Source: Rufibacter sp. LB8
GTDB lineage: Bacteria; Bacteroidota; Bacteroidia; Cytophagales; Hymenobacteraceae
Reading direction: 5' to 3'
Assembly (NCBI RefSeq): GCF_014876185.1
Contig: NZ_JADALJ010000001.1
Coordinates: 3,639,501 to 3,703,500 of the forward strand
DNA: 64,000 nt
A program made the position numbers and the translations under genes. Below, piece after piece: positions 1 to 64,000 of this stretch (positions are counted from its first letter, which is position 1; each line of letters starts with the position of its first letter). A model generated the notes under the pieces. It was not told where the DNA came from. It saw nothing but the letters and a program-made list of their open reading frames with translations, and ran no database searches.

Positions 1-201
<201 letters not shown>

Positions 202-223
202 GTTTCAAACATTATCCTTTCAT

Positions 224-258
224 GCAAACGCCCATTGGAAAATGGGCGTTTGCTGTTT
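224..258 (+). terminator. Intrinsic terminator after atpG
   Basis: Perfect 13-bp stem GCAAACGCCCATT (224-236) pairing with 241-253 around a GGAA loop, followed by a short T-rich run. It lies 23 bases after the atpG stop. Confidence 0.85.
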
Positions 259-340
259 ACAGGCGTTGGTATTACGCCAACATTAAATTTGCCGCGCTTG
301 CTCTAAATGTGCGGGGCAACTACCATATGCTGATATCTTT

Positions 341-381
341 ACGTTTTCGGCTTCATTTCCAGAAATGACCCCGAAAACGGT
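341..381. repeat. Intergenic palindrome, copy 1
   Basis: Member of the 40-bp palindrome family, with CGTTTTCGG at left and CCGAAAACG at right around TTTCCAGAAA. The arms carry two mismatches. It lies 18 bases upstream of the pafA-like start. Confidence 0.85.
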
Positions 382-399
382 TATCAGAAATTCATAAAC

Positions 400-2067
400 A
401 TGGGAAAACAGTCCATACGCTTTTGGTTCTTGCTTTTGCTGGCGCTTTGCACGAGCACCTCGGTGTTCGCGCAGAAGAAAAAGAAGAAGAACGCGGCCCC
501 AGATAAACCGAAGCTAGTGATTGGGATTGTGGTGGACCAGATGCGCTATGATTACCTCTACCGCTACTGGGGCAAGTACTCTAACAACGGGTTCAAGCGG
601 TTAATCAACGAAGGCTTCAACTTTCGGAACAACCATTACAATTACGTTCCTACTTATACAGGTCCGGGCCATGCGTCTATCTACACTGGCACCACGCCCG
701 CCATACACGGTATTGTGGGCAATGACTGGTACAACCGTGCCACCGGCCGCAACATCTATTGTTCTGAGGATAAGTCCGTGAAAACCGTGGGCAGTACCTC
801 CAAAGCCGGGGAAATGTCGCCGGTGAACATGTTGAGTACTACCATCACAGATGAACTCAAACTAGCCACCAACCAGAAAAGCAAAGTCATTGGCCTGAGC
901 TTGAAAGACAGAGGTTCTATTCTTCCGGCGGGGCATTCGGCGAATGCGGCATATTGGTATGACGGCGCCAACGGCGCCATGATCACCAGCACCTATTACA
1001 TGCAGGAACTTCCGGCGTGGGTACAGGCGTTCAACGCCCGCAGGCTGCCTGAACAGTATACCAGCCAACCCTGGAACACGCTGTTGCCCATAGACCAATA
1101 CACGCAGAGCACCGCAGATGACCAACGCCACGAAGGTGTTTTTTCGGGCGAAGCCAAGCCTATTTTTCCGCACAACATTCCCGCCTACCGCGGCAAGACG
1201 TTTGACATTCTCAGATCCATTCCCGCCGGAAACACCTATACCAAGGATTTCGCCATTGAGGCCATTAAAGCCGAGAGCCTGGGCAAAGGCGAAGTCACCG
1301 ATTTTCTGGCCGTCAGTTTCTCAACGCCAGATTATGTGGGGCACCAGTTCGGGCCGAACGCCATTGAGGTGGAAGACCTATATTTGCGCCTTGATTTGGA
1401 ATTGGCTGATTTTCTGAAATTTTTGGATGGTCATTTAGGCAAACAGAACGTATTGATATTCCTGACCGCTGACCACGGCGCCGCGCAAAATCCGCAGTAC
1501 ATGAAAAGCCTGCGCATTCCGGCCGGCAATTCCAACAATGCGGTCATGACAGATTCGCTCAAAAAGCACCTGAACAGCAAGTTTGGGACGGCAGACTGGG
1601 TGAGCAGTTTCATGAACCAGCAGGTGTACCTGAACCACGCGGTGGTGGAAAGTAAGAAGGCCAACCTCACCGAAATACAGGAAGAGGTAGCAAGGTTCAT
1701 GCAACGGTTCCCGGGCGTGTTGCGGTCTTTCACCGCAGATGCCTTGATGAAGTCGCACTGGACGCGCGGCTTGGGCATGCTGATGGAGAATGGTTATATG
1801 CCGTACCGGTCAGGAGACGTGTTAGTGGCGTTTCAGCCGGGCTGGTATGAGAACTGGGGCCGAACCGAGGCCAAAGGCACTACGCACGGCAGTTCGTGGA
1901 CCTATGACACGCACATACCGCTGCTGTGGTACGGCTGGCAGATTCCGGCGGGCGAGTCAACGGTAAGAACAGAGATTATAGACATAGCGCCCAGTTTGGC
2001 GGCGTGGCTGCGCATTCAGGAGCCCAACGGAACCATCGGGCGCGCCTTGTTAGAACACATGCGGTAA
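400..2067 (+). CDS. PafA-type alkaline phosphatase, exported
   Basis: Predicted periplasmic phosphomonoesterase of the alkaline phosphatase superfamily, close to the Ca-independent PafA enzymes of Bacteroidota that release phosphate from organic phosphates. Residues 1-25 are a signal peptide (hydrophobic LLLLAL core, cleavage near FAQ), followed by a Lys-rich stretch. The catalytic set is visible: Asp46 in VVDQMRYDY, nucleophile Thr87 in TYTGPGHAS, the KDRG substrate clamp, the metal-binding TPDYVGHQFGP, TADHGA, and the late THGSSW histidine. At 555 residues it is the usual length for the family. A pyrophosphatase gene starts 39 bases downstream on the same strand, so both may serve phosphate recovery. 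A close relative with nucleotide pyrophosphatase/phosphodiesterase activity cannot be excluded. Confidence 0.88.
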   Translation: MGKQSIRFWFLLLLALCTSTSVFAQKKKKKNAAPDKPKLVIGIVVDQMRYDYLYRYWGKYSNNGFKRLINEGFNFRNNHYNYVPTYTGPGHASIYTGTTPAIHGIVGNDWYNRATGRNIYCSEDKSVKTVGSTSKAGEMSPVNMLSTTITDELKLATNQKSKVIGLSLKDRGSILPAGHSANAAYWYDGANGAMITSTYYMQELPAWVQAFNARRLPEQYTSQPWNTLLPIDQYTQSTADDQRHEGVFSGEAKPIFPHNIPAYRGKTFDILRSIPAGNTYTKDFAIEAIKAESLGKGEVTDFLAVSFSTPDYVGHQFGPNAIEVEDLYLRLDLELADFLKFLDGHLGKQNVLIFLTADHGAAQNPQYMKSLRIPAGNSNNAVMTDSLKKHLNSKFGTADWVSSFMNQQVYLNHAVVESKKANLTEIQEEVARFMQRFPGVLRSFTADALMKSHWTRGLGMLMENGYMPYRSGDVLVAFQPGWYENWGRTEAKGTTHGSSWTYDTHIPLLWYGWQIPAGESTVRTEIIDIAPSLAAWLRIQEPNGTIGRALLEHMR

Positions 2068-2106
2068 AATATAAACCGCTTAAAAGTAGAATAGAGAAAA
2101 GTAGAT

Positions 2107-2670
2107 ATGTTAGAAACAACAAAAAAGAGTGCCTTCAACCCCTGGCACGATGTAGAGTACGGCGACAACGCCCCCGCCGTGGTAACCGGTATCATTGAGA
2201 TTCCCAAAGGCTCCAAAGCCAAATATGAGTTAGACAAAGACAGCGGCATGCTGAAACTGGACCGCGTGTTGTTTTCGGCGGTGCATTACCCGGCCAACTA
2301 CGGGTTCATTCCGCAGACCTATTGTGATGACAAAGATCCCCTGGATATTCTGGTGCTTTGCTCTATTGACGTGGCGCCCATGTGCCTGATTGATGCCAAA
2401 GTGATTGGCGTGATGCAGATGATTGACAACAACGAAGAAGATGACAAGATCATCGCCGTGGCGGCCAATGATATGTCTGTGAAACACTTCAATGACATCT
2501 CTGAGTTACCCCCGCACACCTTGCTGGAGATTCAGCGTTTCTTTGAGGACTACAAGAAACTGGAGAACAAGGAAGTGATTGTAGAGAATTTCCTGGGCCG
2601 CGAAGATGCCTACAAGATCATCCAGCAGAGCATTGAGCTCTACAACACCACGTTCAGAGAGAACAACTAA
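2107..2670 (+). CDS. ppa: Inorganic pyrophosphatase, family I
   Basis: Soluble Mg-dependent enzyme that hydrolyses pyrophosphate to two phosphates, pulling biosynthetic reactions forward. The family I signature is present: [14 protein letters not shown] near the N-terminus, [24 protein letters not shown] with the metal-binding Asp residues, and the DDKI segment. The length of 187 residues fits bacterial family I enzymes. The gene follows the PafA-like phosphatase after 39 bases and is closed by a strong terminator at 2687-2728, suggesting a two-gene transcript. Identity is very likely. Confidence 0.95.
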
Positions 2671-2686
2671 GCAAAAAAGCTTTTAA

Positions 2687-2728
2687 GTAAAGCGCTGCTT
2701 TCCAAAAAAGGAGAGCAGCGCTTTTTTA
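2687..2728 (+). terminator. Intrinsic terminator after ppa
   Basis: The stem AAAGCGCTGCT pairs with AGCAGCGCTTT and runs into TTTTTT, 20 bases after the stop codon. Confidence 0.9.
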
Positions 2729-2744
2729 TTTCAGACGAAATGCA

Positions 2745-2790
2745 AATCCGTTTTTGGGCTCAATTCTGGAAATGAGACCGAAAACGGATT
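2745..2790. repeat. Intergenic palindrome, copy 2
   Basis: Arms begin AATCCG and end CGGATT, so pairing extends about 3 bp beyond the family core. It lies 16 bases after the ppa terminator. Confidence 0.85.
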
Positions 2791-2938
2791 CAAGTTTTAT
2801 CCGCTCCATTCACTTTTGAATTCTATTTCCTCTACGCCTTTCGTCCCGCTTTGAAGGCCCGGGATGATCTACACCTGCTGAAGTTTCTTTTTGCAGAAAG
2901 TCACGGAAGTAAATCCACGCCATAGTGTGCGCGTTTCT

Positions 2939-3070
2939 GATTTTGTAGGGGCTTATGGCATACGCCCTGACGCATACCAAATAAGGCATTGTGTATTTGT
3001 TCCTTCCAAGGAAGATAGAGAAATAACAAGTCCACGGCATTTGGCGAAGGCAATTCGCCCCTGCAAAATC
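2939..3070. repeat. 132-bp MITE-like element
   Basis: Terminal inverted repeats GATTTTGTAGGGGC (2939-2952) and GCCCCTGCAAAATC (3057-3070) differ at one base. There is no ORF that looks real inside. The layout resembles a miniature inverted-repeat element, but no cognate transposase is in the window and no clear target duplication was seen. Confidence 0.55.
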
Positions 3071-3123
3071 AACCAAGCGGTATCATCCTGGGCCTGTAAA
3101 GGGAGACGAAAGGCGGGAATCAT

Positions 3124-3172
3124 GTTTCCGTTTTTGGCTTCGTTTCCAGAAATGAGCCCGAAAACGGGAAAC
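3124..3172. repeat. Intergenic palindrome, copy 3
   Basis: Arms GTTTCCG and CGGGAAAC pair with a one-base bulge outside the core; the core has TTTTTGGCTTC opposite GAGCCCGAAAA. It lies within the long gap before the UbiA-like gene. Confidence 0.85.
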
Positions 3173-3341
3173 TGGATTCGGTCCCAGACGAGAAATGTAC
3201 CCAAGAACCCGGAGGCGCTTTGAAAAAGAAGCAAAAGCCTCTGCTCCAAACAGGCAAATAAAACCGCGTGCGCGTGGCACCTTTCAGGTTAGAACGCGTA
3301 CATTGCCTTGCCACCAGCCACCCACCCCAACCGCAGGAACC

Positions 3342-4190
3342 ATGAGGGTCGCCCTTAACTTTCTGGACGCAATTCTGTTCAGCAACTTCTTTATCTCTGT
3401 CTGTGCCGTGGCGCTGGCCTGGGAAACCTACCTGCTCAAAGACATGCCCATTTCGCTGCGGCTGGGCGGCATCATTTTCTTCGCGACGCTTTTCATTTAC
3501 AACGTAGACAGCCTGCTGCCTTACAAGTTCAACCAAGATGTGCCCGCCACGCCGCGTATTGCCTGGGTGCAGCGCAACCGTTTGGTGCTCATTACGCTCT
3601 GCCTCATAAGCGTGCTATGCACGCTGTATCTGTACTATACAGCCCTTTTTGAACTCAATTTCTGGTTTCTGCTGCATTTGGTGGTGGTGGCCGGGCTTTA
3701 CTCCATACCTGTAGTGCCGGAGCGCGAACGGTTTATCCCGCTCCGCGATATTCCGCTGCTCAAGGTGTTTCTCATTGCCTACGTCTGGACCGCGGTGACC
3801 GTGCAATTACCCCAGATGGAAGCCGGCAGCAACATCTTTTCGGCAGACAGCATGGTGCTGTTTGCGCGGAGGTTTCTGTTCATCTTCGCGCTCACGCTCA
3901 CCTTTGACATACGGGACCTCTACAAAGACAAACTCACCGGCACGCTCACCTTTCCCGGCAAATGGGGCGTGCCCACCACCAAGTACCTGGCCCTGCTGGC
4001 CTTGTTGCTGTATGCCATCTTACTACCCGGAAGCGTGGACACCAACGTACGCCTTGCTTTGGGGCTGGCCGCCTTGTCGGCGGGGCTGGTTATCTGGTTT
4101 GCCCATGAATATCGGTCGCGCTACTACTTTTTGATTCTCGCCGATGGCATGATGCTCTTGCAGTTTCTGCTGGTTTGGTGGCTGGCTTAG
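3342..4190 (+). CDS. UbiA-like membrane prenyltransferase family protein
   Basis: An integral membrane protein of 282 residues with about eight hydrophobic helices. Two polar clusters sit where UbiA enzymes carry their Asp-rich, Mg-prenyl-diphosphate-binding motifs: NVDSLLPYKFNQD near residue 62 and TFDIRDLYKDKLTG near residue 193. This suggests a UbiA-superfamily member, but the motifs are weaker than in MenA or UbiA and the substrate is unknown. The ATG at 3342 is chosen because the longer frame (from 3195) begins inside repeat DNA with a basic tail lacking any domain. The gene stands alone; a palindrome follows 4 bases after the stop. Confidence 0.65.
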   Translation: MRVALNFLDAILFSNFFISVCAVALAWETYLLKDMPISLRLGGIIFFATLFIYNVDSLLPYKFNQDVPATPRIAWVQRNRLVLITLCLISVLCTLYLYYTALFELNFWFLLHLVVVAGLYSIPVVPERERFIPLRDIPLLKVFLIAYVWTAVTVQLPQMEAGSNIFSADSMVLFARRFLFIFALTLTFDIRDLYKDKLTGTLTFPGKWGVPTTKYLALLALLLYAILLPGSVDTNVRLALGLAALSAGLVIWFAHEYRSRYYFLILADGMMLLQFLLVWWLA

Positions 4191-4193
4191 AAT

Positions 4194-4241
4194 TTTTCCG
4201 TTTTCGGGCTCATTTCCAGAAATGAGGGCAAAAACGGAAAA
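4194..4241. repeat. Intergenic palindrome, copy 4
   Basis: TTTTCCG and CGGAAAA outer arms; the inner right arm has decayed (GAGGGCAAAAA). It lies 3 bases after the UbiA-like stop and 8 bases from the nnr gene stop, between convergent genes. Confidence 0.85.
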
Positions 4242-4249
4242 GTAGAGCG

Positions 4250-5758
4250 TTAGGCAGACAAGGTTTTGAAGGCTGGCCCCAGAAATTTGGGGAGGTCAGA
4301 GGCAATCAAAGATTCCTGTCTTTCTTGGGCGGCTACTGCCAAATCTCCGGCCAGGCCATGCAGGTACACCCCTAACTGGCAGGTTTCCAGCGGGCTATAA
4401 CCCTGCGCTCTCAGGGCGGTCAAGATGCCGGTGAGTACATCGCCGGAGCCGCCGGTAGCCATGCCGGGGTTGCCGATGCTGTTGAAATACAAGGTGCCTT
4501 CTGGGGTGCCAATGCAGGAATGCGCGCCTTTCAAGACCACGTAGCAGGCATGTTCGGCGCAGAAGTTTTTCAGCAACTCCAACCTATGGAAATCATCTTT
4601 TGCCGGGCCTGCCAGGCGTTCAAATTCTTTTAGATGGGGCGTGAGAATGCTGTGGTGGGGCAGTGTTCTAAGAAGGGCGCGGTCATGGGCCAGCAGGTTG
4701 AGGGCATCGGCGTCTAAAACCAGGGGCGGCAAGGCGCTTCTGAACAATGCCTCCAGGGCCAGCCGCGTGTCTTCGGCCTGCCCCAGGCCCGGGCCAATGC
4801 CAATACATTGGTATTGGGAAACAGTTGCCGGAAACGTGGAGATGTGGTGCTCATGGAGGTCGGTGAGGGTCATGGCTTCGGGTACTGCGGTCTGCAGAAT
4901 GGTGTAACCGGCCGCCGGCACCTGCGCGGTGAGCAAGCCTACGCCCGCCCGCAGCGCCGCCTGAGCCGCCAGCAGAATGGCGCCCATCTTGCCGTAACTT
5001 CCGCCTACCAGAAGCGCGTGGCCAAAGGTGCCTTTGTGCGCATATTTTTGCCGGTGCCGGTACAGGTGCTGTATGACTTCCTTGGTGAGAAATTGGTGCG
5101 GCGTTTCAACGGTTGCCAGAAAATCGGGGTGCAGCCCAATGGGCAAGACATGCCATTCACCTACATACGGGCCCGATTTCGGAAGCAGAAAAGCCAGTTT
5201 TGGAGTTTCAAACGTGAGCGTGACGGTTGCCTGAACAACTGAGAATTCCTCGGGCGTAGGCGCGTCTGCCAGTAACCCAGAAGGCACATCAATAGAAAGT
5301 ATGTTAGCGGCGTTCTCATTCAGCCAATGAACCAGTTCTGCATAAAGCCCCTGGAGCGGTCTGGACAAACCCGAACCAAACAACGCATCCAATACCAGGG
5401 CATTTGGCGGGAGAGCTGGTAAATCTTCAGATGTAATTAAGGTGTGCGTGGGAATTTCCTGGGGAAGGCGAGTGAGGTTTTGGGTAAAATCTGCGGATCT
5501 GTTTTGCGCGGGGTCTGGCAAGAACACTTGCACGTCATAGCCTTCATGGTGCAGTAACCTGGCCACCGCCAATCCATCGCCGCCGTTGTTGCCGGGGCCG
5601 CAGAAAACTACTACGGGTTGGGCCGGGGAGAAACGTGCGGTGATCCAGCCTTTTACCGCCCCAGAGGCCCGTTCCATCAGGTCCAGAGACGAAACGGGTT
5701 CCTGGGCAATAGTGAAAGCGTCTGCCGAACGGGTCTGTTGGGTGGTCAGGATTTTCAT
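4250..5758 (-). CDS. nnr: Bifunctional NAD(P)H-hydrate epimerase / ADP-dependent dehydratase
   Basis: Repairs hydrated NAD(P)H: the N-terminal epimerase interconverts R and S hydrates and the C-terminal ribokinase-like domain dehydrates the S form using ADP. The N-terminal half (about 1-215) carries FCGPGNNGGDGLAVAR, and the C-terminal half (about 235-500) carries GTFGHALLVGGSYGKMGA, HSILTPHLKEFERL and the NPGMATGGSGDVLTG catalytic Asp loop. The length of 502 residues matches bacterial fusions. The gene lies 51 bases after the PAP2 gene on the same strand and may be cotranscribed, though no functional link is evident. Confidence 0.93.
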   Translation of the reverse strand: MKILTTQQTRSADAFTIAQEPVSSLDLMERASGAVKGWITARFSPAQPVVVFCGPGNNGGDGLAVARLLHHEGYDVQVFLPDPAQNRSADFTQNLTRLPQEIPTHTLITSEDLPALPPNALVLDALFGSGLSRPLQGLYAELVHWLNENAANILSIDVPSGLLADAPTPEEFSVVQATVTLTFETPKLAFLLPKSGPYVGEWHVLPIGLHPDFLATVETPHQFLTKEVIQHLYRHRQKYAHKGTFGHALLVGGSYGKMGAILLAAQAALRAGVGLLTAQVPAAGYTILQTAVPEAMTLTDLHEHHISTFPATVSQYQCIGIGPGLGQAEDTRLALEALFRSALPPLVLDADALNLLAHDRALLRTLPHHSILTPHLKEFERLAGPAKDDFHRLELLKNFCAEHACYVVLKGAHSCIGTPEGTLYFNSIGNPGMATGGSGDVLTGILTALRAQGYSPLETCQLGVYLHGLAGDLAVAAQERQESLIASDLPKFLGPAFKTLSA

Positions 5759-5809
5759 GGGCTGCGGTGTTAAGCCGTGGTTGGTCTCAAAACAGCAACA
5801 AACTAAAAG

Positions 5810-6628
5810 CTAGAACTGCAGCGCGAAGCCCATGCCTAGGTCGCCGTTAGGCAGCACGGTGGGCGCAATGGTGGCGTTCAGGCCTTTGTCTTTGACGAAT
5901 TTGTCATGCAGAAAGTACACCGTGTTCACCGACAGAATGCCCATGCCGGCCCCCGCCAGCACATCTGAGAGCCAGTGCTCATTGTTCAAAATGCGCATGG
6001 CGCCCGTGGCAGAGGCAATGGTGTAACTGCCCACGCTAATCCAAGGGCTTTTCGCTCTGAATTCTTTGTCTACCACCGTGGCAATAGTGAACGCGTAGGC
6101 CGTGTGGCCCGATGGGAATGCGCGGGGCAAGCCGTTGGGGCGCTCCTGCTTGGTCAAGACTTTGGTGGGGTACACCATGGCGGTGGTCAGCAAGCCCGAG
6201 GCCAGCACCAGACCCGTTTGCCGCCTGATGTCATGTTTGTTCTGGGAGGAGAACAGGTTAAAGCTGTACAGGCCCACAATGGGCACAAAAAACAGGTAGT
6301 CGTCTAGGGTGGTGCTGAAATTGGGGAAGTTGCGGCGGGCATCATCACGGGCATCATAACTGCTGTAGAAGCCGTTGTCTTTGATGGTGGAGATACCGGC
6401 GGCAATCAAGACCACAGACGGCAGCACGGCCCGTTTCAGGAAGCGGCCGGTTTTGGGGGCGGCTTCTGCCGGGGCCTGGGCAAACGCCACGGGCCTGTCT
6501 AGGGATGCCAGCAACAGCACCGTTCCAGTTGAATCTGACGGTACTACTGCCTGGGCGGCCGCCCCCGCGGGGGACAGCAAAAGCCACATGAGCGGCAGGG
6601 CAAATAATTTCCTTAAGTTCAAAGCCAT
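5810..6628 (-). CDS. PAP2-family phosphatase, copy A
   Basis: A membrane- or periplasm-located type 2 phosphatidic acid phosphatase family protein of 272 residues with a signal peptide (LFALPLMWLLLSPAGAAAQA). The three family motifs are visible: KVLTKQERP, PSGHTAYAF and RILNNEHWLSDVLAG, with the two catalytic His residues and the Asp. Substrates are probably lipid phosphates or undecaprenyl pyrophosphate, but the sequence does not decide. It is a tandem paralogue of the gene at 6753-7601; a family palindrome separates them. Confidence 0.88.
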   Translation of the reverse strand: MALNLRKLFALPLMWLLLSPAGAAAQAVVPSDSTGTVLLLASLDRPVAFAQAPAEAAPKTGRFLKRAVLPSVVLIAAGISTIKDNGFYSSYDARDDARRNFPNFSTTLDDYLFFVPIVGLYSFNLFSSQNKHDIRRQTGLVLASGLLTTAMVYPTKVLTKQERPNGLPRAFPSGHTAYAFTIATVVDKEFRAKSPWISVGSYTIASATGAMRILNNEHWLSDVLAGAGMGILSVNTVYFLHDKFVKDKGLNATIAPTVLPNGDLGMGFALQF

Positions 6629-6696
6629 GAGTAGGTAGGTGCAACTATAAAAGCAGAGCCTAATATCAGGTTAATCTTTGAGTTTAGCAGAATTAC

Positions 6697-6740
6697 TTCC
6701 GTTTTGGGGCTCATTTCTGGAAATGAGCCCCAAAACGGAA
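6697..6740. repeat. Intergenic palindrome, copy 5
   Basis: GGGG/CCCC subtype, TTCCGTTTTGGGGCTC opposite its complement, with a TG centre. It lies 13 bases after the stop of the upstream PAP2 gene, between two same-strand paralogues. Confidence 0.9.
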
Positions 6741-6752
6741 ATAAGAGCGTAG

Positions 6753-7601
6753 CTAGTTGAGATGGAAAACCAGGCCCACGCCCGGCGACCCGTTGAACAT
6801 GACAGTAGGCACCACATCGGCGCGCCAGTCTTTGTTGAGGCCTTTGTTCTTGAACCAGCGGTCATGCGCCAGGTACACCAAATTGGTGGAGAGAATACCC
6901 ACGCCGGCGCCAGCCAATACATCTGAGAACCAGTGGGCGTCATTGAGCACGCGCATCATGCCGGTGGTACCGGCGGCGGTGTAGCTGGCAATGCCAATCC
7001 ATTTGCTTTTGCCCTTGAACTCGCGGCTCACCATGGTGGCAATCACAAAGGCGTAAGTGGTGTGGCCAGACGGAAAGGAATAATCGTTTTCACCGTTTGG
7101 CCTGGGAACGTTGGTGGCTTGCTTGAGCGGCCACAGCATGGCAGAAGCCACTGCCGAAGAAGCCACCAAAAGCCCCACTTGCCGGGTCACGTTGTGCTGG
7201 TTCTGTGACGAGAAAATGTCCAAGGCTACCAAGCCCACCGTGGGCGCGAAAATGAGGAAGTCATCTATGTCTGATTTGAAGTTGGGGAACGCCTTCGTCC
7301 TTAAGTCATAGCGCACGTCATGCCGGTCATAGAGGCCGTTGTCAATCATAAGCAAACCAGCTCCAATGAAGATAGCCGGGGCAATGAGGCGTTTCCGGAG
7401 GGCGCCTTTCTGCAGGGCCGGGTCAAGCGTAACTACTGGCACACCAGCCTTGGTGGTGTCTGCCAATTGCGTGGTAGTGAGGGTATCTGTGGTCACCTGG
7501 GCTAGGGCCGACGGGGCGGGCAGCAAGGCCAGCCACAGACAGGGAATAAGGGTGATGCTCCGCAGGGACCTGGAGAGGCGGGAGGTAAGATTTTTTTTCA
7601 T
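6753..7601 (-). CDS. PAP2-family phosphatase, copy B
   Basis: A 282-residue paralogue of the preceding PAP2 protein. It has a signal peptide (ITLIPCLWLALLPAPSALAQ) and the motifs KQATNVPRPNG, FPSGHTTYAFVIATMV and RVLNDAHWFSDVLAGAG. Matching blocks such as FLIFAPTVGLVALDIFSSQNQH show a tandem duplication. Divergence is substantial through the N-terminal third, so the duplication is not recent. A role in dephosphorylating envelope lipids or lipid carriers is inferred from the family. The upstream 216 bases hold no repeat and probably include the promoter. Confidence 0.88.
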   Translation of the reverse strand: MKKNLTSRLSRSLRSITLIPCLWLALLPAPSALAQVTTDTLTTTQLADTTKAGVPVVTLDPALQKGALRKRLIAPAIFIGAGLLMIDNGLYDRHDVRYDLRTKAFPNFKSDIDDFLIFAPTVGLVALDIFSSQNQHNVTRQVGLLVASSAVASAMLWPLKQATNVPRPNGENDYSFPSGHTTYAFVIATMVSREFKGKSKWIGIASYTAAGTTGMMRVLNDAHWFSDVLAGAGVGILSTNLVYLAHDRWFKNKGLNKDWRADVVPTVMFNGSPGVGLVFHLN

Positions 7602-7806
7602 AGCAAGCGTGGTCTGGTGAGAAGAACTTACGATTGTACGCGCTTTTACCTGACTAGTTTACAAGTGCCCGTTTTCAGCAAATTCCGCTGGAGTTTCTAA
7701 CTGCCCAACGTACTTAAAGGTTTTGACCTTGGCCCGCAAAAAATAAAATCCTGATTACTGCTTAAACGCAAAAGAAGGGCAGTCACAAAAGTGGTTTTAA
7801 TGGAAG

Positions 7807-7866
7807 GGACTAACCTCCGTTTTGGGGCTCATTTCCAGAAATGAGCCCCAAAATGGAGGTTAGTCC
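7807..7866. repeat. Intergenic palindrome, copy 6 (29-bp arms)
   Basis: The longest-armed copy. The arms pair over 29 bp with one mismatch; the outer arm GGACTAACCTCC duplicates, in inverse, the last codons and stop of the adjacent minus-strand gene, which ends at 7860. Confidence 0.92.
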
Positions 7867-9011
7867 ATCGGGCCTTCGTTCCTATACTGTATGCCAATGG
7901 TGGCCTCGTTCAATTCCACAGACAAAGACATTTTGTACGCCACGGGTTGGCCTTTCTGGGTGGCGGGTGCCCAGTCTCCCAAGCTGGCCAGGGCATCTTG
8001 CATCACCGGCACCAGATCTAGGTACAGGTAAAAACGTTTGGCGCTTTCCTCTGTGAGTTGCACGTCTTTGACTACTCCTTTTTCATTGACCACAAAGGTG
8101 AAATTGATTTGGCCGCGCTTTTGCCAGAAAGAGGTGGCCAACCGGCTCCTTTTTAATTTTAAAAACAGGGCCTGCGCCACCCAACTGTTATCTTGGTGGT
8201 AGGTGGGCGGATTGGTGGGCACTGCCATGCGCATGGGTTTGTTGGGCGTGCACGTGGCCATGAACTCAAATTTCTCCGGGTCTGAAAAATCATGCTGGAA
8301 GAACAGCCGTATCTGAGAATTTTTGTAGGAATTAGGCTTCTTTTGTCTGCCAGGAAATTGGCCCGAAACAAACTCGCCCTTCTTAAACTCCTCTGTGAAA
8401 ATGGGCATGCCTTGGGTTGAACTGGTCCAGGTGCCTTCCATCACGCTGTCTTGCACCAAACCTTGCAGGTATTCATTGGCACCAAACAGAATGTTCATGG
8501 TGCCGTTACCGTTTTTCACGGTCTGGTTGCCAGCCTGGTCCCAGGCAGACAGAATGTACACTGAGTTTTCTGTGTACAGCAGCACGCACTTGGGTTCGCC
8601 GGTTTCATAGAACAGCTCCCAATTGCCGGTTAGCTTGTCATTTTTGTAGTGGCCGGCCACTTTGGTCTTGCCGTTGCGGTAGAACTCCTGGAACAGGCCT
8701 TCTTTTTTCTTCTGGGCGTAGGCGCCGGTATACAGCAGCTCGGCCTGCCGGTTGTATTCTTTGAACGGCCCCGTAAAATAACCCTCCTCTGAAAGCTTGG
8801 TATGCCGAAAATACGTGGCGCACTCTGGCTTGACCAAGCGCCAATTATAATTGTAGCAGAACACCACACTGTCGGGGCCCACCACGCGGTACGTCTCTTC
8901 TATAGATTCAATCTTGACGGGTTTCTCACTGGTGAGCACATTGATCTGCCCGAAGCTGGGCACAGACAAAAGCAGGACAAGCAGGCCTGCCAAACAAAAA
9001 AAGGGGCGCAT
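7860..9011 (-). CDS. Exported protein with MORN-like repeats and TonB-like C-terminus
   Basis: A 383-residue exported protein (signal peptide LLVLLLSVPSFGQ). Residues about 70-170 hold MORN/YwqK-type repeats built on G.F.EY...G and G.W..FY.TGEPK patterns. The C-terminal 90 residues (FTFVVNEKGVVKDVQL and PATQKGQPVAYKMSLSVEL) resemble the C-terminal domain of TonB-like proteins, which contact outer-membrane transporters. There is no N-terminal TonB membrane anchor beyond the signal peptide. Related Bacteroidota proteins are usually unassigned; a periplasmic protein-binding role is inference. The last codons lie inside one arm of a palindrome. Confidence 0.7.
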   Translation of the reverse strand: MRPFFCLAGLLVLLLSVPSFGQINVLTSEKPVKIESIEETYRVVGPDSVVFCYNYNWRLVKPECATYFRHTKLSEEGYFTGPFKEYNRQAELLYTGAYAQKKKEGLFQEFYRNGKTKVAGHYKNDKLTGNWELFYETGEPKCVLLYTENSVYILSAWDQAGNQTVKNGNGTMNILFGANEYLQGLVQDSVMEGTWTSSTQGMPIFTEEFKKGEFVSGQFPGRQKKPNSYKNSQIRLFFQHDFSDPEKFEFMATCTPNKPMRMAVPTNPPTYHQDNSWVAQALFLKLKRSRLATSFWQKRGQINFTFVVNEKGVVKDVQLTEESAKRFYLYLDLVPVMQDALASLGDWAPATQKGQPVAYKMSLSVELNEATIGIQYRNEGPMD

Positions 9012-9164
9012 GAACAGAAACTAAAGCTGAAGAAATTTAGATGGACCGATTGAAATTTGAAAAAGAATGCCCGCCAACGGCTGGAGCGCCCTGATAAACA
9101 AAAATAGTCTTTTCTTGGAAAGCGTGACTACCCTTGCGTAGCGTTTGGTGGTTTTCGTACGTTT

Positions 9165-10619
9165 ATGCAAACAGGAAATAACCCCAACCGCCAACTGCCC
9201 ATGCTCACCGGCCGCGTAAACGCCCCAGAAATCAATACCCCGCACGGCTGGCTCAACACCGGTCGGCCCTACACGCTCAAAGATTTTAGGGGGAAACTAG
9301 TCTTGCTTGATTTCTGGACCTACGGCTGCATCAACTGCCAACATTTGCTGCCAGACATCAAACGGCTGGAGCAGGAATACGCGCAGGAACTGGTGGTTAT
9401 TGGCGTACACTCGGCTAAGTTCGCCGCGGAGAAACACAGTGAGGCCATCAGGCAGGCCATTTTGAAGTTCGGGATTACGCACCCCGTGGTGAATGACGCT
9501 GATTCTGCCGTCTGGAAACAGTACGCCGTGCGCGCCTGGCCCACGGTGGTGCTTATTGACCCCAACGGCAAGGTGGTAGGTCAGCGCTCCGGCGAAGGCA
9601 TCTATGACGAAATAAAACCGCACCTGGACCAGCTCATTCATACATTCCAGCACCAACTTGACCGCACGCCCTTCCCGGTGCAGCTAGAAACTGCCTCTAC
9701 AGAGGTGCTTCGGTTCCCTTCCAAACTGATAGCTGATTCCAATACCAATCATTTGTATGTAGCTGACTCCGGAAATCACCGCATTCTGGAACTAGACACC
9801 TCTGGCCAAGTGCGTACCGTCATTGGCACCGGGCGCCAAAGCTTTTCTGATGGTGATTTTGCCCAGGCTACCTTTAATGAACCACACGGCCTGGCGCTGC
9901 ACAACGGTTTTTTATACATAGCCGATACCCAAAACAATGCCCTTCGCGGCGTGAACCTCCAGACTCAACAGGTGACCACCGTCGCCGGAACCGGGGAGTT
10001 GAGCTATTACTTTTTTGAAGATAAATGGGGCGAGCCCGTGCTGCCCAACAGCCCCTGGGATCTGGCCGTGCACCAAGACCAACTGTACGTGGCCAGCGCC
10101 GGCAACCACCAGATTCTGCGCTTCGACCTGGCCACTCAGCAACTGTACCGGTTTGCCGGCACCGGCCGGGAAGCCCTCGCCGATGGTCCATTCGCCCAAG
10201 CCGCGTTCAGCCAACCCAGCGGCCTGGCCCTGGCCAACAACACGCTCTACGTGGCAGACCCCGAAGCCAGCGCCGTGCGTGCCCTTGATTTAGCCAACGG
10301 TACCGTGGCCACGCTCATGGGTTGGGGCCTCTTTGACTTCGGGGACGTGGACGGCACCTTTGACGAAGCGTTTTTGCAACACCCGTTGGGGCTGGCCGCT
10401 CACGGCAACCTACTCTACCTAGCAGATACCTACAACGGCAAAATCAAAGTGCTGGACCTGGCCCAGAAACGCATCACCACACTGCTTGCCGGTTTGCAGG
10501 AACCCGCCGGGCTGCTGGTACACCAAGGCTACCTCTGGTTCACCAACACCAACGCCCACCAACTCTGTAAACTGCATTTAGAAACCAAGGCGCTGGAAGT
10601 GGTGGCTGTTCGGTTTTAA
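9165..10619 (+). CDS. NHLRC2-like thioredoxin / NHL-repeat protein
   Basis: A 484-residue fusion of a TlpA-like thioredoxin domain (about 1-155; active site TYGCINCQHLLPDIK, a CxxC with Ile-Asn between the cysteines) and an NHL six-bladed propeller (about 165-480; repeats of the type LYVADSGNHRILELD, LYIADTQNNALRGVN, LYLADTYNGKIKVLD). This is the architecture of animal NHLRC2 and its bacterial homologues. No signal peptide is visible, so it is probably cytosolic. Exact redox substrates are not known for the bacterial proteins. It is monocistronic, with a palindrome 17 bases after the stop. Confidence 0.88.
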   Translation: MQTGNNPNRQLPMLTGRVNAPEINTPHGWLNTGRPYTLKDFRGKLVLLDFWTYGCINCQHLLPDIKRLEQEYAQELVVIGVHSAKFAAEKHSEAIRQAILKFGITHPVVNDADSAVWKQYAVRAWPTVVLIDPNGKVVGQRSGEGIYDEIKPHLDQLIHTFQHQLDRTPFPVQLETASTEVLRFPSKLIADSNTNHLYVADSGNHRILELDTSGQVRTVIGTGRQSFSDGDFAQATFNEPHGLALHNGFLYIADTQNNALRGVNLQTQQVTTVAGTGELSYYFFEDKWGEPVLPNSPWDLAVHQDQLYVASAGNHQILRFDLATQQLYRFAGTGREALADGPFAQAAFSQPSGLALANNTLYVADPEASAVRALDLANGTVATLMGWGLFDFGDVDGTFDEAFLQHPLGLAAHGNLLYLADTYNGKIKVLDLAQKRITTLLAGLQEPAGLLVHQGYLWFTNTNAHQLCKLHLETKALEVVAVRF

Positions 10620-10635
10620 TATGTGGTTTGGGGTT

Positions 10636-10679
10636 TTCCGTTTTCGGGCTCATTTCTGGAAACGGGGCTGAAAACGGAA
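10636..10679. repeat. Intergenic palindrome, copy 7
   Basis: TTCCG/CGGAA outer pairs and a TG centre; the inner right arm is partly decayed (AACGGGGCTG). It lies 16 bases after the stop of the NHL gene. Confidence 0.85.
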
Positions 10680-10746
10680 TTGGGAATTTGTAAGGAAATG
10701 GTACCTTAAGGGGGAGGAAGAATGAAAGTATTTTCAAGTAGACATT

Positions 10747-11952
10747 ATGGCCAAGGCGTTTTTAACCTTTTTGGTGGTTTTGATTCCATTTATTTCCATA
10801 GGGCAAAAAATTAATCCTGTCCTTTTGCCAGATTGGAACAAAGATGTCCTAAGCACTTATTCAGAATTTAAAAATAAAGGAATAAGAAAGGTAGAAGGGT
10901 ATGCCTATCAAATAAAGAGAAACGGGAAAATCAAAAAGAGAGACAGCACCAATCTAGTGAGAAACCAGATTGACTTAGATAGCAGTAAGGTATATGGAGT
11001 TAATCATCTTTTAATGATGGTTATTCACGGCCCTTCTTCTTTAAGTCAATATGATTTTGCTGATTACTACAATACCCAAGGACAGCTGGTTAAAAGAACA
11101 ATGTCTTCAAATGGTAAATGGGTTAAAGAGCAAGGCTCATCTACTTATGGTATAGGTATAAACACCACAATTTTTGAATACAATGATAAAGGCAGCCTAA
11201 AAAGGGAAGTAAATTCAGGCATTGAACATCATTATTCAGTTTCAAAGTACACAAAAGACACTACCCATTTAAAGGACAGTGATAGCCCAAAAATTTATGA
11301 ATACATCTACAATGCAGACAATCAAAGAATAAAAAGGTATTATAGAGTAGATTATAATGGAAGTTTAAAATTAGACGATAATACTGTAGAAAATAAATCT
11401 GGTGCTGAGAATTGCTTGATTTGTCATCCTAGATTTCTGTTTCAAGAGTGGTTTTATGATGAACATAAGAACTTGAAAGAGGAGATTTCCTATTCAGACG
11501 AAAACCTCAAACATACTAAGAGAAACTATTATTATGATGGAAAGAATAGGCTAGTAAAGCAAATAGATTCAACAGGTTGGTATCTTACAACTATTGGCCC
11601 TTATTGGGAATCGACCAAAACTTTTGAATACACAGATTCCACTATTTTTGAAACACAAGTCAATAATACAGACAGCTCACAGTTTGGTAGTTCTGTCTCT
11701 AAAACTATTACCACATATGATTTAGAAAAGCGTGTACTGAGTAGTTGTGACTATTTTGATTCGGTAGAAAGGTGTACTAATTATTCCTACAAGTTTGAGA
11801 GAGACAATTTAATTGAATTTTCCATTAAGTATTCAGATGGAAGACAGTATGTTGAGACATACATTTTCAATAGAGATGACTTAAAAACAGAAGCCCGGAG
11901 CTTTGTTGATGGGAAGTTGAAAGGTTTAATTAAATACTATTACCATAAGTAA
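10747..11952 (+). CDS. AT-rich exported protein of unknown function
   Basis: A 401-residue protein with a signal peptide (AFLTFLVVLIPFISIGQ) and many short Tyr/Asp-rich strands such as EYNDKGSLKREV, YNADNQRIKRYY and YYYDGKNRLVKQIDSTG. These resemble the YD-type (RHS-like) beta-strand units of Bacteroidota surface proteins, but no catalytic domain is visible. Base composition is clearly richer in A+T than the neighbouring genes, and codon choice differs (many AAA, ATA, TTA), suggesting recent transfer. A protein at 14249 has a similar repeat style in normal base composition. I do not recognise a specific family. Confidence 0.6.
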   Translation: MAKAFLTFLVVLIPFISIGQKINPVLLPDWNKDVLSTYSEFKNKGIRKVEGYAYQIKRNGKIKKRDSTNLVRNQIDLDSSKVYGVNHLLMMVIHGPSSLSQYDFADYYNTQGQLVKRTMSSNGKWVKEQGSSTYGIGINTTIFEYNDKGSLKREVNSGIEHHYSVSKYTKDTTHLKDSDSPKIYEYIYNADNQRIKRYYRVDYNGSLKLDDNTVENKSGAENCLICHPRFLFQEWFYDEHKNLKEEISYSDENLKHTKRNYYYDGKNRLVKQIDSTGWYLTTIGPYWESTKTFEYTDSTIFETQVNNTDSSQFGSSVSKTITTYDLEKRVLSSCDYFDSVERCTNYSYKFERDNLIEFSIKYSDGRQYVETYIFNRDDLKTEARSFVDGKLKGLIKYYYHK

Positions 11953-12045
11953 GAATATGGCTTGCCTGTTGACATATTGTTCCCAATACTTTGATTGCTA
12001 TGTGCGCCGTTGCTTAAATGCACCCTATAAAATCACTAACTCAGC

Positions 12046-12780
12046 ATGAATTTTAAAACCACGTTTCTCCTTCTTTCCCTCTGCCTCTTCTCCCTCACCA
12101 TCTTCGCGCAGACTAACAGTAACATTGGCGTGGCAGAAGAGCCGAAAGTGTCAGTGGTAGGCTATGGGGCCATTGCGGTGTTTCCCAATGCGGCGCAGAT
12201 TACCATTTCGCTCAAGTTCTTGAAACCAGCCCTGCGCGAGGCCATGAACGAAAACCAGAAAGTAAGCCAGGAAGTGGTGGACATTCTCAAAAAATACGTG
12301 GCAGACCCCAATGACATCAAGGTTAGCCTTATCTCCACAGACAAAGTCATGAAGTATGAAAACTCCCTGAAAAAGGAGGTGCTGGCGGGCTATGAAGCCA
12401 ACCAGAAAATCATCTTCACCTTAAAAGACCTGGCGCAGATGCAGAACTTCACGGAGGAGATTCTCAAAACAAGAATTTACGCGCTGGACCGGGTCTCTTA
12501 TTTTCACACAGATGCCGCCCTCTACACCAAGCAAGCCCAGGAAACCGCCGTGATAGATGCCCGCGAAACCACTGAGCGCCTGGCCAAGGCCGGTAACCTC
12601 AAGCTGGGCAAAGTGCTTTACCTGGAAATCAATTCCAGCGCGGCGGAGTCCATTAACCAAACCGTAGACTCGTTTCAAATGCGCACCTGGGGCAAAGGCA
12701 TGGGCGGCCAAGGCGTGAGTTCCACCGGGCAGCTCATCACCTACTCCGCGCAAGTCACCATGTACACCAAGATTGAGTAG
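12046..12780 (+). CDS. SIMPL-domain (DUF541) periplasmic protein A
   Basis: A 244-residue exported protein: signal peptide LLSLCLFSLTIFAQ, then the SIMPL/DUF541 fold (VSVVGYGAIAVFPNAAQITISLKF, later YEANQKIIFTLKDLAQMQ and ARETTERLAKAGNLKLGKVLYLE). Family members are periplasmic or outer-membrane-associated proteins implicated in oxidative stress in some bacteria; the biochemical role is unknown. A second, divergent SIMPL gene lies at 57556. It is followed after 68 bases by the M50 protease gene on the same strand. Confidence 0.85.
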   Translation: MNFKTTFLLLSLCLFSLTIFAQTNSNIGVAEEPKVSVVGYGAIAVFPNAAQITISLKFLKPALREAMNENQKVSQEVVDILKKYVADPNDIKVSLISTDKVMKYENSLKKEVLAGYEANQKIIFTLKDLAQMQNFTEEILKTRIYALDRVSYFHTDAALYTKQAQETAVIDARETTERLAKAGNLKLGKVLYLEINSSAAESINQTVDSFQMRTWGKGMGGQGVSSTGQLITYSAQVTMYTKIE

Positions 12781-12848
12781 GTAGAAAGCTCATTCTTTGG
12801 TAGTTTCGTTTCTGCAAGACCAATCGGCTGTTTTCAATCTGAAGGTAT

Positions 12849-13964
12849 ATGAAAAAGAAACTGCTCTTTTTGCTGTCAATGTTGGGCGGCGGCATTATAG
12901 GTGGCGCGGGCGCGGCCTTTTTCCTGAAGAACAACCCCGGCGCCTGGACCAAAACCGAAGTATTGGGTGCAGCGGCGGCTTTTCTGCTGGCATTTGTGGG
13001 GCAGGTGGTGGTGCACGAGTTCGGGCATTTCCTGTTCGGGAAGCTGGCGGGCATGCGGTTCTACTCGTTCAGGGTGGGGTTTCTGGCCCTGGAGATTGAA
13101 AACGGACGGCTTCGGTTCAGGCTGTACAAGAACCTGGGCTACCTGGGGCTCTGCGTCATGCTCCCCACGCAGGAAGGCCATAACCGAAAAACGCTCATGC
13201 TCTACATGGTGGGCGGCTTGGTGCTCAACCTGGTATCTTTGGCGCTGTGCCTGTATTTGATTCTGGACCGGCAGGTGACCAGCGGGTTCGGGTTGTGGTT
13301 TGCGTGTTCCACCGTCTTTCTGGCCTTCGTGCTGTTCCTTGCCAACGCCATGCCCATCAAGAACAGCAGCAACATTGCCACCGACGGCAAATACCTTTTA
13401 GACGGCTTTAAACAATCACCGGACTATTATTCTCTGGCCGATATTCTGTCTCTGAACGCGCTGTCACTGAGCGGCGAAGACCCGGCTGTATTCATGCCCC
13501 GTTTCCTGCAGCGCCACCAACAAACCGAAGACCCAACTTTCAAGGTGAACTTCCTGGCGTACAATTACCTGTATTACCTCAGCACCGGGCAACCGGAGGC
13601 GGCGTTCCAGACCATGCAGGAGATGGAGCCATTCCTGGAGCAGTACCCGCCTACCCAGCGCAAGGAAATCCAGAAAGAGCAGCTGTTTGCCTACAGTTTT
13701 TTGCAGCCAGCCCCCGCCAAGGCCAAAGAAATTTACCAGCAGATTGAAACCCGGCTGGCCTTGGGCAAAAGCGCCGACGACTACCGCGTGCAAGCCGCCT
13801 ATGCCCTCTACATCATCCAAGAACCGGAGAAAGCGCGCCACTTCATCTCTGAAGGAAAAAAAGTAGCCGACTTGAGCATGATGAAAAGCTTTGTACCGTT
13901 AGAGAAAGACTTACTCCACACTCTGGAAAAAGCCGCGCAGGAACAACACTTAGAAACGGTATAA
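12849..13964 (+). CDS. M50 (site-2 protease family) membrane metallopeptidase
   Basis: A 371-residue membrane protein. The zinc motif HEFGH sits near residue 57 within a hydrophobic helix, and the third ligand is probably the Asp in NAMPIKNSSNIATDGKYL (about residue 177), a relaxed form of the N-P-DG motif of site-2 proteases. About five hydrophobic segments precede a soluble C-terminal half (about 195-371) that looks helical and TPR-like. There is no PDZ domain, so it is not a classical RseP. The role may be regulated membrane proteolysis; the target is unknown. A palindrome follows 9 bases after the stop. Confidence 0.8.
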   Translation: MKKKLLFLLSMLGGGIIGGAGAAFFLKNNPGAWTKTEVLGAAAAFLLAFVGQVVVHEFGHFLFGKLAGMRFYSFRVGFLALEIENGRLRFRLYKNLGYLGLCVMLPTQEGHNRKTLMLYMVGGLVLNLVSLALCLYLILDRQVTSGFGLWFACSTVFLAFVLFLANAMPIKNSSNIATDGKYLLDGFKQSPDYYSLADILSLNALSLSGEDPAVFMPRFLQRHQQTEDPTFKVNFLAYNYLYYLSTGQPEAAFQTMQEMEPFLEQYPPTQRKEIQKEQLFAYSFLQPAPAKAKEIYQQIETRLALGKSADDYRVQAAYALYIIQEPEKARHFISEGKKVADLSMMKSFVPLEKDLLHTLEKAAQEQHLETV

Positions 13965-13973
13965 TGGAAAAGC

Positions 13974-14011
13974 CGTTTTGGGGCTCATTTCCAGGAACGA
14001 GCCCCAAAACG
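13974..14011. repeat. Intergenic palindrome, copy 8
   Basis: GGGG/CCCC subtype, CGTTTTGGGGCTC opposite its complement with one centre mismatch. It lies 9 bases after the M50 stop. Confidence 0.88.
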
Positions 14012-14087
14012 CAGGTCATAATCCACGGTAAATACTTTATATTACAATGAACATATTTAGTATAGAATAAGTAGCAGCCATCAGCCT

Positions 14088-14163
14088 GCCTTTGTTGGTG
14101 TTCTCACCAACAAAACCAAGGACAGGGACTATCCTGCTTGTTGGTGAGAACACCAACAAAGGC
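14088..14163. repeat. GTTGGTG inverted repeat, 26-bp perfect arms
   Basis: The arm GCCTTTGTTGGTGTTCTCAC plus CAACAA (14088-14113) pairs perfectly with 14138-14163 across a 24-bp spacer. Each arm contains its own small palindrome, GTTGGTG/CACCAAC. Another copy is at 33331-33420 and a lone arm is at 59501-59524. Confidence 0.85.
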
Positions 14164-14248
14164 AATGAAACAGGAGTTTAGTTCGAAGTAGATTTTTGAT
14201 CTTTAATCTTTCCCATATCTATTCAATTTTCACCTTTACTAATTTATC

Positions 14249-15067
14249 ATGTTTAGAAAGCTATTGTATCCCCTGGTATTGTCACTTGCGCTGGTGAGCT
14301 GTTTTGAGAAAGACGGTGAGGAAGAGGAAGACCCGCAGCCTTTGGCGGATTGTCTGGTGAAATCGTCCATCATTGAGAATACTAATGGCACCATTGCCGG
14401 CCAATATGAATACAATGGCCAGAATCAATTGGTCAAAATCCGTTACACTAGCGGTGATTCCTCCATGAACTATGCCCAATTCTCCTATTCAGGTGGAAGA
14501 ATCACGGGTAAAAACGATGGTTACGCCACTGTTAATGAATACAATGCCCAAGGGCAGATCATAAAACAGACTGTTACCAGAGCCTTTGGCTCGGGCTTGA
14601 CTGAAACAGACGTCTACACCCACACCTATAACACAGCCGGCCAGTTGGCTCAAACAGGGCTGCGCGTACAGGGAGGCCTTAACAACATCTATCATTACCG
14701 CTATACTTATAATTACGCTAACGGCGTAAACAACCACATCAAGAAAGAGGCATTTGAATCAACCACGCAAGATCCTACCACGGCTCAACCTATTCCCTTG
14801 GAGGACATCTACCTCACCTATGACGGCAAAAAGAACGTTCTCCCAGAATCGCCCTTAAATCAATACGGTGTGAACATGCGGTATTTTCCGTTTATAGATT
14901 GGGCGGCTGGCAACATTACAAGTTATAGGGTAGTGGGCCCAAAAAACCAGGAACGGTACACGACAACAATGACGTACATCTACAATGCCCAAGGGTACCC
15001 CGTAGAAGTACTGACCAATGAGGCCGGCCAAATCAGGAAGACTAAATACTCGTATTCCTGCGATTAA
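14249..15067 (+). CDS. Lipoprotein of unknown function with YD-like strands
   Basis: A 272-residue lipoprotein: lipobox LVSC at residues about 16-19, then an acidic linker EKDGEEEEDP. The body holds repeated beta-strand units (YEYNGQNQLVKIRYTSGD, NEYNAQGQIIKQTVTRAF, HTYNTAGQLAQTGLR, YIYNAQGYPVEVLTN) that resemble RHS/YD repeats in small cell-surface proteins of Bacteroidota. The lack of an acidic residue at +2 (Phe follows the Cys) does not mark surface export. The gene is single and its function unknown. Confidence 0.65.
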   Translation: MFRKLLYPLVLSLALVSCFEKDGEEEEDPQPLADCLVKSSIIENTNGTIAGQYEYNGQNQLVKIRYTSGDSSMNYAQFSYSGGRITGKNDGYATVNEYNAQGQIIKQTVTRAFGSGLTETDVYTHTYNTAGQLAQTGLRVQGGLNNIYHYRYTYNYANGVNNHIKKEAFESTTQDPTTAQPIPLEDIYLTYDGKKNVLPESPLNQYGVNMRYFPFIDWAAGNITSYRVVGPKNQERYTTTMTYIYNAQGYPVEVLTNEAGQIRKTKYSYSCD

Positions 15068-15093
15068 TCTGCCTTAGTTTTTAGGCTTAACTC

Positions 15094-15145
15094 AAATTCC
15101 CGTTTTAGGGCTCATTTCCAGAAATGAAGCCGAAAACGGGAATTT
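15094..15145. repeat. Intergenic palindrome, copy 9
   Basis: Pairing extends to AAATTCCCG/CGGGAATTT, about 4 bp past the core. It sits midway between two convergent genes (stops at 15067 and 15173). Confidence 0.88.
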
Positions 15146-15172
15146 TAGTTTAAAACAATCAGCAAGTAACAA

Positions 15173-15742
15173 TCAAACAACTAGACTGATGGGCTGCTGC
15201 ACTTGGGCTTGCACGCGTTGGGCCTGCGCCAAGTGGCGGTTTTGGTGCGTTACCACAAACTCAAACGCCTCGGCGGTGCGCATTTTTAGCAATTTGAAGA
15301 ATTCCACCGGAATGGTTTTCTGGTTTACATCGGCGGTAGCCGCTTTCCCTAACAATGGCAAGAGCGTGTTCTGGTGCTGCAGGAATTCTGTGATGACCGC
15401 GCGGTTCAAGAGGCTGTTGTGCGGGTTCATGTGTTTGAGCGTCTTGTGCTTCTTGCCGTTAGCAGGATTCACCAAATCCAGTGATTTCTTGCCCAGCCAG
15501 GAATAACGCACCGGCGCTGGGTTTGCCAACGTGGGCGCAGCGGCCACGGCTTTCTCCAAATACGGTAGGTAAAAACGGCTGTAGCGGTTGAGGTGTTCCA
15601 GGCATTCCAAAATGCTCCAGCTAGTGGCGTGCGGTTTGAAGTTGAGGGCGGCACTGTCCAGCGGAAGGAATTCTGTGGTGACGGTAGCAATACCCTGTTG
15701 TACCTGCGCGGTTAGTTGGGTGAGTAAGGTGTTAGTGTTCAT
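15173..15742 (-). CDS. DinB-like / DUF664-type four-helix protein
   Basis: A 189-residue protein of the DinB/YfiT superfamily, with typical sentences SWSILECLEHLNRYSRFYLP (helix 2, the first His being a likely metal ligand) and LLKMRTAEAFEFVVTHQNRHLAQAQRV at the C-terminus with conserved His residues. These metal-binding four-helix bundles are often thiol-dependent transferases or hydrolases in bacillithiol or mycothiol chemistry, consistent with the ytxJ-like gene at 38150. The specific substrate is unknown. It is followed on the same strand (upstream in coordinates) by a Crp/Fnr regulator 64 bases away. Confidence 0.82.
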   Translation of the reverse strand: MNTNTLLTQLTAQVQQGIATVTTEFLPLDSAALNFKPHATSWSILECLEHLNRYSRFYLPYLEKAVAAAPTLANPAPVRYSWLGKKSLDLVNPANGKKHKTLKHMNPHNSLLNRAVITEFLQHQNTLLPLLGKAATADVNQKTIPVEFFKLLKMRTAEAFEFVVTHQNRHLAQAQRVQAQVQQPISLVV

Positions 15743-15806
15743 GTCTTTGCTTTTTTTGACAAAGGTAGACGCGCGCCAAACGCCAGACCTTGACCAGAAT
15801 CAAGAT

Positions 15807-16358
15807 TTACAGAATGCGGCTCAGCGTCTCGGGGGTCATGCGCAGGTAAGAGGCGATGTACTTGCGGGGCACCAGCTGAAAAATATGCGGGCTGCGTTGC
15901 AACAACCGCTGCAACCGCTGTTCGGGGCTCAGCAACTGCAAATCAATCTCGCGCTCCATCTTGCCCATCAAAGCCTTCTCCAGTTCCTGCCGCCAGAACC
16001 GCCCAAAGACCGGACGTTGTTCCTGAATCATCTCGAAATCTGCCTTAGAAATGGCCAGCAACTCCGCCTTGCGCAGCGCCTGAATGCAGTACGTAGACGG
16101 CGTCTGGGTCACCAATGACGGGAAGGCCGTAACCAAGGTGTTTGGGTACGAAAAGCCCACGCAAATGTCTTCCTGCTCAGTGGGGTAATACAGCCACAGC
16201 GCGCCGCTCAGCACAAAATAGAGATGCTGCTCCACCTGCCCCTGCTGCACCAGAAAATCGCCGCGGTTCAGAGAAATCTGCTTATGCCAGAGCGGCACAA
16301 ACGCAGCAATGTCGTCTGGGGAGAAATACGGGACTTTTTGCAGGAGTTCGGCCAGCAT
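15807..16358 (-). CDS. Crp/Fnr-family transcriptional regulator
   Basis: A 183-residue regulator. Residues about 15-115 form a cyclic nucleotide-binding-like beta barrel (LNRGDFLVQQGQVEQHLYFVLSGALWLYY), and the C-terminal stretch LVPRKYIASYLRMTPETLSRIL is a winged-helix recognition unit. No cluster of cysteines is present, so it is not an oxygen-sensing Fnr. It is a short type common in Bacteroidota, often next to a target gene; the adjacent DinB-like gene, possibly cotranscribed, is a candidate target. The effector ligand is unknown. Confidence 0.85.
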   Translation of the reverse strand: MLAELLQKVPYFSPDDIAAFVPLWHKQISLNRGDFLVQQGQVEQHLYFVLSGALWLYYPTEQEDICVGFSYPNTLVTAFPSLVTQTPSTYCIQALRKAELLAISKADFEMIQEQRPVFGRFWRQELEKALMGKMEREIDLQLLSPEQRLQRLLQRSPHIFQLVPRKYIASYLRMTPETLSRIL

Positions 16359-16368
16359 GGCGCGCGTG

Positions 16369-16405
16369 GTTTAGGGCTTGTTTGGGAAATAGAGGCCAAA
16401 AACGG
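16369..16405. repeat. Decayed intergenic palindrome, copy 10
   Basis: Only outer parts (TTTAGGGCTTGTTT and GAGGCCAAAAACG) resemble the family; pairing is poor. It lies just upstream of the crp-like start. Confidence 0.5.
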
Positions 16406-16560
16406 ACAGCTAACTAATAGCCGTTCGTTTTGCGGCAGATTCGGTTTTCTTTCTGTAAATTTAAAGGCTAAACGCACTTCTGCAAGCAGTTGCACGTATA
16501 GTAAACAGGGTTTTTTGAAAGACTCCCGCTTATTTTCAACGATTTATCTTTCCGCTATAC

Positions 16561-17466
16561 ATGGCCTTACTTTTCAATGATTTCTTGAGTTGGAGCCAAC
16601 ACTGCCAGGAAACCGGCAAGCTGCTTTACCAACCTGTGCTGGACTATGAAGTAGAACAGAAAGGCCGTACCGAAGAGCAGATCTGGGACGGCCTGGCCCG
16701 CGCCTATGACGTCATGCGCGACGCCGTTAAAACCGGCCTGACTGAGGACATGACCTCGCGTTCCGGCATGGTGAACAACGGCGCCAAAAAAGTAGCCGCC
16801 GCACCGGTCACCGTTCTGTCCCCAGATTTCCAGATGTTAATCAGCCGCGCGCTGGGCGCGAAGGAGGTGAATTCCTGCATGGGCCGCGTGGTGGCCGCGC
16901 CCACCGCCGGGGCCTCGGGTATTCTGCCCGGCATTCTCACCACCATCCAAGATTTGCACAAACTAGACGACCGTAAAATTCACGAAGGCCTGCTGGTAGC
17001 CGCCGGTATTGCCTTGATTATTGAGCAGAACGCATCATTGGCTGGTGCCGTAGGCGGTTGTCAGGCCGAAACCGGCAGCGCCGCCGCCATGGGCGCCGGG
17101 GCCATCGTCTACTGCCTGGGCGGACCTGTGGACCAGGTGTTTTCGGCGGTAGCCATTACCATTCAATGCATGTTGGGCTTGATTTGTGACCCCGTAGCCG
17201 GTCTGGTGGAAGTGCCCTGCATTGTGCGCAACGCCAGCGCCGCCGCCATTGCCTTTTCCAGCGCGCAGATTGCCATTGCCGGCGTGAACCCCGTAATCCC
17301 CGTGGACCAATGCGTGATGGCTCTGGGCGAAGTTGGCCAGAGCATGGAAACTAGGTACAAAGAAACCGCCCTTGGTGGCCTGGCCAACACCCCCAGAGGC
17401 CGCGAGATAGAGAACCTGGTGCTGGTGCAAGACGTGGAGATTCTCCCGGATGAAGATGCCGTGTAA
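16561..17466 (+). CDS. sdaA: L-serine dehydratase, iron-sulfur type, alpha chain
   Basis: Deaminates L-serine to pyruvate and ammonia using a [4Fe-4S] cluster. At 301 residues it matches the catalytic alpha chain (SdaAA) of two-subunit enzymes. Conserved segments include SRSGMVNNGAKKV, VVAAPTAGASGILPG, GGCQAETGSAAAMGAG and CDPVAGLVEVPCIVRN, which supply cluster cysteines. The beta chain (SdaAB) is not next to it, unlike many Firmicutes operons, so it must lie elsewhere if this is a two-part enzyme. The palindrome cluster starting at 17473 follows. Confidence 0.93.
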   Translation: MALLFNDFLSWSQHCQETGKLLYQPVLDYEVEQKGRTEEQIWDGLARAYDVMRDAVKTGLTEDMTSRSGMVNNGAKKVAAAPVTVLSPDFQMLISRALGAKEVNSCMGRVVAAPTAGASGILPGILTTIQDLHKLDDRKIHEGLLVAAGIALIIEQNASLAGAVGGCQAETGSAAAMGAGAIVYCLGGPVDQVFSAVAITIQCMLGLICDPVAGLVEVPCIVRNASAAAIAFSSAQIAIAGVNPVIPVDQCVMALGEVGQSMETRYKETALGGLANTPRGREIENLVLVQDVEILPDEDAV

Positions 17467-17490
17467 GTGCTTGTAGAGACTATTATAAGG

Positions 17491-17540
17491 AACTCCCGTT
17501 TTCGGGCTCATTTTCAAAAATGAGCCCGAAAACGGGAGTT
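17491..17540. repeat. Intergenic palindrome, copy 11 (perfect 24-bp arms)
   Basis: A perfect copy. The left arm starts AACTCCCGTTTTCGGG, the centre is CA at 17515-17516, and the right arm is an exact reverse complement. It lies 24 bases after the sdaA stop. Confidence 0.95.
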
Positions 17541-17590
17541 GGCATAGACACTCGTAGGAACTGCGCACGCTACGAGGTCATTTGAGCAGC
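17541..17590. repeat. CTCGTAG hairpin repeat (family D), reverse copy
   Basis: It contains CTCGTAGGAACTGCGCACGC followed by TACGAGGTCATTTGAGCAGC. The same element, in forward orientation, is at 50536-50582 and 60095-60142. Confidence 0.8.
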
Positions 17591-17653
17591 AGCAGTAGGA
17601 ACTTCCACCAGAAACAAGGCACTACCTTGTCTCTACATTTGCAAAGGTAATCC

Positions 17654-17692
17654 CAGTTTTCCTTCCATTTCCAGAATAGAGCCCGAAAACAG
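17654..17692. repeat. Decayed intergenic palindrome, copy 12
   Basis: CAGTTTTCCTTCCATTTC opposite GAATAGAGCCCGAAAACAG; the right arm is well kept and the left degraded. It lies 19 bases from the next minus-strand gene stop. Confidence 0.6.
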
Positions 17693-17710
17693 AAACCTTG
17701 TAAATGCCTT

Positions 17711-18226
17711 TTAGTCTTTGGTGACAATGTTGAGGTACTCAGCGTTGGCGTCCCAATTGGAGCGAACCGGGCTGGTGGCATCCAGTTTGATTACTTCTAC
17801 TTTTTTGATTTGCGTGATATCTGCCAAGACCAGGTGAGCGGTGACGGGCTGCTTGTTCACTAACACATTCAGGGAACGCTTCTCGGTGGGCACGTTGAAG
17901 TAGTCCAGTACGTGCTCCAGCCGGAAGAGCGGGCGCTTGCTCTTGAGTTCGGCGGTGACAATACCGCCCCTGGCGCGTTGGCCCAGCGGCGCGAGAATGG
18001 TGGAGTCGGTGTACATTTTGAGAATGACCATGTCTTTCTGGTGCGCAATGAACGCCTTGAAAGAGGTTTCCTGGTCGCCCACAAACAGCAGCGGTTCTTG
18101 TTTAGAAAAGCTGCTACCCACTTGGGTAATGCCTGCCATGGCCGGTTGCCGCGGAAAACTCATCTGCGCCGAACACGTGAAACTGCCCCACACCAGCAAG
18201 AACAGAAAAGACAAAACAGTTTTCAT
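17711..18226 (-). CDS. Exported protein resembling a TonB-receptor plug segment
   Basis: A 171-residue exported protein (signal peptide LSFLFLLVWGSFTCSA). Phrases such as SFKAFIAHQKDMVILKMYTD, LAPLGQRARGGIVTAELKSK and IKKVEVIKLDATSPVRSNWD resemble the loop of Bacteroidota plug or SusC-type domains (classically LGPRGKNGVILITTK), although no barrel follows. It may be a stand-alone plug-like or DUF-type protein. The gene is 33 bases past the antiporter stop on the same strand and could share a transcript. No function is assigned. Confidence 0.6.
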   Translation of the reverse strand: MKTVLSFLFLLVWGSFTCSAQMSFPRQPAMAGITQVGSSFSKQEPLLFVGDQETSFKAFIAHQKDMVILKMYTDSTILAPLGQRARGGIVTAELKSKRPLFRLEHVLDYFNVPTEKRSLNVLVNKQPVTAHLVLADITQIKKVEVIKLDATSPVRSNWDANAEYLNIVTKD

Positions 18227-18259
18227 AGATTCTAAGGTAGAAGAACAGGCCCAGGAAAA

Positions 18260-19456
18260 CTAGTAGTTGGGAATGGTTTCCACATCGTTTTTAGTGAGCA
18301 GCAGGCCAATCATCATGAGCAGCGCAGAGAGCAGTACCACAAAAAAGAGCACACTTTCATTCATGGCCACAATCTGGTACTGGGCCGGAATGCTGTAGAA
18401 AAGCAGAATGGTAATAAGGCCGCGTGGCGCAATGAACAGCTCCGGAATAAGCGGTACCCGGGCCACGTGCTGCAGATACACGTAGCGCACCACCAGAATA
18501 ATGCTGAAAATGGTAAAGCCCAAGACCCAGACATCCAGCACCAGCAGATCCTGCAGGTTAATGGAAAACCCGAACAGCAGAAAGAAAAAGGTCCTGATCA
18601 CAAACGCGCTTTCGCCGTTGATTTGCTTGAGCTGCACAATTTCGGCCTTTAAAGAGTGCAGACTGATGTATTTGCCCAACCGGTCTTTGATGAACAGCGC
18701 CGCGTTGTTGAGCATGAGCCCAAAGCAAAGCACCATGAGCAGGGAAGACAAATGCAGTTTCTTGCCGATGGCGTAAAGCAAAATGAGCAGCGCAATAATG
18801 AGAAAGAACTTGATGTGGCTCTTGATCTTGTCCACAAAGAAAAGCAGCAGCAGGCAACACACCACTGAAATGGCAAAAATGCTCACCAGATCCACGGCCA
18901 GCGTCACAAAAGAACCCACGCCCACAGACTCATTCTGCACCGCGAAGTTGAACGCCACAATGCCAATAATGTCTGAAAACGTAGCTTCGTAGACAATGAA
19001 CTCCCGTTTCTCAGGGCTCAGGTTAGTCACACTGGGGATGGCAATGGCGCTGCTGATCACAGCCAACGGAATGGCGTTGATAATAGCCATCTGGAACGGC
19101 ACCTCCAGCCAGAAATAAATAAACCAGGCAATGAGCGCCGCCGTGATGAGCAGCGTAGCCGTGGCCGTGAGCAAGGTTTTTCTAATGAGGGGTAATTTCT
19201 CGCGTTTCAGCTCAAGGTCCAGGGAGCCTTCCAGTACAATGAGGATCAGGCCAATGATACCGAACAGCTCCAGCAGGTTGCGCAGCGGCGGCAGCGTGAC
19301 ATTGAACGCGGTGGCCGTGACCTGCAGCAGAATACCCGTGGTCAACAGCAGAATCACAGACGGAATCTTTGATTTCTTGGCCACCAGGTCAAACAGATAA
19401 GAAAGAACAATCAGGCTACTCAGGATAATCAGGAAACTGTATGCGTCTAGCGTCAT
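18260..19456 (-). CDS. Cation:proton antiporter (CPA family)
   Basis: A 398-residue polytopic membrane protein with about 12 hydrophobic helices and the Na+/H+ or K+/H+ exchanger fold. Conserved patches include LGIIGLILIVLEGSLDLELKRE, NAIPLAVISSAIAIPSVTNL and EATFSDIIGIVAFN, whose Asp is a likely ion-coupling residue. There is no RCK/TrkA domain, so it is short for KefB-like transporters. The role is probably pH or cation homeostasis; the ion cannot be told from sequence. Confidence 0.85.
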   Translation of the reverse strand: MTLDAYSFLIILSSLIVLSYLFDLVAKKSKIPSVILLLTTGILLQVTATAFNVTLPPLRNLLELFGIIGLILIVLEGSLDLELKREKLPLIRKTLLTATATLLITAALIAWFIYFWLEVPFQMAIINAIPLAVISSAIAIPSVTNLSPEKREFIVYEATFSDIIGIVAFNFAVQNESVGVGSFVTLAVDLVSIFAISVVCCLLLLFFVDKIKSHIKFFLIIALLILLYAIGKKLHLSSLLMVLCFGLMLNNAALFIKDRLGKYISLHSLKAEIVQLKQINGESAFVIRTFFFLLFGFSINLQDLLVLDVWVLGFTIFSIILVVRYVYLQHVARVPLIPELFIAPRGLITILLFYSIPAQYQIVAMNESVLFFVVLLSALLMMIGLLLTKNDVETIPNY

Positions 19457-19701
19457 GGGTAACGGTTAAGGTGATAACTACCGCTAAGTGCCTGGGTTAA
19501 AGGCCAGCGGGGCAGGTGCCAGGAAAGAAAAATGCCCGGTGCCATAGGGGTGTACGAAGAAAAGTTGGTCTTTCTCCAATACTAAGGTACAAAACCTGCA
19601 TTTATCACACCTTATTTTAAGTTGAAGACCTGTTTCCCTGGGCGGACTTGGTGCCACCGCTGTCTTTCCTGAAGGAACCAGAACCTAGCTATACCCATTC
19701 T

Positions 19702-20436
19702 ATGAAACGCTTTTCAGTTCAAGTATTCTTTGCCGCGGCCTTGCTTTTAGGCGTTGGGTGCTCAGTGCCAGACATGCAGGTGAGCCAGTCCATGACCAGC
19801 GGGGGCGAGGCCTTGCCAGTGGTGGGGCGCTCCGCGTTCCGGTTGTCATTGGGAGCAGAAAAAGGCTTCGGGTTTGGCCAGTACCAGCTGCAGGAAATTC
19901 ACCGGGGCTGGACCAGCCGGGCAGATTCTCCCCCTGACCAGATCATTCAGGTAAATGAGGCCTACCAGAAATACCGGTTCTCTTTGCTAGACACCGCCAG
20001 CCAGAAAACCTGGTTGGTGCAGGCCGCTGCCATACAAGACGCCACCAAAGCCCAGGCGGCTGGCTGGTCGGTAGAATTAAGCAAGCAGCAGGAATTCCTG
20101 AAAGTGGCGTTCACCTCCCCGGAGAGCGGAACCTGGACCTTGGCCCTGGCAGATCCCGGGCATTACCTGCAGCGCAAAGACTTTGTGGGCAAGTTCAGCA
20201 ACGGTAAGCAGGAAATTGATGTGGCGCCTGTGTATAAATTCGATGGAAAATCCATCCCGTCCAGTGAGCCGCTGGGCTATGAATTCTCCAAAGAAGGTGC
20301 CGTGCTGGCCAGCGTACAAACGGTGAACAACGGCAAAGTCTGGCTAAACAAAGCCCTGGCCCCAGACCTGCAGATGGCGCTGGCCAGCAGCTGCGCCGCC
20401 CTGCTTTTGTACCAGAAACTGGGCGAAACTCAGTAG
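19702..20436 (+). CDS. Lipoprotein of unknown function
   Basis: A 244-residue lipoprotein: lipobox GVGC at residues 16-19 following VFFAAALLL. The ATG at 19702 is taken because the longer reading (from 19648) adds 18 residues without a signal-peptide feature. The mature part has mixed alpha/beta character with LSLGAEKGFGFGQYQLQEIHRGWTSRAD; I do not recognise a family. The next gene is 254 bases away, with a terminator between. Confidence 0.7.
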   Translation: MKRFSVQVFFAAALLLGVGCSVPDMQVSQSMTSGGEALPVVGRSAFRLSLGAEKGFGFGQYQLQEIHRGWTSRADSPPDQIIQVNEAYQKYRFSLLDTASQKTWLVQAAAIQDATKAQAAGWSVELSKQQEFLKVAFTSPESGTWTLALADPGHYLQRKDFVGKFSNGKQEIDVAPVYKFDGKSIPSSEPLGYEFSKEGAVLASVQTVNNGKVWLNKALAPDLQMALASSCAALLLYQKLGETQ

Positions 20437-20475
20437 CCTCCCGCGCCGGAACCAATCTCATTTTGTGGTAGTTAT

Positions 20476-20515
20476 GGCCACAGCGTCTGCTTTGCGTAGG
20501 GGCTGTGGTTTTTTT
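20476..20515 (+). terminator. Intrinsic terminator after the 19702 lipoprotein gene
   Basis: The CCACAG/CTGTGG stem with a 19-base loop is followed by seven Ts. It lies 40 bases after the stop. Confidence 0.6.
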
Positions 20516-20690
20516 GTAAATTCTGGATTCATTTTTGTTCTCTTTATAGCAGAATTCCCACCTTTGTCGTTAGGGGATAAGAAAAGGAAGTTGCTTGTTT
20601 ACTGCCTGCTCCGCGCCCTTGCCCAAAAGTTGACCACAGACTGTTTTTGAAGTGTTTTTTAGCGGGTTTCCATTAGCCCACCCTTGTTAT

Positions 20691-21833
20691 ATGAAGAATT
20701 TCTTTTGGTGGTGCGCCGGCGCCGATGACCATATTCTGGCCCAATGCCCCAAGTCTGAGCACGTCAAGTTCGGCGGCATTGGGGCAACCGTGCTGTTCAC
20801 CGGCGTGCTGGCCGCGCTTTCTGGTGGCTACGCGCTGTACACGGTGTTTGACTCCGTGGCGGCGGCCGTGGCCTTCGGGTTGCTGTGGGGCGCCGTGATT
20901 TTCAACCTGGACCGCTTCATTGTCTCCACCATCAGAAAAGAAGGCAAGTTCGGTCGTGAGTTCCTCCAGATTTTGCCGCGCCTGTTGCTGGCCTTGGTGC
21001 TGGCCATTGTGATCTCCAAACCGCTGGAGCTGCGTATTTTCCAGAAAGAGATTGACAGCGTCCTGGTGGAGAAAAAAGCCCAACTGGCCCTGGAGCACCA
21101 AAAATTGGTGAACAAACAATTCACAGAGTCAGACTCGGTGCGGAAAGACATTGACCGCATAAAAGCCGAGATTGCCTCCAAATCTGCCCAGCGTGACACC
21201 CTGTACGCCCAAATGAGCGCCGAATCTGATGGTACCGGCGGCACTAAGAAAATCGGACGCGGTCCCATTTTTGAGGAGAAAAAGAGGCAGTATGATAAAG
21301 TTGACGCCGAGCTGAAGACCTTGAACGAGCAGAACACGCTCTTGATAGCCGAACGCCAGAAACGCATTGACACCCTCACCACGCAGCGCGACAAAACCTT
21401 GGCCCAAGGCAAAGCCCGCTTTGATGACTACGGCGGACTCATGGCCCGCATGGAGGCCTTGGATAAACTGCCGTGGCTGCCCAGCTTCTTCATCATGCTT
21501 TTGTTCATCTGCTTAGAAACCGCACCCATCTTCACCAAACTTATTTCCAAGCGTGGGCCTTATGATGATTTGCTGCGCGATGTAGAAACCACCACTGAAC
21601 TGGAGAGCCTGGAGAAACTGGAAGTCCGCCGCCGTGAATATGACACCCGCAAAGCCATTGACACCGCCGGCCAGGAAGCCCGCATTGAGCATTACAGCCA
21701 AAACCGCCGCGAAACCGTGAAAGCAGATGCTGACACTGACCTGGAACTGGCCCGCACCAATTCCTACGCCCGCCTCAAAACCGGCAAAGAGAAAATCCGC
21801 CGCGAGACAGAAAGCTATATGGATTCGTTTTAA
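20691..21833 (+). CDS. DUF4407 membrane protein
   Basis: A 380-residue protein of the DUF4407 family. Four predicted transmembrane helices (two near residues 25-75, one near 95-115 and one near 260-285) frame a long Lys/Glu/Gln-rich coiled coil (about 120-240) predicted to lie outside the inner membrane. A soluble, charged C-terminal tail follows. The ATG at 20691 (MKNFFWWCAGADDHILAQCP) fits the family N-terminus better than the upstream start at 20652. The family has no established role; associations with envelope or vesicle functions are not proven. The stretch downstream is repeat-rich. Confidence 0.8.
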   Translation: MKNFFWWCAGADDHILAQCPKSEHVKFGGIGATVLFTGVLAALSGGYALYTVFDSVAAAVAFGLLWGAVIFNLDRFIVSTIRKEGKFGREFLQILPRLLLALVLAIVISKPLELRIFQKEIDSVLVEKKAQLALEHQKLVNKQFTESDSVRKDIDRIKAEIASKSAQRDTLYAQMSAESDGTGGTKKIGRGPIFEEKKRQYDKVDAELKTLNEQNTLLIAERQKRIDTLTTQRDKTLAQGKARFDDYGGLMARMEALDKLPWLPSFFIMLLFICLETAPIFTKLISKRGPYDDLLRDVETTTELESLEKLEVRRREYDTRKAIDTAGQEARIEHYSQNRRETVKADADTDLELARTNSYARLKTGKEKIRRETESYMDSF

Positions 21834-21845
21834 TCCTTCCTATTT

Positions 21846-21876
21846 GTCATCCTGAAAGGATCTTGTGGGTGAGCTG
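21846..21876. repeat. GTCATCCTG repeat (family F), single arm
   Basis: The sequence GTCATCCTGAAAGGATCTTG with a GTGGGTGAGC tail. A paired version is at 26204-26297 and a variant at 59431-59457. Confidence 0.7.
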
Positions 21877-21897
21877 GAAAAGCTTGAGCTAAAAATG

Positions 21898-21953
21898 AAA
21901 AATCCCTGTTTTCGGCTTCATTTTCAGAAATGAGCCCGAAAACAGGGATTTTT
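21898..21953. repeat. Intergenic palindrome, copy 13 (terminator-like)
   Basis: The arms extend into AAAAATCCCTG and CAGGGATTTTTT, which gives an A-tract, stem, T-tract layout of a two-way intrinsic terminator. It lies 64 bases after the DUF4407 stop. Confidence 0.9.
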
Positions 21954-21972
21954 TATGCAGTATTCCTGATTC

Positions 21973-22000
21973 GTAGGGACAGGTCAAGACTTGTCCCTAC
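21973..22000. repeat. GTAGGGACA hairpin (family I variant)
   Basis: GTAGGGACA (21973-21981) pairs with TGTCCCTAC (21992-22000) around a 10-base loop. Confidence 0.6.
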
Positions 22001-22008
22001 CGTAACTG

Positions 22009-22208
22009 CCGCAAGTTTAGCACAGCGTAACTTGTGGCGGCTCACGCAGCAAGTTTATCAACTTGCGTATTTGAAAATCAACTTTAGGAAAACTCTCAGT
22101 TTATAGCGCACCTAACTGCAAAAATGGTGTATGGAATGAATAACGTGTACGCAAGTTGATAAACTTGCTGCGTGCAAAACCACAAGTTACGCTGCGCTAA
22201 ACTTGCGG
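22009..22208. repeat. 200-bp nested inverted repeat (family E)
   Basis: The outer arm CCGCAAGTTTAGCACAGCG plus TAACTTGTGG (22009-22037) pairs with 22180-22208 with one mismatch. A second pair, CGCAGCAAGTTTATCAACTT plus GCGTA (22045-22069), pairs perfectly with 22148-22172. Another copy is at 59916-60032. Confidence 0.8.
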
Positions 22209-22241
22209 TAGATAGAAGTTGAAAGGTGTAGAGAGAATCCA

Positions 22242-22285
22242 TTCCGTTTTTGGGCTCATTTCCAGAAATGAGCCCGAAAACGGGA
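22242..22285. repeat. Intergenic palindrome, copy 14
   Basis: TTCCGTTTTTGGGCTC opposite GAGCCCGAAAACGGGA. Its last base abuts the minus-strand stop codon at 22286-22288. Confidence 0.88.
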
Positions 22286-23161
22286 TTACTGGCGGGTGAT
22301 GCGTTCTGGGTGGTTGGTGATGACGCCGTCGGCGCCTAGTTCAAAGAGGCGTTTGATGTTGGCGGGTTTGTCTTCGGTCCAGATAAAAGTTTTGAAGCCT
22401 TGACTGTGCAGCGCTTTGATGAATGCCTTAGACGCGAAGGACCTGTGCACGTTGATGGCGGCTGCCTTGGAGTAGCGGTCAAAGCCTCCAAATTTGAGTT
22501 CGTGGTCAATGAAGATGGGCAGGAACGGAATTTTACCTACAATCAGTTTGTGCGTGGGAATGACAAAATCTGCCGCCCAAATGCGCTCCAGAATGGGATC
22601 ATGGAACGACTGCAGCACGCACCAGTCGTTGGCCTTGTACTGGCTTATAAGTTGCAGCGTGCTGGCTTCCAGGCCCAGGTAGTAATCGTCTTTGCCTTTT
22701 TTGAGCTCAATGAGGAGTTTTTTCTTGCCCTTGACCAGGTTAAGAACCTGCGCCAGGGTAGGAATGCGCTCGCCCGCAAAGGAAGAGTCAAAGGAAATGC
22801 CCGCGTCCAGTTTCTTGATTTCAGCTAAGGTGAGGTCTGCAATGGCACCGGTGCCGTTGGTGGTGCGGTCTACGGTGGCGTCATGAATGACCACCACTTC
22901 GCCGTCTTTGGTCTGGTGCAGGTCAATCTCAATAAAATCTGCCGAGGTTTCCAGGGCTTTGCGCACGGCGGCCAACGTGTTCTCCGGCGCCAGGCCAGAG
23001 GCCCCGCGATGGGCCACCACGGCTACCTTGCGCTTCTGGTTTTTGAGTACCAGTCCTTTCTCCATACCATCAGATCCGTCGCAGGCCACCAGCCAGAAGG
23101 CAAAAAAAGGCAGAAAAGCCCACCAAAGCGTTTTTTTCACCAAAAAAGAATTGTCTGTCAT
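22286..23161 (-). CDS. Glycerophosphodiester phosphodiesterase, lipoprotein-like
   Basis: Hydrolyses glycerophosphodiesters to glycerol-3-phosphate and an alcohol. A 291-residue protein with an N-terminal hydrophobic segment and Cys at WLVAC (residues 22-26), suggesting a lipoprotein. Catalytic motifs: VAHRGASGLAPENTLAAVRKA, EIDLHQTKDGEVVVIHDATVDRTTNGTG and the later LLIELKKGK. It is the UgpQ/GlpQ type. A promoter may lie between it and the Lrp/AsnC gene, which ends 88 bases upstream of the start on the same strand. A palindrome abuts the stop codon. Confidence 0.9.
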   Translation of the reverse strand: MTDNSFLVKKTLWWAFLPFFAFWLVACDGSDGMEKGLVLKNQKRKVAVVAHRGASGLAPENTLAAVRKALETSADFIEIDLHQTKDGEVVVIHDATVDRTTNGTGAIADLTLAEIKKLDAGISFDSSFAGERIPTLAQVLNLVKGKKKLLIELKKGKDDYYLGLEASTLQLISQYKANDWCVLQSFHDPILERIWAADFVIPTHKLIVGKIPFLPIFIDHELKFGGFDRYSKAAAINVHRSFASKAFIKALHSQGFKTFIWTEDKPANIKRLFELGADGVITNHPERITRQ

Positions 23162-23248
23162 AGTCCTGCCGACCCGTTGTGGGCTACAGCCATGAAAGAT
23201 ACCATAGTTTTCACAGTGCCCAAGCGCGAACCAAGGTAAAAATAGGGA

Positions 23249-23713
23249 TTACAGAATATTTACCTGGCGGGTAATGCTTTCTTCCAAAGAGATAAACGTC
23301 TCTGTGCGCTCCACGCCTTCAATGATCTGTATTTTCTCGTTCAAGACCTCGCGCAGGTGCAGAGTGTCACGGCAGATAATCTTGGCGAACATGCTGTATT
23401 GGCCGGTGGTGTAGTGCATTTCCACAATTTCGGCCACCTGGCGCATCTGGGCCACCGCCTGTTGGTACACAGAGCCTTTCTCCAGGTAAATGCCAATGAA
23501 GGCGCAAATGTCATAGCCTACCGCGTTGGGGTTGATAAACAGGTGCGAGCCTTTGATAACGCCCAGGTCTTCCAGCTTCTTCATGCGTACGTGTACCGTT
23601 CCCCCAGACACCTGCAATTCTTTGGCAATGTCTGTGTACGCCCGGGTGGCGTCTTGCATGAGCATGGAGAGGATTCGTCTGTCTAAATTATCAATTTCTG
23701 AAACTTGCGGCAT
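23249..23713 (-). CDS. Lrp/AsnC-family transcriptional regulator
   Basis: A 154-residue feast/famine regulator: N-terminal HTH (IDNLDRRILSMLMQDATRAY, then IAKELQVSGGTVHVRMKKLE) and a C-terminal RAM ligand-binding domain. These proteins form dimers and octamers and respond to amino acids. It is divergent from the serine-synthesis gene at 24232 across an AT-rich 518-base gap, so regulation of serine synthesis is a plausible inference, not shown. Length is typical. Confidence 0.9.
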   Translation of the reverse strand: MPQVSEIDNLDRRILSMLMQDATRAYTDIAKELQVSGGTVHVRMKKLEDLGVIKGSHLFINPNAVGYDICAFIGIYLEKGSVYQQAVAQMRQVAEIVEMHYTTGQYSMFAKIICRDTLHLREVLNEKIQIIEGVERTETFISLEESITRQVNIL

Positions 23714-24231
23714 TTTTAGCGTGGTTTTTTGTCAATTCAACAACAAAAATAAGAACTTATTATGTAACTGCTAAGGTACAAAAAAATACTTTATGAAAAT
23801 TACAAGTAAATAAATAATATTTTATGGTTGTTGTAAGTAAAAACGTTAATTATTGACATATTTGTAAAAAAAATTGCTAACCTCACTAATTTTCTGTTCT
23901 GTGTTGAGAAATTTGCATCAGTTTCAGGTAAAAAGTCCCACAATTTCAGTGGAAACTTGAGGAAACAGATATTTTTGGGAAAGCCCATTTTTTTTGGAAG
24001 CAGTAAACCCAAGGCAGCAGTCAGTAGCAGTGGCAAGACCAGTTCCGGAAGTTGCCTTCAAAGGGATTGCTGCAAGTACTTGTCCGCTTTTCAGAATTAA
24101 TAACCGTTTTCGGCTCCATTTACAGAATTGAGGTCAAAAACGCTTTTTATTTAACAAGATACCGCCCGATATTGGGGCCTTCATTGGTAGTTCCTCGTTT
24201 TTGGGTGGTCTGCCAGTTTCACGCCATTTTT
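23714..24231. other. AT-rich divergent control region between regulator and serA fusion
   Basis: About 390 bases at the left are strongly A+T-rich with poly-A and poly-T runs; a palindrome copy lies at 24105-24142. Open frames here lack protein features. It probably holds both promoters and the regulator's sites, but I could not identify operators with confidence. Confidence 0.5.
24105..24142. repeat. Intergenic palindrome, copy 15 (decayed)
   Basis: CGTTTTCGGCTCCATTTAC opposite GAATTGAGGTCAAAAACG. The frame opening at 24052 reads through it, supporting the later ATG at 24232. Confidence 0.7.
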
Positions 24232-26127
24232 ATGAATACGCCAAAAAAGCATTTCATCATTGATTTTGACAGCACCTTCACCAAGGTAGAAGCCCTGGAC
24301 GCCCTCTGCGAAATCTGCGTTCCGGACCCAGAGCAGCGGCAGAAAGTGCTTCTGGAGATTCAGCGCCTCACAGACCTGGGCATGGAAGGCGAAATTCCGC
24401 TCACCGAGTCGCTGGAGAAACGTCTGGCCCTGCTCAACGCCAACCAACGCCACATTGGTACGCTCATTGATCACCTTAAAGGGCAGATTTCTGAGTCGTT
24501 CAAGCACAATCGGGCCTTTTTTGAAGCCTTCAAAGACGATATCTACATCATTTCCAACGGGTTCAAAGAATTTATTGTGCCCATAGTGCAGGAGCTGGGC
24601 GTGAAACCAGAGAATGTCTTCGCCAACAGTTTTGTGATGGACCAAGATGGCAACATTACCGGGTTTGACCGCGACAACGTGCTCACCCAGAACCAGGGCA
24701 AGGCCAAGCAGATTCAGTCTCTGGGCCTGGAAGGCGAAATCTACGTGATTGGCGACGGCTACACCGACTGGGAAATAAAAGAGGCTGGCATAGCTGATAA
24801 ATTCTACGCCTTCACCGAGAACGTGAGCCGCGACAGCGTGGTCAAAAATGCAGACCACGTAACTCCAACTTTAGACGAATTCCTGTACCTGAACAAACTG
24901 CCCAGCTCGCTTTCTTACCCCAAAAACCGCATTAAGGTTCTGGTGCTGGAAGGCATTCATGAACAGGCCATCAAAATGTTCCGGCAGGAAGGTTACCAGG
25001 TGGAGATTATTCCGGGTGCCCTGGAAGAAGACGAACTCTGCGCCCAACTGCATGACGTGTCCATCCTTTGTATCAGGTCTAAAACCCAACTGACCGCCAA
25101 AGCTATTGCCGCCGCACCCAGGTTAATGGCCGTGGGCGCGTTCTGCATTGGTACTAACCAGATTGACCTGCAGGCCTGCACGGAGCGCGGCATTATTGTG
25201 TTCAATGCGCCTTACAGCAACACCCGCAGCGTGGTAGAGATGGCCATTGGCGAAATAATCATGCTCAGCCGCGGCATTGTAGAGAAAAGCAACCGCCTGC
25301 ACCACGGCGAGTGGGACAAATCTGCCAAAGGCTCCAACGAGATACGCGGCAAGAAACTGGGCATTGTAGGCTACGGCAATATCGGGTCGCAACTGTCTGT
25401 CTTGGCTGAGGGCCTGGGCATGGATGTCTATTTCTATGACGTGGTAGACAAACTGGCGCTGGGCAATGCCACTGTCTGCAACACTTTAGAAGAACTTCTG
25501 GCCTTGGCAGATATTGTCACGCTGCACGTAGATGGCAGGGCGTCAAACAAAGATATCATCGGCGCCGCCGAATTTGAACTGATGAAAGAAGGCGTGATTT
25601 TCCTGAACCTGGCCCGCGGCCACGTGGTGGACATTGAAGCGCTGGCCGCCAACATCAAAAGCGGCAAGATACGCGGCTGCGCGGTAGATGTGTTCCCGTA
25701 TGAACCCAAGAACAACCAGGAGCAATTTGAGTCTTTGTTGCGCGGTTTGCCCAACACGTTGCTCAGCCCGCACATAGGCGGCAGCACCGAGGAAGCCCAG
25801 GAAAACATTGCCCAATACGTGCCGTCTAAAATGATTGACTACATCAATTCCGGTGGCTCTTACAACAGCGTGAACTTCCCGAACCTGCAGTTGCCGGCCC
25901 TGCGCAACGCGCACCGCCTGATTCACATTCACCGCAACGTGCCGGGTATTCTGGCCAAGATCAACAATGCGCTGGCAGACAACAACATCAACATCCTGGG
26001 CCAGTACCTGAAAACCAACGAAACCATCGGCTACGTGATCACCGACGTGGACACGCAATACAACCGGTCTGTTATCAAGGAACTCAAGCACATTCCAGAC
26101 ACTATTAAGTCACGCACACTATATTAG
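24232..26127 (+). CDS. SerB-SerA fusion: phosphoserine phosphatase / phosphoglycerate dehydrogenase
   Basis: A 631-residue fusion of two enzymes of the phosphoserine pathway. The N-terminal HAD domain (about 1-215) has DFDSTFTKVEALD (nucleophile Asp), ISNGF, GKAKQIQSLG and IGDGYTDWEI, resembling SerB, which releases phosphate from phosphoserine. The middle domain (about 235-545) is 3-phosphoglycerate dehydrogenase: IGTNQIDLQ, GKKLGIVGYGNIG for NAD, LNLARGHVVD and SPHIGGSTEEAQEN. The C-terminal ACT domain (about 555-631, HIHRNVPGILAKINNALADN) is likely the serine feedback site. Fusion would combine steps one and three. The ATG at 24232 is preferred because the earlier frame crosses a palindrome. 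A SerC-like aminotransferase gene follows. Confidence 0.9.
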   Translation: MNTPKKHFIIDFDSTFTKVEALDALCEICVPDPEQRQKVLLEIQRLTDLGMEGEIPLTESLEKRLALLNANQRHIGTLIDHLKGQISESFKHNRAFFEAFKDDIYIISNGFKEFIVPIVQELGVKPENVFANSFVMDQDGNITGFDRDNVLTQNQGKAKQIQSLGLEGEIYVIGDGYTDWEIKEAGIADKFYAFTENVSRDSVVKNADHVTPTLDEFLYLNKLPSSLSYPKNRIKVLVLEGIHEQAIKMFRQEGYQVEIIPGALEEDELCAQLHDVSILCIRSKTQLTAKAIAAAPRLMAVGAFCIGTNQIDLQACTERGIIVFNAPYSNTRSVVEMAIGEIIMLSRGIVEKSNRLHHGEWDKSAKGSNEIRGKKLGIVGYGNIGSQLSVLAEGLGMDVYFYDVVDKLALGNATVCNTLEELLALADIVTLHVDGRASNKDIIGAAEFELMKEGVIFLNLARGHVVDIEALAANIKSGKIRGCAVDVFPYEPKNNQEQFESLLRGLPNTLLSPHIGGSTEEAQENIAQYVPSKMIDYINSGGSYNSVNFPNLQLPALRNAHRLIHIHRNVPGILAKINNALADNNINILGQYLKTNETIGYVITDVDTQYNRSVIKELKHIPDTIKSRTLY

Positions 26128-26203
26128 TATCACGTAGCAGGTAGCAAGTAACGAGTGCCAAGAATCTTGTTGCAAGTAATAAGCCTCAAGATTTTTACTC
26201 CTT

Positions 26204-26297
26204 TTTGTCATCCTGGAAGGATCTTGTGGGCGAACTAGACAGGCATTATAAAAAATGCCATTTCAGCTTGCCACCGAGATCCTTTCAGGATGACAAA
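26204..26297. repeat. GTCATCCTG inverted repeat (family F), paired
   Basis: TTTGTCATCCTGGAAGGATC plus T (26204-26224) pairs with AGATCCTTTCAGGATGACAA plus A (26277-26297), with one mismatch. A small AT-rich hairpin, GGCATTATAAAAAATGCC, lies between. Confidence 0.8.
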
Positions 26298-26311
26298 GAA
26301 AGCAAATGCAA

Positions 26312-26359
26312 ATTCCTGTTTTGGGGCTCATTTCCAGAAACGAGCCCCAAAACAGGAAT
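26312..26359. repeat. Intergenic palindrome, copy 16
   Basis: GGGG/CCCC subtype with ATTCCTG/CAGGAAT outer pairs and one mismatch near the centre. It lies 51 bases before the serC-like start. Confidence 0.9.
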
Positions 26360-26409
26360 CCATTTCCAAATTCTTTCATCAGCACATTAACACATCAGCA
26401 CATTAAAAA

Positions 26410-27480
26410 ATGATTTACTTCACGCCCGGCCCGGCCCAATTGTACCCCACCGTAGAAAAGCATTTGCAGACCGCGTTAACCCAGCAGGTGTTCTCTCAGA
26501 GCCACCGGAGCCAGGCGTTCAAGGATCTGTACAAGGAAGCAGATACAGGCTTGCGCGAGCTGTTTCAGTTGCCCCAGGATTTTGCCATTTACTTCACCGG
26601 CTCGGCCACTGAGATTTGGGAACGAAGCCTGCAGAACCTCACCGCCACGCATTCTTACCATCTGGTGAACGGCTCCTTCTCCCAGAAATACCTAGACCAC
26701 GCCAACTGGCTGGGAAGAAACGCGCAGCAACTGAAAGTACCGTTTGGGCAGGGGTTTGATGTAAACGCTATTGATATTCCCCAGGAAACGGAGTTGCTGG
26801 CCCTTACGCAGAACGAGACCAGTTCTGGCGTGTGCATGCCGGTGCAAGATATTCATGCCCTGCGGGCGAAGTACCCAGAGCCGCTGCTGTCCGTGGATAT
26901 GGTTTCGGGCGCGCCGTTTGCGGCCCTAGATTTCAATCAGGTGGACATGGCGTTCTTCTCCGTGCAGAAAGGTTTTGGGTTACCGGCGGGGCTAGGCGTG
27001 TGGCTGGTCAACGAGCGTTGCCGGAACAAAGCGGCCGCGCTGGAGGGAACGCAATACACCGGTGGCCATTACAGCATCAAGTCTTTGCATGAGCAATACC
27101 AGCAGTTTCAGACACCGTGCACACCTAATGTGCTGGGCATTTACCTGCTGGCGCAAGTGGTGGAAGACATGCTAGCCAAGGGCATAGACACCATCAGGCA
27201 AGAAACGCAGGAGAAAGCGCAGGCGCTGTATGGTTTTCTGGAGGAGAGCAGTCTGTTTGCTCCCTTTGTGCAGCACGCGGCGCACCGCTCGCCCACGGTC
27301 ATTGTGGCCGATGTTCTGGAGAAACCTGCCGCTGAGGTGATTTCGGCGTTAAAAAAACAGGGTCTGGTGGTGGGCTCTGGCTACGGGGCGTTCAAAGACA
27401 AGCAGATCAGGATCGCGAATTTCCCGGCGGTGTCTCCGGCCGAGGTAGCCCAACTGATTGCCGCGTTAAAGCAGTTGTAG
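26410..27480 (+). CDS. Class V aminotransferase, probable phosphoserine aminotransferase
   Basis: A PLP-dependent enzyme of 356 residues. The N-terminus MIYFTPGPAQLYP matches the NFGPGPA-like start of SerC/class V enzymes; FTGSATEIWERSLQN follows and the PLP lysine is in MAFFSVQKGFGLPAG (about residue 191). Because the SerB-SerA fusion lies 282 bases upstream on the same strand, the likely step is 3-phosphohydroxypyruvate plus glutamate to phosphoserine, completing the pathway. A related alanine-glyoxylate aminotransferase role is possible, so no symbol is given. Confidence 0.82.
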   Translation: MIYFTPGPAQLYPTVEKHLQTALTQQVFSQSHRSQAFKDLYKEADTGLRELFQLPQDFAIYFTGSATEIWERSLQNLTATHSYHLVNGSFSQKYLDHANWLGRNAQQLKVPFGQGFDVNAIDIPQETELLALTQNETSSGVCMPVQDIHALRAKYPEPLLSVDMVSGAPFAALDFNQVDMAFFSVQKGFGLPAGLGVWLVNERCRNKAAALEGTQYTGGHYSIKSLHEQYQQFQTPCTPNVLGIYLLAQVVEDMLAKGIDTIRQETQEKAQALYGFLEESSLFAPFVQHAAHRSPTVIVADVLEKPAAEVISALKKQGLVVGSGYGAFKDKQIRIANFPAVSPAEVAQLIAALKQL

Positions 27481-27633
27481 GCGCTAGTGAAGCGGTAGAT
27501 AGAAATATCTATATATGTAGAAGGTATAGCAAGCCTCTGGAAATTAATAAATTATTGAGCCGATTGGCTATCTAGTTGAAATCAGGGCCGTATAAGGAGA
27601 GAAGTTCACCAAGGCTTTTACGCTTATACCACT

Positions 27634-27837
27634 ATGAAGAAATTAGTACTTAGCTTGTTACTGTCGGGGTTTGTACTGGCAGGCGGGCCAGCGGCTATGG
27701 CCATGGAAAGCACCGCTGCGGCGGCCGAGAAAGAGTTTCCGCTCTTCGGGAAAAAGAAAAAAGGCAAGAAGGCCAAGGCGTCCAAGTCTAAATCGCATAA
27801 GAAGCAATACCTGAACCGCGGAAAGCGCGTACGCTAG
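27634..27837 (+). CDS. Small exported Lys-rich protein A
   Basis: A 67-residue protein with a signal peptide (VLSLLLSGFVLAGGPAAMA, cleavage near AMA) and a short mature part: EFPLFGKKKKGKKAKASKSK and then HKKQYLNRGKRVR. The mature tail is roughly 40 percent Lys/Arg. Its layout (signal, short linker, xLFGK, Lys-rich tail) is shared with the gene at 28525. No known family is recognised. An arm of a decayed palindrome overlaps the stop codon and a hairpin terminator follows at 27911. Confidence 0.7.
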   Translation: MKKLVLSLLLSGFVLAGGPAAMAMESTAAAAEKEFPLFGKKKKGKKAKASKSKSHKKQYLNRGKRVR

Positions 27838-27873
27838 TTTTGCCCCCATTTACAAAATAGAGCCCGAAAACGG
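27837..27873. repeat. Decayed intergenic palindrome, copy 17
   Basis: Left arm GTTTTGCCCCCATTTAC, right arm GAGCCCGAAAACGG; the left is degraded. It overlaps the last base of the stop codon at 27835-27837. Confidence 0.6.
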
Positions 27874-27910
27874 CTTATCCTATCTCAAGGCTACCTATTG
27901 TAATAGAGAT

Positions 27911-27941
27911 GCCCACTTGCAAAAGTGGGCGTCTTGTTTTT
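27911..27941 (+). terminator. Intrinsic terminator after small Lys-rich protein A
   Basis: GCCCACTT pairs with AAGTGGGC around a GCAA loop, then GTCTTGTTTTT. It lies 73 bases after the stop. Confidence 0.8.
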
Positions 27942-28451
27942 ACGGCCTTTGCAGCTTGATTATATCTATCTCTTGTGCCGCAACCAGGGTTCGCAAAAAT
28001 CTGACTTCACCGTATTCTCCCGGTTTTCACCTCCGTGGTCAGCCTCTACCTGCGCTCAAACCTACCTAGGCGGCATTTATTGATGATTATGCCAACTTCT
28101 GACAGTATTACAATTCAGTCAGAGATTAATACACTTGATAAATATTTTAGAAATTTTTAAGAAAAAATATCCATAATTAGAGTTGGCCCGTATAATTGTA
28201 GTATGATTTCCATATGTTTTATAAGTCTTATGACGGACATATGAAATTTATTAAAAAAATCGTTTAATTTTAGGGGTAGAAAGAAAGCAGAAGGAGATGG
28301 AGTTTAGTAGTGAAGTTGAACCACATTTGGGAGATTTGCGAAACTTGCTATAATTCCAAGAAAAAATATTGCCTGTAAAAGAGAATGAAAACGCCATTTA
28401 AACGAAACTGAGCCACTTTTTAGTTATTAAAAATATTTATTATATTTTTTA

Positions 28452-28483
28452 TTTGAATTGTTAAAAGATAACTACTAAGTTTA
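28452..28483 (+). promoter_or_regulatory. Promoter-like site upstream of small Lys-rich protein B
   Basis: TTTG at 28452-28455, then a 20-base spacer, then TAAGTTTA at 28476-28483. This is one base off the Bacteroidota -7 box TAnnTTTG. It lies about 41 bases upstream of the ATG at 28525. Confidence 0.4.
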
Positions 28484-28524
28484 GGTCAATAATCAGATTT
28501 ACTATAACAAAATCCATAACAGCC

Positions 28525-28722
28525 ATGAAAAAATATCTACTAGGAATTCTTGTTGCAGCATTTGTTGTTTCTTCCGCTCCCGTGGCTTCTGCTAACGAGG
28601 CATCTCCGTTCGAATTGAAGACTTCTTTGTTTGGTAAAGACAAGCTGAAAAAATCAAAGAACAAGAATGCTAAAAAGATGAAGGCTCTTAAGAAATACAA
28701 AAAAAGAACCAGCAAGAGATAG
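28525..28722 (+). CDS. Small exported Lys-rich protein B
   Basis: A 65-residue protein with a signal peptide (LLGILVAAFVVSSAPVASA) and a mature segment NEASPFELKTSLFGKDKLKK followed by alternating Lys/Asn/Lys stretches ending KKRTSKR. It shares the exported, FGK-then-Lys layout of the 27634 gene but is not closely identical, so the pair is an ancient duplication or convergent. It has no known family. The highly basic, unstructured-looking tail could bind nucleic acid, acidic polysaccharide or lipid; this is inference. A bidirectional terminator follows. Confidence 0.7.
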   Translation: MKKYLLGILVAAFVVSSAPVASANEASPFELKTSLFGKDKLKKSKNKNAKKMKALKKYKKRTSKR

Positions 28723-28793
28723 CCTTCTGTACAGGCCTTAAAGACAAACAACAACGTGTGTCTGTAACCAGCGTGCAGATACATCTATAGACT

Positions 28794-28837
28794 AAAAAGC
28801 AAAAAGCCCACTCTTATAGGTGGGCATTTTGCTTTTT
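28794..28837. terminator. Bidirectional terminator between convergent genes
   Basis: The arms AAAAAGCAAAAAGCCCAC and GTGGGCATTTTGCTTTTT pair for 17 of 18 bases around TCTTATAG. It can terminate the small-protein gene and the facing lutB gene, whose stop lies at 28836. Confidence 0.85.
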
Positions 28838-30218
28838 AGGAGGTTCCGCGCTGCTTGCGCCATTGTTCATTGAAAGACTGCGCCGGTGCCGTGAGGGGTT
28901 CCCTTCTAATTGCCCAGGTGTCTTGCTGTAGTTTTCTAAGCACAAAGTTCTTGACCGCCGCCGGCGCGAAATTGATCAGCTTTCGGTTTTTCATGCCGTA
29001 GGCAAACGCCCTGAACGCCAGCTTCTCATTCTTATCCACCAAACCTTCTTCCACGCTTTGCTTGCGGTTTAACAAAAGCAGATTGTGCAACGGAATCTTG
29101 ACCGGGCACACGCTGGTGCAGGCGCCGCACAATGAACTGGCGTAACTCAAGTGCTTGTTCTCCTCAAACCCGGCCAAGTGCGGCGTAATGACAGAGCCAA
29201 TGGGGCCGCTGTAAGTGGTTTCATAGGTGTGGCCGCCTATGTTCTTGTACACCGGGCACACGTTCAGGCACGCGCCGCAGCGTATGCAGTTGAGCGCCTC
29301 GCGCTGCTCTGGCTTGGCCAAGAGGTTGGTGCGGCCGTTGTCCAGCAAGATCACGTACATTTCCTCCGGGCCATCTTTCTCGGTGGGCTGGCGCGGGCCG
29401 GTGAGCAACGTGTTGTAAATAGTGATGTTCTGCCCGGTGCCGCTGGTGCTGAGCAAAGGCCAGAACAGGTCCAGGTCCACCATGCTGGGAATCAGTTTCT
29501 CAATGCCCACTACGGCAATGTGCGTTTTTGGGAAGGTGGTGGAAAGCCGGGCGTTACCTTCATTCTCCGTGACCGCAATGGCGCCAATATCGGCAATCAG
29601 AAAATTAGCGCCGGTAATGCCCACTTCCGCGGACGTGTATTTGTCTCTGAGCAGGTTGCGGGCGGTAAGTACCAACTGCTGCGCGTCATCTGTCATGGGG
29701 ATGCCCAGTTTCCTGTGGAAAAGCTCGGCGATGTCTTTCTTAGACATGTGCATGGCCGGCGTGACAATGTGGTAGGGACGCTGCTCATTCAGCTGCACAA
29801 TGTATTCGCCCAGATCGGTCTCCACGGTTTCAATGCCGTTTTTCTCCAGGAAATCATTCAGATGAATCTCCTCGGTACTCATGGACTTGGACTTGACCAC
29901 GCTCTTGGCACGCTTTCGTTTCATGATCAGGCCAATCTCCTTGAGCGCCTCGGCGGCGTTCTGCGCCCAGATTACCTTGCCGCCGCGCTTGGTAAAGTTG
30001 TTCTCAAATTCCACCAAATACTTGTCAAGGTTATTAATGGTCTGCGTCTTTAAAAACGAGGCCCGCTCACGCGCCAGCTCATGATGGTCATAGGCTGCCA
30101 TGCCGTTCTGCACCGCCGCGTTGTACTTGCCTATGTTGAACCGTATTTTCTGCCGATGGTCCAGGTCAAATGCCTTGGTCTCTGAGTCCAGCAGAAATTG
30201 TTTTAGTTTAGTGCCCAA
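28836..30218 (-). CDS. lutB: LutB-like iron-sulfur protein for L-lactate use
   Basis: A 460-residue LutB/YkgF-type protein. The N-terminal half is the LUD fold (GITGANFLIADIGAIAVTENEGN); the C-terminal half has two [4Fe-4S] clusters, CIRCGACLNVCPVY and CGACTSVCPVK. The LutABC complex oxidises L-lactate to pyruvate. The start is taken as the TTG at 30216-30218, giving an N-terminus MGTKLKQFLLDSETKAFD, after a purine-rich AGAAGAGAAGAA stretch. The frame from 30320 encodes palindrome sequence and is rejected. lutA and lutC are not adjacent, although these usually form an operon. Confidence 0.88.
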   Translation of the reverse strand: MGTKLKQFLLDSETKAFDLDHRQKIRFNIGKYNAAVQNGMAAYDHHELARERASFLKTQTINNLDKYLVEFENNFTKRGGKVIWAQNAAEALKEIGLIMKRKRAKSVVKSKSMSTEEIHLNDFLEKNGIETVETDLGEYIVQLNEQRPYHIVTPAMHMSKKDIAELFHRKLGIPMTDDAQQLVLTARNLLRDKYTSAEVGITGANFLIADIGAIAVTENEGNARLSTTFPKTHIAVVGIEKLIPSMVDLDLFWPLLSTSGTGQNITIYNTLLTGPRQPTEKDGPEEMYVILLDNGRTNLLAKPEQREALNCIRCGACLNVCPVYKNIGGHTYETTYSGPIGSVITPHLAGFEENKHLSYASSLCGACTSVCPVKIPLHNLLLLNRKQSVEEGLVDKNEKLAFRAFAYGMKNRKLINFAPAAVKNFVLRKLQQDTWAIRREPLTAPAQSFNEQWRKQRGTS

Positions 30219-30273
30219 ATTCTTCTCTTCTAGTCTTGCCCGTGCCGGGAAGTTTTTCTGTCTTTTATACGTT

Positions 30274-30313
30274 CTGTTTTCGGCCTCATTTCTGGAAATG
30301 GAGCCGAAAACGG
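30274..30313. repeat. Intergenic palindrome, copy 18
   Basis: CTGTTTTCGGCCTCATTTC opposite GAAATGGAGCCGAAAACGGG, with a one-base slip. It lies 55 bases upstream of the chosen lutB start. Confidence 0.85.
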
Positions 30314-30326
30314 GAGCCACGAAATT

Positions 30327-30427
30327 CCCTCTCCCTTTAGGAGAGGGTTAGGGTGAGGGAGTTTTTTTTAAGCATTGCACTTCAGAATAACACCCTCATC
30401 CTAACCTTCTCCCAAGGGGAGAAGGGA
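30327..30427. repeat. CCCTCTCC / CCTAACCC inverted repeat (family G)
   Basis: CCCTCTCCCTTTAGGAGAGG with GTTAGGGTGAGGG (30327-30360) faces ACCCTCATCCTAACCTTCTC and following (30390-30427). Another single copy is at 50608-50643. Similar elements are common in many bacterial genomes. Confidence 0.65.
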
Positions 30428-30450
30428 CTTTTTGGTATTTCGTTTTGAAA

Positions 30451-30490
30451 CCGTTTTTGGGCTCATTTCTGGAAATGAAGCCGAAAACAA
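30451..30490. repeat. Intergenic palindrome, copy 19
   Basis: CCGTTTTTGGGCTCATTTC opposite GAAATGAAGCCGAAAACA. It lies among repeats between the 30598 gene stop and family G. Confidence 0.82.
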
Positions 30491-30597
30491 GAAATTGTGA
30501 TTGAGCCCCTGCCAGCCAAAATAGGGAATAATTGTTTGTAAATGTACTTGTGATTTATTTAAGTGAAAAAATTAATCAGAAGGTAAAAGCAACTATT

Positions 30598-30861
30598 TTA
30601 TTGTAATTGGATGCTATATGTTGTCTTCTTTTTTATTTCAAGATCATCATTTCGAAGAATAAAGAAATACATGCCAGCTGTAGAAAAGAACCAAAGCAAA
30701 TAACTTTCAAAGTCTGTGGATTGGCGAATGAATATTTGTCTAAAAATCCAAAACCATGTATAGAGGTTAAACGCGACCACGTAAGTTCTTTTTATCCAAA
30801 GAGTTGCTTTAGTTTTAACTGCGTTTTGTTGGTTTTGAAATTCACTTGTTTGATTTTCCAT
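30598..30861 (-). CDS. Small membrane protein of unknown function
   Basis: An 87-residue protein with two hydrophobic stretches (TYVVAFNLYTWFWIF and ESYLLWFFSTAGMYFFILR) and a polar N-terminus and tail. Composition is clearly AT-rich compared with its neighbours, consistent with transfer or a poorly expressed gene. I recognise no family; the frame is plausible but not certain. Confidence 0.45.
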   Translation of the reverse strand: MENQTSEFQNQQNAVKTKATLWIKRTYVVAFNLYTWFWIFRQIFIRQSTDFESYLLWFFSTAGMYFFILRNDDLEIKKKTTYSIQLQ

Positions 30862-30912
30862 CTAGATACTCATTCAAGGTTTAGATTATAGATTTAAGAT
30901 ATAGTTTCAATA

Positions 30913-30942
30913 AAAAAGGAGAAGCCTTCGCCTCTCCTTTTT
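30913..30942 (-). terminator. Intrinsic terminator after M28 peptidase gene
   Basis: AAAAAGGAGA (30913-30922) pairs perfectly with TCTCCTTTTT (30933-30942). On the minus strand this gives AAAAAGGAGA, a 10-base loop, then TCTCCTTTTT, 11 bases after the M28 stop. Confidence 0.8.
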
Positions 30943-30952
30943 CTAAATCTTG

Positions 30953-32587
30953 TTATTTCTTGTTGCTGTCTACTTTGATACGCGCAGTGCGGTTAGCTAA
31001 ATCCCAGGCGGTGTAGAACACCAGGCGGCTTACTTTCTCAGCAGACGGGAAGTTGATTTTCTCCACGTCATCGGTGGGCTGGTGGTAATCCTCATGCACG
31101 CCGTTGAAATAGAAGGCAATAGGAATACCGTTCTTCGCGAAGTTGTAGTGGTCTGACCGGTAATAGAAACGGTTAGGGTCATTGGGGTCATTGAAGGTGT
31201 AGTCCAGATCCAGGTTGCTGTAGGTCTTGTTGGCGTTCTCAGAGATGGCGTGCAACTCAGAAGAAAGCTTGTCAGAGCCAATCACGTAGATATAGTCTGG
31301 CTTGCCTTCATGCTGTTTGTCATTGCGGCCAATCATGTCAATGTTGAGGTTGGCCACGGTGTTGGCTAACGGGAACACTGGGTTCTCCACATAATATTCA
31401 GAGCCTAACAAACCTTTTTCTTCGGCGGTCACAGTCAGGAACAAGATGCTGCGGCGTGGGCCGTGTCCGGCTTTCTTGGCTTCAGCGAAGGCCTGGGCCA
31501 GTTCCATCACCGCCACGGTACCAGAACCGTCATCATTGGCGCCGTTGTACACTTTGCCGTCTTTTATGCCTTCATGGTCATAGTGCGAACTGATCACAAT
31601 GAGTTCGTCTTTCAGATCTGAGCCTTCCAGGTAGCCCAGCACGTTTTCCGTAGGCAAAGGCACACGCTTGCGCTCCGTCTTGATTTTTACGTTGCTAGCA
31701 GCTTTGTACGGTGAAGCCACGGCTTTTCCGGCTTTGGCCACATTGGCATTGTAGGTAGCCAGGCTCTCAGATTTAGTGCCCAGCAGGCTGGCGGCCATAG
31801 TTGGCGAAATCAAGGCCAGGGCCGCTCTTGGCTGCGCCGCCGTGGTGCCGAACCCAATGGAGGTGCGGCCCAGGGCGTTGGCGTAGCGGCTGGTCAACTG
31901 CTGAAACTCAGCGGCTGTGGTGCCGGTCACAATCAAGACTGCTTTAGCGCCTTTTTTAGTGGCGGCGGTGGCTTTGGTACGAGGGTCCTGGGTCCAGGTG
32001 CCCATTTTTTCGGTGCCGCTGATCAGGTATTGCCCGGCCGCGTTTTTGGGTTCGCCAGACATCACCACCACTACTTTGTCTTTTACGTCAAGGTTGGTGT
32101 AGTCTGAATATTTAGGGTCATCAATGCCGTAACCGCCAAACACCACCTGCACAGCTTCCTCAGCCTGGAACGGCGATGCGCCCACCATAAAGAAATCCTT
32201 GCCCATGGCATAGCGCTGCGAACCCACCGTCATGTAGCCTTCGCCCCAGGAGCTTTCTTCCAGGTCAAACGTTTGGTAATACGGGTTGGCACCTGTTTTT
32301 ACCGGGCCTGCTAAGCCATTGGCTCTAAAGTGCTTGGAGATGTAGTCAGCGGCCATTTTCTGACCGCGTCTGCCGGTTTCGCGGCCTTCCAGAGAATCTG
32401 AGGCCAGAATACGGAGGTGTTTCTCCAGGTCAGCGGCCGTGATGGTGTTGGCGTACGTGGTAGGATTGGCGGCAATGGTGCCCGCCGCGGTGGCCGCAGC
32501 GCTACCCGTGGACGCGGTTTGGGAACTGGAACAGCCGGCTGCCAAAAACGCGGCGGCCAGGCCCAGCGTGTAAATATGCTTTTTCAT
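30953..32587 (-). CDS. M28-family metallopeptidase lipoprotein
   Basis: A 544-residue exported aminopeptidase-like protein with lipobox AAGC at residues 17-20 (signal LGLAAAFLAAGC). A PA-like insertion lies at about 130-280. The M28 zinc dinuclear motifs follow: ISSHYDHEGIKDG, NGANDDGSGTVAVMELAQAF, TAEEKGLLGSEYYVENP with catalytic Glu, LNIDMIGRND and a late YRSDHYNFAKNGIPIAFYFN. It most likely releases N-terminal amino acids in the periplasm. No strong partner is in the neighbourhood. Confidence 0.92.
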   Translation of the reverse strand: MKKHIYTLGLAAAFLAAGCSSSQTASTGSAAATAAGTIAANPTTYANTITAADLEKHLRILASDSLEGRETGRRGQKMAADYISKHFRANGLAGPVKTGANPYYQTFDLEESSWGEGYMTVGSQRYAMGKDFFMVGASPFQAEEAVQVVFGGYGIDDPKYSDYTNLDVKDKVVVVMSGEPKNAAGQYLISGTEKMGTWTQDPRTKATAATKKGAKAVLIVTGTTAAEFQQLTSRYANALGRTSIGFGTTAAQPRAALALISPTMAASLLGTKSESLATYNANVAKAGKAVASPYKAASNVKIKTERKRVPLPTENVLGYLEGSDLKDELIVISSHYDHEGIKDGKVYNGANDDGSGTVAVMELAQAFAEAKKAGHGPRRSILFLTVTAEEKGLLGSEYYVENPVFPLANTVANLNIDMIGRNDKQHEGKPDYIYVIGSDKLSSELHAISENANKTYSNLDLDYTFNDPNDPNRFYYRSDHYNFAKNGIPIAFYFNGVHEDYHQPTDDVEKINFPSAEKVSRLVFYTAWDLANRTARIKVDSNKK

Positions 32588-32657
32588 GAATACTTGTTTG
32601 TTGTTCAGTGTTTCAGACCTTAAGTCTACTAATTTTCAGGCGAACGAACAAGTGAAA

Positions 32658-32698
32658 GCGGTTTTTGGGCTCATTTCTGGAAACGAAGCCAAAAACGC
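32658..32698. repeat. Intergenic palindrome, copy 20
   Basis: GCGGTTTTTGGGCTCATTTC opposite GAAACGAAGCCAAAAACGC, with one extra G on the left. It is 8 bases from the ispF stop. Confidence 0.85.
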
Positions 32699-32706
32699 CA
32701 ATTGTT

Positions 32707-33192
32707 CTACGGTCTGTAAATGAGCACGGTGGCATACGCGGCCACGCCTTCTTTCTTGCCCACAAACCCCAGTTGCTCCGTGGTAGTCGCTTTGATGGAA
32801 ATATCGTCTTCTGAAAGGCCCATCACCTTGGCCAGGCAGGTTTTCATGGCCGGAATATGCGGGTTCACCTTGGGTTCCTGCAAACAAACGGTGGAGTCAA
32901 TGTTGCCCACTTCAAAGCCTTTTTCCTTGATCAGTTTCATGACTTCGCGGAGCAGGATTTTGCTGTCAATGCCTTTGTACTGGGGGTCTTTGTCTGAGAA
33001 ATGAAACCCGATGTCGCGCAGGTTAGCCGCGCCCAGCAGCGCGTCACAAATCACGTGAATGAGTACGTCTGCGTCTGAGTGGCCCAGCGCGCCGTGCGTG
33101 TGCGGCACTTTAATACCGCCCAGCCAGAAATCTAGCCCAGGTTGCAATTGGTGCACATCATAGCCGAAGCCGGTTCTTATATGGAAGGACAT
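32707..33192 (-). CDS. ispF: 2-C-methyl-D-erythritol 2,4-cyclodiphosphate synthase
   Basis: An enzyme of the MEP (non-mevalonate) isoprenoid pathway, converting CDP-ME 2-phosphate to ME-cPP with release of CMP. At 161 residues it is the normal length. Active-site segments: GFGYDVHQL (metal Asp and His), GALGHSDADVLIHVICDALLG and KDPQYKGIDSKILLREV. The gene is isolated; palindromes lie on both sides. Confidence 0.96.
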   Translation of the reverse strand: MSFHIRTGFGYDVHQLQPGLDFWLGGIKVPHTHGALGHSDADVLIHVICDALLGAANLRDIGFHFSDKDPQYKGIDSKILLREVMKLIKEKGFEVGNIDSTVCLQEPKVNPHIPAMKTCLAKVMGLSEDDISIKATTTEQLGFVGKKEGVAAYATVLIYRP

Positions 33193-33231
33193 GGTTGTTG
33201 GTTGTCAGTGTTTAGTTGTTGGTGATTAGAC

Positions 33232-33277
33232 TTTCTGTTTTCGGCTTCGTTTCCAGAAATGAGCCCGAAAACGGAAA
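33232..33277. repeat. Intergenic palindrome, copy 21
   Basis: TTTCTGTTTTCGGCTTCG opposite GAGCCCGAAAACGGAAA; outer TTTC/GAAA is paired. It is 39 bases upstream of the ispF start. Confidence 0.85.
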
Positions 33278-33330
33278 TTCTATTCTGATAAAAGGTCTTC
33301 GGTGTGGAGCGCGTCTTCCTCAGATTTCTC

Positions 33331-33420
33331 GCCCTTGTTGGTGTTCTCAGCATCAAGCTTAGATTGGTTTAAGCTTGATGCTGCTTCCTTGGGTTTGTTG
33401 GTGAGAACACCAACAAAGGC
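33331..33420. repeat. GTTGGTG inverted repeat, copy 2 with a different interior
   Basis: The arm GCCCTTGTTGGTGTTCTC pairs with GAGAACACCAACAAAGGC with one mismatch. Inside is a separate hairpin, GCATCAAGCTTA/TAAGCTTGATGC. The interior differs from the 14088 copy. Confidence 0.8.
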
Positions 33421-33450
33421 GTTGATTTTATAAATTTAAAGCGATGCAAA

Positions 33451-33500
33451 ATTTCCTGTTTTCGGGCTCGTTTTCAGAATTGAAGCCGAAAACAGGAAAT
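33451..33500. repeat. Intergenic palindrome, copy 22
   Basis: Outer ATTTCCTG/CAGGAAAT is perfectly paired. It is 1 base from the M16 stop triplet at 33502-33504. Confidence 0.9.
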
Positions 33501-33501
33501 C

Positions 33502-34791
33502 TTATTCCATCTCCATGGAAGGTTCTTCCTGATTTTCAGTTTCTGTTTCTTGGCCGGGGCGGGCCAGGTAGAATAGGGTGGAGCAGTTGTCAGGCCGCAG
33601 GATTTCCTGAGCCTGGCGGTAGATGTCTTCCACGGTGACGGCCTGCACTTTGGCGCCTTCCTCGTTCACGTGGTTGGGATTGCCCATCAGCTTTCCGAAG
33701 GCTAGGTTCATGGCGCGGTTCAGGAGCTCAATCTCAGAGAAAACAATGGAGGTCTCAGACTGATTCTTGAGTTTCTGCAGTTCCTGGTCAGAGATGTGCT
33801 CGGTTCTGACTTTCTCAATAATAGTCTCAATGGCGGTGTTGGCGTGCTGCGGGTCTACGCCTTTGTTCAGTTTGCCCTGAATGATGAGCAAGCCCGGTTC
33901 CATGGAGCCCGTCACAAACGCGCCAATATTGTTGAACAGCTGCTGCTCTTTCACCAGCTCATTGTACAACCTGGATGAGTTGCCGTTGCCCAGCACTTCG
34001 CTCAATAAATCAGCGGCGTGGTAGTCTGGGTGCATGCGGCCAGGCATGTGGTAGGTTTTGTAGAGGGCGGTGAGCGGCACATCGGCTTCTACCTGCAGAA
34101 AACGGGCTTCGGTCTGGCGCGGCTCCACGGGCAGGTTGCGTTCATATTTCTCACCCGCCGGTATCGGTCCGAACCATTTATCAGTCAGTTCTTTGGCCCG
34201 CTCAAACGTGATGTTGCCCGCTACCACCAGAATAGCGTTAGCCGGAGAATAATGTTTCTGGAAGAAGGCGCGCACGTCATCCATCACGGCGTTCTCAATA
34301 TGACTGATTTCCTTGCCGATGGTCGCCCATTTGTACGGGTGCTGCTGGTAGGCGAGCGGCCGTAGTTTCAACCACACATCGCCGTATGGCTGGTTCAAGT
34401 AATTCTGTTTGAATTCCTCTACCACCACTTTGCGCTGCACTTCCAGGCCTTGCTCAGAGAAGGCCAGGCTCAGCATGCGGTCAGACTCCAGCCAGAATCC
34501 GGTCTCAATGTTGTCGGCGGGCACGGTAAGGTAATAGTTGGTGAGGTCTGGGCTGGTGAAGGCGTTGTTCTCGCCGCCGGCCTGCTGCAGCGGTTCGTCA
34601 TAGCTGGGAATGTTGACCGAGCCGCTGAACATCAAATGCTCAAACAAATGCGCGAAGCCCGTGTGCGTCTCCACTTCATCGCGGGAGCCAACATTATATA
34701 AAATATTGAGAACGGCCAGCGGGGTGGTGGGGTCTTCGTGCACTAGGCACTGCAAACCATTCTCTAAGGTGAATTCTTTAAACTGAATCAT
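33502..34791 (-). CDS. M16-family zinc peptidase
   Basis: A 429-residue insulinase/processing-peptidase-like protein. The inverted zinc motif HLFEH lies in GFAHLFEHLMFSGS (about residue 49), with the downstream glutamate in VQRKVVVEEFKQNYLNQPYGD. The length fits two M16 half-domains, one catalytic and one inactive. Homologous pairs often occur as two adjacent genes, but only one copy is here. No signal peptide is visible with the ATG at 34791 (MIQFKEFTLENGLQ), chosen because the extra 20 residues of the longer frame lack features. A cytoplasmic or membrane-associated location is likely. Confidence 0.85.
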   Translation of the reverse strand: MIQFKEFTLENGLQCLVHEDPTTPLAVLNILYNVGSRDEVETHTGFAHLFEHLMFSGSVNIPSYDEPLQQAGGENNAFTSPDLTNYYLTVPADNIETGFWLESDRMLSLAFSEQGLEVQRKVVVEEFKQNYLNQPYGDVWLKLRPLAYQQHPYKWATIGKEISHIENAVMDDVRAFFQKHYSPANAILVVAGNITFERAKELTDKWFGPIPAGEKYERNLPVEPRQTEARFLQVEADVPLTALYKTYHMPGRMHPDYHAADLLSEVLGNGNSSRLYNELVKEQQLFNNIGAFVTGSMEPGLLIIQGKLNKGVDPQHANTAIETIIEKVRTEHISDQELQKLKNQSETSIVFSEIELLNRAMNLAFGKLMGNPNHVNEEGAKVQAVTVEDIYRQAQEILRPDNCSTLFYLARPGQETETENQEEPSMEME

Positions 34792-34927
34792 AAAGGCAAA
34801 GTCTGATTTCTCTCCGGCCCACGGCCAAGACAACTGTACGAAGGTACGCAAACCGCGTCTGAAAAGTAAAACCTGTTTCTGGGAGTGAAGGTTTGGGTCG
34901 TTTAACGCGGAGCGCAGAGGGGTGTTA

Positions 34928-35087
34928 ACGCATATCGTCCCCCTTTGAAGGGGGTAGGGGGATGATTACTCGTGCTGATGATTTGAAATTTCTGAGAATA
35001 ACATTTTTACTTCCTCTTGTTAAAGGTGATGCTTCTTCAACTGACTTTATCATCCCCCTACCCCCTTCAAAGGGGGACGATATGCGT
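34928..35087. repeat. 160-bp inverted repeat with perfect 39-bp arms (family H)
   Basis: The arm ACGCATATCGTCCCCCTTTG plus the next 19 bases (34928-34966) is an exact reverse complement of 35049-35087. Each arm holds CCCCCTTTGAAGGGGG, itself a hairpin. The 82-bp interior has no repeat structure I can see. Confidence 0.85.
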
Positions 35088-35153
35088 GACGAAGTTCTAG
35101 CTGGAAAACCAATTAACAATCAACAATCAGCAACCAACAATCAACAATTCTCC

Positions 35154-35192
35154 ACTTTTGCCTTCATTTGAGAAAAAGAGCCAGAAAACGGA
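35154..35192. repeat. Decayed intergenic palindrome, copy 23
   Basis: ACTTTTGCCTTCATTTG opposite AGAGCCAGAAAACGG. Only part of the family pattern remains. Confidence 0.5.
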
Positions 35193-35271
35193 AGAAATCA
35201 TAAGAACCTTGGCTATCTTTCCCGGCACATTGTATCTAGTAAAATAAGCAGCCCCTAAGGCGTATTTCACC

Positions 35272-37251
35272 ATGAACTTCAACAGAAAAGACTATACCGA
35301 CGACGACCTGCTCATGCTCTACCGCGGCATTTTGAAGCCCCGCATGATTGAGGAGAAAATGCTGATTCTGCTGCGGCAGGGCAAAGTGAGCAAGTGGTTC
35401 TCGGGCATTGGGCAGGAGGCCATCTCCGTAGGTTCTACCCTGGCCCTGGACCCAGACGAATACATTCTGCCGCTGCACCGCAACCTGGGCGTTTTCACGT
35501 GCCGTGACATTCCGTTAGACCGCTTGTTCGCGCAGTTTCAGGGCAAGAAAACCGGTTTCACCAAAGGCCGGGACCGCTCGTTCCACTTCGGCACCAACGA
35601 GCACCATATTGTGGGCATGATTTCGCATTTAGGTCCGCAGTTGGCCGTGGCCGATGGCATTGCTTTGGCAGAACTCCTGGACAAGCGCGAGAAAGTGACG
35701 TTGGTGTACAGCGGTGACGGCGGTGCCAGCGAAGGTGATTTCCATGAGGCGCTCAACGTGGCCGCGGTCTGGGGCTTGCCGGTGATTTTCGTGATTGAGA
35801 ACAACGGCTACGGCCTCTCTACACCCAGCAATGAGCAGTTCAAATGCCAGTATTTCATAGACAAAGGCCCCGCCTACGGCATTGACGCGCTGCAGATTGA
35901 CGGCAACAACGTGCTGGAAGTCTATGACACCGTTCGGCAGGCCGCCTACAGCATTAGGAAGAACCCGCGGCCTATGCTGATTGAGGCGATGACGTTCAGG
36001 ATGCGCGGACATGAAGAAGCCTCGGGTACCAAATATGTGCCGCAGGAATTGTTTGAGCGCTGGGCGAAGAAAGACCCGGTAGAAAACTTCGAGAAATACC
36101 TGCTGGACGAAAAAGTGCTCACCCCTAAATCTTTGGCGGCCATACGCGAAGAGATAAAAGAAGAGATTGAGCGCGGCCTGGACACGGCCTTCAACACGCC
36201 CATGCCCGTGGCCGATGCCAAAGAAGAACTGGCCGATATGTTCCTGCCTTTCATGCAAACCGAGATTCGGCCCAAGGACAGCGCCCGCACCGAGCGCCGC
36301 TTTGTAGATGCCGTGTCTGACGGGTTGCGCCAGAGTTTGGAACGTTACCCAGAACTGGTAATCATGGGCCAGGACATTGCCGAGTACGGCGGCGTCTTCA
36401 AAGTGACCGAGGGCTTCGTGGAGAAGTTCGGGAAGGAGCGCATTAGAAACACACCGTTGTGCGAGAGCGCTATTCTGGGCATTGGCCTGGGTATGTCCAT
36501 CAAGAAAAAGAAGTCGGTGATTGAGATGCAGTTCGCGGACTTTGTGACCTCGGGCTTTAACCAGGTGGTGAACAATCTGGCCAAAAGCCACTACCGCTGG
36601 GGCCAGAACGCCGATGTGGTGGTGCGCATGCCCACGGGCGCGGGCGCGGCAGCCGGTCCGTTCCACTCCCAGAGCAACGAAGCTTGGTTTTTCCACACGC
36701 CCGGCCTCAAGATTGTGTACCCCAGCACGCCGTATGACGCCAAAGGCCTGCTGAACGCGGCCATTGAAGACCCTAACCCGGTCATGTATTTTGAGCACAA
36801 GTTGCTCTACCGTTCGCTCACCGAGTCTATTCCAGACGATTATTATACCGTGGAGATTGGCAGAGCCAGGCTGGCGCAGGAGGGGGACGAGTTTTCTATC
36901 ATCACCTACGGCATGGGCGTGCACTGGGCCAAGCAACTGCTCCAAACCATGCCAGACGTGAGCGCCGATATTCTGGATTTACGCACCTTGCTGCCCTGGG
37001 ACAAAGAAGCCGTTCGGCAGACGGTGGAGAAAACCGGCCGCGTGCTGGTCTTGCATGAAGACACTTTGACCGGCGGCATAGGCGCCGAGATTGCCGCCTG
37101 GATTTCTGAGCACTGCTTTACGTCTTTAGATGGTCCGGTGGTACGCGTGGGTGGCCTGGATACGGCCATTCCGTTTGCGCCGCCGCTGGAGCAGGAATTT
37201 CTGCCGGTGAAACGCCTGAAAGAAAAAGTGGAACAGCTATTGAGTTTCTAA
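35272..37251 (+). CDS. 2-oxoacid dehydrogenase E1, alpha-beta fusion
   Basis: A thiamine diphosphate-dependent E1 of 659 residues in which the alpha (about 1-310) and beta (about 330-659) chains, usually separate genes, are one protein. The TPP motif is SGDGGASEGDFHEALNVAAV ending in NN; the beta half has GQDIAEYGGVFKVTEG and MPTGAGAAAGPFHSQSNE. It most resembles branched-chain 2-oxoacid or pyruvate E1 of Bacteroidota; the substrate cannot be fixed. The E2 and E3 genes are absent from this window. The complex relies on lipoyl groups, which LipA (39904) supplies. Confidence 0.9.
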   Translation: MNFNRKDYTDDDLLMLYRGILKPRMIEEKMLILLRQGKVSKWFSGIGQEAISVGSTLALDPDEYILPLHRNLGVFTCRDIPLDRLFAQFQGKKTGFTKGRDRSFHFGTNEHHIVGMISHLGPQLAVADGIALAELLDKREKVTLVYSGDGGASEGDFHEALNVAAVWGLPVIFVIENNGYGLSTPSNEQFKCQYFIDKGPAYGIDALQIDGNNVLEVYDTVRQAAYSIRKNPRPMLIEAMTFRMRGHEEASGTKYVPQELFERWAKKDPVENFEKYLLDEKVLTPKSLAAIREEIKEEIERGLDTAFNTPMPVADAKEELADMFLPFMQTEIRPKDSARTERRFVDAVSDGLRQSLERYPELVIMGQDIAEYGGVFKVTEGFVEKFGKERIRNTPLCESAILGIGLGMSIKKKKSVIEMQFADFVTSGFNQVVNNLAKSHYRWGQNADVVVRMPTGAGAAAGPFHSQSNEAWFFHTPGLKIVYPSTPYDAKGLLNAAIEDPNPVMYFEHKLLYRSLTESIPDDYYTVEIGRARLAQEGDEFSIITYGMGVHWAKQLLQTMPDVSADILDLRTLLPWDKEAVRQTVEKTGRVLVLHEDTLTGGIGAEIAAWISEHCFTSLDGPVVRVGGLDTAIPFAPPLEQEFLPVKRLKEKVEQLLSF

Positions 37252-37280
37252 CATCGGCGCAGCCGAAGACAAATTGTAGG

Positions 37281-37328
37281 ATTCCCGTTTTCGGGCTCAT
37301 TTTTGGAAATGAGCCCGAAAACGGGAAT
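37281..37328. repeat. Intergenic palindrome, copy 24 (terminator-like)
   Basis: ATTCCCG/CGGGAAT outer pairs, followed by TTTTTT at 37327-37332. It lies 29 bases after the E1 stop and can serve as its terminator. Confidence 0.9.
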
Positions 37329-37392
37329 TTTTTGCGCTATATAGAAAATGTACCAATTAATCTGGGTATTTTTGTAAAGCAACGTTGGCGCT

Positions 37393-37428
37393 GGTTTTGG
37401 GGTCATTTCAGAAACAGAGCCCCAAAAC
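37393..37428. repeat. Intergenic palindrome, copy 25 (decayed)
   Basis: GGTTTTGGGGTCATTTC opposite GAAACAGAGCCCCAAAAC; the GGGG subtype with two mismatches. It lies 52 bases before the small lipoprotein gene. Confidence 0.72.
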
Positions 37429-37479
37429 GCCCTGCTTTTTACCCGAATTATGTGGGAAACCGTATAAAAGTTGTTGAGC

Positions 37480-37773
37480 ATGTCTATGAAGAAGCTGAAA
37501 ACTTTTCTGGGGATTTTGAGTCTGGCGGCAGTGCTGGTCATGAGCGGCTGCAGTTCCGGTAGAATTCCGTGCCCAGACGTGTCTGGCAAGAAAAAGTTTT
37601 CGCCGCTGGCTATGTTCAAGAGGAGCGAACCTACCCCACAAGACCAGGCCAATGAGGGACGTGACCTGGGTGGCCGGGACATGGAATTTGACAAGAAGGG
37701 GCTACTGAAGAAAAAAGGTCCCAAGATGCCTACCAAGAAAAAGAAATCTGGATTTTTAGGGATAACCTTATGA
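37480..37773 (+). CDS. Small lipoprotein with a Lys-rich tail
   Basis: A 97-residue lipoprotein: lipobox MSGC (residues 22-25) after LGILSLAAVLV. The mature part has GKKKFSPLAMFKRSEP, a Gly/Arg/Asp linker and the Lys-rich KKGLLKKKGPKMPTKKKKSG. Its start could be ATG 37480 or 37486. The stop overlaps the next start by 4 bases (ATGA at 37770), implying translational coupling. It resembles the Lys-rich exported proteins at 27634 and 28525 in style only. Function unknown. Confidence 0.7.
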   Translation: MSMKKLKTFLGILSLAAVLVMSGCSSGRIPCPDVSGKKKFSPLAMFKRSEPTPQDQANEGRDLGGRDMEFDKKGLLKKKGPKMPTKKKKSGFLGITL

Positions 37774-38105
37774 AGACGTTTGCCCAATCCTTTATAGTAG
37801 CCACAAGCCTGCTGCTTTTTTGCCTGCTGGCGCAACCCAGTCTGGCGCAGGTGGCGTCTCTCACCCCCGCCCAACAGGAAAAAGAACTTCGGCGTAGCCT
37901 CAAAGAAGCCAAGCGCCTGCAAACCGACTTTAATGAGTCACACCTGAACATGGAGGCCGTGGCGTTCAAGCGCGGCGAAAGCGGCCGCAAGCGGGTAAAA
38001 GGTCCCCAGGAGCAGGAACTCATGCTCATAAACGAAGCCGGCACCGCCACCAACAAGCCCAAACTGAAAGCCAGGAAAAATAAATCGGCTAGAAAGCGGA
38101 GGTAA
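37770..38105 (+). CDS. Small exported basic protein coupled to the 37480 lipoprotein
   Basis: A 111-residue protein: signal peptide TSLLLFCLLAQPSLAQ, then a helical Glu/Arg/Lys-rich region (EKELRRSLKEAKRLQTDFNE) and a basic tail ending KARKNKSARKRR. It overlaps the preceding stop, so the two products are probably made together and might act as a pair in the envelope. No known domain is seen. A bacillithiol-related ytxJ gene follows after 44 bases. Confidence 0.7.
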   Translation: MKTFAQSFIVATSLLLFCLLAQPSLAQVASLTPAQQEKELRRSLKEAKRLQTDFNESHLNMEAVAFKRGESGRKRVKGPQEQELMLINEAGTATNKPKLKARKNKSARKRR

Positions 38106-38149
38106 ACGCGGTGATTTACGTATTTCCCCTGAACCTAAAGAAGTAGACT

Positions 38150-38488
38150 ATGCAATGGCATTCCCTCACCAGCGCTGAGCAGTTAGAGAAAATAAAAGAA
38201 GAATCTAAAACCCAGCCGGTCGTTATTTTCAAGCACAGCACCAGCTGTTCCATTAGTGCCACGGCCAAGAGCAGGCTGGAGCGCCAGTGGCCAGACGCCG
38301 GTCTCACCAGCGTGAAACCCTATTACCTGGACTTGTTGAGCTACCGGCCGGTTTCAAACCAAATAGCAGAGACGTTTAGTGTACGGCATGAGTCCCCGCA
38401 GCTGCTAGTGATCAAAGACGGGCAGTGCCAGTACCATGGGTCGCATTTGGGCATTAACCTGCAGGAAGTAAAAAAACTGGCCTCTTAG
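38150..38488 (+). CDS. ytxJ: YtxJ-like bacillithiol-system redox protein
   Basis: A 112-residue thioredoxin-like protein of the YtxJ/BrxC family, which removes bacillithiol from proteins. The active segment is VVIFKHSTSCSISATAKSRL, with a single cysteine in the CSIS motif, matching monothiol bacilliredoxins, followed by the typical SNQIAETFSVRHESPQLLVI with a cis-Pro. It supports a bacillithiol-using organism. The two small genes upstream are on the same strand and may be cotranscribed. Confidence 0.88.
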   Translation: MQWHSLTSAEQLEKIKEESKTQPVVIFKHSTSCSISATAKSRLERQWPDAGLTSVKPYYLDLLSYRPVSNQIAETFSVRHESPQLLVIKDGQCQYHGSHLGINLQEVKKLAS

Positions 38489-38498
38489 TGAAACAAAA

Positions 38499-38543
38499 AG
38501 CCCCGGTGCCAGATTCTATGAGAAATAATCTGGCACCGGGGCT
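38499..38543 (-). terminator. Terminator between ytxJ and osmC (mainly minus strand)
   Basis: A perfect 17-bp stem AGCCCCGGTGCCAGATT, paired with 38527-38543. On the minus strand it is followed by CTTTTTG; on the plus strand the T-tract is missing, so it better serves osmC. Confidence 0.75.
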
Positions 38544-38586
38544 AGCTGTATAAGAAGGAAGGGGTTGCGTGCGTTAGAGAGAAGCG

Positions 38587-38994
38587 CTACGCGTACTGGA
38601 ACAACACCGTTTGGGTAAGCTCTGGGTGAAGGCTCAAGGCAACCGGGCAGGTGCGGGCGGCATTCTCCAGCATGGCTCTCTCTTTTTCACTGAAGTCCCG
38701 GGCGGGCATCTGCACCTCCAGCACAATCTCAGAGATGCGTCTGGGGTCAGCGGCCATTCTTTTGGTGATGGCCATGGTCATGCCTGTGAGGTCAATGTGG
38801 TTGCGGTCGGCTACCATGCCCATGATGGTCATCATGCAACTGCCCAAGGCGCTGCAGACCAGGTCAGTGGGGGAATAGGCTTCGCCGCGGCCATTGTTGT
38901 CAACGGGGGCATCTGTTACCACGGTGTTGCCAGAGGCCAGGTGCGTGCCCTGGGTGCGTAACTGACCGGTGTATTGTAGCGTCATGGAACTCAT
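38587..38994 (-). CDS. OsmC/Ohr-family protein
   Basis: A 135-residue OsmC-like protein. Conserved features: AYSPTDLVCSALGSCMMTIMG with the first catalytic cysteine in LVCSALG, and a second cysteine in NAARTCPVALSLHPELTQ. The two-cysteine peroxidase mechanism reduces organic hydroperoxides. Sequence alone does not separate OsmC from Ohr or YhfA subtypes. It adjoins ytxJ across a terminator, and both fit thiol and oxidant defence. Confidence 0.88.
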   Translation of the reverse strand: MSSMTLQYTGQLRTQGTHLASGNTVVTDAPVDNNGRGEAYSPTDLVCSALGSCMMTIMGMVADRNHIDLTGMTMAITKRMAADPRRISEIVLEVQMPARDFSEKERAMLENAARTCPVALSLHPELTQTVLFQYA

Positions 38995-39066
38995 TGTGGT
39001 ATATTTTAAGATTTGCAGGTGCTTGTAAAGTTACTTACTTTTAAAGAAAACAACTCCTTTTCTACC

Positions 39067-39843
39067 GTGCGCAGAATCTTCACAGCCTTTTGCCTGTTTA
39101 TTTTCTTGTCCGGCACCGCTGCCATGGCACAGGGGCTGGAAGAAGATGAAAGCTACACCCGTGAATTCACCTATGGGCTGAATTTCAACACCAACGGTGG
39201 GTTGCTGGGCGGGGCTATGGTCAAGCAGGTGTACCTCATGCAGGGCAAGTGGTACCAGTTCTGGGGTTTGGAGGCCGTAGAGGTGAAGCATCCCAAAGAG
39301 GTGCAGTACCAGAACCGTTACACAGGCTCCACGTTTGTGAAAGGAAAACGCAACTACTTTTTCGCGCTTCGGCCTAATTATGGGCGGGAGTACACCTTTT
39401 TCAAGAAAGCCGCCGAGTCTGGCGTGCAGGTAAACGGTATTTTTGCCGCTGGTCCGTCCATTGCCGTGCTTGGGCCTTATTACATAGACTACAACTATAC
39501 TCGCTTAGACCGCAACGGCCAACCCATTGGACCTGTTGATGTGCGGGCCGAGCCCTATGACCCCAACATTCATACTGACCTTAACCGAATTGTGGGTGGG
39601 TCCGGCGTGTTCACTGGGTTGTCTGAGCCCTCTTTCAAAGTAGGTGCGCACGTGAAGGCCGGCGTCAGTTTTGAGTATGGCCGTTACATGGAAAGCGTGA
39701 CCGGTATTGAGGTGGGCATGCTCTATGAAATGTTCCCCAGCCGCATCATCATTGTGCAGGGCACGGGCGTTGACGAAGGCGTGAAAAACCAGAACAGGTT
39801 CTTTTCTCTGTACCTGACCCTGTATTACGGCCACCGCCGTTGA
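39067..39843 (+). CDS. Exported protein, probable outer-membrane beta barrel
   Basis: About 258 residues with signal peptide FTAFCLFIFLSGTAAMAQ. Alternating Tyr/aromatic strands (FTYGLNFNTNGGLLGGAMVK, YFFALRPNYGREYTFFKKA, FFSLYLTLYYGHRR) and a C-terminal aromatic end suggest a barrel. The GTG at 39067 is preferred because the longer reading (TTG at 39013) adds a hydrophilic stretch before the signal peptide; either is possible. Conserved only as an uncharacterised Bacteroidota family to my eye. Confidence 0.68.
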   Translation: MRRIFTAFCLFIFLSGTAAMAQGLEEDESYTREFTYGLNFNTNGGLLGGAMVKQVYLMQGKWYQFWGLEAVEVKHPKEVQYQNRYTGSTFVKGKRNYFFALRPNYGREYTFFKKAAESGVQVNGIFAAGPSIAVLGPYYIDYNYTRLDRNGQPIGPVDVRAEPYDPNIHTDLNRIVGGSGVFTGLSEPSFKVGAHVKAGVSFEYGRYMESVTGIEVGMLYEMFPSRIIIVQGTGVDEGVKNQNRFFSLYLTLYYGHRR

Positions 39844-39867
39844 ACGATTCCCGCAGCCCCGCTGTTT

Positions 39868-39899
39868 TTTGCCTATCCGCTCCTCTCTTAGTACCTTTG
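39868..39899 (+). promoter_or_regulatory. Promoter of lipA
   Basis: TTTG at 39868-39871, 20-base spacer, then TACCTTTG at 39892-39899, a full match to the Bacteroidota TAnnTTTG box. The box ends only 4 bases before the ATG at 39904, so transcription probably starts at or next to the start codon (a leaderless transcript). Confidence 0.6.
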
Positions 39900-39903
39900 C
39901 TGC

Positions 39904-40797
39904 ATGGATCAATTGATTGCATTGCCGGTCATACAACCGGTTGAAGCTCAGACAAAAAATAGAAAGCCAGATTGGCTGCGCGTAAAACTGCCCATTGGCA
40001 AAGAATACGCCAAAGTCCGCCAGCTGGTAGACACCTATAAACTGCATACCATTTGTGAAAGCGGCAACTGCCCTAACATGGGGGAGTGCTGGGGTGCCGG
40101 CACCGCCACCTTCATGATTTTGGGCAATGTGTGTACCCGTTCCTGCTCTTTCTGCGCAGTGGCCACCGGCCGGCCCAATGAATATGACCTGGACGAGCCG
40201 CGCCGCGTGGCCGAAGCCATTCAGCTCATGGGCGTGAAGCATGCTGTGATCACCTCCGTGAACCGCGACGAGCTCAAAGACCGTGGGGCCAGCGTGTGGC
40301 ATGAAACCATTGTGCAGATCAAGAACCTTTCGCCGCAGACTACCATTGAAACCCTCATTCCAGATGTAAAAGCCAACTGGGACGCGCTGGAGGTGATGAT
40401 CTCTGCGGGCCAGGAAGTGGTGTCACATAACGTGGAAACGGTGAGAAGCCTGTACCGCCAGGTACGCCCCCAGGCCAAGTATGACCGCAGCCTGGAGCAG
40501 CTCAAACGCATTAAGGAATACGGCAAGCGCACCAAAACCGGCATCATGCTGGGCTTGGGCGAAACTCAGGAAGAAGTCTACCAAGCCATGGATGACCTGG
40601 TGGCGAACGGCCTGGATATCCTGACTCTTGGTCAATACCTACAACCTACCAAAATGCACCTGGAAGTGGCTGAGTTCATTCACCCAGACCTGTTTGCGCA
40701 TTACCGCGAGGAGGGCCTAAGACGTGGTCTTAAATATGTGGAATCCGGTCCGTTAGTGCGGTCTTCCTACCATGCTGAACGGCACGTGAACGTATAA
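39904..40797 (+). CDS. lipA: Lipoyl synthase
   Basis: A radical SAM enzyme that inserts two sulfurs into octanoyl groups on lipoyl domains. The auxiliary cluster cysteines lie in [14 protein letters not shown] and the radical SAM motif is CTRSCSFC (CxxxCxxC). Length of 297 residues is normal. Products serve the glycine cleavage H protein (GcvP at 50749 is the partner P protein) and 2-oxoacid dehydrogenase complexes (E1 at 35272). A terminator follows. Confidence 0.97.
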
Positions 40798-40826
40798 CAA
40801 GACACGTATTTAAACCATAGAAGAAT

Positions 40827-40863
40827 GAAGAAGCCCTGCAACCTTGCTGGGCTTCTTTCGTTT
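40827..40863 (+). terminator. Intrinsic terminator after lipA
   Basis: AAGAAGCCC pairs with GGGCTTCTT across a 12-base loop, followed by TCGTTT. It begins 30 bases after the stop. Confidence 0.75.
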
Positions 40864-41135
40864 AAAGCCAGGTTTTGATTTTTCTAAGGTATTTCTGAGG
40901 AGTTGAAACGGTTGTATGGTATAAATACGTTTGCATTATTCATATATAGTTATTTTGCTATTCTTATTTCAAAGCTATTCCGCTCATCCCAAGAATCCAC
41001 GCAAAGGGCAATAGAGGACCATTTTAAGGCGCATTTAAGGGTTTTCCCTGCGCTATTGGAAACGGTTTCTTTAAAGCCTAAAAGATAACTGACGTTCCCA
41101 ATTTTAAAATGCTCACCTTTACACGTTATGTTGTA

Positions 41136-41166
41136 TTTGTATCTTTTTTATAGGCTGCAACTTTTG
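41136..41166 (+). promoter_or_regulatory. Promoter-like site of the T9SS operon
   Basis: TTTG at 41136-41139, 19-base spacer, and AACTTTTG at 41159-41166, one base off TAnnTTTG. It would leave an 80-90-base leader before the ATG at 41255. Confidence 0.35.
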
Positions 41167-41254
41167 TGGTAAAAGGAAGTACATGGAGGTGCTCATATCC
41201 CAATATGACTATATAAGACTTGAGTTGTTTTTATCATACTAGTTACGTGGTCGC

Positions 41255-44200
41255 ATGAAGAAAATTTTACACTTGATAGCAGCGTTGTTTGCTATCTCAT
41301 TTTCAACAAAAGCACAGCTTCAAAATGCCCCGGCTTTAGGGGCAGCCCAGGAGTTCGCAGTGTTAGGCAATTCTGTCGTGAACATTGGGACCACCTTGGT
41401 GTACGCTGATTTAGGAACTACTACGGGTGCGCCCGTAGGTTTTCCTCCGGGCGTAGTGCTGGGGCAGATTAGGGCCAATGATGCAGAAGCGCAGGCAGCT
41501 GATGCAGAGGCTGAGCGCATTTACAGCGCGCTGGGTGCCTTGGCGCCTACCGCCAACCTTACCGGGCAGCAGCTAGGTAGGGGTTTTGGCCGTACGCCCG
41601 AGGCCGTCAATGGTACGGTACTTACCCGCGGGGTGTACCGGTTTGACGGTGATGCGCGGTTGTCTGGCCAATTAAGGTTAGACGGTGCTGGGTCAAGAGA
41701 CGCAGTTTTTGTGTTTCAGATAAACGGTGACCTCATCATTGATGAAGGTTCTGTTATTTCTGTGCAGAACGGCGCCCAGCCAAGAAATGTGTTCTTCAGG
41801 GTAACCGGTAATATAATCATAGGCGACCGCGGTATACCTGGTACTTCTTCGGCCTTAAAGGGCAATGTGTTTGTCAACAACAACATCGCGCTCAGCAACG
41901 GCACCACGCATGAAGGCCGTCTGTTTTCATTGAACGGCTTAATTTCGTTAAACAACAACACCATCTTCCTTCCGCTGATTTCAGAGACGGATGTAGCCAT
42001 CACCAAAACAGTAGACAGACCGGTAGCCGCTATAGGAGACACGGTTACGTATACCATCACTGTTCGGAACCAGGGCCCAGATGATGCCACCGGCGTACGC
42101 GTGGTAGAAACCCTGCCCAGCCAACTTGCCTTTGTAGATTTCAGCCCTTCCACCATACCGGCCACGTTTGCCGGCAACACCATTACCTTTAGTTTAGGAT
42201 CAGTGCCACTTGGGCAGTCAGTAGTCATAACGCTACGTGCCAGAGTACTTGCCGCCGGAAATAACATTATTAACCGCGTGCAAGTGACGGCTAATGAGCC
42301 TGACCCAGATGAGGATGACAATACTGCCGAAGTTCCTATTAACGTTCCCAACACGGTAACAGACCTGCAGGTGGTGAAAACGGTGAACAGAACCCGCGCC
42401 AATGTAGGAGACGCCCTTGTCTATACGGTAACCGTTAGAAACAACGGCCCGAACAATGCTACAGGTGTGGTAGTGCAGGATGTGTTGCCTAGCAGCCAGG
42501 TGAACTTCACCAGCCCGGCCACTACCTCTACCGGTACCTATAACTTTAACACTGGTATATGGGTGGTAGGTAATTTAGCCGCAGGGCAAACCGCCACCTT
42601 AACTATAACAGGTACTATCACCAGTACAGGTACTATAGTGAACACGGCCATTGTGAGAGGAAATGAATCTGACTCGCAGCCTACCAACAACACCTCTACT
42701 GTAGTAACGGTAGTAGGGCAAAACCCAAACAACCCAGGTCCTTTCGCTGATTTGCAGGTAACTAAATCTGTAGACAAAACCCGCGCCGCCATTGGCCAGA
42801 CCATTACGTATACAGTAGAGGCTTTCAATGCAGGTCCTGACAACGCCACTGGGGTAGTGGTTAGAGACCCGCTGCCAACTGCGTTTGCAACCTTTGGAGA
42901 GGCCGATGAATCAGTTGGTGTGTATAACGCCACCACCGGAGTCTGGACTATTGGCAACTTAGCAGCCGGTGCCAGAGCTACCTTAACCGTAACGGGTACC
43001 ATCACGGCAAACGGTATTATTGTCAACACAGCGGTCATCAGCGGAAACGAAATAGATGAACGCCCTGAGAACAACACAGCTACCGTAGTGACGGTGGTAA
43101 CAGACGGCGGCGGTGGAAACCCAGACCCGAATGCAGCCACGGATATTCAAGTAGTTAAATCAGTAGACAAAACCAGAGCACGCGTAGGTCAGACACTCAC
43201 CTACACTGTTGTTGTGAGAAACAACGGCCCCAACAATGCCACTGGCGTGTTGGTGGTAGATGTGTTGCCAACGGCACAGTTGAACATCACTACTGCTCCT
43301 GCTGTGACCAACGGTACTTACAATGATATAACAGGTGTCTGGAACGTAGGTAACCTGGCGGCTGGCGCCTCTGCCACTTTCACGGTGACAGGAACCATCA
43401 CCGCCACCGGAACTATTGTAAACACCGCCACCGGTAGAAGCAACGAGGCTGATCCGCAACCGCAGAACAATACCTCTACTGTTATCACGGTAGTGGAAGA
43501 TACTCAGAACCCTGGCGTATTGGCTGACCTGCAAGTGGTGAAAACCGTGAACAGAACCCGTGCCAACGTAGGAGATGCCCTTGTCTACACGGTTACCGCT
43601 CGTAACAACGGCCCTGCCAACGCCACAGGCGTTGTGGTAGTGGATGTGTTACCTACCGGTCAATTAACTTTTGTTGGTAACCCAACAGTGACGGCTGGTA
43701 CTTATAATACAGGTACAGGCAGATGGAACATTGGCAACCTGGCCGCTGGTCAGAGCGTGACCTTCACGGTGACCGGTATCATTAATGCCACTGGTACCAT
43801 TGTGAACACAGCCACCATTGGCGGAAACGAGGCAGATCAACAGCCTGACAATAATACCTCAACCGTTATTACCGTGGTAGGCCCGGGCACAGAAGTACCT
43901 GGTGACCTGGCTGACCTGCAAGTGGTGAAAACGGTTGACAAAACCCGCGCCGCCATTGGCCAGACCATTACTTATAAAGTGACAGCCCGTAACCTGGGGC
44001 CAAGCACGGCAACCAACGTAACCGTTAGAGACGTGCTACCCACGGCCCTTGCCAACTTTGGAACTGCAACTACCACAACAGGAGCCTATGATGTTGCTTC
44101 TGGTATCTGGACCATTGGTTCCTTGACCGCTGGTCAGTCAGTAGAACTAACCGTGACAGGAACAATCACAGGCAACGGTACTATTGTCAACACGGCGGTA

Positions 44201-47200
44201 ATCAGCGGTGACCAGACAGATGAACGTCCTGAGAACAACACCTCCACCGTGATCACAGTAGTGACAGATGGCGGTGGCGGAGACCCAGACCCGAATGCTT
44301 CTACCGATTTACAAGTAGTAAAAACCGTTGACAAGACCCGCGCCCAGGTAGGAAACCAATTAACCTACACGGTTACCGTAAGAAACAACGGCCCTAACAA
44401 TGCCACCGGTGTCTTGGTAGTTGATAACCTGCCGGTAAGACAAGTGACCTTCGCTACAGCCCCAACAGTTTCAGCTGGTACCTACAACACCAACACCGGC
44501 GTATGGAACGTGGGCAACCTGGTAGCAGGTCAGACTGCCACCTTAACCGTGACAGGTACTATCACCACTGCCGGAACCATTGTGAACACCGCCGTGGTAA
44601 GAGGCAACGAAGCTGATCCGCAACCGCAGAACAACACCTCCACTGTCATCACCATTGTTGACAATGGCCCTGCCACAGGTATGCTGGCAGACCTGGAAGT
44701 AACCAAGACGGTTGATAAGTCTCGTGCTGTAGTAGGACAGACGTTGGTTTATGTGATTACTGCCCGCAACAACGGCCCAGCCAATGCTACCGGGGTAAAT
44801 GTAAGAGACATCCTGCCAATCAACCAATTGAATTTGAATGGCCAACCTAATGTGTCAACCGGAAGCTATAATTCTGCTACCGGAATCTGGAACATAGGAA
44901 ACCTGGCAGCAAATGAGACGGCGGTTATGACCGTGAGCGGAACAATCACCGCTACCGGAACTATCGTGAACACTGCCACCATTGGCGGCAACGAAGCAGA
45001 CCCACGCCCTGAGAACAATACCTCAACCGTAGTGACGGTGGTAGGTCCTGGTACTGAAGTGCCGACCAACCTGACAGACCTGCAAATTGTGAAGTCTGTT
45101 GACAAAGCGCGTGCTTCTGCCGGTCAAACCTTAACCTACACACTTGTTGCCCGCAACAATGGACCAAGTGCCGCTACCGGAGTGACCGTAACAGATATAT
45201 TGCCATCTGGTCAGGTAACTTTCGCAACGGCTCCTTTGATTACAGGTGGTGGCACTTATAATGCAGCCACTGGTATCTGGAACATAGGAAACTTAGCCGT
45301 AGGCCAGTCAGTGGTGCTGCGTGTGACAGGAACCATTACTGCTACAACTGGAACTATCATTAACACGGCTGTGATCAGAGGTGCCCAGACAGATGAACGT
45401 CCGGAGAATAATACCTCTACTGTCATAACCGTGATTACCCCAGGTGGAGAAGAAGACCCAGACCCAATTACTGCCACAGACTTGCAGGTAGTAAAAACAG
45501 TGAATAGAACCACTGCCAACGTAGGCGAAACACTGGTGTACACCATCACGGCTCGCAACAACGGTCCTAACAGCGCCACGGGTGTACTGGTAGTAGATGT
45601 GTTGCCAAGGGGGCAGGTGAATTTCACAGGAGCGCCAACGTTAACGGGTGGTACATACAATGATGCCACAGGTGTCTGGTCAATAGGGAACCTGGCCGTA
45701 GGCCAAAGCGTGACCATGACCGTGACCGGTACCATTACCGCCACCGGAACTATTGTGAACACCGCCGTGGTGAGAGGCAACCAAGCTGACCTGCAACCGC
45801 AGAACAACACCTCTACCGTCATCACGGTGGTAGGGGCTGGGGTAGGGGCTGCTAACCTGTCCATTACTAAAACAGTGAACCGCAGTGAGGTGACCTTGGG
45901 TGACCAGGTTGTCTTTACCTTGAGTGCCCGCAACGCAGGACCAGCCACGGCTACCAATGTAACGGTGCAGGATGTCTTGCCAGCAGGATTCACCTTTGTG
46001 AGTGCTAGCCCAGACGGCGCCTACGCCAATAACACCTGGACCATTGGCACTTTGGCCGCCGGTCAGACTACTGAGTTGACCATCACCGCCGCCACCAACC
46101 GGGTGGGTACCTGGACCAACGTTGCCGTGATAACTGGTAGCGAGGAAGACCCAGATGATGATGACAACACAGATGAAGTGGATGTCTGCGTACGGCCAAC
46201 TGCCCCAAGCACCGCCAACCAAGCCGTTTGTAGAGGAACCAACGCTGTGTTTAACGTAACGGCCATTGCTGGAGTAACCAACTTTGAAGTGACCGGCCTG
46301 CCAACAGGTGTTACCAGAGTGCAAGGTGGTGGTAACATCATCACGCTTCAAGTAGCAGCAGATGCAACACCAGGTACATACAACTTAACTTTTGTAGCCT
46401 TAAACAGCAGTACCAATTGTGCCAACAGCTTGCCATCTACCTTCACGTTGACTATCAGTGCTGCTCCTAACACACCGGTGATTCAAGGCGGACCAGCCTT
46501 GTGTGCTGGAACTGTATATACCTACAGTGTCGCTAATGTAGAAGCTGGCGTTACGTACGCCTGGACAACTACAGGAACTGGCTGGAGCATTCAAGGCCCG
46601 GCAAATGGAACGCAAGTACAGGTAGTAGCCGGTACAACTGCCGGTGGTGTAACTGTTACTGCCACACGGGCAGGAGCATGTGCGCCAGTGTCAGCTTCAA
46701 CTGCACCGGTAACCCCGGGTTCAACGCCAGCCGCGCCAGTTATTCTGGACAACACAGGAGCCTGTACCGGCTTAGAGTTTGCCATCCAGAATCCTGTGGC
46801 AGGCGTGACGTATACCTGGACCGCACCAGCAGGCTTCAACTTCGCAGGAGGGGCTATCACAGCCACTGGCACCAGCGTGACACTAACCTCTGGAGCGCCA
46901 AACAACACCGGTACTCTACGAGTGGTAGCTACTAACACTGGTAACAGCTGCGGAAGCGCAGAGGCCAGCATTCAGATAGATGCCGCTGATGCAGACACGC
47001 AGATTAGTATCCCGAACGTGTTCACACCAAACGGTGACGGTAAGAACGATGCATGGGTGATCAGAAACCTGGAAAAATACCCAGACAATGATGTGTTCAT
47101 CTACAACCGTTGGGGAAATGAAGTCTACAGAGCACGTGGCTACGGTTTACCAGGCGGACCACTTTGGAGAGCCGATGGTCTGGAAGAAGCTACCTACTTC

Positions 47201-47272
47201 TATGTCTTGAGAGTGAGAGGCTGTGGCGGAGAGGAACAGACGTTCAGAGGTCCGGTGCAAGTAGTTCGCTAA
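41255..47272 (+). CDS. Giant T9SS-exported adhesin: ice-binding-like domain, 11 DUF11 repeats, type B C-terminus
   Basis: A 2005-residue surface protein. Order: signal peptide (about 1-21, ending STKAQ); DUF3494 ice-binding-like domain (about 25-245: LGAAQEFAVLGNSVVNIG, GVYRFDGDARLSGQLRLDG, GNVFVNNNIALSNGTTHEG); eleven DUF11 modules of about 125-134 residues (about 245-1645, each LQVVKTV..VGQTLTYTV); Ig/PKD-like modules with cysteines (about 1645-1910); and a gliding-motility-type C-terminal domain at about 1919 (IPNVFTPNGDGKNDAW), the type B sorting signal for T9SS. Modules 2-10 form three 1164-bp blocks. The operon has a PorP/SprF gene 32 bases downstream and a PorE-like gene. Binding target, ice or surface, is unproven. 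Confidence 0.92.
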   Translation: MKKILHLIAALFAISFSTKAQLQNAPALGAAQEFAVLGNSVVNIGTTLVYADLGTTTGAPVGFPPGVVLGQIRANDAEAQAADAEAERIYSALGALAPTANLTGQQLGRGFGRTPEAVNGTVLTRGVYRFDGDARLSGQLRLDGAGSRDAVFVFQINGDLIIDEGSVISVQNGAQPRNVFFRVTGNIIIGDRGIPGTSSALKGNVFVNNNIALSNGTTHEGRLFSLNGLISLNNNTIFLPLISETDVAITKTVDRPVAAIGDTVTYTITVRNQGPDDATGVRVVETLPSQLAFVDFSPSTIPATFAGNTITFSLGSVPLGQSVVITLRARVLAAGNNIINRVQVTANEPDPDEDDNTAEVPINVPNTVTDLQVVKTVNRTRANVGDALVYTVTVRNNGPNNATGVVVQDVLPSSQVNFTSPATTSTGTYNFNTGIWVVGNLAAGQTATLTITGTITSTGTIVNTAIVRGNESDSQPTNNTSTVVTVVGQNPNNPGPFADLQVTKSVDKTRAAIGQTITYTVEAFNAGPDNATGVVVRDPLPTAFATFGEADESVGVYNATTGVWTIGNLAAGARATLTVTGTITANGIIVNTAVISGNEIDERPENNTATVVTVVTDGGGGNPDPNAATDIQVVKSVDKTRARVGQTLTYTVVVRNNGPNNATGVLVVDVLPTAQLNITTAPAVTNGTYNDITGVWNVGNLAAGASATFTVTGTITATGTIVNTATGRSNEADPQPQNNTSTVITVVEDTQNPGVLADLQVVKTVNRTRANVGDALVYTVTARNNGPANATGVVVVDVLPTGQLTFVGNPTVTAGTYNTGTGRWNIGNLAAGQSVTFTVTGIINATGTIVNTATIGGNEADQQPDNNTSTVITVVGPGTEVPGDLADLQVVKTVDKTRAAIGQTITYKVTARNLGPSTATNVTVRDVLPTALANFGTATTTTGAYDVASGIWTIGSLTAGQSVELTVTGTITGNGTIVNTAVISGDQTDERPENNTSTVITVVTDGGGGDPDPNASTDLQVVKTVDKTRAQVGNQLTYTVTVRNNGPNNATGVLVVDNLPVRQVTFATAPTVSAGTYNTNTGVWNVGNLVAGQTATLTVTGTITTAGTIVNTAVVRGNEADPQPQNNTSTVITIVDNGPATGMLADLEVTKTVDKSRAVVGQTLVYVITARNNGPANATGVNVRDILPINQLNLNGQPNVSTGSYNSATGIWNIGNLAANETAVMTVSGTITATGTIVNTATIGGNEADPRPENNTSTVVTVVGPGTEVPTNLTDLQIVKSVDKARASAGQTLTYTLVARNNGPSAATGVTVTDILPSGQVTFATAPLITGGGTYNAATGIWNIGNLAVGQSVVLRVTGTITATTGTIINTAVIRGAQTDERPENNTSTVITVITPGGEEDPDPITATDLQVVKTVNRTTANVGETLVYTITARNNGPNSATGVLVVDVLPRGQVNFTGAPTLTGGTYNDATGVWSIGNLAVGQSVTMTVTGTITATGTIVNTAVVRGNQADLQPQNNTSTVITVVGAGVGAANLSITKTVNRSEVTLGDQVVFTLSARNAGPATATNVTVQDVLPAGFTFVSASPDGAYANNTWTIGTLAAGQTTELTITAATNRVGTWTNVAVITGSEEDPDDDDNTDEVDVCVRPTAPSTANQAVCRGTNAVFNVTAIAGVTNFEVTGLPTGVTRVQGGGNIITLQVAADATPGTYNLTFVALNSSTNCANSLPSTFTLTISAAPNTPVIQGGPALCAGTVYTYSVANVEAGVTYAWTTTGTGWSIQGPANGTQVQVVAGTTAGGVTVTATRAGACAPVSASTAPVTPGSTPAAPVILDNTGACTGLEFAIQNPVAGVTYTWTAPAGFNFAGGAITATGTSVTLTSGAPNNTGTLRVVATNTGNSCGSAEASIQIDAADADTQISIPNVFTPNGDGKNDAWVIRNLEKYPDNDVFIYNRWGNEVYRARGYGLPGGPLWRADGLEEATYFYVLRVRGCGGEEQTFRGPVQVVR
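42362..45853 (+). repeat. Three tandem 1164-bp blocks of three DUF11 modules
   Basis: Module starts (codon of the Asp in ADLQ-like sequence) are at 42362, 42749, 43142, 43526, 43913, 44306, 44690, 45077 and 45479. Spacings are 387/393/384, 387/393/384 and 387/402/375, each summing to 1164. Linkers and signatures recur every third module: VLVVD in modules 4, 7, 10; ERPENNT in 3, 6, 9; DGGGG.PDPN-like linkers after 3, 6, 9. Confidence 0.88.
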
Positions 47273-47304
47273 ACAGAAAGACAAGAACTTAATCTACATA
47301 AAAC

Positions 47305-48252
47305 ATGAAAAAATTAGTATTGCTGATCATGGTGGTGTTGGCCGGAGATAGTCTCCGAGCCCAACAACGCCCCCAGTATTCTCAATATATCTTCAACCAA
47401 CTGGTGATTAACCCAGCCTATGCCGGTACCAAGGAGCATGTCACAGCAAACGCCTTCCATAGAACCCAGTGGACAGGTCTGCGGGGAGCACCCAACACAC
47501 AGAGCATTAGTGTGGATGGGCTTACCAAGAACCAGCGGATAGGTTTGGGATTCCATGCCACCCGTGATGAGATCTTTGCTACAAACAGGAAAAACTTCAC
47601 GGTTGATGCCTCTGTGAAATTACCAGTGAGCTCCACCGGGGTTTTCAGTATAGGATTGGCCGCTGGGGTGTCACACTTTGCGGTTGACCCCACAAAATGG
47701 GAGAACTATGAACCAGATGATCCTACACTCATTGGGCAGAAAGAAACTACCTGGAGTCCTAGTTTGAACATGGGTATTTTCTACCACACGGAACGCTTCT
47801 ATGCAGGTATCTCCGTGACCGACTTGTTGGAGATTGACGAAGACATCAATTTTGACCCAGAACGCCATTACTTCTTCACCGCTGGCTATGTGGTGGATTT
47901 AGGCACCAACGTCAAGTTTAAACCAAGTTTCATGCTGAAGGACAATTTTGACGGCCCTTCTAACGTAGACTTCAACTTCTTCTTCCTATTTAAAGAGCGC
48001 GTTTGGTTGGGTACTTCCTACAGAACTGGTATCAACATCTTCAAGAATGATTTTGAAGGCAAGGATCTAAGCCAACGTGATGCCGTTGTGGTGATGGCAG
48101 ATGTCTTTTTGTCCAAGAGGTTTAGGTTGGGTTACGCCTATGACTTTACCTTGCACAACACGCTCAGTGACTTAGCAACCCATGAAATATCAGTTGGTTA
48201 CACTGTCTTAAGAAAGCAGCCAACCAAAATGGTAACCCCACGGTATTTCTAA
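47305..48252 (+). CDS. PorP/SprF-family type IX secretion membrane protein
   Basis: A 315-residue outer-membrane protein with signal peptide (LVLLIMVVLAGDSLRAQ) and typical PorP/SprF features: QYSQYIFNQLVINPAYAGTKEHV, FHRTQWTGLRGAPNTQSISV and a strand-rich C-terminal half. Members guide type B CTD proteins to the T9SS surface, and their genes usually sit next to the adhesin they serve. It lies 32 bases after the adhesin stop and 21 before the PorE-like gene, so the three form a transcriptional unit. Confidence 0.92.
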   Translation: MKKLVLLIMVVLAGDSLRAQQRPQYSQYIFNQLVINPAYAGTKEHVTANAFHRTQWTGLRGAPNTQSISVDGLTKNQRIGLGFHATRDEIFATNRKNFTVDASVKLPVSSTGVFSIGLAAGVSHFAVDPTKWENYEPDDPTLIGQKETTWSPSLNMGIFYHTERFYAGISVTDLLEIDEDINFDPERHYFFTAGYVVDLGTNVKFKPSFMLKDNFDGPSNVDFNFFFLFKERVWLGTSYRTGINIFKNDFEGKDLSQRDAVVVMADVFLSKRFRLGYAYDFTLHNTLSDLATHEISVGYTVLRKQPTKMVTPRYF

Positions 48253-48273
48253 TCTTATTAACCTGAACACACT

Positions 48274-50259
48274 ATGAGAAAACCATACAAATCTCTACTC
48301 ATCCTTCTCCTGGCGGGTAGTTTTGCGATAGGTGGTTGTACCACCACGCGCAAGGCAGATTTGCACTATGAGAACTTTGACTACACGCTGGCTATTGAGG
48401 AATACAATGAGGTCTTCGCTAAGAAAGAGCCAACCCTGCAAGGGGCGCAGCGCCTGGCAGACGCGTACCGCCTTACCGGCCAGACCGCCAAAGCAGAGGA
48501 GTGGTATGCCAAAGTACTGGTAGACCCCAAAGCAGAGCCTATTAACATCTTTTATTACGCAGAGGCTCTGCGCAGCAACGGTAAGTATTTTGAGGCCAAG
48601 ACCCAGTACCAGAACTATGGTATGAAGGTGCCCGCAGAAGCCGCCAAAGCCAATGCCAAAGCTGTGGCCGCAGACGCCGCCCTGAAACTGCTGGCAGAAC
48701 CGCCTTCGGCTATTATTGTGAACGAGACGCCTATCAACTCCGGAAACGCTGATTTCAGCCCCACGGTGTACGAAGAAGGTATTCTTTTCACCTCAGACCG
48801 TGGCGGTGCCGTGAGCAATGAGAAAGACAAAGACGCAGGTACTTATGGCTGGACTGGCCGCCCGTACCTACAAATGTTCTATGCCCAGCGCAACGCAGAC
48901 AGCACCTGGCAAATGCCGGTGTTGGTAGATGAAACGCTGAATGACATTTACCATGACGGCCCGGCCGTGATGGACTCTACCTCGGGCACCATCTATTTCA
49001 CCCGCACCAAAATGGTGGAAGTGAAGCAGAAGAACGCCAACGTAGACCCTACCAGCTGGGTGAAAAAGCCCATGACCAATGAATACGTGAACCGCCTGGA
49101 GATTTTCTCGGCGCAGCGTGACGGAGCCAAGTGGGGGAACGTGAAACCGTTTGAATACAACAAAGTAACCGAGTACAGCGTGGGCCACCCGGCGCTTTCA
49201 CCAGACGGACAGGTGTTGTACTTTGTCTCAGACAAGCCCGGCGGGCTAGGTGAAACCGATATCTACTACACAGAAAAACAAGCCGATGGTGTTTGGGGAC
49301 AACCGGTAAACGCCGGTCCGGCCATCAATACCAGCGGCAAAGAGATGTTTCCCGCGTTTGACAAGGCTGGCAACTTCTACTTTTCGTCTGATACACATTT
49401 AGGCTTTGGTGGTTTAGATGTTTTCAGAGCAAAAGGAAGCCGCACCACCTGGACTAAGCCTGAGAACCTGCGCGCCCCGGTGAACTCGCCTAAAGATGAC
49501 TTCGGGATGACGTTCATGCAGAATGCCAAGAACGAGCCCATTGGCTATATGTCTTCTAACCGTGACAGCAACAACGGCACAGATGATATCTACAGCTTCA
49601 AGCTGTTAGGCAATGCCGTGTTATTGGTGACCACCCTGGAACGCGTGCAGATGCCCAGCAAGAAAAGCATTACCCAGCCGTTGGCCGATGTGAGGTTGAA
49701 ACTGGCCATACAAGGCACCACAGATTCTACCATTGCCTTCTCTAACCCTAACGGCGAGTACAAATACCAAGTCATGAAAGGCAATGTGTATGAACTCATG
49801 GGCGAGAAATATGGCTATCTGAGCCAATCAGCCACCGTCAAGATTGACACCACCAGCCTGGCAGATACCACCCGCGTGACGCTCATCTTTGATAAGAGCG
49901 CCGTGAACCAGATCATCGCGATAGAGAACATCTACTATGACTTGGATAAGTGGAACATTAGACCAGACGCCGCCTTGGAATTAGACAAAGTGGTGCGCAC
50001 GCTCAAAGACAACCCAACCATTAAAATTGAGTTGGCCTCGCACACAGATAGCCGCGAAGGATTGGGCTACAACCAAATCTTGTCTGAGCGCAGAGCCCAG
50101 GCCGCCATGGAATACCTGGTGTCTAAAGGCATTGCCCGCAACCGCCTCAGCTGGCGCGGGTACGGGGAGACCAAGCTGGTTAACCGTTGCGCCGATGGTG
50201 TGGAATGTACCGAGGACGAACACCAGATGAACCGCCGCACCGAATTCCAGATCAAGTAA
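48274..50259 (+). CDS. PorE-like OmpA-family lipoprotein of the T9SS operon
   Basis: A 661-residue lipoprotein: lipobox IGGC near residue 22, TPR-like region (about 25-135), WD40/PD40-like propeller (about 150-445: LSPDGQVLYFVSDKPGGLGE, FSSDTHLGFGGLDVFRAKG), a carboxypeptidase-regulatory-like region (about 460-540) and a C-terminal OmpA peptidoglycan-binding domain (about 550-661: ASHTDSREGLGYNQILSERR). This TPR-propeller-CRD-OmpA order is that of PorE, which anchors the T9SS to peptidoglycan. A terminator follows. Confidence 0.9.
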   Translation: MRKPYKSLLILLLAGSFAIGGCTTTRKADLHYENFDYTLAIEEYNEVFAKKEPTLQGAQRLADAYRLTGQTAKAEEWYAKVLVDPKAEPINIFYYAEALRSNGKYFEAKTQYQNYGMKVPAEAAKANAKAVAADAALKLLAEPPSAIIVNETPINSGNADFSPTVYEEGILFTSDRGGAVSNEKDKDAGTYGWTGRPYLQMFYAQRNADSTWQMPVLVDETLNDIYHDGPAVMDSTSGTIYFTRTKMVEVKQKNANVDPTSWVKKPMTNEYVNRLEIFSAQRDGAKWGNVKPFEYNKVTEYSVGHPALSPDGQVLYFVSDKPGGLGETDIYYTEKQADGVWGQPVNAGPAINTSGKEMFPAFDKAGNFYFSSDTHLGFGGLDVFRAKGSRTTWTKPENLRAPVNSPKDDFGMTFMQNAKNEPIGYMSSNRDSNNGTDDIYSFKLLGNAVLLVTTLERVQMPSKKSITQPLADVRLKLAIQGTTDSTIAFSNPNGEYKYQVMKGNVYELMGEKYGYLSQSATVKIDTTSLADTTRVTLIFDKSAVNQIIAIENIYYDLDKWNIRPDAALELDKVVRTLKDNPTIKIELASHTDSREGLGYNQILSERRAQAAMEYLVSKGIARNRLSWRGYGETKLVNRCADGVECTEDEHQMNRRTEFQIK

Positions 50260-50286
50260 CAACTGATTGATTTCTAATATCGAAAG

Positions 50287-50313
50287 AAGCCGCCCTAACC
50301 TGGGCGGCTTTTT
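50287..50313 (+). terminator. Intrinsic terminator of the T9SS operon
   Basis: AAGCCGCCC pairs with GGGCGGCTT around a six-base loop, followed by TTT. It lies 27 bases after the stop and directly abuts a palindrome. Confidence 0.85.
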
Positions 50314-50314
50314 C

Positions 50315-50352
50315 CGTTTTCGGCCTCATTTTCAGAAATGAAGCCAAAAACG
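50315..50352. repeat. Intergenic palindrome, copy 26
   Basis: CGTTTTCGGCCTCATTTTC opposite GAAATGAAGCCAAAAACG. It begins 2 bases after the T9SS operon terminator. Confidence 0.8.
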
Positions 50353-50535
50353 CATTTCAGAAACCTAGCGTCGATATTCTGTAACAACGTGTCTCCATGC
50401 AACGGCGGCGTCTCTTGATGCAATAACCTAATTCCGGGACATCAACTTGCTTAGAACGGTTTCTGGCAGGAGAGCCTTGACTTGCTGCGTAGCCCCACGT
50501 CGTGTCAGTGACACAACGCTACAGACAATACCGCT

Positions 50536-50582
50536 GGCTCAAAAGACCTCGTAGTGTGCGCAGCTCCTACGAGTGTCTCTGC
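50536..50582. repeat. CTCGTAG hairpin repeat (family D), forward copy
   Basis: GGCTCAAAAGACCTCGTAGT at left and CTCCTACGAGTGTCTCTGCC at right. It forms a hairpin of CTCGTAG with CTACGAG. Confidence 0.8.
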
Positions 50583-50607
50583 CGAAAGCTTTACTATAAT
50601 ATCTAAG

Positions 50608-50643
50608 GCCCTCACCCTAACCCTCTCCCAGGGGGAGAGGGGA
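50608..50643. repeat. CCCTCACCCTAACCC repeat (family G), single copy
   Basis: GCCCTCACCCTAACCCTCTC followed by CCAGGGGGAGAGGGGA. The right half forms a small hairpin. Confidence 0.65.
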
Positions 50644-50651
50644 TTTCTTGG

Positions 50652-50696
50652 TTCCCATTTTCGGGCTCGTTCCGGAAATGAGCCCGAAAACGGGAA
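50652..50696. repeat. Intergenic palindrome, copy 27
   Basis: TTCCCATTTTCGGGCTCG opposite GAGCCCGAAAACGGGAA, with a shortened, self-complementary TCCGGA centre. Its right edge runs into the gcvP terminator. Confidence 0.88.
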
Positions 50697-50724
50697 AGGC
50701 CTGCGGGGTTTCCGCAGGCCTTTC
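50694..50724 (-). terminator. Intrinsic terminator after gcvP
   Basis: GAAAGGCCTGCGG pairs with CCGCAGGCCTTTC around a 5-base loop. It lies 24 bases beyond the gcvP stop. Confidence 0.8.
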
Positions 50725-50748
50725 AAGAAGCATAAAAGTGAAAGAGGT

Positions 50749-53664
50749 TTACACCGCCTTCATTTCCTGGCCTTGTTCATTATAGGCTTCAATTGGGGCG
50801 CAGCTACAAACCAAATTACGGTCGCCGTAGGCGCTGTCTACGCGACTCACGGTTGGCCAGAATTTGGCGGTGCGGGTGTATGCCACGGGGTATACTGCTT
50901 TCTCACGGGAATACGGCATGCTCCAGTTATCAGCCAGCGCGATGTGGGCCGGGTGCGGCGCGTTTTTCAACACGTTGTTTTTCTGGTCAGCGGTGCCATT
51001 TTCCACTTCTCTGATTTCCTCTCTGATAGAAATCATGGCTTCAATGAAACGGTCCAGTTCTGGTTTGCTTTCGCTTTCCGTGGGCTCTACCATTAGAGTA
51101 CCCGCCACCGGGAAAGAAACCGTAGGCGCGTGAAAGCCATAGTCCATCAAACGCTTGGCAATGTCTTCTACCTCTACCCCGAATTTCTTGAAGGCGCGGC
51201 AGTCTAAGATCATCTCATGGGCGCAACGACCATTGGTTCCTACATAGAGAACAGGATAATGTTCTTCCAGACGCGCTTTAATGTAGTTGGCGTTCAAGAT
51301 GGCCATTTTGGTTGCCTCAGTTAAACCTTCGCCGCCCATCATGGCAATGTAAGCATAAGAGATAGGCAAGATGCTGGCGCTGCCCCAAGGTGCCGCAGAC
51401 ACGGCATTGATGGCTTCCGGTCTTCCCAAATCTACCACGGCGTGGCCTGGCAGGTACGGCGCCAAATCAGCTACTACGCCAATCGGCCCCACGCCTGGTC
51501 CGCCGCCCCCGTGCGGAATGCAGAAGGTTTTGTGCAGGTTCAGGTGACACACATCGGCTCCAATATTTGCCGGCGATGTTAACCCAACCTGGGCATTCAT
51601 GTTGGCACCGTCCATGTACACACGGCCGCCGTTGTCATGAATAATCTGGCAGATTTCAATGATGCTTTCCTCGTACACGCCGTGCGTAGAAGGGTACGTC
51701 ACCATTAGGCAGGAGAGATTGTCTTTGTGCTGTTCGGCTTTGGCTTTCAGGTCTTCTACGTCAATGTTTCCGCGCTCATCGCACTTCACAATCACCACTT
51801 TCATGCCCGCCATAACCGCAGAGGCTGGGTTAGTGCCGTGTGCCGAAGAAGGAATCAAGGAAATGGTACGGTGGTGGTCGCCGCGGGCTTCATGGTAGGC
51901 TCTGATCACCATCAAACCGGCGTATTCGCCTTGGGCACCGGAGTTGGGCTGTAAGCTCATGGCGGCAAAACCAGTAATTTCACACAACCACGCTTCTAAG
52001 TCTTCGAAAATCTGAGCATAGCCTTTAGCCTGGTCAGCGGGCGCAAAGGGGTGCAAGGAACCAATCTCTGGCCAGGTCACCGGAATCATTTCAGCGGTGG
52101 CGTTCAGTTTCATGGTGCAGGAACCCAACGGAATCATGCCGTGCGTGAGCGAGAAGTCTTTGTTCTCCAGGTACTTCATGTAGCGCAGAATCTCGCTCTC
52201 AGAATGGTACTTGTTGAAGACTTCGTGCTGAAGATACTCAGAGGTTCTGATTAAGCCTTCAGGCCAGGTGATGTTGGTTTCCTCCGGTAATTCTTCCAGG
52301 GCCAGGCTGTAATTAGATTTGCCCGCCACCTTCGCGAACACCGCCAGAATATCTTTTACTTCGCTCAGGTCTGTGTTCTGGTTCAGAGAAATGCCCACCT
52401 GGTTTTCGCCGAAATAACGGAAATTGATTTCTGCCGCCTCAGCTTCCTGACGTAAAGCCTGCTGCAAATCTGCGCTTTCCAGACGAAGATTGAGGGTGTC
52501 AAAGTAGTTCTGGTTCAATTGCTCAAAGCCCAAGCCTTTCAATTCTTTTTCCAGAATCTGAGCCAGGCTGTGAATGTTCAGACCAATGTATTTCAAGCGG
52601 CGCGGTCCGTGATATACGGCGTACATACCGGCCATTACCGCTAACAACACCTGCGCAGTACAGATGTTAGACGTGGCTTTCTCTCTTCTAATGTGCTGCT
52701 CACGCGTCTGCAGAGCCATACGGTAAGCTTTCTGCCCGTTGGCATCAATAGAAACCCCAATGATTCTGCCCGGGATGGAGCGCTTGTAATCATCTTTGGT
52801 CGCGAAGAAACCGGCGTGGGGTCCGCCGTAGCCCATGGGCACGCCAAAACGCTGTGAGGAACCCACCACCACATCGGCACCCATTTCACCGGGGGCTTTG
52901 AGCAGGGTCAAGCTCAACAAATCAGCGGCCACAGCCACCAACATATCCTGCGCGTGCGCCTGTGAGATGAAGTCTGTGTAGTCAAACACCTCGCCGTTGG
53001 CGGCCGGATATTGCACCAGTGCGCCAAACAAAGTGTCATCGTTTAAATTCGCTTCGCGGTGGTCACCGATTACTAGTTCAATGGCTAAAGGCGTGGCACG
53101 GGTCAGCAACACATCCAGGGTCTGCGGCAAAACTTCATTGGAGACAAAGTAGCGCATGGCGTTTTTGCGCGAACCTTTGCGCAGCGCAAACTGCAGGTTC
53201 ATGGCCTCAGCGGCGGCGGTGGCTTCATCCAGCAAAGACGCGTTGGCGATGTCCATGCCGGTCAATTCAATCACCAGGGTCTGGTAGTTGATCAAGGCTT
53301 CCAAACGGCCCTGGGCAATCTCAGCTTGGTAGGGCGTGTAGGCAGTGTACCAGCCTGGGTTCTCCAGAATGTTGCGCTGGATAACGGGCGGTAAAATAGT
53401 ATCATGGTAGCCTAACCCAATGTAGGATTTGAACAGTTTGTTCTGCTTGGCAATGCCCGCGAACTTACGCAGGAAATCGCGCTCGGTCAATGCGGCAGGC
53501 AGGTTCAAGGGCTTTTTGAGGCGTATGGCGGCCGGCACGGTTTCATCAATGAGCTGGTCCAAGGAAGACGCGCCAATGGCTTGCAGCATTTCCTGCACTT
53601 GCTCTTTCACGGGGCCGTTGTGGCGTTCTTTGAAAATGTCTGCTGGTTTGGTTTTGAAGATCAT
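50749..53664 (-). CDS. gcvP: Glycine dehydrogenase (decarboxylating), P protein
   Basis: A PLP enzyme of 971 residues, the full-length single-chain form, which decarboxylates glycine and transfers the aminomethyl group to lipoylated H protein. The PLP lysine is in [16 protein letters not shown] (about residue 711). Other conserved stretches: [20 protein letters not shown] and [21 protein letters not shown]. GcvT and GcvH genes are not adjacent. It works with LipA (39904). Confidence 0.97.
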
Positions 53665-53807
53665 TAATTATGGGAATTAACGGGTAGAACAGGTCTTTAT
53701 CCTTGGTTAACAAGCGTTAGCTTCAAATGATTTAACAAAAGTACAGGTTAAAATTTACTAAAGTATGGTTGGGACCTGTAAATTGCGGCCCAGGATTTTG
53801 TTGAACC

Positions 53808-53845
53808 CGTTTTGGGGCTCATTTCTGAAAATGAGCCCCAAAACG
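53808..53845. repeat. Intergenic palindrome, copy 28
   Basis: GGGG/CCCC subtype, CGTTTTGGGGCTCATTTC opposite GAAAATGAGCCCCAAAACG. It lies 25 bases upstream of the dehydrogenase start. Confidence 0.88.
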
Positions 53846-53870
53846 CCCCATCATTGAGAGAGAATTACCC

Positions 53871-55103
53871 ATGGAAAAAATAAAGATTGGCGTGCTGCGC
53901 GAAGGAAAAGTGCCGATAGACAAACGCGTGCCGCTCAGCCCCAAAAAATGCTTAGAGGTGTTGCAGGCATTCCCCAAGGCGCAGTTGGTGGTACAGCCCA
54001 GCCCGGTGCGCTGCTTCACCGACGAGGAATACACCAGCCTGGGCTTGCCGCTGCGCGAAAACCTGGCCAACTGTGACGTGCTCATGGGCGTGAAGGAAGT
54101 GCCCATTGACCACCTTATCCCTAACAAAACGTATTTCTTTTTTTCGCACACTATTAAAAAGCAGGCGCATAACCAAAAGCTGCTGCAGGCGGTGCTGGCC
54201 AAAAACATCACGCTTATTGATTATGAGTGTATCACCAATGAGCAGGGAGACAGAGTAGTGGCCTTCGGGCGGTGGGCCGGTATTGTGGGCGCGTACAACG
54301 GGTTGCTCACCTATGGCCGCAAATGGAACCTGTTCCACCTCAAACCCGCCCATGAGTGCTATGACATGGAAGACATGCTGGAGGAATTCTTCAAGGTGAA
54401 AAACCTGCCCGCCATCAAGATTGCCGTAACCGGCGGCGGGCGCGTGGCCAACGGCGCCCTGGAAGTGCTGGAACGCATGAAGTTAAAACAGGTGAGTGTC
54501 TTTGACTACCTCTACAAAGAATTCAATGAGCCGGTGTTTGTGCAGCTGCGCTCCTCAGATTACCATGTTCGGCCAGATGTCTCTGTCTGGGACTCCAAAG
54601 ATTTCTACCAGAACCCGCACCTTTACCAGTCCACGTTTGACAAATTTGCGAAGGTGACAGATTTGCTCATGGGCTGCGCCTACTGGAACCCCGCCGCGCC
54701 CGTGCTCTTCACCCCGGAAGACATGCGCCAGCCAGAATTCAAGATCAACACCGTGGCCGACATTACCTGTGACGTGGACGGCTCCATTCCCTGCACCAAG
54801 CGCGTGAGCACCATTGCCGACCCGGCCTTTGATTACAACCCAGAAACCGGGGAATTAGCGCCCGCCTACAGCGCTGAGAAGAACATCACCGTCATGGCGG
54901 TTGATAACCTGCCCTGCGAACTTCCGCGCAACGCATCGCGTGATTTTGGCCGCCAGTTGATTGACGAGGTGCTGCCGCATCTGGTGAACCAAGACCAGCA
55001 GGGCGTGCTGGCGCGCGCCACCATCACCAAAGGCGGTCAACTCACCGAACGGTTCCAATATCTGCAGGATTACGCCTCCGGCGGATTGACGAAACCGGAG
55101 TAA
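53871..55103 (+). CDS. Saccharopine/alanine dehydrogenase-like NAD(P) oxidoreductase
   Basis: A 410-residue protein with an N-terminal AlaDH/PNT-like domain (KIGVLREGKVPIDKRVPLSP, ALKVPIDH region) and a Rossmann segment near the middle (KIAVTGGGRVANGALEVLER). It resembles lysine-forming saccharopine dehydrogenase (LYS1-type) and alanine dehydrogenase relatives of Bacteroidota, whose true substrates are often unproven. The overall length and the ADITCDVDGSIPCTKRVSTI segment favour the saccharopine dehydrogenase-like branch. Single gene with a terminator after it. Confidence 0.75.
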   Translation: MEKIKIGVLREGKVPIDKRVPLSPKKCLEVLQAFPKAQLVVQPSPVRCFTDEEYTSLGLPLRENLANCDVLMGVKEVPIDHLIPNKTYFFFSHTIKKQAHNQKLLQAVLAKNITLIDYECITNEQGDRVVAFGRWAGIVGAYNGLLTYGRKWNLFHLKPAHECYDMEDMLEEFFKVKNLPAIKIAVTGGGRVANGALEVLERMKLKQVSVFDYLYKEFNEPVFVQLRSSDYHVRPDVSVWDSKDFYQNPHLYQSTFDKFAKVTDLLMGCAYWNPAAPVLFTPEDMRQPEFKINTVADITCDVDGSIPCTKRVSTIADPAFDYNPETGELAPAYSAEKNITVMAVDNLPCELPRNASRDFGRQLIDEVLPHLVNQDQQGVLARATITKGGQLTERFQYLQDYASGGLTKPE

Positions 55104-55148
55104 GATTCTAAGTATAAAGTTGGAGGTTAATTAGCCTTCGGTGGCAAG

Positions 55149-55188
55149 AAAAAGCCCTGTGGAAAGATTGTTTCTACAGGGCTTTTTT
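55149..55188 (+). terminator. Intrinsic terminator after the saccharopine-dehydrogenase-like gene
   Basis: AAAAAGCCCTGT pairs perfectly with ACAGGGCTTTTT. It lies 46 bases after the stop. Confidence 0.85.
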
Positions 55189-55199
55189 CATGGATTCGC

Positions 55200-55245
55200 T
55201 TTCCGTTTTAGGGCTCAATTCTGGAAATGAAGCCCAAAACGGAAA
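55200..55245. repeat. Intergenic palindrome, copy 29
   Basis: TTTCCGTTTTAGGGCTC opposite GAAGCCCAAAACGGAAA. It sits between the terminators of two convergent genes. Confidence 0.85.
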
Positions 55246-55278
55246 ATGGCAAAACGTTAAATTACCAGGCATGCACTA

Positions 55279-55320
55279 ACAGAAAGCCCGAACCTGTTTT
55301 ACCAGATTCGGGCTTTCTGT
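55279..55320 (-). terminator. Intrinsic terminator of the small lipoprotein gene
   Basis: ACAGAAAGCCCGAA pairs with TTCGGGCTTTCTGT around a 14-base loop; the gene stops at 55341 on the minus strand. Confidence 0.8.
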
Positions 55321-55340
55321 AATGATACAGATATGATTTA

Positions 55341-55565
55341 CTACTTGATAGAATCTGCTCTGTCGGCCACGCCGTCTTTCACAGGCTCGTCTTTCACAGA
55401 AACCGTGTCAGTGGAAGAGAAGGTCTCATCTGCCTCTGTGCTAATTTCATCTGCTGCGCTTTCGGCGGTGTTCTCAGCGTTCTCAGCGGTTTTAGAGTCA
55501 CAAGACGCAAACCCGAAGGTCAAGGCGACCATGGCGGCTGCGGCTAGATGCGTTACTTTTTTCAT
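55341..55565 (-). CDS. Small acidic lipoprotein
   Basis: A 74-residue lipoprotein: signal AAAAMVALTFGF and lipobox FASC (residues 19-22), then DSKTAENAENTAESAADEIS and an Asp/Glu/Ser-rich tail without aromatics. This looks like an intrinsically disordered tethered protein; its function is unknown. The frame on the opposite strand (55333-55623) is a shadow, and this reading is preferred because of the signal and lipobox and because a matching terminator follows. Confidence 0.72.
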   Translation of the reverse strand: MKKVTHLAAAAMVALTFGFASCDSKTAENAENTAESAADEISTEADETFSSTDTVSVKDEPVKDGVADRADSIK

Positions 55566-55682
55566 AGTGGTAGTTCTTTGGTTTCAGTTGAGAGTTATAC
55601 GGCATATGGCTCAGAAAGATTAGATGAGCCGCCTCACCCGTGAAGTCCCCAAAGGAAAATGACCTTGGTCCTATAATAACAT

Positions 55683-55727
55683 TCCCCGTTTTCGGCCCCG
55701 TTTCCAGAAATGAGCCCGAAAACGGAA
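55683..55727. repeat. Intergenic palindrome, copy 30
   Basis: TCCCCGTTTTCGGCCCC opposite GAGCCCGAAAACGGAAA. It is 3 bases from the next minus-strand stop. Confidence 0.85.
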
Positions 55728-55730
55728 ATT

Positions 55731-56117
55731 TTACGCGGGCCGTAGTTGGTCCTGGCGGTACACGCCATCTAGTTTTCGTTTGCCCTGGCGCAGCGCGAAA
55801 TAGGCGGCGTCTTCTGGCGGGCTCCAGTAAATATCGGTGATTTCGGCTACGGGGCCGTTGGGTTGGCTGGCCGGTTTCACCCACTCCCCGAAGGTGAAAG
55901 GCAAGGGCTCCACGTTGGTGAACAGTTCTGGGCGCACTTTGAATTCTTCGTCGCCGTAGCGCAACAGCAACCAACCGTTGATTTCGTCAAATTTCTCAAA
56001 AACCTTGTTGTGCGGCTCCAGGGCTTCAAACTCGCGGCGGTTGGCCGGATGAATATGCGCGTACCCATACCCCGGAAACCACGGATACAAACCAAACTCT
56101 AAACTTTTCTTGGGCAT
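55731..56117 (-). CDS. Conserved hypothetical protein
   Basis: A 128-residue soluble protein of mixed composition (LEFGLYPWFPGYGYAHIHPANRREFE split over two segments; VRPELFTNVEPLPFTFGEWV; ITDIYWSPPEDAAYFALRQG). It has no signal peptide. It looks like a short conserved Bacteroidota family whose role I do not know. Adjacent to rnd (62 bases) on the same strand. Confidence 0.65.
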   Translation of the reverse strand: MPKKSLEFGLYPWFPGYGYAHIHPANRREFEALEPHNKVFEKFDEINGWLLLRYGDEEFKVRPELFTNVEPLPFTFGEWVKPASQPNGPVAEITDIYWSPPEDAAYFALRQGKRKLDGVYRQDQLRPA

Positions 56118-56179
56118 AGGGAAAGCATGGGTGAGTCAATGAAAAGGTGCCCACCGGAAATATAATAAGGTATCAAAAA

Positions 56180-57328
56180 CTACAGCGTGATGTTCAGTTC
56201 CTCTGCGGTGGCCAGAACTATCTCGCGGGCGTATTTTTTGGGAATCACCACTTCGCCGGTTTGGCTATAGTGCGTGATAATGCTTTGGTCCAGCAGCATG
56301 GGCGCGGTGTAAGCCCCAACTTTATCTATCAAAGCTTTCAGCACCAACCCAAATTGGTCGCGGCGGGCCTCCGTTTCTGGCGTCTTGAGCCGGGGCGGAT
56401 ATGGGTTAGGCGGCAGACGATGCGGAATTTTGCGTTTGTAGGCCTCCTGGACGGCCCCGTTTACAATGCGTTGCAGTTGCCCCTCATAGCGCTCCTGCTG
56501 CACCCGGCCATGAATGCCTTTGGTGTGGTAAAGCCAGTCTTTGATGTCGCCTTCGGGGTTGGTGAGCAGGGCCATGAGTGCGCTGGTATTGATCACTTGG
56601 CCCGCCGGGAAGTTCCATTTCTGCGCCAGCTGGTCTCTGAACTCATAAATAGGCAACAAAATGAACTGCTGAAAATACGTGAGCCGCTGCGGAAACTTGA
56701 TTTTGAGGTGCGGGTCTTCCTGCTCGGTGTAGGTGATTTCCTCCAGCAGTTTCCCTTCTTCCAAAAGCCAGTTCATGCGGCCCAGGCCTTCAATCTTCAT
56801 GACCATCACTTCCTTTAAAGCATGCAGATAGAGCACGTCTTGGGCGGCGTATTCCAACTGGCGTTTGGTCAAAGGCCGGTGGTTCCAATTGCTCATCTGC
56901 TGTGATTTGTCCAGCTTGAGGCCCAGTTCCTCTTCCAGCAACACGCCCAGAGCGGCCTTGGAGTAGTTGAGGATTTTGGCGGCCACGGCGGTGTCAATCA
57001 CGTTGCGCACCTGGCAGCCCAACATGCTCAACAACATTAAATCATTGTTGGCGTGGTGGAAAATCTTGGTGATGGCCGGGTTCTCCAGCACGTCCCAGAG
57101 GGGCTGCAGGTCTTTCACCGGAATAGGGTCAATCAAAAAACAGTCATGCCCGTCTGATATCTGAATCAGGCAAAGCGTGAAGCCGTAGGTGTAATGGTGC
57201 TGGTCAAACTCAAGGTCTAGGGCGAGCTCTGGTTTCTGGCTGAGATGGTGGGCCGCCGCTTGCAGCGCCTCGGCCGTCTCTACCACGTGTACCGGTTTTC
57301 CCTCCAGAACGAATGCAGGTTCCTTCAT
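56180..57328 (-). CDS. rnd: Ribonuclease D
   Basis: A 382-residue 3'-5' exoribonuclease of the DEDD family for tRNA 3'-end trimming. Catalytic residues are visible: LALDLEFDQHHYTYGF (D and E), HHANNDLMLLS (D) and the YAAQDVLYLH exonuclease III motif, followed by HRDC-like helical regions. The ATG at 57328 is chosen over the TTG at 57346 because a TACATTTG promoter-like box spans 57334-57341, so the longer start would lie in the promoter. Confidence 0.92.
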   Translation of the reverse strand: MKEPAFVLEGKPVHVVETAEALQAAAHHLSQKPELALDLEFDQHHYTYGFTLCLIQISDGHDCFLIDPIPVKDLQPLWDVLENPAITKIFHHANNDLMLLSMLGCQVRNVIDTAVAAKILNYSKAALGVLLEEELGLKLDKSQQMSNWNHRPLTKRQLEYAAQDVLYLHALKEVMVMKIEGLGRMNWLLEEGKLLEEITYTEQEDPHLKIKFPQRLTYFQQFILLPIYEFRDQLAQKWNFPAGQVINTSALMALLTNPEGDIKDWLYHTKGIHGRVQQERYEGQLQRIVNGAVQEAYKRKIPHRLPPNPYPPRLKTPETEARRDQFGLVLKALIDKVGAYTAPMLLDQSIITHYSQTGEVVIPKKYAREIVLATAEELNITL

Positions 57329-57468
57329 AATCTCAAATGTACCCAAAAATCAGGAATTCGCTCCACGTACAAACACGGCACTTGGTTGCCGCTCTTTCAA
57401 AATTCGCCAAACATTTTTTACAGCTCGGCTCCTGGAGGGCTATTGTTTCCAAAACGAATAAAAATGAA

Positions 57469-57516
57469 AAAGCTGTTTTCGGCTTCGTTTCTGGAAACAA
57501 AGGCAAAAACAGCTTT
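57469..57516. repeat. Intergenic palindrome, copy 31
   Basis: AAAGCTG/CAGCTTT outer pairs replace the usual CCG/CGG, yet remain complementary; the inner right arm is decayed. It is 40 bases from the SIMPL gene stop. Confidence 0.85.
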
Positions 57517-57555
57517 CCTGGGCATTATGTTTTAAACCCGTAAAGGGCAGGGATA

Positions 57556-58263
57556 TTATTCCAGAATGAAACTCACGTCAACAGACGAAGTGATGGTGAT
57601 TTGCCCCAACGCCAAGGTTGAGCCGCCGCCGCTGTCCATGGACAGTTCTTGTCTGGCCATTTTCGCGAACACAGGGCCAGGGGCGTTGGCGCCGCCTTCA
57701 TTGATTTGGTACGGTCTGCCCACTTTGGCACCCAGTTCAGCGGCTAACATGGTGGCTTTCTGTTTGGCGTCTTGAATGGCTTTCTTGCGGGCTTCGTCCT
57801 GGTGCTTTTTCAGTTGCGTACTCTGGAAACTGATGCCGTCCACGCGGTTAGCACCGGCCTTGTACAAGCCTTCCAGCAGCGCGTCAAAGCCCTGCACTTT
57901 GGTCAGAATGACGGTGACGGTGCGGTTGGCGAGGTAAAATTGCGGCGTGGTCTGTCCGTATTCACCGTTGTAAATTGGCTGTAAGTAAAGGTAGGCCGTC
58001 TGGATGTTTTTTTCTTCCACGCCGCTTTTCTTGAGGTAGGCAATAAGGGCGGCGGTGCGTTGGTCGGCTACCTTGCGGGCCTCTTCCAGGGTTTTCTCGC
58101 GCACTTCCACGCCGGTCATAAACGTGATCTGGTCAGGTTGCACTTTCACTTCGCCCTGGCCAGAAACGCTCACCAGCGGCGGGATGGAGCTTTGTTGGGC
58201 CATAGTAGAGAAGCTGAGCAAGGCGAAAAAGAACGCAAGGGTGGTGTAGGATAATGCTTTCAT
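57556..58263 (-). CDS. SIMPL-domain (DUF541) periplasmic protein B
   Basis: A 235-residue exported protein: signal peptide TTLAFFFALLSFSTMAQ, SIMPL domain (PPLVSVSGQGEVKVQPDQIT, RKVADQRTAALIAYLKKSGV, QKATMLAAELGAKVGRPY). The second SIMPL gene in the window; divergent from the one at 12046. The start could be 58263 or the in-frame ATG at 58272. Its upstream region faces the zinc-finger-like gene at 58404. Role uncertain. Confidence 0.82.
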   Translation of the reverse strand: MKALSYTTLAFFFALLSFSTMAQQSSIPPLVSVSGQGEVKVQPDQITFMTGVEVREKTLEEARKVADQRTAALIAYLKKSGVEEKNIQTAYLYLQPIYNGEYGQTTPQFYLANRTVTVILTKVQGFDALLEGLYKAGANRVDGISFQSTQLKKHQDEARKKAIQDAKQKATMLAAELGAKVGRPYQINEGGANAPGPVFAKMARQELSMDSGGGSTLALGQITITSSVDVSFILE

Positions 58264-58350
58264 AGTGGTCATTGAATAAGGTTCAAACGGGGCAATGCAA
58301 GTTCTGTGCCGAATCTGTGCCCAAAAGGGGAACGCCAGGAAACCATGTCT

Positions 58351-58384
58351 GTTGCCCACCGCAAAAAAGTGTTGCGTATCTTTG
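58351..58384 (+). promoter_or_regulatory. Promoter of the 58404 gene
   Basis: TATCTTTG at 58377-58384 is a full TAnnTTTG match; GTTG at 58351-58354, 22 bases upstream, is a weak -33 element. It would give a leader of about 12-15 bases to the ATG at 58404. Confidence 0.45.
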
Positions 58385-58403
58385 CGTTTTCAGCACGTTA
58401 CTT

Positions 58404-59411
58404 ATGCCTCAGCCCCAAGACCTTACTCTGTTTGACCCTTTTGACGGCATGCGCTTCGGGCGCCACCTGTGTTTTCTGTGCGGTACCACCATTGCCCCAG
58501 AGCAGCAGACCACGGTTTTCCCCGATTGGCTGATGGAACAGTACGGTTTCGGGCAGCAGGCCCTGTTGCTGTTGGACCAAAGCCAAGTAGCCTACCAAGA
58601 CCTCAAGATTCCGTGCTGCGCGAACTGCCAGACCAACGCCTTGGCACCTGTGGAGGAACAGGTACAGAAAGCAGTGTTGAAAGGCGTAGCTGGTCTTCGA
58701 GCTTTAGACGAAAAAGTGCTCTTCCAGTGGTTAGGCAAAATGTTTTACGGTACGCTCATCACCGAGCTCATCAAAGAGCAGGATCCCTTGGTGCGCCCCG
58801 AGTACGCCGTGAGCGAACAGCCCAAAATGCTCATGAAATTCCAGGCCTTCTACCGGGTGCTGCAGTCGCTGCGGGTGCCCATGGTCTTCGCTGATTTCGT
58901 GCCTGCCTCGGTGTTTATTGTAGACGTAGATGCCTCAGCGGAGCCCAATCGGTTTGAATTTAGAGACGAATTGAGCACCATGATGTTCAGTCTGCGGCTG
59001 GACAACGCGCTTATTATCTGCTGCCTGCTAGACAATGCCATGATCAAAGACGCCCTGCGCCGCGTATGGGCTGTGCTGGAAACCAAAACCCTGCAACCCA
59101 TTCAGGCCGCCGAGTTCAGCGCCCGCGTTTTTTACGCCGGCTACCTGCTCAACGTGGTCCCAGATTACCTGCTGCGCTCCGTGAAACCGCAGGATACCCA
59201 CGTGGTCATGGACACCCTCATTGACGATGTCACTAACGTGATCTTCAACGCCTGGGACAGCAGCGCCTACGCCAAGTTGCTGGCTCTTTCCTGGGCCAAG
59301 TGGGGAATTTCCGCCGCGCAAATCTTACAGGATCCCACTGAGCCTCTCAGTTTGCTCTTCACCCCAGAAGGGGAGTTTATAGCGTTTCCGAAGATTCCAG
59401 AGGTGAAGTAG
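58404..59411 (+). CDS. Zinc-finger-like protein of unknown function
   Basis: A 335-residue soluble protein with a CxxC pair (FGRHLCFLCGTTI) and a second pair (KIPCCANCQTNALAPVEEQV), spaced about 50 residues apart like a treble-clef or HNH-type zinc site; no HNH catalytic histidine pattern is complete. The rest is helical with regular hydrophobics. The ATG at 58404 follows a promoter box and lacks the basic 44-residue extension of the longer frame (58272). Common as an uncharacterised family in Hymenobacteraceae to my recollection. Confidence 0.7.
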   Translation: MPQPQDLTLFDPFDGMRFGRHLCFLCGTTIAPEQQTTVFPDWLMEQYGFGQQALLLLDQSQVAYQDLKIPCCANCQTNALAPVEEQVQKAVLKGVAGLRALDEKVLFQWLGKMFYGTLITELIKEQDPLVRPEYAVSEQPKMLMKFQAFYRVLQSLRVPMVFADFVPASVFIVDVDASAEPNRFEFRDELSTMMFSLRLDNALIICCLLDNAMIKDALRRVWAVLETKTLQPIQAAEFSARVFYAGYLLNVVPDYLLRSVKPQDTHVVMDTLIDDVTNVIFNAWDSSAYAKLLALSWAKWGISAAQILQDPTEPLSLLFTPEGEFIAFPKIPEVK

Positions 59412-59430
59412 AAAAGGCGAAAGCCAAGAA

Positions 59431-59457
59431 GGTCATCCTGAGCCTGTCGAAGGATCT
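59431..59457. repeat. GTCATCCTG repeat (family F) variant
   Basis: GGTCATCCTGAGCCTGTCGA then AGGATCT. It resembles the arms at 21846 and 26204 with an altered centre. Confidence 0.6.
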
Positions 59458-59500
59458 AAAGAACATTCTTTCTTTGCTTGGGTAGACAGTTCCCTTCGCC

Positions 59501-59524
59501 GTTGTTGGTGTTATCACCGACAAC
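59501..59524. repeat. Lone GTTGGTG arm
   Basis: GTTGTTGGTGTTATCACCGA then CAAC; a single arm of the inverted repeat at 14088 and 33331. Confidence 0.65.
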
Positions 59525-59621
59525 CCAAGCTGCGGTTCTAACAGTAATTGTGCATGCAGTTTGCCTCCCTTCCAAACCCCCGCTCCATCCTGAGTTCTAC
59601 AAGACAGCCTTTTCCATAGCC

Positions 59622-59735
59622 GGGCTCCGAGCGCTCACGGCCGCGAGGCCCCGCCTTCCCCTCTCGCGCTGTACCAGCTTCCTGGCGCCTTCGGCACCCG
59701 CCTGCCGGCGACGGAACCTGCTTAGGCGCTCGATG
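59622..59735. other. GC-rich patch within the repeat cluster
   Basis: A 114-bp stretch unusually rich in G+C (for example GGCCGCGAGGCCCCGCC), quite unlike its surroundings. It begins GGGCTCCGAGCGCTC-like and ends TTAGGCGCTCGATGG, with short complementary ends. No ORF or known RNA fold is apparent. Confidence 0.5.
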
Positions 59736-59796
59736 GAAAGCCTGGAAATGGTACAGTTTGAAAGGCAGTCTGCGTTTTGGGCATCAGCAGTGCCGC

Positions 59797-59843
59797 CTGC
59801 TCAAAAGACCTCACAGGTTTTGGAAACCTGTGAGGTCTGCGCC
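59797..59843. repeat. CTCAAAAGACCTC hairpin, CACAGG variant (family D)
   Basis: CTGCTCAAAAGACCTCACAG at left; the hairpin CCTCACAGGTTT/AAACCTGTGAGG lies at 59809-59835 and ends TCTGCGCC. It shares its prefix and suffix with the CTCGTAG copies. Confidence 0.75.
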
Positions 59844-59847
59844 AATT

Positions 59848-59886
59848 GCGTTTTTGGGCTCTAAATTGGAAATGGAGGCGAAAACA
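59848..59886. repeat. Intergenic palindrome, copy 32 (decayed)
   Basis: GCGTTTTTGGGCTC opposite GGAGGCGAAAAC; the centre is altered. It lies inside the repeat cluster. Confidence 0.65.
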
Positions 59887-59915
59887 CAAGTATCATTTCC
59901 TAATAAATATCACTG

Positions 59916-60032
59916 ACGCAAGTTTAGCGCAGCGTAACTTGTGGTTTCCCATCTGGTCAGTTTATCAACTGACGTGAGTTTATAAACTCACAACATGTTT
60001 AGCCACAAGTTACGCTGTCGCTAAACTTGCGG
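59916..60032. repeat. 117-bp nested inverted repeat (family E)
   Basis: The outer arm CGCAAGTTTAGCGCAGCGTA plus ACTTGTGG (59917-59944) pairs with 60003-60031 with a one-base slip. Inside are two more hairpins, GTCAGTTTATCAACTGAC and GTGAGTTTATAAACTCAC. Confidence 0.8.
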
Positions 60033-60043
60033 CAGAGGTTTTT

Positions 60044-60072
60044 GTAGAGACCAGGCACCGCCTTGTCTCTAC
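60044..60072. repeat. GTAGAGAC hairpin (family I)
   Basis: GTAGAGACCAGG and CCTTGTCTCTAC pair around CACCG with one mismatch. It matches the ends of the composite repeat at 17473-17636. Confidence 0.75.
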
Positions 60073-60094
60073 GGTGGAGGACCCGACGAACGCT

Positions 60095-60142
60095 TGCTCA
60101 AAAGACCTCGTAGTGCGCGCAGCTCCTACGAGCGTCTCTGCC
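60095..60142. repeat. CTCGTAG hairpin repeat (family D), copy 3
   Basis: TGCTCAAAAGACCTCGTAGT and CTCCTACGAGCGTCTCTGCC. It differs from the 50536 copy at only a few bases. Confidence 0.8.
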
Positions 60143-60146
60143 ATTT

Positions 60147-60187
60147 GCGTTTTCTCTTCCATTTCCAGTTTAGAGCCCGGAAACGGA
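60147..60187. repeat. Decayed intergenic palindrome, copy 33
   Basis: GCGTTTTCTCTTCCATTTC opposite TTAGAGCCCGGAAACGG. It lies at the end of the repeat cluster. Confidence 0.6.
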
Positions 60188-60305
60188 AATCAATCTTCCG
60201 CCACTTCCGCGCGCACCATCGCAAATTCCTGATTTATAAACCTCTGCTTTTGGGCTGCGTACGTTAGGCTAAATATTATACTCCTAACCTTACCAAACTA
60301 AAACT

Positions 60306-60494
60306 ATGGCTGAAATTAACATTGAACCCAAAAAACGCTCCGGCTGGGGCTGGTTGTTGGTGCTGCTGGCCTTGCTGGTCATCGGGTGGCTGGTCTACAA
60401 ATATGTGCTGAACGCCGATGGCGGTGACCCCGCGGTGACCAACGCGCCTGCTCCCGCCATGATTCTATCCGTGGCCCCTTTTCTTCATTTGTAA
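60306..60494 (+). CDS. Small single-pass membrane protein
   Basis: A 62-residue protein with one hydrophobic helix (GWLLVLLALLVIGWLVYKYV, residues about 15-34) after a charged N-terminus MAEINIEPKKRSGWG. The tail is short and has no charge pattern. It lies 23 bases upstream of the PRC-barrel gene and may be cotranscribed. Similar small proteins accompany stress-related PRC-barrel genes in Bacteroidota, but no function is assigned. Confidence 0.62.
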   Translation: MAEINIEPKKRSGWGWLLVLLALLVIGWLVYKYVLNADGGDPAVTNAPAPAMILSVAPFLHL

Positions 60495-60517
60495 ACCTTG
60501 CATTAACTCAAAACAAC

Positions 60518-61159
60518 ATGGCATATTCATCTTCCAACGGACCAGCCCGCCTGACGCCGTTACATGACCTCAAAGATTTTAAAGTAGCTGACCGCAACCT
60601 GGACGTTAGAAACTGGGAAGTAATAGGCGCCGACGGCCAACGCCTGGGAAAAGTAGACGACCTCATTGTAGACCGTGAACTCATGAAAGTGCGCTACCTG
60701 GACATTGACGTGGACAAAGACCGGTTTCTCCCAGACACAGACGCCCGTCACCTGCTGGTACCCATTGGGGCCGCGCACCTAGACGATGACAACAACCAGG
60801 TGTTCCTGGCCAACATTGACCAGAATGCCCTCACGCGCTTTCCGTTTTACCGCGGCGGCGCCGTAGATTCTGATTTGGAATACCGCGTCATGCACGCCTT
60901 TACCAAACCCAATGACGCCTACATGGCCCCGGCGGCCACCGCTGCCCCAACCGCAGATTTCTACCAGAACGACCACTTCAATGAAGAACGCTTCTACCAG
61001 AAAAACCAAAACAGCGGCATGATGAATGCTGGCGGCGTGAGCGGCGGCGGCGTGCAAGACGATATTGCCACCATTGAACGGCTTAAGCAGATGCTGGACC
61101 AGGGCACCATTACCCAAGAGGAGTTCGCGGTGCTCAAGAGAAAGGCCATCGGGTTCTAG
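60518..61159 (+). CDS. PRC-barrel protein with C-terminal SHOCT-like segment
   Basis: A 213-residue cytosolic protein: N-terminal PRC-barrel (about 25-115: NWEVIGADGQRLGKVDDLIV, DRELMKVRYLDIDVDKDRF), a Gly/Ala-rich linker (about 150-180) and a SHOCT-like end (about 185-213: IERLKQMLDQGTITQEEF). PRC-barrels are found in photosynthetic reaction centres, ribosome maturation and general stress proteins; this one is probably a stress-linked protein. The gene is followed at once by a palindrome fused to a terminator. Confidence 0.82.
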   Translation: MAYSSSNGPARLTPLHDLKDFKVADRNLDVRNWEVIGADGQRLGKVDDLIVDRELMKVRYLDIDVDKDRFLPDTDARHLLVPIGAAHLDDDNNQVFLANIDQNALTRFPFYRGGAVDSDLEYRVMHAFTKPNDAYMAPAATAAPTADFYQNDHFNEERFYQKNQNSGMMNAGGVSGGGVQDDIATIERLKQMLDQGTITQEEFAVLKRKAIGF

Positions 61160-61193
61160 TTTTGGCGTCATTTACAGAAATGAGCCCAAAAAC
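61160..61193. repeat. Intergenic palindrome, copy 34 (fused to a terminator)
   Basis: TTTTGGCGTCATTTAC opposite GAAATGAGCCCAAAAAC. It starts right after the stop codon at 61157-61159; its right edge is also the left arm of the following terminator. Confidence 0.75.
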
Positions 61194-61229
61194 AGAAGAG
61201 CAAGCCAATCTGGCTTGCTCTTCTGTTTT
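61189..61229. terminator. Terminator sharing an arm with palindrome copy 34
   Basis: AAAACAGAAGAGCAAGCCA pairs perfectly (19 bp) with TGGCTTGCTCTTCTGTTTT around ATC. It can act on both strands, between two convergent genes. Confidence 0.85.
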
Positions 61230-61247
61230 AAATGGATTTCATAAAAA

Positions 61248-62345
61248 TCACGGGTAATTGTTGGAAGTAGTAGTGGGGTTATGGTCTAAAACCGAGGCAT
61301 CATGTGACATAGGCACCGCCGTGGCATATTGGTTACTTCTGCTACTGGCTGCGCCGGGCCAGGTGGTTTTAATGCGGGCGTTGGTGGCGTTTTTACGAGG
61401 ACGGGTGAGCGCGTACGTAGCCAAACCAGCTAAGGCCACCAAACCGGCGGTGGCCAATACCTTAGGAACAGTGTTGCCCACGGGCGGCGGAAGGTGCACA
61501 ATGCCTCTTCTGTCTGTCACGGCGGCCTCTGGCACGTAACGGCCTTTGTCTGGAATAGCCAACTGGTCAAACAGGCGCGCCAGCTCATCCAGGCCTTGGG
61601 CCAGGGCTGTGCCTTGCATGGGCAGGCCGTGGCCGCTGGCGGCAATGGCCGGTCTCAATTGCGCCAGTTTCTGCACCGAAGCCCGAGCCGCGGCCCAGTC
61701 TGGCGTGAAATAAGCCGGCGGTCCGCAGACTTCCTGTTTCTGGGTCAAGACGGCCAACGCAGATTCTGGTTTTCTGGTCACAAAGGCATCGCCGGCAATG
61801 AGCACGCGGTCATGTTCTCTAAAGAAAGACACGTGCCCCGGAGAGTGGCCCGGCGTCTCCAGCCATTTCCATTCTGGCATGAACGGCACAGACCCGTCTG
61901 AGGGCAACAACTCCAGCCGTCCTCTGAACGTGATGGGTTTTTTGGGGTACATGAATGACAGGTACGCCATGCCGCCGCCGCCCACGCTGGAATCTGGTGG
62001 TGGGTAGCTGGACAGACCAGTGAGGTACGGTAACTCCAGCGGGTGCACGTACACGGGCGCTTGCCAGATATCAGCTAAAGTTTGCAGGGCGCCCACGTGG
62101 TCAAAATGCCCGTGCGTGAGCAAAATAGCCTTAGGCGGATTGTCTTTCCCGAACCGTTCTTCGGCGGCCTTGCGTATTTTATCGGCGGAGCCGTACAGGC
62201 CAGCGTCTATGAGTACCCATGATTTGTCTGGGTTTTCAATGAAGAACAGGTTCACAAACACTATTTCCATGCCCAGAATGCCGGGCGCTACTTGAAAGCA
62301 GTTCTTCTGCTTTTGCTTGAGAATGGATGTTATTTGGTCTTGCAT
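61248..62345 (-). CDS. MBL-fold metallo-hydrolase with C-terminal membrane anchor
   Basis: A 365-residue metallo-beta-lactamase-fold hydrolase. The metal site is THGHFDHVGAL (HxHxDH), ETPGHSPGHVSF and the later ASGHGLPM. The last 65 residues have one hydrophobic helix (VLATAGLVALAGLATYALT) with an Asn/Ser/Thr-rich tail, suggesting attachment to the membrane. The substrate cannot be determined. It follows the small acidic protein gene by 13 bases. Confidence 0.88.
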   Translation of the reverse strand: MQDQITSILKQKQKNCFQVAPGILGMEIVFVNLFFIENPDKSWVLIDAGLYGSADKIRKAAEERFGKDNPPKAILLTHGHFDHVGALQTLADIWQAPVYVHPLELPYLTGLSSYPPPDSSVGGGGMAYLSFMYPKKPITFRGRLELLPSDGSVPFMPEWKWLETPGHSPGHVSFFREHDRVLIAGDAFVTRKPESALAVLTQKQEVCGPPAYFTPDWAAARASVQKLAQLRPAIAASGHGLPMQGTALAQGLDELARLFDQLAIPDKGRYVPEAAVTDRRGIVHLPPPVGNTVPKVLATAGLVALAGLATYALTRPRKNATNARIKTTWPGAASSRSNQYATAVPMSHDASVLDHNPTTTSNNYP

Positions 62346-62358
62346 AGGGCTGGTTTGC

Positions 62359-62601
62359 TTAGCTGTCTAATCTGCCAAAAACGCTCATCTCATCATCTGT
62401 GTCATGGCGGGAATTCTGGTCGCCGTCTGTGGCCTTGCCACCTTGTCCGCCCTGGCTGTTGCCCGGCTGCTGCCCGCCCTGCTGGGCGCTGGCGTTTCCT
62501 TTGGCCTCGGCGCCCGGTTCTTCTGAGGTTTGCTTCAGGTCATCGGCAGACTGTTTGCCTTTTAGTTTTTCTTCCTCGTTGTATTTGTTGTCGGTGCTCA
62601 T
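62359..62601 (-). CDS. Small disordered Gln/Gly-rich protein
   Basis: An 80-residue hydrophilic protein without a signal peptide. It is rich in Gln, Gly, Asp, Glu and Lys (ASAQQGGQQPGNSQGGQGGK), predicted to be disordered, with a possible stress or desiccation-related role by analogy only. It shares a transcript with the MBL-fold gene. Confidence comes from its short spacing and codon-compatible composition. Confidence 0.6.
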   Translation of the reverse strand: MSTDNKYNEEEKLKGKQSADDLKQTSEEPGAEAKGNASAQQGGQQPGNSQGGQGGKATDGDQNSRHDTDDEMSVFGRLDS

Positions 62602-62853
62602 ATAGGTAAATGGTTAGGTAGAAGATAAGTATGAACCGGCTGGGCGGTTTTTGTGTGTACGAAGAAGGGGGAAAGAGGGTGTCTTGGGTCGTAAAAAATC
62701 TGGGGTGCCGTTGCACTTCTCAAAAAAGTTGTCTATACTAGTCCACACGTAGCCAGAAAGCCCTTTCAGTTCTTGGCGAGATTTTTGCACTACCGGAGAG
62801 AGGTGACTGAAGGGCCGCCGGAATTTTTCTCAACCGCTTATCGTTTATAAGAC

Positions 62854-63114
62854 ATGGTAAATCTGATTTTTCCTCCCAGCTATATGAGCGTGTATGCCAA
62901 GTGCATTGATGCTACTTTGCCTAGCTTTGAACCCGACGAATGGATTGAAGAAGGCCACGTGTACACCGTGAAACATTTCACTGAACCCTTGAACCTGGAA
63001 GAGGGCATGGCCCTGACCATTATTGACGAAGAAGGCGAAGAGATTCACCCCTCGCCGTCGCACTGGAGTTTTTCTTCCAGCCGGTTTGAGCTGTTCTCCA
63101 TTTTCCTGAACTAA
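62854..63114 (+). CDS. Conserved hypothetical protein
   Basis: An 86-residue small soluble protein (CIDATLPSFEPDEWIEEGHV, YTVKHFTEPLNLEEGMALTI, HPSPSHWSFSSSRFELFSIF). It may start at the ATG at 62854 or 62884. The acidic beta-rich sequence looks like a small family of Bacteroidota genomes, function unknown to me. A palindrome overlaps the end region. Confidence 0.65.
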   Translation: MVNLIFPPSYMSVYAKCIDATLPSFEPDEWIEEGHVYTVKHFTEPLNLEEGMALTIIDEEGEEIHPSPSHWSFSSSRFELFSIFLN

Positions 63115-63152
63115 GCGTTTTCCTGCTCATTTTCAGAAATGAGCCCTAAAAC
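63115..63152. repeat. Intergenic palindrome, copy 35 (fused to a terminator)
   Basis: GCGTTTTCCTGCTCATTTTC opposite GAAATGAGCCCTAAAACAG. It begins right after the stop codon at 63112-63114 and its right arm doubles as the terminator's left arm. Confidence 0.8.
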
Positions 63153-63189
63153 AGGAAAGGCTACCCAACTGGGTAGCCTTTCCTGTTTT
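63148..63189. terminator. Bidirectional terminator sharing an arm with palindrome copy 35
   Basis: AAAACAGGAAAGGCTACCC pairs perfectly (19 bp) with GGGTAGCCTTTCCTGTTTT around AACT, between convergent genes. Confidence 0.9.
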
Positions 63190-63203
63190 ATAAGAGTCAG
63201 TGG

Positions 63204-64000
63204 TTAAAAGAAGAAACCGGCTTTGATCAAGGGCATGGCGTCTTCCTGAGATTTGGTGTAGCCCACCGAGATAATCACCTGGTTGAGCGGTGAGAGCCAC
63301 ACCCCGCCGCCGTAGCCGCTGTGCCATTCCTTGGAGTCTTCGCCTTTCACGAACACGCGGCCCACATCATGGAACCCAAACACGCCCACAGACGCCGGGA
63401 ACAAATAGGTGGTGAAGCTGAACAACCGCAGGCGGGCCTCAGTATTGTTGTAGAAAGCGCCTTCGCCGCTGAAACGGCTTCTGCGGTAGCCGCGCAGGTT
63501 GGCTAGTCCGTCTAAGTTCTGAGCCTGGAAGAACTCGATGTTGTCCCCGAAGGTGTAGCCGCCGCCAAAACGGGTAGCCAGGGTAAGCTTGAACGGAATG
63601 CGCAAGGTCTTGTAAATGGAGAACTGCGAATGTGCCCGCGCATAATCCCGGGAGCCAGACTTGGTGCCTTTCATGACGTCTGCGCTAATAGACCACAGTA
63701 CACCTTTAGAAGGCAAGGCCGGCAAATCACGCGAGTCCAGGACATATTGGGCTCTAAGCCCGGCGTAGGTTTTTGGGTCATAATACGTGGCCAGTCTGTC
63801 AGATTCTGTGGCGGCGTAGGATTCCAGGAAGCGGCCAGGTGTGCGCTCCACGTTCACCGTCTCCAGGGCTGGGCCTAGGAACAAAGTTTCATATTCGCCT
63901 ACTTTTCGGCCAAACAACACATTGCTGTAGAACTGCGAAGACCGGTAACGATAATAGTCAATGTCTATCTCATCATTGTACTTACTTTCATTGCTCAACC
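63204..64000 (-). CDS. BamA/TamA-like outer-membrane beta barrel, C-terminal part (partial)
   Basis: The frame stays open to the right edge, so the true N-terminus is missing. The visible 265 residues are a barrel of the Omp85/BamA-like superfamily: LRAQYVLDSRDLPALPSKGV, LTLATRFGGGYTFGDN, LANLRGYRRSRFSGEGAFYN (a GYRxxRF motif typical of BamA/TamA-type barrels) and a final VGYTKSQEDAMPLIKAGFFF strand ending in aromatic Phe. In Bacteroidota such barrels often follow a calcineurin-like domain; that part is not visible here. Proteins of this superfamily insert or export outer-membrane proteins, but many are unassigned. Confidence 0.85.
   Translation of the reverse strand, partial: LSNESKYNDEIDIDYYRYRSSQFYSNVLFGRKVGEYETLFLGPALETVNVERTPGRFLESYAATESDRLATYYDPKTYAGLRAQYVLDSRDLPALPSKGVLWSISADVMKGTKSGSRDYARAHSQFSIYKTLRIPFKLTLATRFGGGYTFGDNIEFFQAQNLDGLANLRGYRRSRFSGEGAFYNNTEARLRLFSFTTYLFPASVGVFGFHDVGRVFVKGEDSKEWHSGYGGGVWLSPLNQVIISVGYTKSQEDAMPLIKAGFFF

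What the first reader, a model, noticed from the sequence alone, without database searches (positions are those of the whole stretch)
341..63152. About 35 copies of one 40-bp palindrome between genes in 64 kb
A near-perfect palindrome (left arm close to CCGTTTTCGGGCTCATTTC, centre CA or TG, then the reverse complement) appears about once every 1.8 kb. I counted 35 copies, some decayed, and found none well inside a gene; edges touch stop codons or last codons at a few sites. None lies inside the 41-50 kb T9SS operon. The density exceeds what I would expect of classical REP elements. No RAYT-type transposase is in the window. I do not recognise this palindrome from a described family.
Basis: partly seen in the sequence, partly recalled or inferred. 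Interest (0 to 1): 0.85.

Follow-up and report, generated by a model that had tools for sequence, protein, structure and literature searches.

The report
Ancient palindromes marking bacterial gene ends
About two thousand copies of one 40-base mirror-symmetric DNA word sit mostly near the ends of genes in this Rufibacter-type bacterium; related species keep a copy in largely the same gaps but spell it their own way, which suggests a maintained DNA landmark rather than a jumping element, though what reads it is unknown.

Summary
In detail: 35 copies in the window, about 2,160 estimated for the chromosome, 2 in 60 kb of a second contig. All 16 genomes of the genus carry the family; 11 Pontibacter loci have none.

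It does not behave as a mobile REP. Across 12 species, 24 of 31 comparable gaps hold a copy or relic in all species, in all but one or two, or in none. Between two species 80% identical, 57 of 58 mapped sites clearly correspond; one is doubtful. There is no target duplication, and one genome rich in copies has no RAYT-domain match.

The 40 bp evolve far more slowly than their flanks. Half-sites are rigidly paired (174 of 175), and the arms vary largely independently in the best-sampled genomes. In gaps of 45-130 bp, occupancy is 30 of 40 convergent, 31 of 125 tandem, 0 of 10 divergent. I read it as an ancestral burst that became a maintained two-fold DNA site at gene ends, probably protein-bound; protein and function are inferred.

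The parts
341..380 (.). palindrome copy 36/40, tandem gap
2748..2787 (.). palindrome copy 37/40, tandem gap; gap 671 bp against 168-182 bp in six relatives; 2 of 7 species at threshold
3128..3167 (.). palindrome copy 36/40, same gap
4198..4237 (.). palindrome copy 37/40 in a 59-bp convergent gap; element or relic in 7 of 7 species compared
6699..6738 (.). palindrome copy 38/40, tandem gap
7817..7856 (.). palindrome copy 37/40 with 10-bp complementary flanks
10638..10677 (.). palindrome copy 36/40, tandem gap
13973..14012 (.). palindrome copy 35/40, tandem gap
15100..15139 (.). palindrome copy 37/40, convergent gap
16366..16405 (.). decayed copy 27/40 in a divergent gap; element or relic in 10 of 10 species compared
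17496..17535 (.). palindrome copy 38/40, convergent gap (9 of 10 species), left end of a mosaic with a second repeat family
17653..17692 (.). asymmetric copy 29/40, right end of the mosaic
21906..21945 (.). palindrome copy 35/40, convergent gap (6 of 6 species at threshold, though none of five relatives by the strict search), complementary flanks
22244..22283 (.). palindrome copy 39/40, same gap
24104..24143 (.). copy 31/40, divergent gap; 10 of 12 species
26316..26355 (.). copy 35/40, tandem gap; 12 of 12 species
27834..27873 (.). asymmetric copy 29/40 overlapping a stop codon; gap occupied in 4 of 12 species
30274..30313 (.). copy 35/40, tandem gap; 12 of 12 species
30451..30490 (.). copy 35/40, same gap
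32659..32698 (.). copy 33/40, tandem gap; 10 of 12 species
33235..33274 (.). copy 36/40, tandem gap; 11 of 11 species
33456..33495 (.). copy 33/40, same gap
35152..35191 (.). decayed copy 29/40, divergent gap; 12 of 12 species
37285..37324 (.). copy 39/40, tandem gap; 12 of 12 species
37391..37430 (.). copy 30/40, same gap
50314..50353 (.). copy 34/40 directly after an intrinsic terminator, convergent gap; 12 of 12 species
50654..50693 (.). copy 30/40, same convergent gap, next to further terminators
53807..53846 (.). copy 36/40 shortly before a start codon in a divergent gap; 9 of 12 species at threshold
55203..55242 (.). copy 35/40, convergent gap; 4 of 12 species (G000, G007, G021, G008)
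55686..55725 (.). copy 37/40, tandem gap; 4 of 12 species (G000, G007, G021, G004)
57473..57512 (.). copy 29/40, tandem gap; 11 of 12 species
59848..59887 (.). decayed copy 27/40; gap occupied in 10 of 10 species
60147..60186 (.). decayed copy 29/40, same gap
61156..61195 (.). copy 31/40 overlapping a stop codon, followed by a bidirectional terminator; 11 of 12 species
63115..63154 (.). copy 34/40 directly after a stop codon, its right end running into a terminator; 11 of 12 species

Best explanation
Most copies were laid down in the common ancestor of Rufibacter, probably by a copying process that is now silent in the lineages examined (the shared site map is shown for this region; the original process is inferred). 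Since then the copies have stayed where they are and behave as a two-fold-symmetric DNA site: two rigidly spaced 20-bp half-sites, each conforming to the species' own motif, kept near the ends of genes and above all between convergent genes. The most likely mechanism, inferred and not shown, is that a dimeric or tetrameric DNA-binding protein whose specificity drifts between species occupies the sites in both directions as a transcript-end or insulator mark, for example a roadblock that stops convergent RNA polymerases.
For: Position conserved: 24 of 31 gaps are occupied in all species, all but one or two, or none, with a motif learned without the species tested; G000-occupied gaps are occupied in 114 of 213 relative cells against 7 of 95 for G000-empty gaps, P = 0.0006 within gap type and length class. 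G007 versus G021: of 58 colinearly mapped copies 54 have a partner at 27/40 or better, 3 a clear diverged partner, 1 is doubtful. Constraint: element 80-86% identical in 10-bp bins, flanks 45-54%, sharp 40-bp edges. DNA rather than RNA logic: half-site offset 20 in 174 of 175 pairs, 5 lone half-sites against 367 in palindromes, 4 lone arms genome-wide by one degenerate pattern; core pairing at the shuffled level in G000 (2857 of 3705 Watson-Crick against 2869.7 +/- 18) and in G007, G021 and G005; G.U does not exceed A.C in G007 plus G021 (156 versus 160) nor in the flank pairs of 259 tandem copies (153 versus 162). 3'-end preference at gap lengths of 45-130 bp: convergent 15 of 19 versus tandem 14 of 57 in G000 (P = 6e-5), 15 of 21 versus 17 of 68 in G007 plus G021 (P = 2e-4), divergent 0 of 7 and 0 of 3. 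In 20 of 45 G000 convergent gaps the palindrome is present and no strong intrinsic terminator was found; 2 of 45 have neither.
Against: No binding protein was found. Information per half-site (26.4 bits) far exceeds the about 12 bits needed to find 2,160 sites, which fits copying better than selection for binding alone. Some conserved copies sit in divergent gaps (15 of 47 occupied in G000), one shortly before a start codon in most species. Palindromes are not anti-associated with intrinsic terminators in relatives' convergent gaps (Fisher P = 0.37). Pairing signals exist: in G000 two outer pairs covary (positions 2/39 and 8/33, z 3.4 and 3.9), mirror pairs have more mutual information than other pairs on average (0.057 versus 0.027), the first 26-copy alignment with its flanks pairs above its shuffles (82.8% versus 78.7%, 0 of 500), arms covary in the small sets G006 and G008, and flanks are complementary above expectation in all six sets, clearly (4.4-6.5 sd) in five. 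Selecting copies by match to a consensus also works against seeing covariation. In tandem gaps G.U exceeds A.C in G000 (167 versus 124, P = 0.014) and in the pooled de novo palindromes of eleven relatives (115 versus 65, P = 0.0002). G000 also prefers CA to TG at the centre in the sense strand (82 versus 50, P = 0.007); relatives do not (49 versus 53).
Confidence: 0.46

Rival explanations
1. A REP-like selfish family: an ancient burst of a non-autonomous palindrome, now immobile and without host function, whose copies look conserved because occasional gene conversion between copies homogenises them within each species.
For: Motif information far above what site-finding needs. In G000 nearly all copies share a derived core (C at position 14 in at least 184 of 195 left and 186 of 195 right half-sites, against mostly G in relatives), and within-genome identity (28.8-31.8 of 40) exceeds cross-species identity of non-orthologous copies (23.8-26.0). 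Location next to gene 3' ends is also described for tagged REPs (PMC3733652, passages seen). Mosaics with a second repeat family. A few gaps are occupied in one clade or in G000 only.
Against: In G007 versus G021 orthologous copies are more alike (33.3 of 40) than copies within G007 (29.4), so conversion is not what keeps them on that time scale, yet they are far better conserved than their flanks. Neutral copies should have decayed like the flanks. Convergent preference at equal gap length.
Confidence: 0.27
2. An RNA hairpin at the 3' end of messages (non-canonical terminator or 3' stabiliser) selected for base pairing.
For: 3'-end position; flanking bases 1-6 pair more than chance (656 Watson-Crick versus 501 permuted in 259 tandem copies); in tandem gaps G.U above A.C in G000 (167 versus 124) and in the pooled relatives (115 versus 65), in the per-species counts chiefly in the small sets G006, G011, G003, G004; core covariation in G006 and G008 and at two outer pairs in G000.
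Against: Core arms pair only at the shuffled level overall in G000, G007, G021 and G005; loop spacing is rigid; no G.U excess in G007 or G021, the two best-sampled relatives, or in the flanks (153 versus 162); no T-run follows the palindrome.
Confidence: 0.18
3. A miniature inverted-repeat element of a classical transposase (two terminal repeats back to back).
For: Two 19-20 bp arms around a 2-bp centre resemble joined transposon ends (recalled).
Against: Direct-repeat flanks near the permuted level for k = 2-8 (largest departure 2 versus 0.46 at k = 6); only 4 lone arms in the genome by one pattern; no clean insertion between G007 and G021.
Confidence: 0.06
4. DNA uptake sequences arranged as inverted pairs.
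For: High density; species-tuned motif (recalled parallel with DUS and USS).
Against: Half-sites hardly occur singly: 5 in 404 kb against 0-3 for column-permuted motifs, 3 of the 5 in genes.
Confidence: 0.02

Closest known systems
REP / BIME / REPIN with RAYT (TnpA-REP)
   Same: Short palindrome, very many copies, intergenic, near gene 3' ends and between convergent or unidirectional genes (passages of PMC3733652), can form mosaics with other repeats
   Different: Fully two-fold symmetric 40 bp, no unpaired GTAG or CGTC tag, no dependence on RAYT genes, copies in largely the same gaps across 12 species, arms varying largely independently in the best-sampled genomes
Intrinsic (Rho-independent) terminators
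   Same: Hairpin-capable, near gene ends, sometimes adjacent to or sharing bases with a real terminator
   Different: No T-run; terminators coexist as separate hairpins with their own sequences
Protein-bound transcription roadblocks (eukaryotic Reb1 or TTF-1 type; recalled)
   Same: Sequence-specific DNA site at transcript ends
   Different: I know of no such genome-wide system in bacteria (recalled; one paper search with four terms held in common gave 0 papers); no binding protein identified here
MITEs
   Same: Short inverted repeats without a gene
   Different: No target duplication, no parent element seen, no recent mobility seen

Membership tests
REP/RAYT | Short palindrome in high copy number between genes | tested here: met
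REP/RAYT | Unpaired GTAG or CGTC tag at one end (PMC3733652, passages seen) | tested here: not met
   Position-wise flank composition of 195 copies shows T-rich left and A-rich right flanks, symmetric, and no tag
REP/RAYT | RAYT gene present and tracking the repeat | tested here: not met
   G007 (one contig, 99% complete) has 0 PF01797 matches at E <= 0.001 and 78 copies in 260 kb; 14 Rufibacter genomes have 0-6 matches, 46 genomes of other genera 0-10
REP/RAYT | Recent, lineage-specific insertion sites | tested here: not met
   57 of 58 mapped sites clearly shared or relic in G007 versus G021, 1 doubtful; a few gaps are clade-limited or G000-only
Intrinsic terminator | GC-rich hairpin followed by a T-run | tested here: not met
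   T at 4%, 16%, 23%, 50%, 43%, 33% in the six bases after the palindrome; a terminator inside the palindrome scored in 0 of 40 convergent, 1 of 85 tandem and 0 of 15 divergent occupied gaps
MITE | Target-site duplication | tested here: not met
   Direct-repeat flanks near permutation level for k = 2-8 in 195 copies
MITE | Parent transposon with the same ends | tested here: inconclusive
   4 lone arms in the own genome by one degenerate pattern; relatives not searched
DNA uptake sequence | Single copies of the motif, also inside genes | tested here: not met
   5 lone half-sites (3 in genes) against 367 in palindromes in 404 kb; permuted motifs give 0-3
Protein-bound transcript-end site | A protein that binds the 40-mer | not testable with these tools
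   none
Protein-bound transcript-end site | Transcripts end at the site | not testable with these tools
   no expression data

The most novel reading that the evidence does not exclude
A bacterial chromosome-wide system of protein-bound, bidirectional transcript-end or insulator sites: about two thousand 40-bp dyads, most of them fixed in place since the genus arose, with a recogniser whose specificity has drifted so that the sites were rewritten together, in situ, in each species.
Probability: 0.27. Interest if true: 0.88.

Novelty: new variant of a known kind. Interest (0 to 1): 0.68.

Why it matters
Short intergenic palindromes are usually read as selfish REP debris or as RNA hairpins. Here the positions are largely shared across the species compared, the arms act as rigidly paired half-sites, and the set has its own spelling in each species. 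That makes two old questions testable: whether such families do work at gene ends, and how thousands of dispersed sites can change sequence together. It also supplies ready material: 16 genomes, two lineages (G009, G019) in which the sampled copies have mostly decayed in place, and a clear motif for pull-down.

Tried and rejected
Rfam gave no match at gathering thresholds. PF01797 as the mobiliser: six matches in the own genome, no link across species. Target duplications: none convincing. RNA-level test by G.U versus A.C: tandem copies of G000 167 versus 124 (P = 0.014) and pooled de novo palindromes of eleven relatives 115 versus 65 (P = 0.0002) favour RNA; the two large consensus-selected relative sets do not (G007 81 versus 88, G021 75 versus 72), nor do flank pairs; sense-strand skews outside the element are small. 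This stays unresolved. Centre orientation: biased in G000 (82 versus 50, P = 0.007), not in relatives (49 versus 53). Replacement of intrinsic terminators: no anti-association in relatives' convergent gaps (28 palindrome and terminator, 31 palindrome only, 36 terminator only, 28 neither; P = 0.37). Pontibacter tandem gaps carry more terminators (42 of 109, against 28 of 166 in G000), but these are eleven versions of one region. A promoter-motif test of tandem gaps was inconsistent (strong motif in 17 of 78 element gaps versus 5 of 46 others in G000, 2 of 41 versus 8 of 44 in G007, 4 of 39 versus 5 of 36 in G021) and its shuffles were spoiled by masked bases. Lone arms as transposon ends: 4 in the genome. 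Paper searches gave nothing relevant in their listings.

Limits and dropped rows: 20 of 78 G007 copies were not mapped (17 unmapped, 2 strand, 1 not colinear), and a partner had to score at least 27 of 40 to count as shared; of the 4 others, one search shows a clear diverged partner for 3 and a doubtful one for the copy at offset 46404. One search used only gaps with exactly one 40-base copy in both species. One search required GTTT and AAAC at fixed places, so that feature is built in there; one search did not. One search used gaps of 45 bp or more comparable in at least 6 of 12 species; its false-positive rate was measured in coding DNA only (29 of 762,255 windows), so a 1-kb gap can be credited by chance at a few per cent or somewhat more. 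In one gap (27480-28836) the copy of G008 lies elsewhere than those of G007 and G021, so same gap is not always same site. Genes were called with my own hexamer script; stop codons are exact, starts are not. Position tests rest on this one region plus 260 kb of G007 and G021.

Full report
The observation. In seventeen 20-kb samples of the same chromosome there are 160 copies at 27 or more matches in 340 kb, 6 to 14 per sample; in 60 kb of the second contig there are 2. The chromosome estimate is 2,160 +/- 171 copies. The second contig (155 kb) carries metal-handling genes in the part I looked at (six ORFs: multicopper oxidase, metal ATPase, AcrB-type transporter and others) and looks plasmid-like, which is inference.

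Which organism. Two genomes of its genus have contigs of exactly the lengths of Rufibacter psychrotolerans and Rufibacter sediminis contigs (265,673 and 404,045), so the genus is Rufibacter or its GTDB equivalent. A covariance model built from 26 of the 35 window copies hits 16 of 16 genomes of the genus and, weakly, 2 of 104 other genomes of the family; in an earlier run it hit 0 of 6 genomes of other families.

Each species has its own spelling. An unbiased search for palindromes in syntenic regions, and a second search that required GTTT and AAAC near the outer ends, show a shared frame with species-specific cores: CCGTTTTCGGGCTCATTTC here, CCGTTTTTGGCCTGTTTTC in G007, GCGTTTAGGGGCTGTTTTTC in G005 (arm consensus), and so on. 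They coexist with ordinary terminator hairpins of different sequence. G009 and G019 have only 4 such palindromes each in 60 kb, against 9-25 in the other nine relatives.

Positions are old and fixed. Gene order around the window is largely conserved in eleven relatives. Of 36 comparable gaps, 24 are occupied in G000; in those, 114 of 213 relative cells are occupied by the strict palindrome search, against 7 of 95 in G000-empty gaps (P = 0.0006 by permutation within gap type and length class). Three G000-occupied gaps were occupied in no relative by this strict search; for one of them (21833-22286) the motif search below finds a site in all 6 species compared, for another (2670-3342) in 2 of 7. 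A motif learned without the species under test sharpens the picture: of 31 gaps comparable in at least 6 species, 10 have a site in every species, 8 in none, and 13 are mixed, 6 of these missing only one or two species. In G009, G019, G004, G011 and G003, each of 36 gaps that lack a recognisable element but are occupied in at least half of the relatives still holds a best match 3.7-11.5 standard deviations above shuffles; of 33 gaps empty in all relatives, 31 score at background and 2 (one gap, in G009 and G019) do not. Eleven Pontibacter loci (242 kb) and 65 other Cytophagales loci (1.2 Mb) have 0 sites at score 25, against 36 in 88 kb of four Rufibacter loci. In the region examined, most copies therefore date from the stem of Rufibacter. 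A few are clade-limited, for example two convergent gaps occupied only in G000, G007, G021 and G008, although in one of these the copies are not all at the same place.

No recent movement. G007 and G021 are 80% identical. Over 260 kb each they hold 78 and 79 copies. Of 78 G007 copies 58 map colinearly: 54 have a partner at 27 of 40 or better, and of the other 4 three have a clear diverged partner and one a doubtful one; 20 copies could not be mapped. Flanks show no convincing target duplication.

Constraint. In the 54 pairs, ungapped identity is 0.86, 0.80, 0.81 and 0.86 in the four 10-bp bins of the element and 0.45-0.54 in the bins outside. Gapped, the element is 0.85 and the 30-bp flanks 0.66 and 0.64, against 0.45 for random DNA. 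The edge is sharp at 40 bp. Partners had to pass the match threshold, but so few failed that this matters little. Orthologous copies (33.3 of 40) are more alike than copies within G007 (29.4), so homogenisation is not what preserves them on this time scale. Over longer distances it differs: averaged over species pairs, orthologous copies (27.2) are little more alike than non-orthologous ones (26.0), with 27.75 within species; for G000 the within-genome figure is 28.8-31.8 against 23.8-26.0. At some aligned sites the G000 copy keeps locus-specific outer bases, for instance a stop codon inside the arm at 61156, while its core has the G000 spelling. I take that as in-place rewriting rather than re-insertion; whether selection or gene conversion did it is open.

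What is recognised. Half-sites carry 26.4 bits each; 367 lie in palindromes and 5 elsewhere in 404 kb, and the offset between paired half-sites is 20 in 174 of 175 cases. Overall the arms pair at the shuffled level in G000 (2857 Watson-Crick pairs of 3705, shuffled 2869.7 +/- 18), G007, G021 and G005, but above it in G006 and G008 (25 and 23 copies); in G000 two outer pairs, 2/39 and 8/33, do covary. Selecting copies by match to a consensus works against covariation, so some pairing constraint may be hidden. Outside the 40 bp, flanking bases are locus-specific yet complementary above expectation in all six sets, clearly in five; G.U and A.C are about equally frequent there (153 and 162). I read this flank complementarity as the trace of hairpin-mediated template switching (recalled mechanism, untested). 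In the core, G.U exceeds A.C in tandem copies of G000 (167 versus 124) and in pooled relatives (115 versus 65), but not in G007 or G021. On balance the pattern favours a DNA dyad over an RNA hairpin; it does not exclude the latter.

Where it sits. Gap occupancy in G000 for gaps of at least 40 bp: convergent 40 of 45, tandem 85 of 166, divergent 15 of 47. At gap lengths of 45-130 bp: convergent 15 of 19, tandem 14 of 57, divergent 0 of 7; in G007 plus G021, 15 of 21, 17 of 68 and 0 of 3 (Fisher P = 6e-5 and 2e-4 for convergent versus tandem). The median distance to the nearest stop codon is 33 bp (window) and 38 bp (sample). In 20 of 45 convergent gaps a palindrome is present without a strong terminator; 2 of 45 have neither. 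These facts motivate the transcript-end reading; no expression data are available.

Known families. Tagged REPs lie in similar places (passages of PMC3733652) but carry an unpaired tag that is missing here. RepRanger (passages of PMC12306157) lists many candidate palindromes in three Bacteroidota in the table passage I saw and does not contain the words Rufibacter or Hymenobacter in its main text. Searches for palindromic repeats with Hymenobacter (0 papers) and with Rufibacter (2 papers, unrelated by title and abstract), and further searches (listings only), showed no description; subscription papers and preprints are not covered.

Noticed in passing
window about 17541-17590; also L116, L110, L101: A second dispersed repeat (core TTGGCAGAGACACTCGTAGGAGC...CTACGAGGTCTTTTGAG) with matches in 16 of 16 Rufibacter genomes; in G000 some copies are nested between two palindromes about 157 bp apart, a BIME-like mosaic.
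   Followed up: partly
many copies; clear at window 7812-7861, 15095-15144, 21901-21950: Locus-specific complementary flanks beyond the 40-bp core, above expectation in all six sets tested; some differ between orthologues yet stay complementary (L067 about 7285 versus L070 about 7132).
   Followed up: partly
L088-L090 (G009) and L085-L087 (G019): Two lineages where the palindromes have mostly decayed in place (4 recognisable copies in 60 kb each; relics); natural losses that could point to the missing recogniser.
   Followed up: no
window 21.85-22.24 kb, 30.3-30.5 kb, 33.2-33.5 kb: Further repeats or hairpins in G000 gaps: TGTCATCCTGAAAGGATCTTG, CTCCCTTTAGGAGAGGGTTAGGGTGAGG, CGCAAGTTTAGC...GTAACTTGTGG.
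   Followed up: no
window 63090-63190 and orthologous gaps: The right end of the palindrome (AAAACAG) doubles as the upstream A-tract of a bidirectional terminator in several species.
   Followed up: no
L118 11053-14217: An AcrB-family transporter on the second contig reads as two adjacent ORFs; described only.
   Followed up: no
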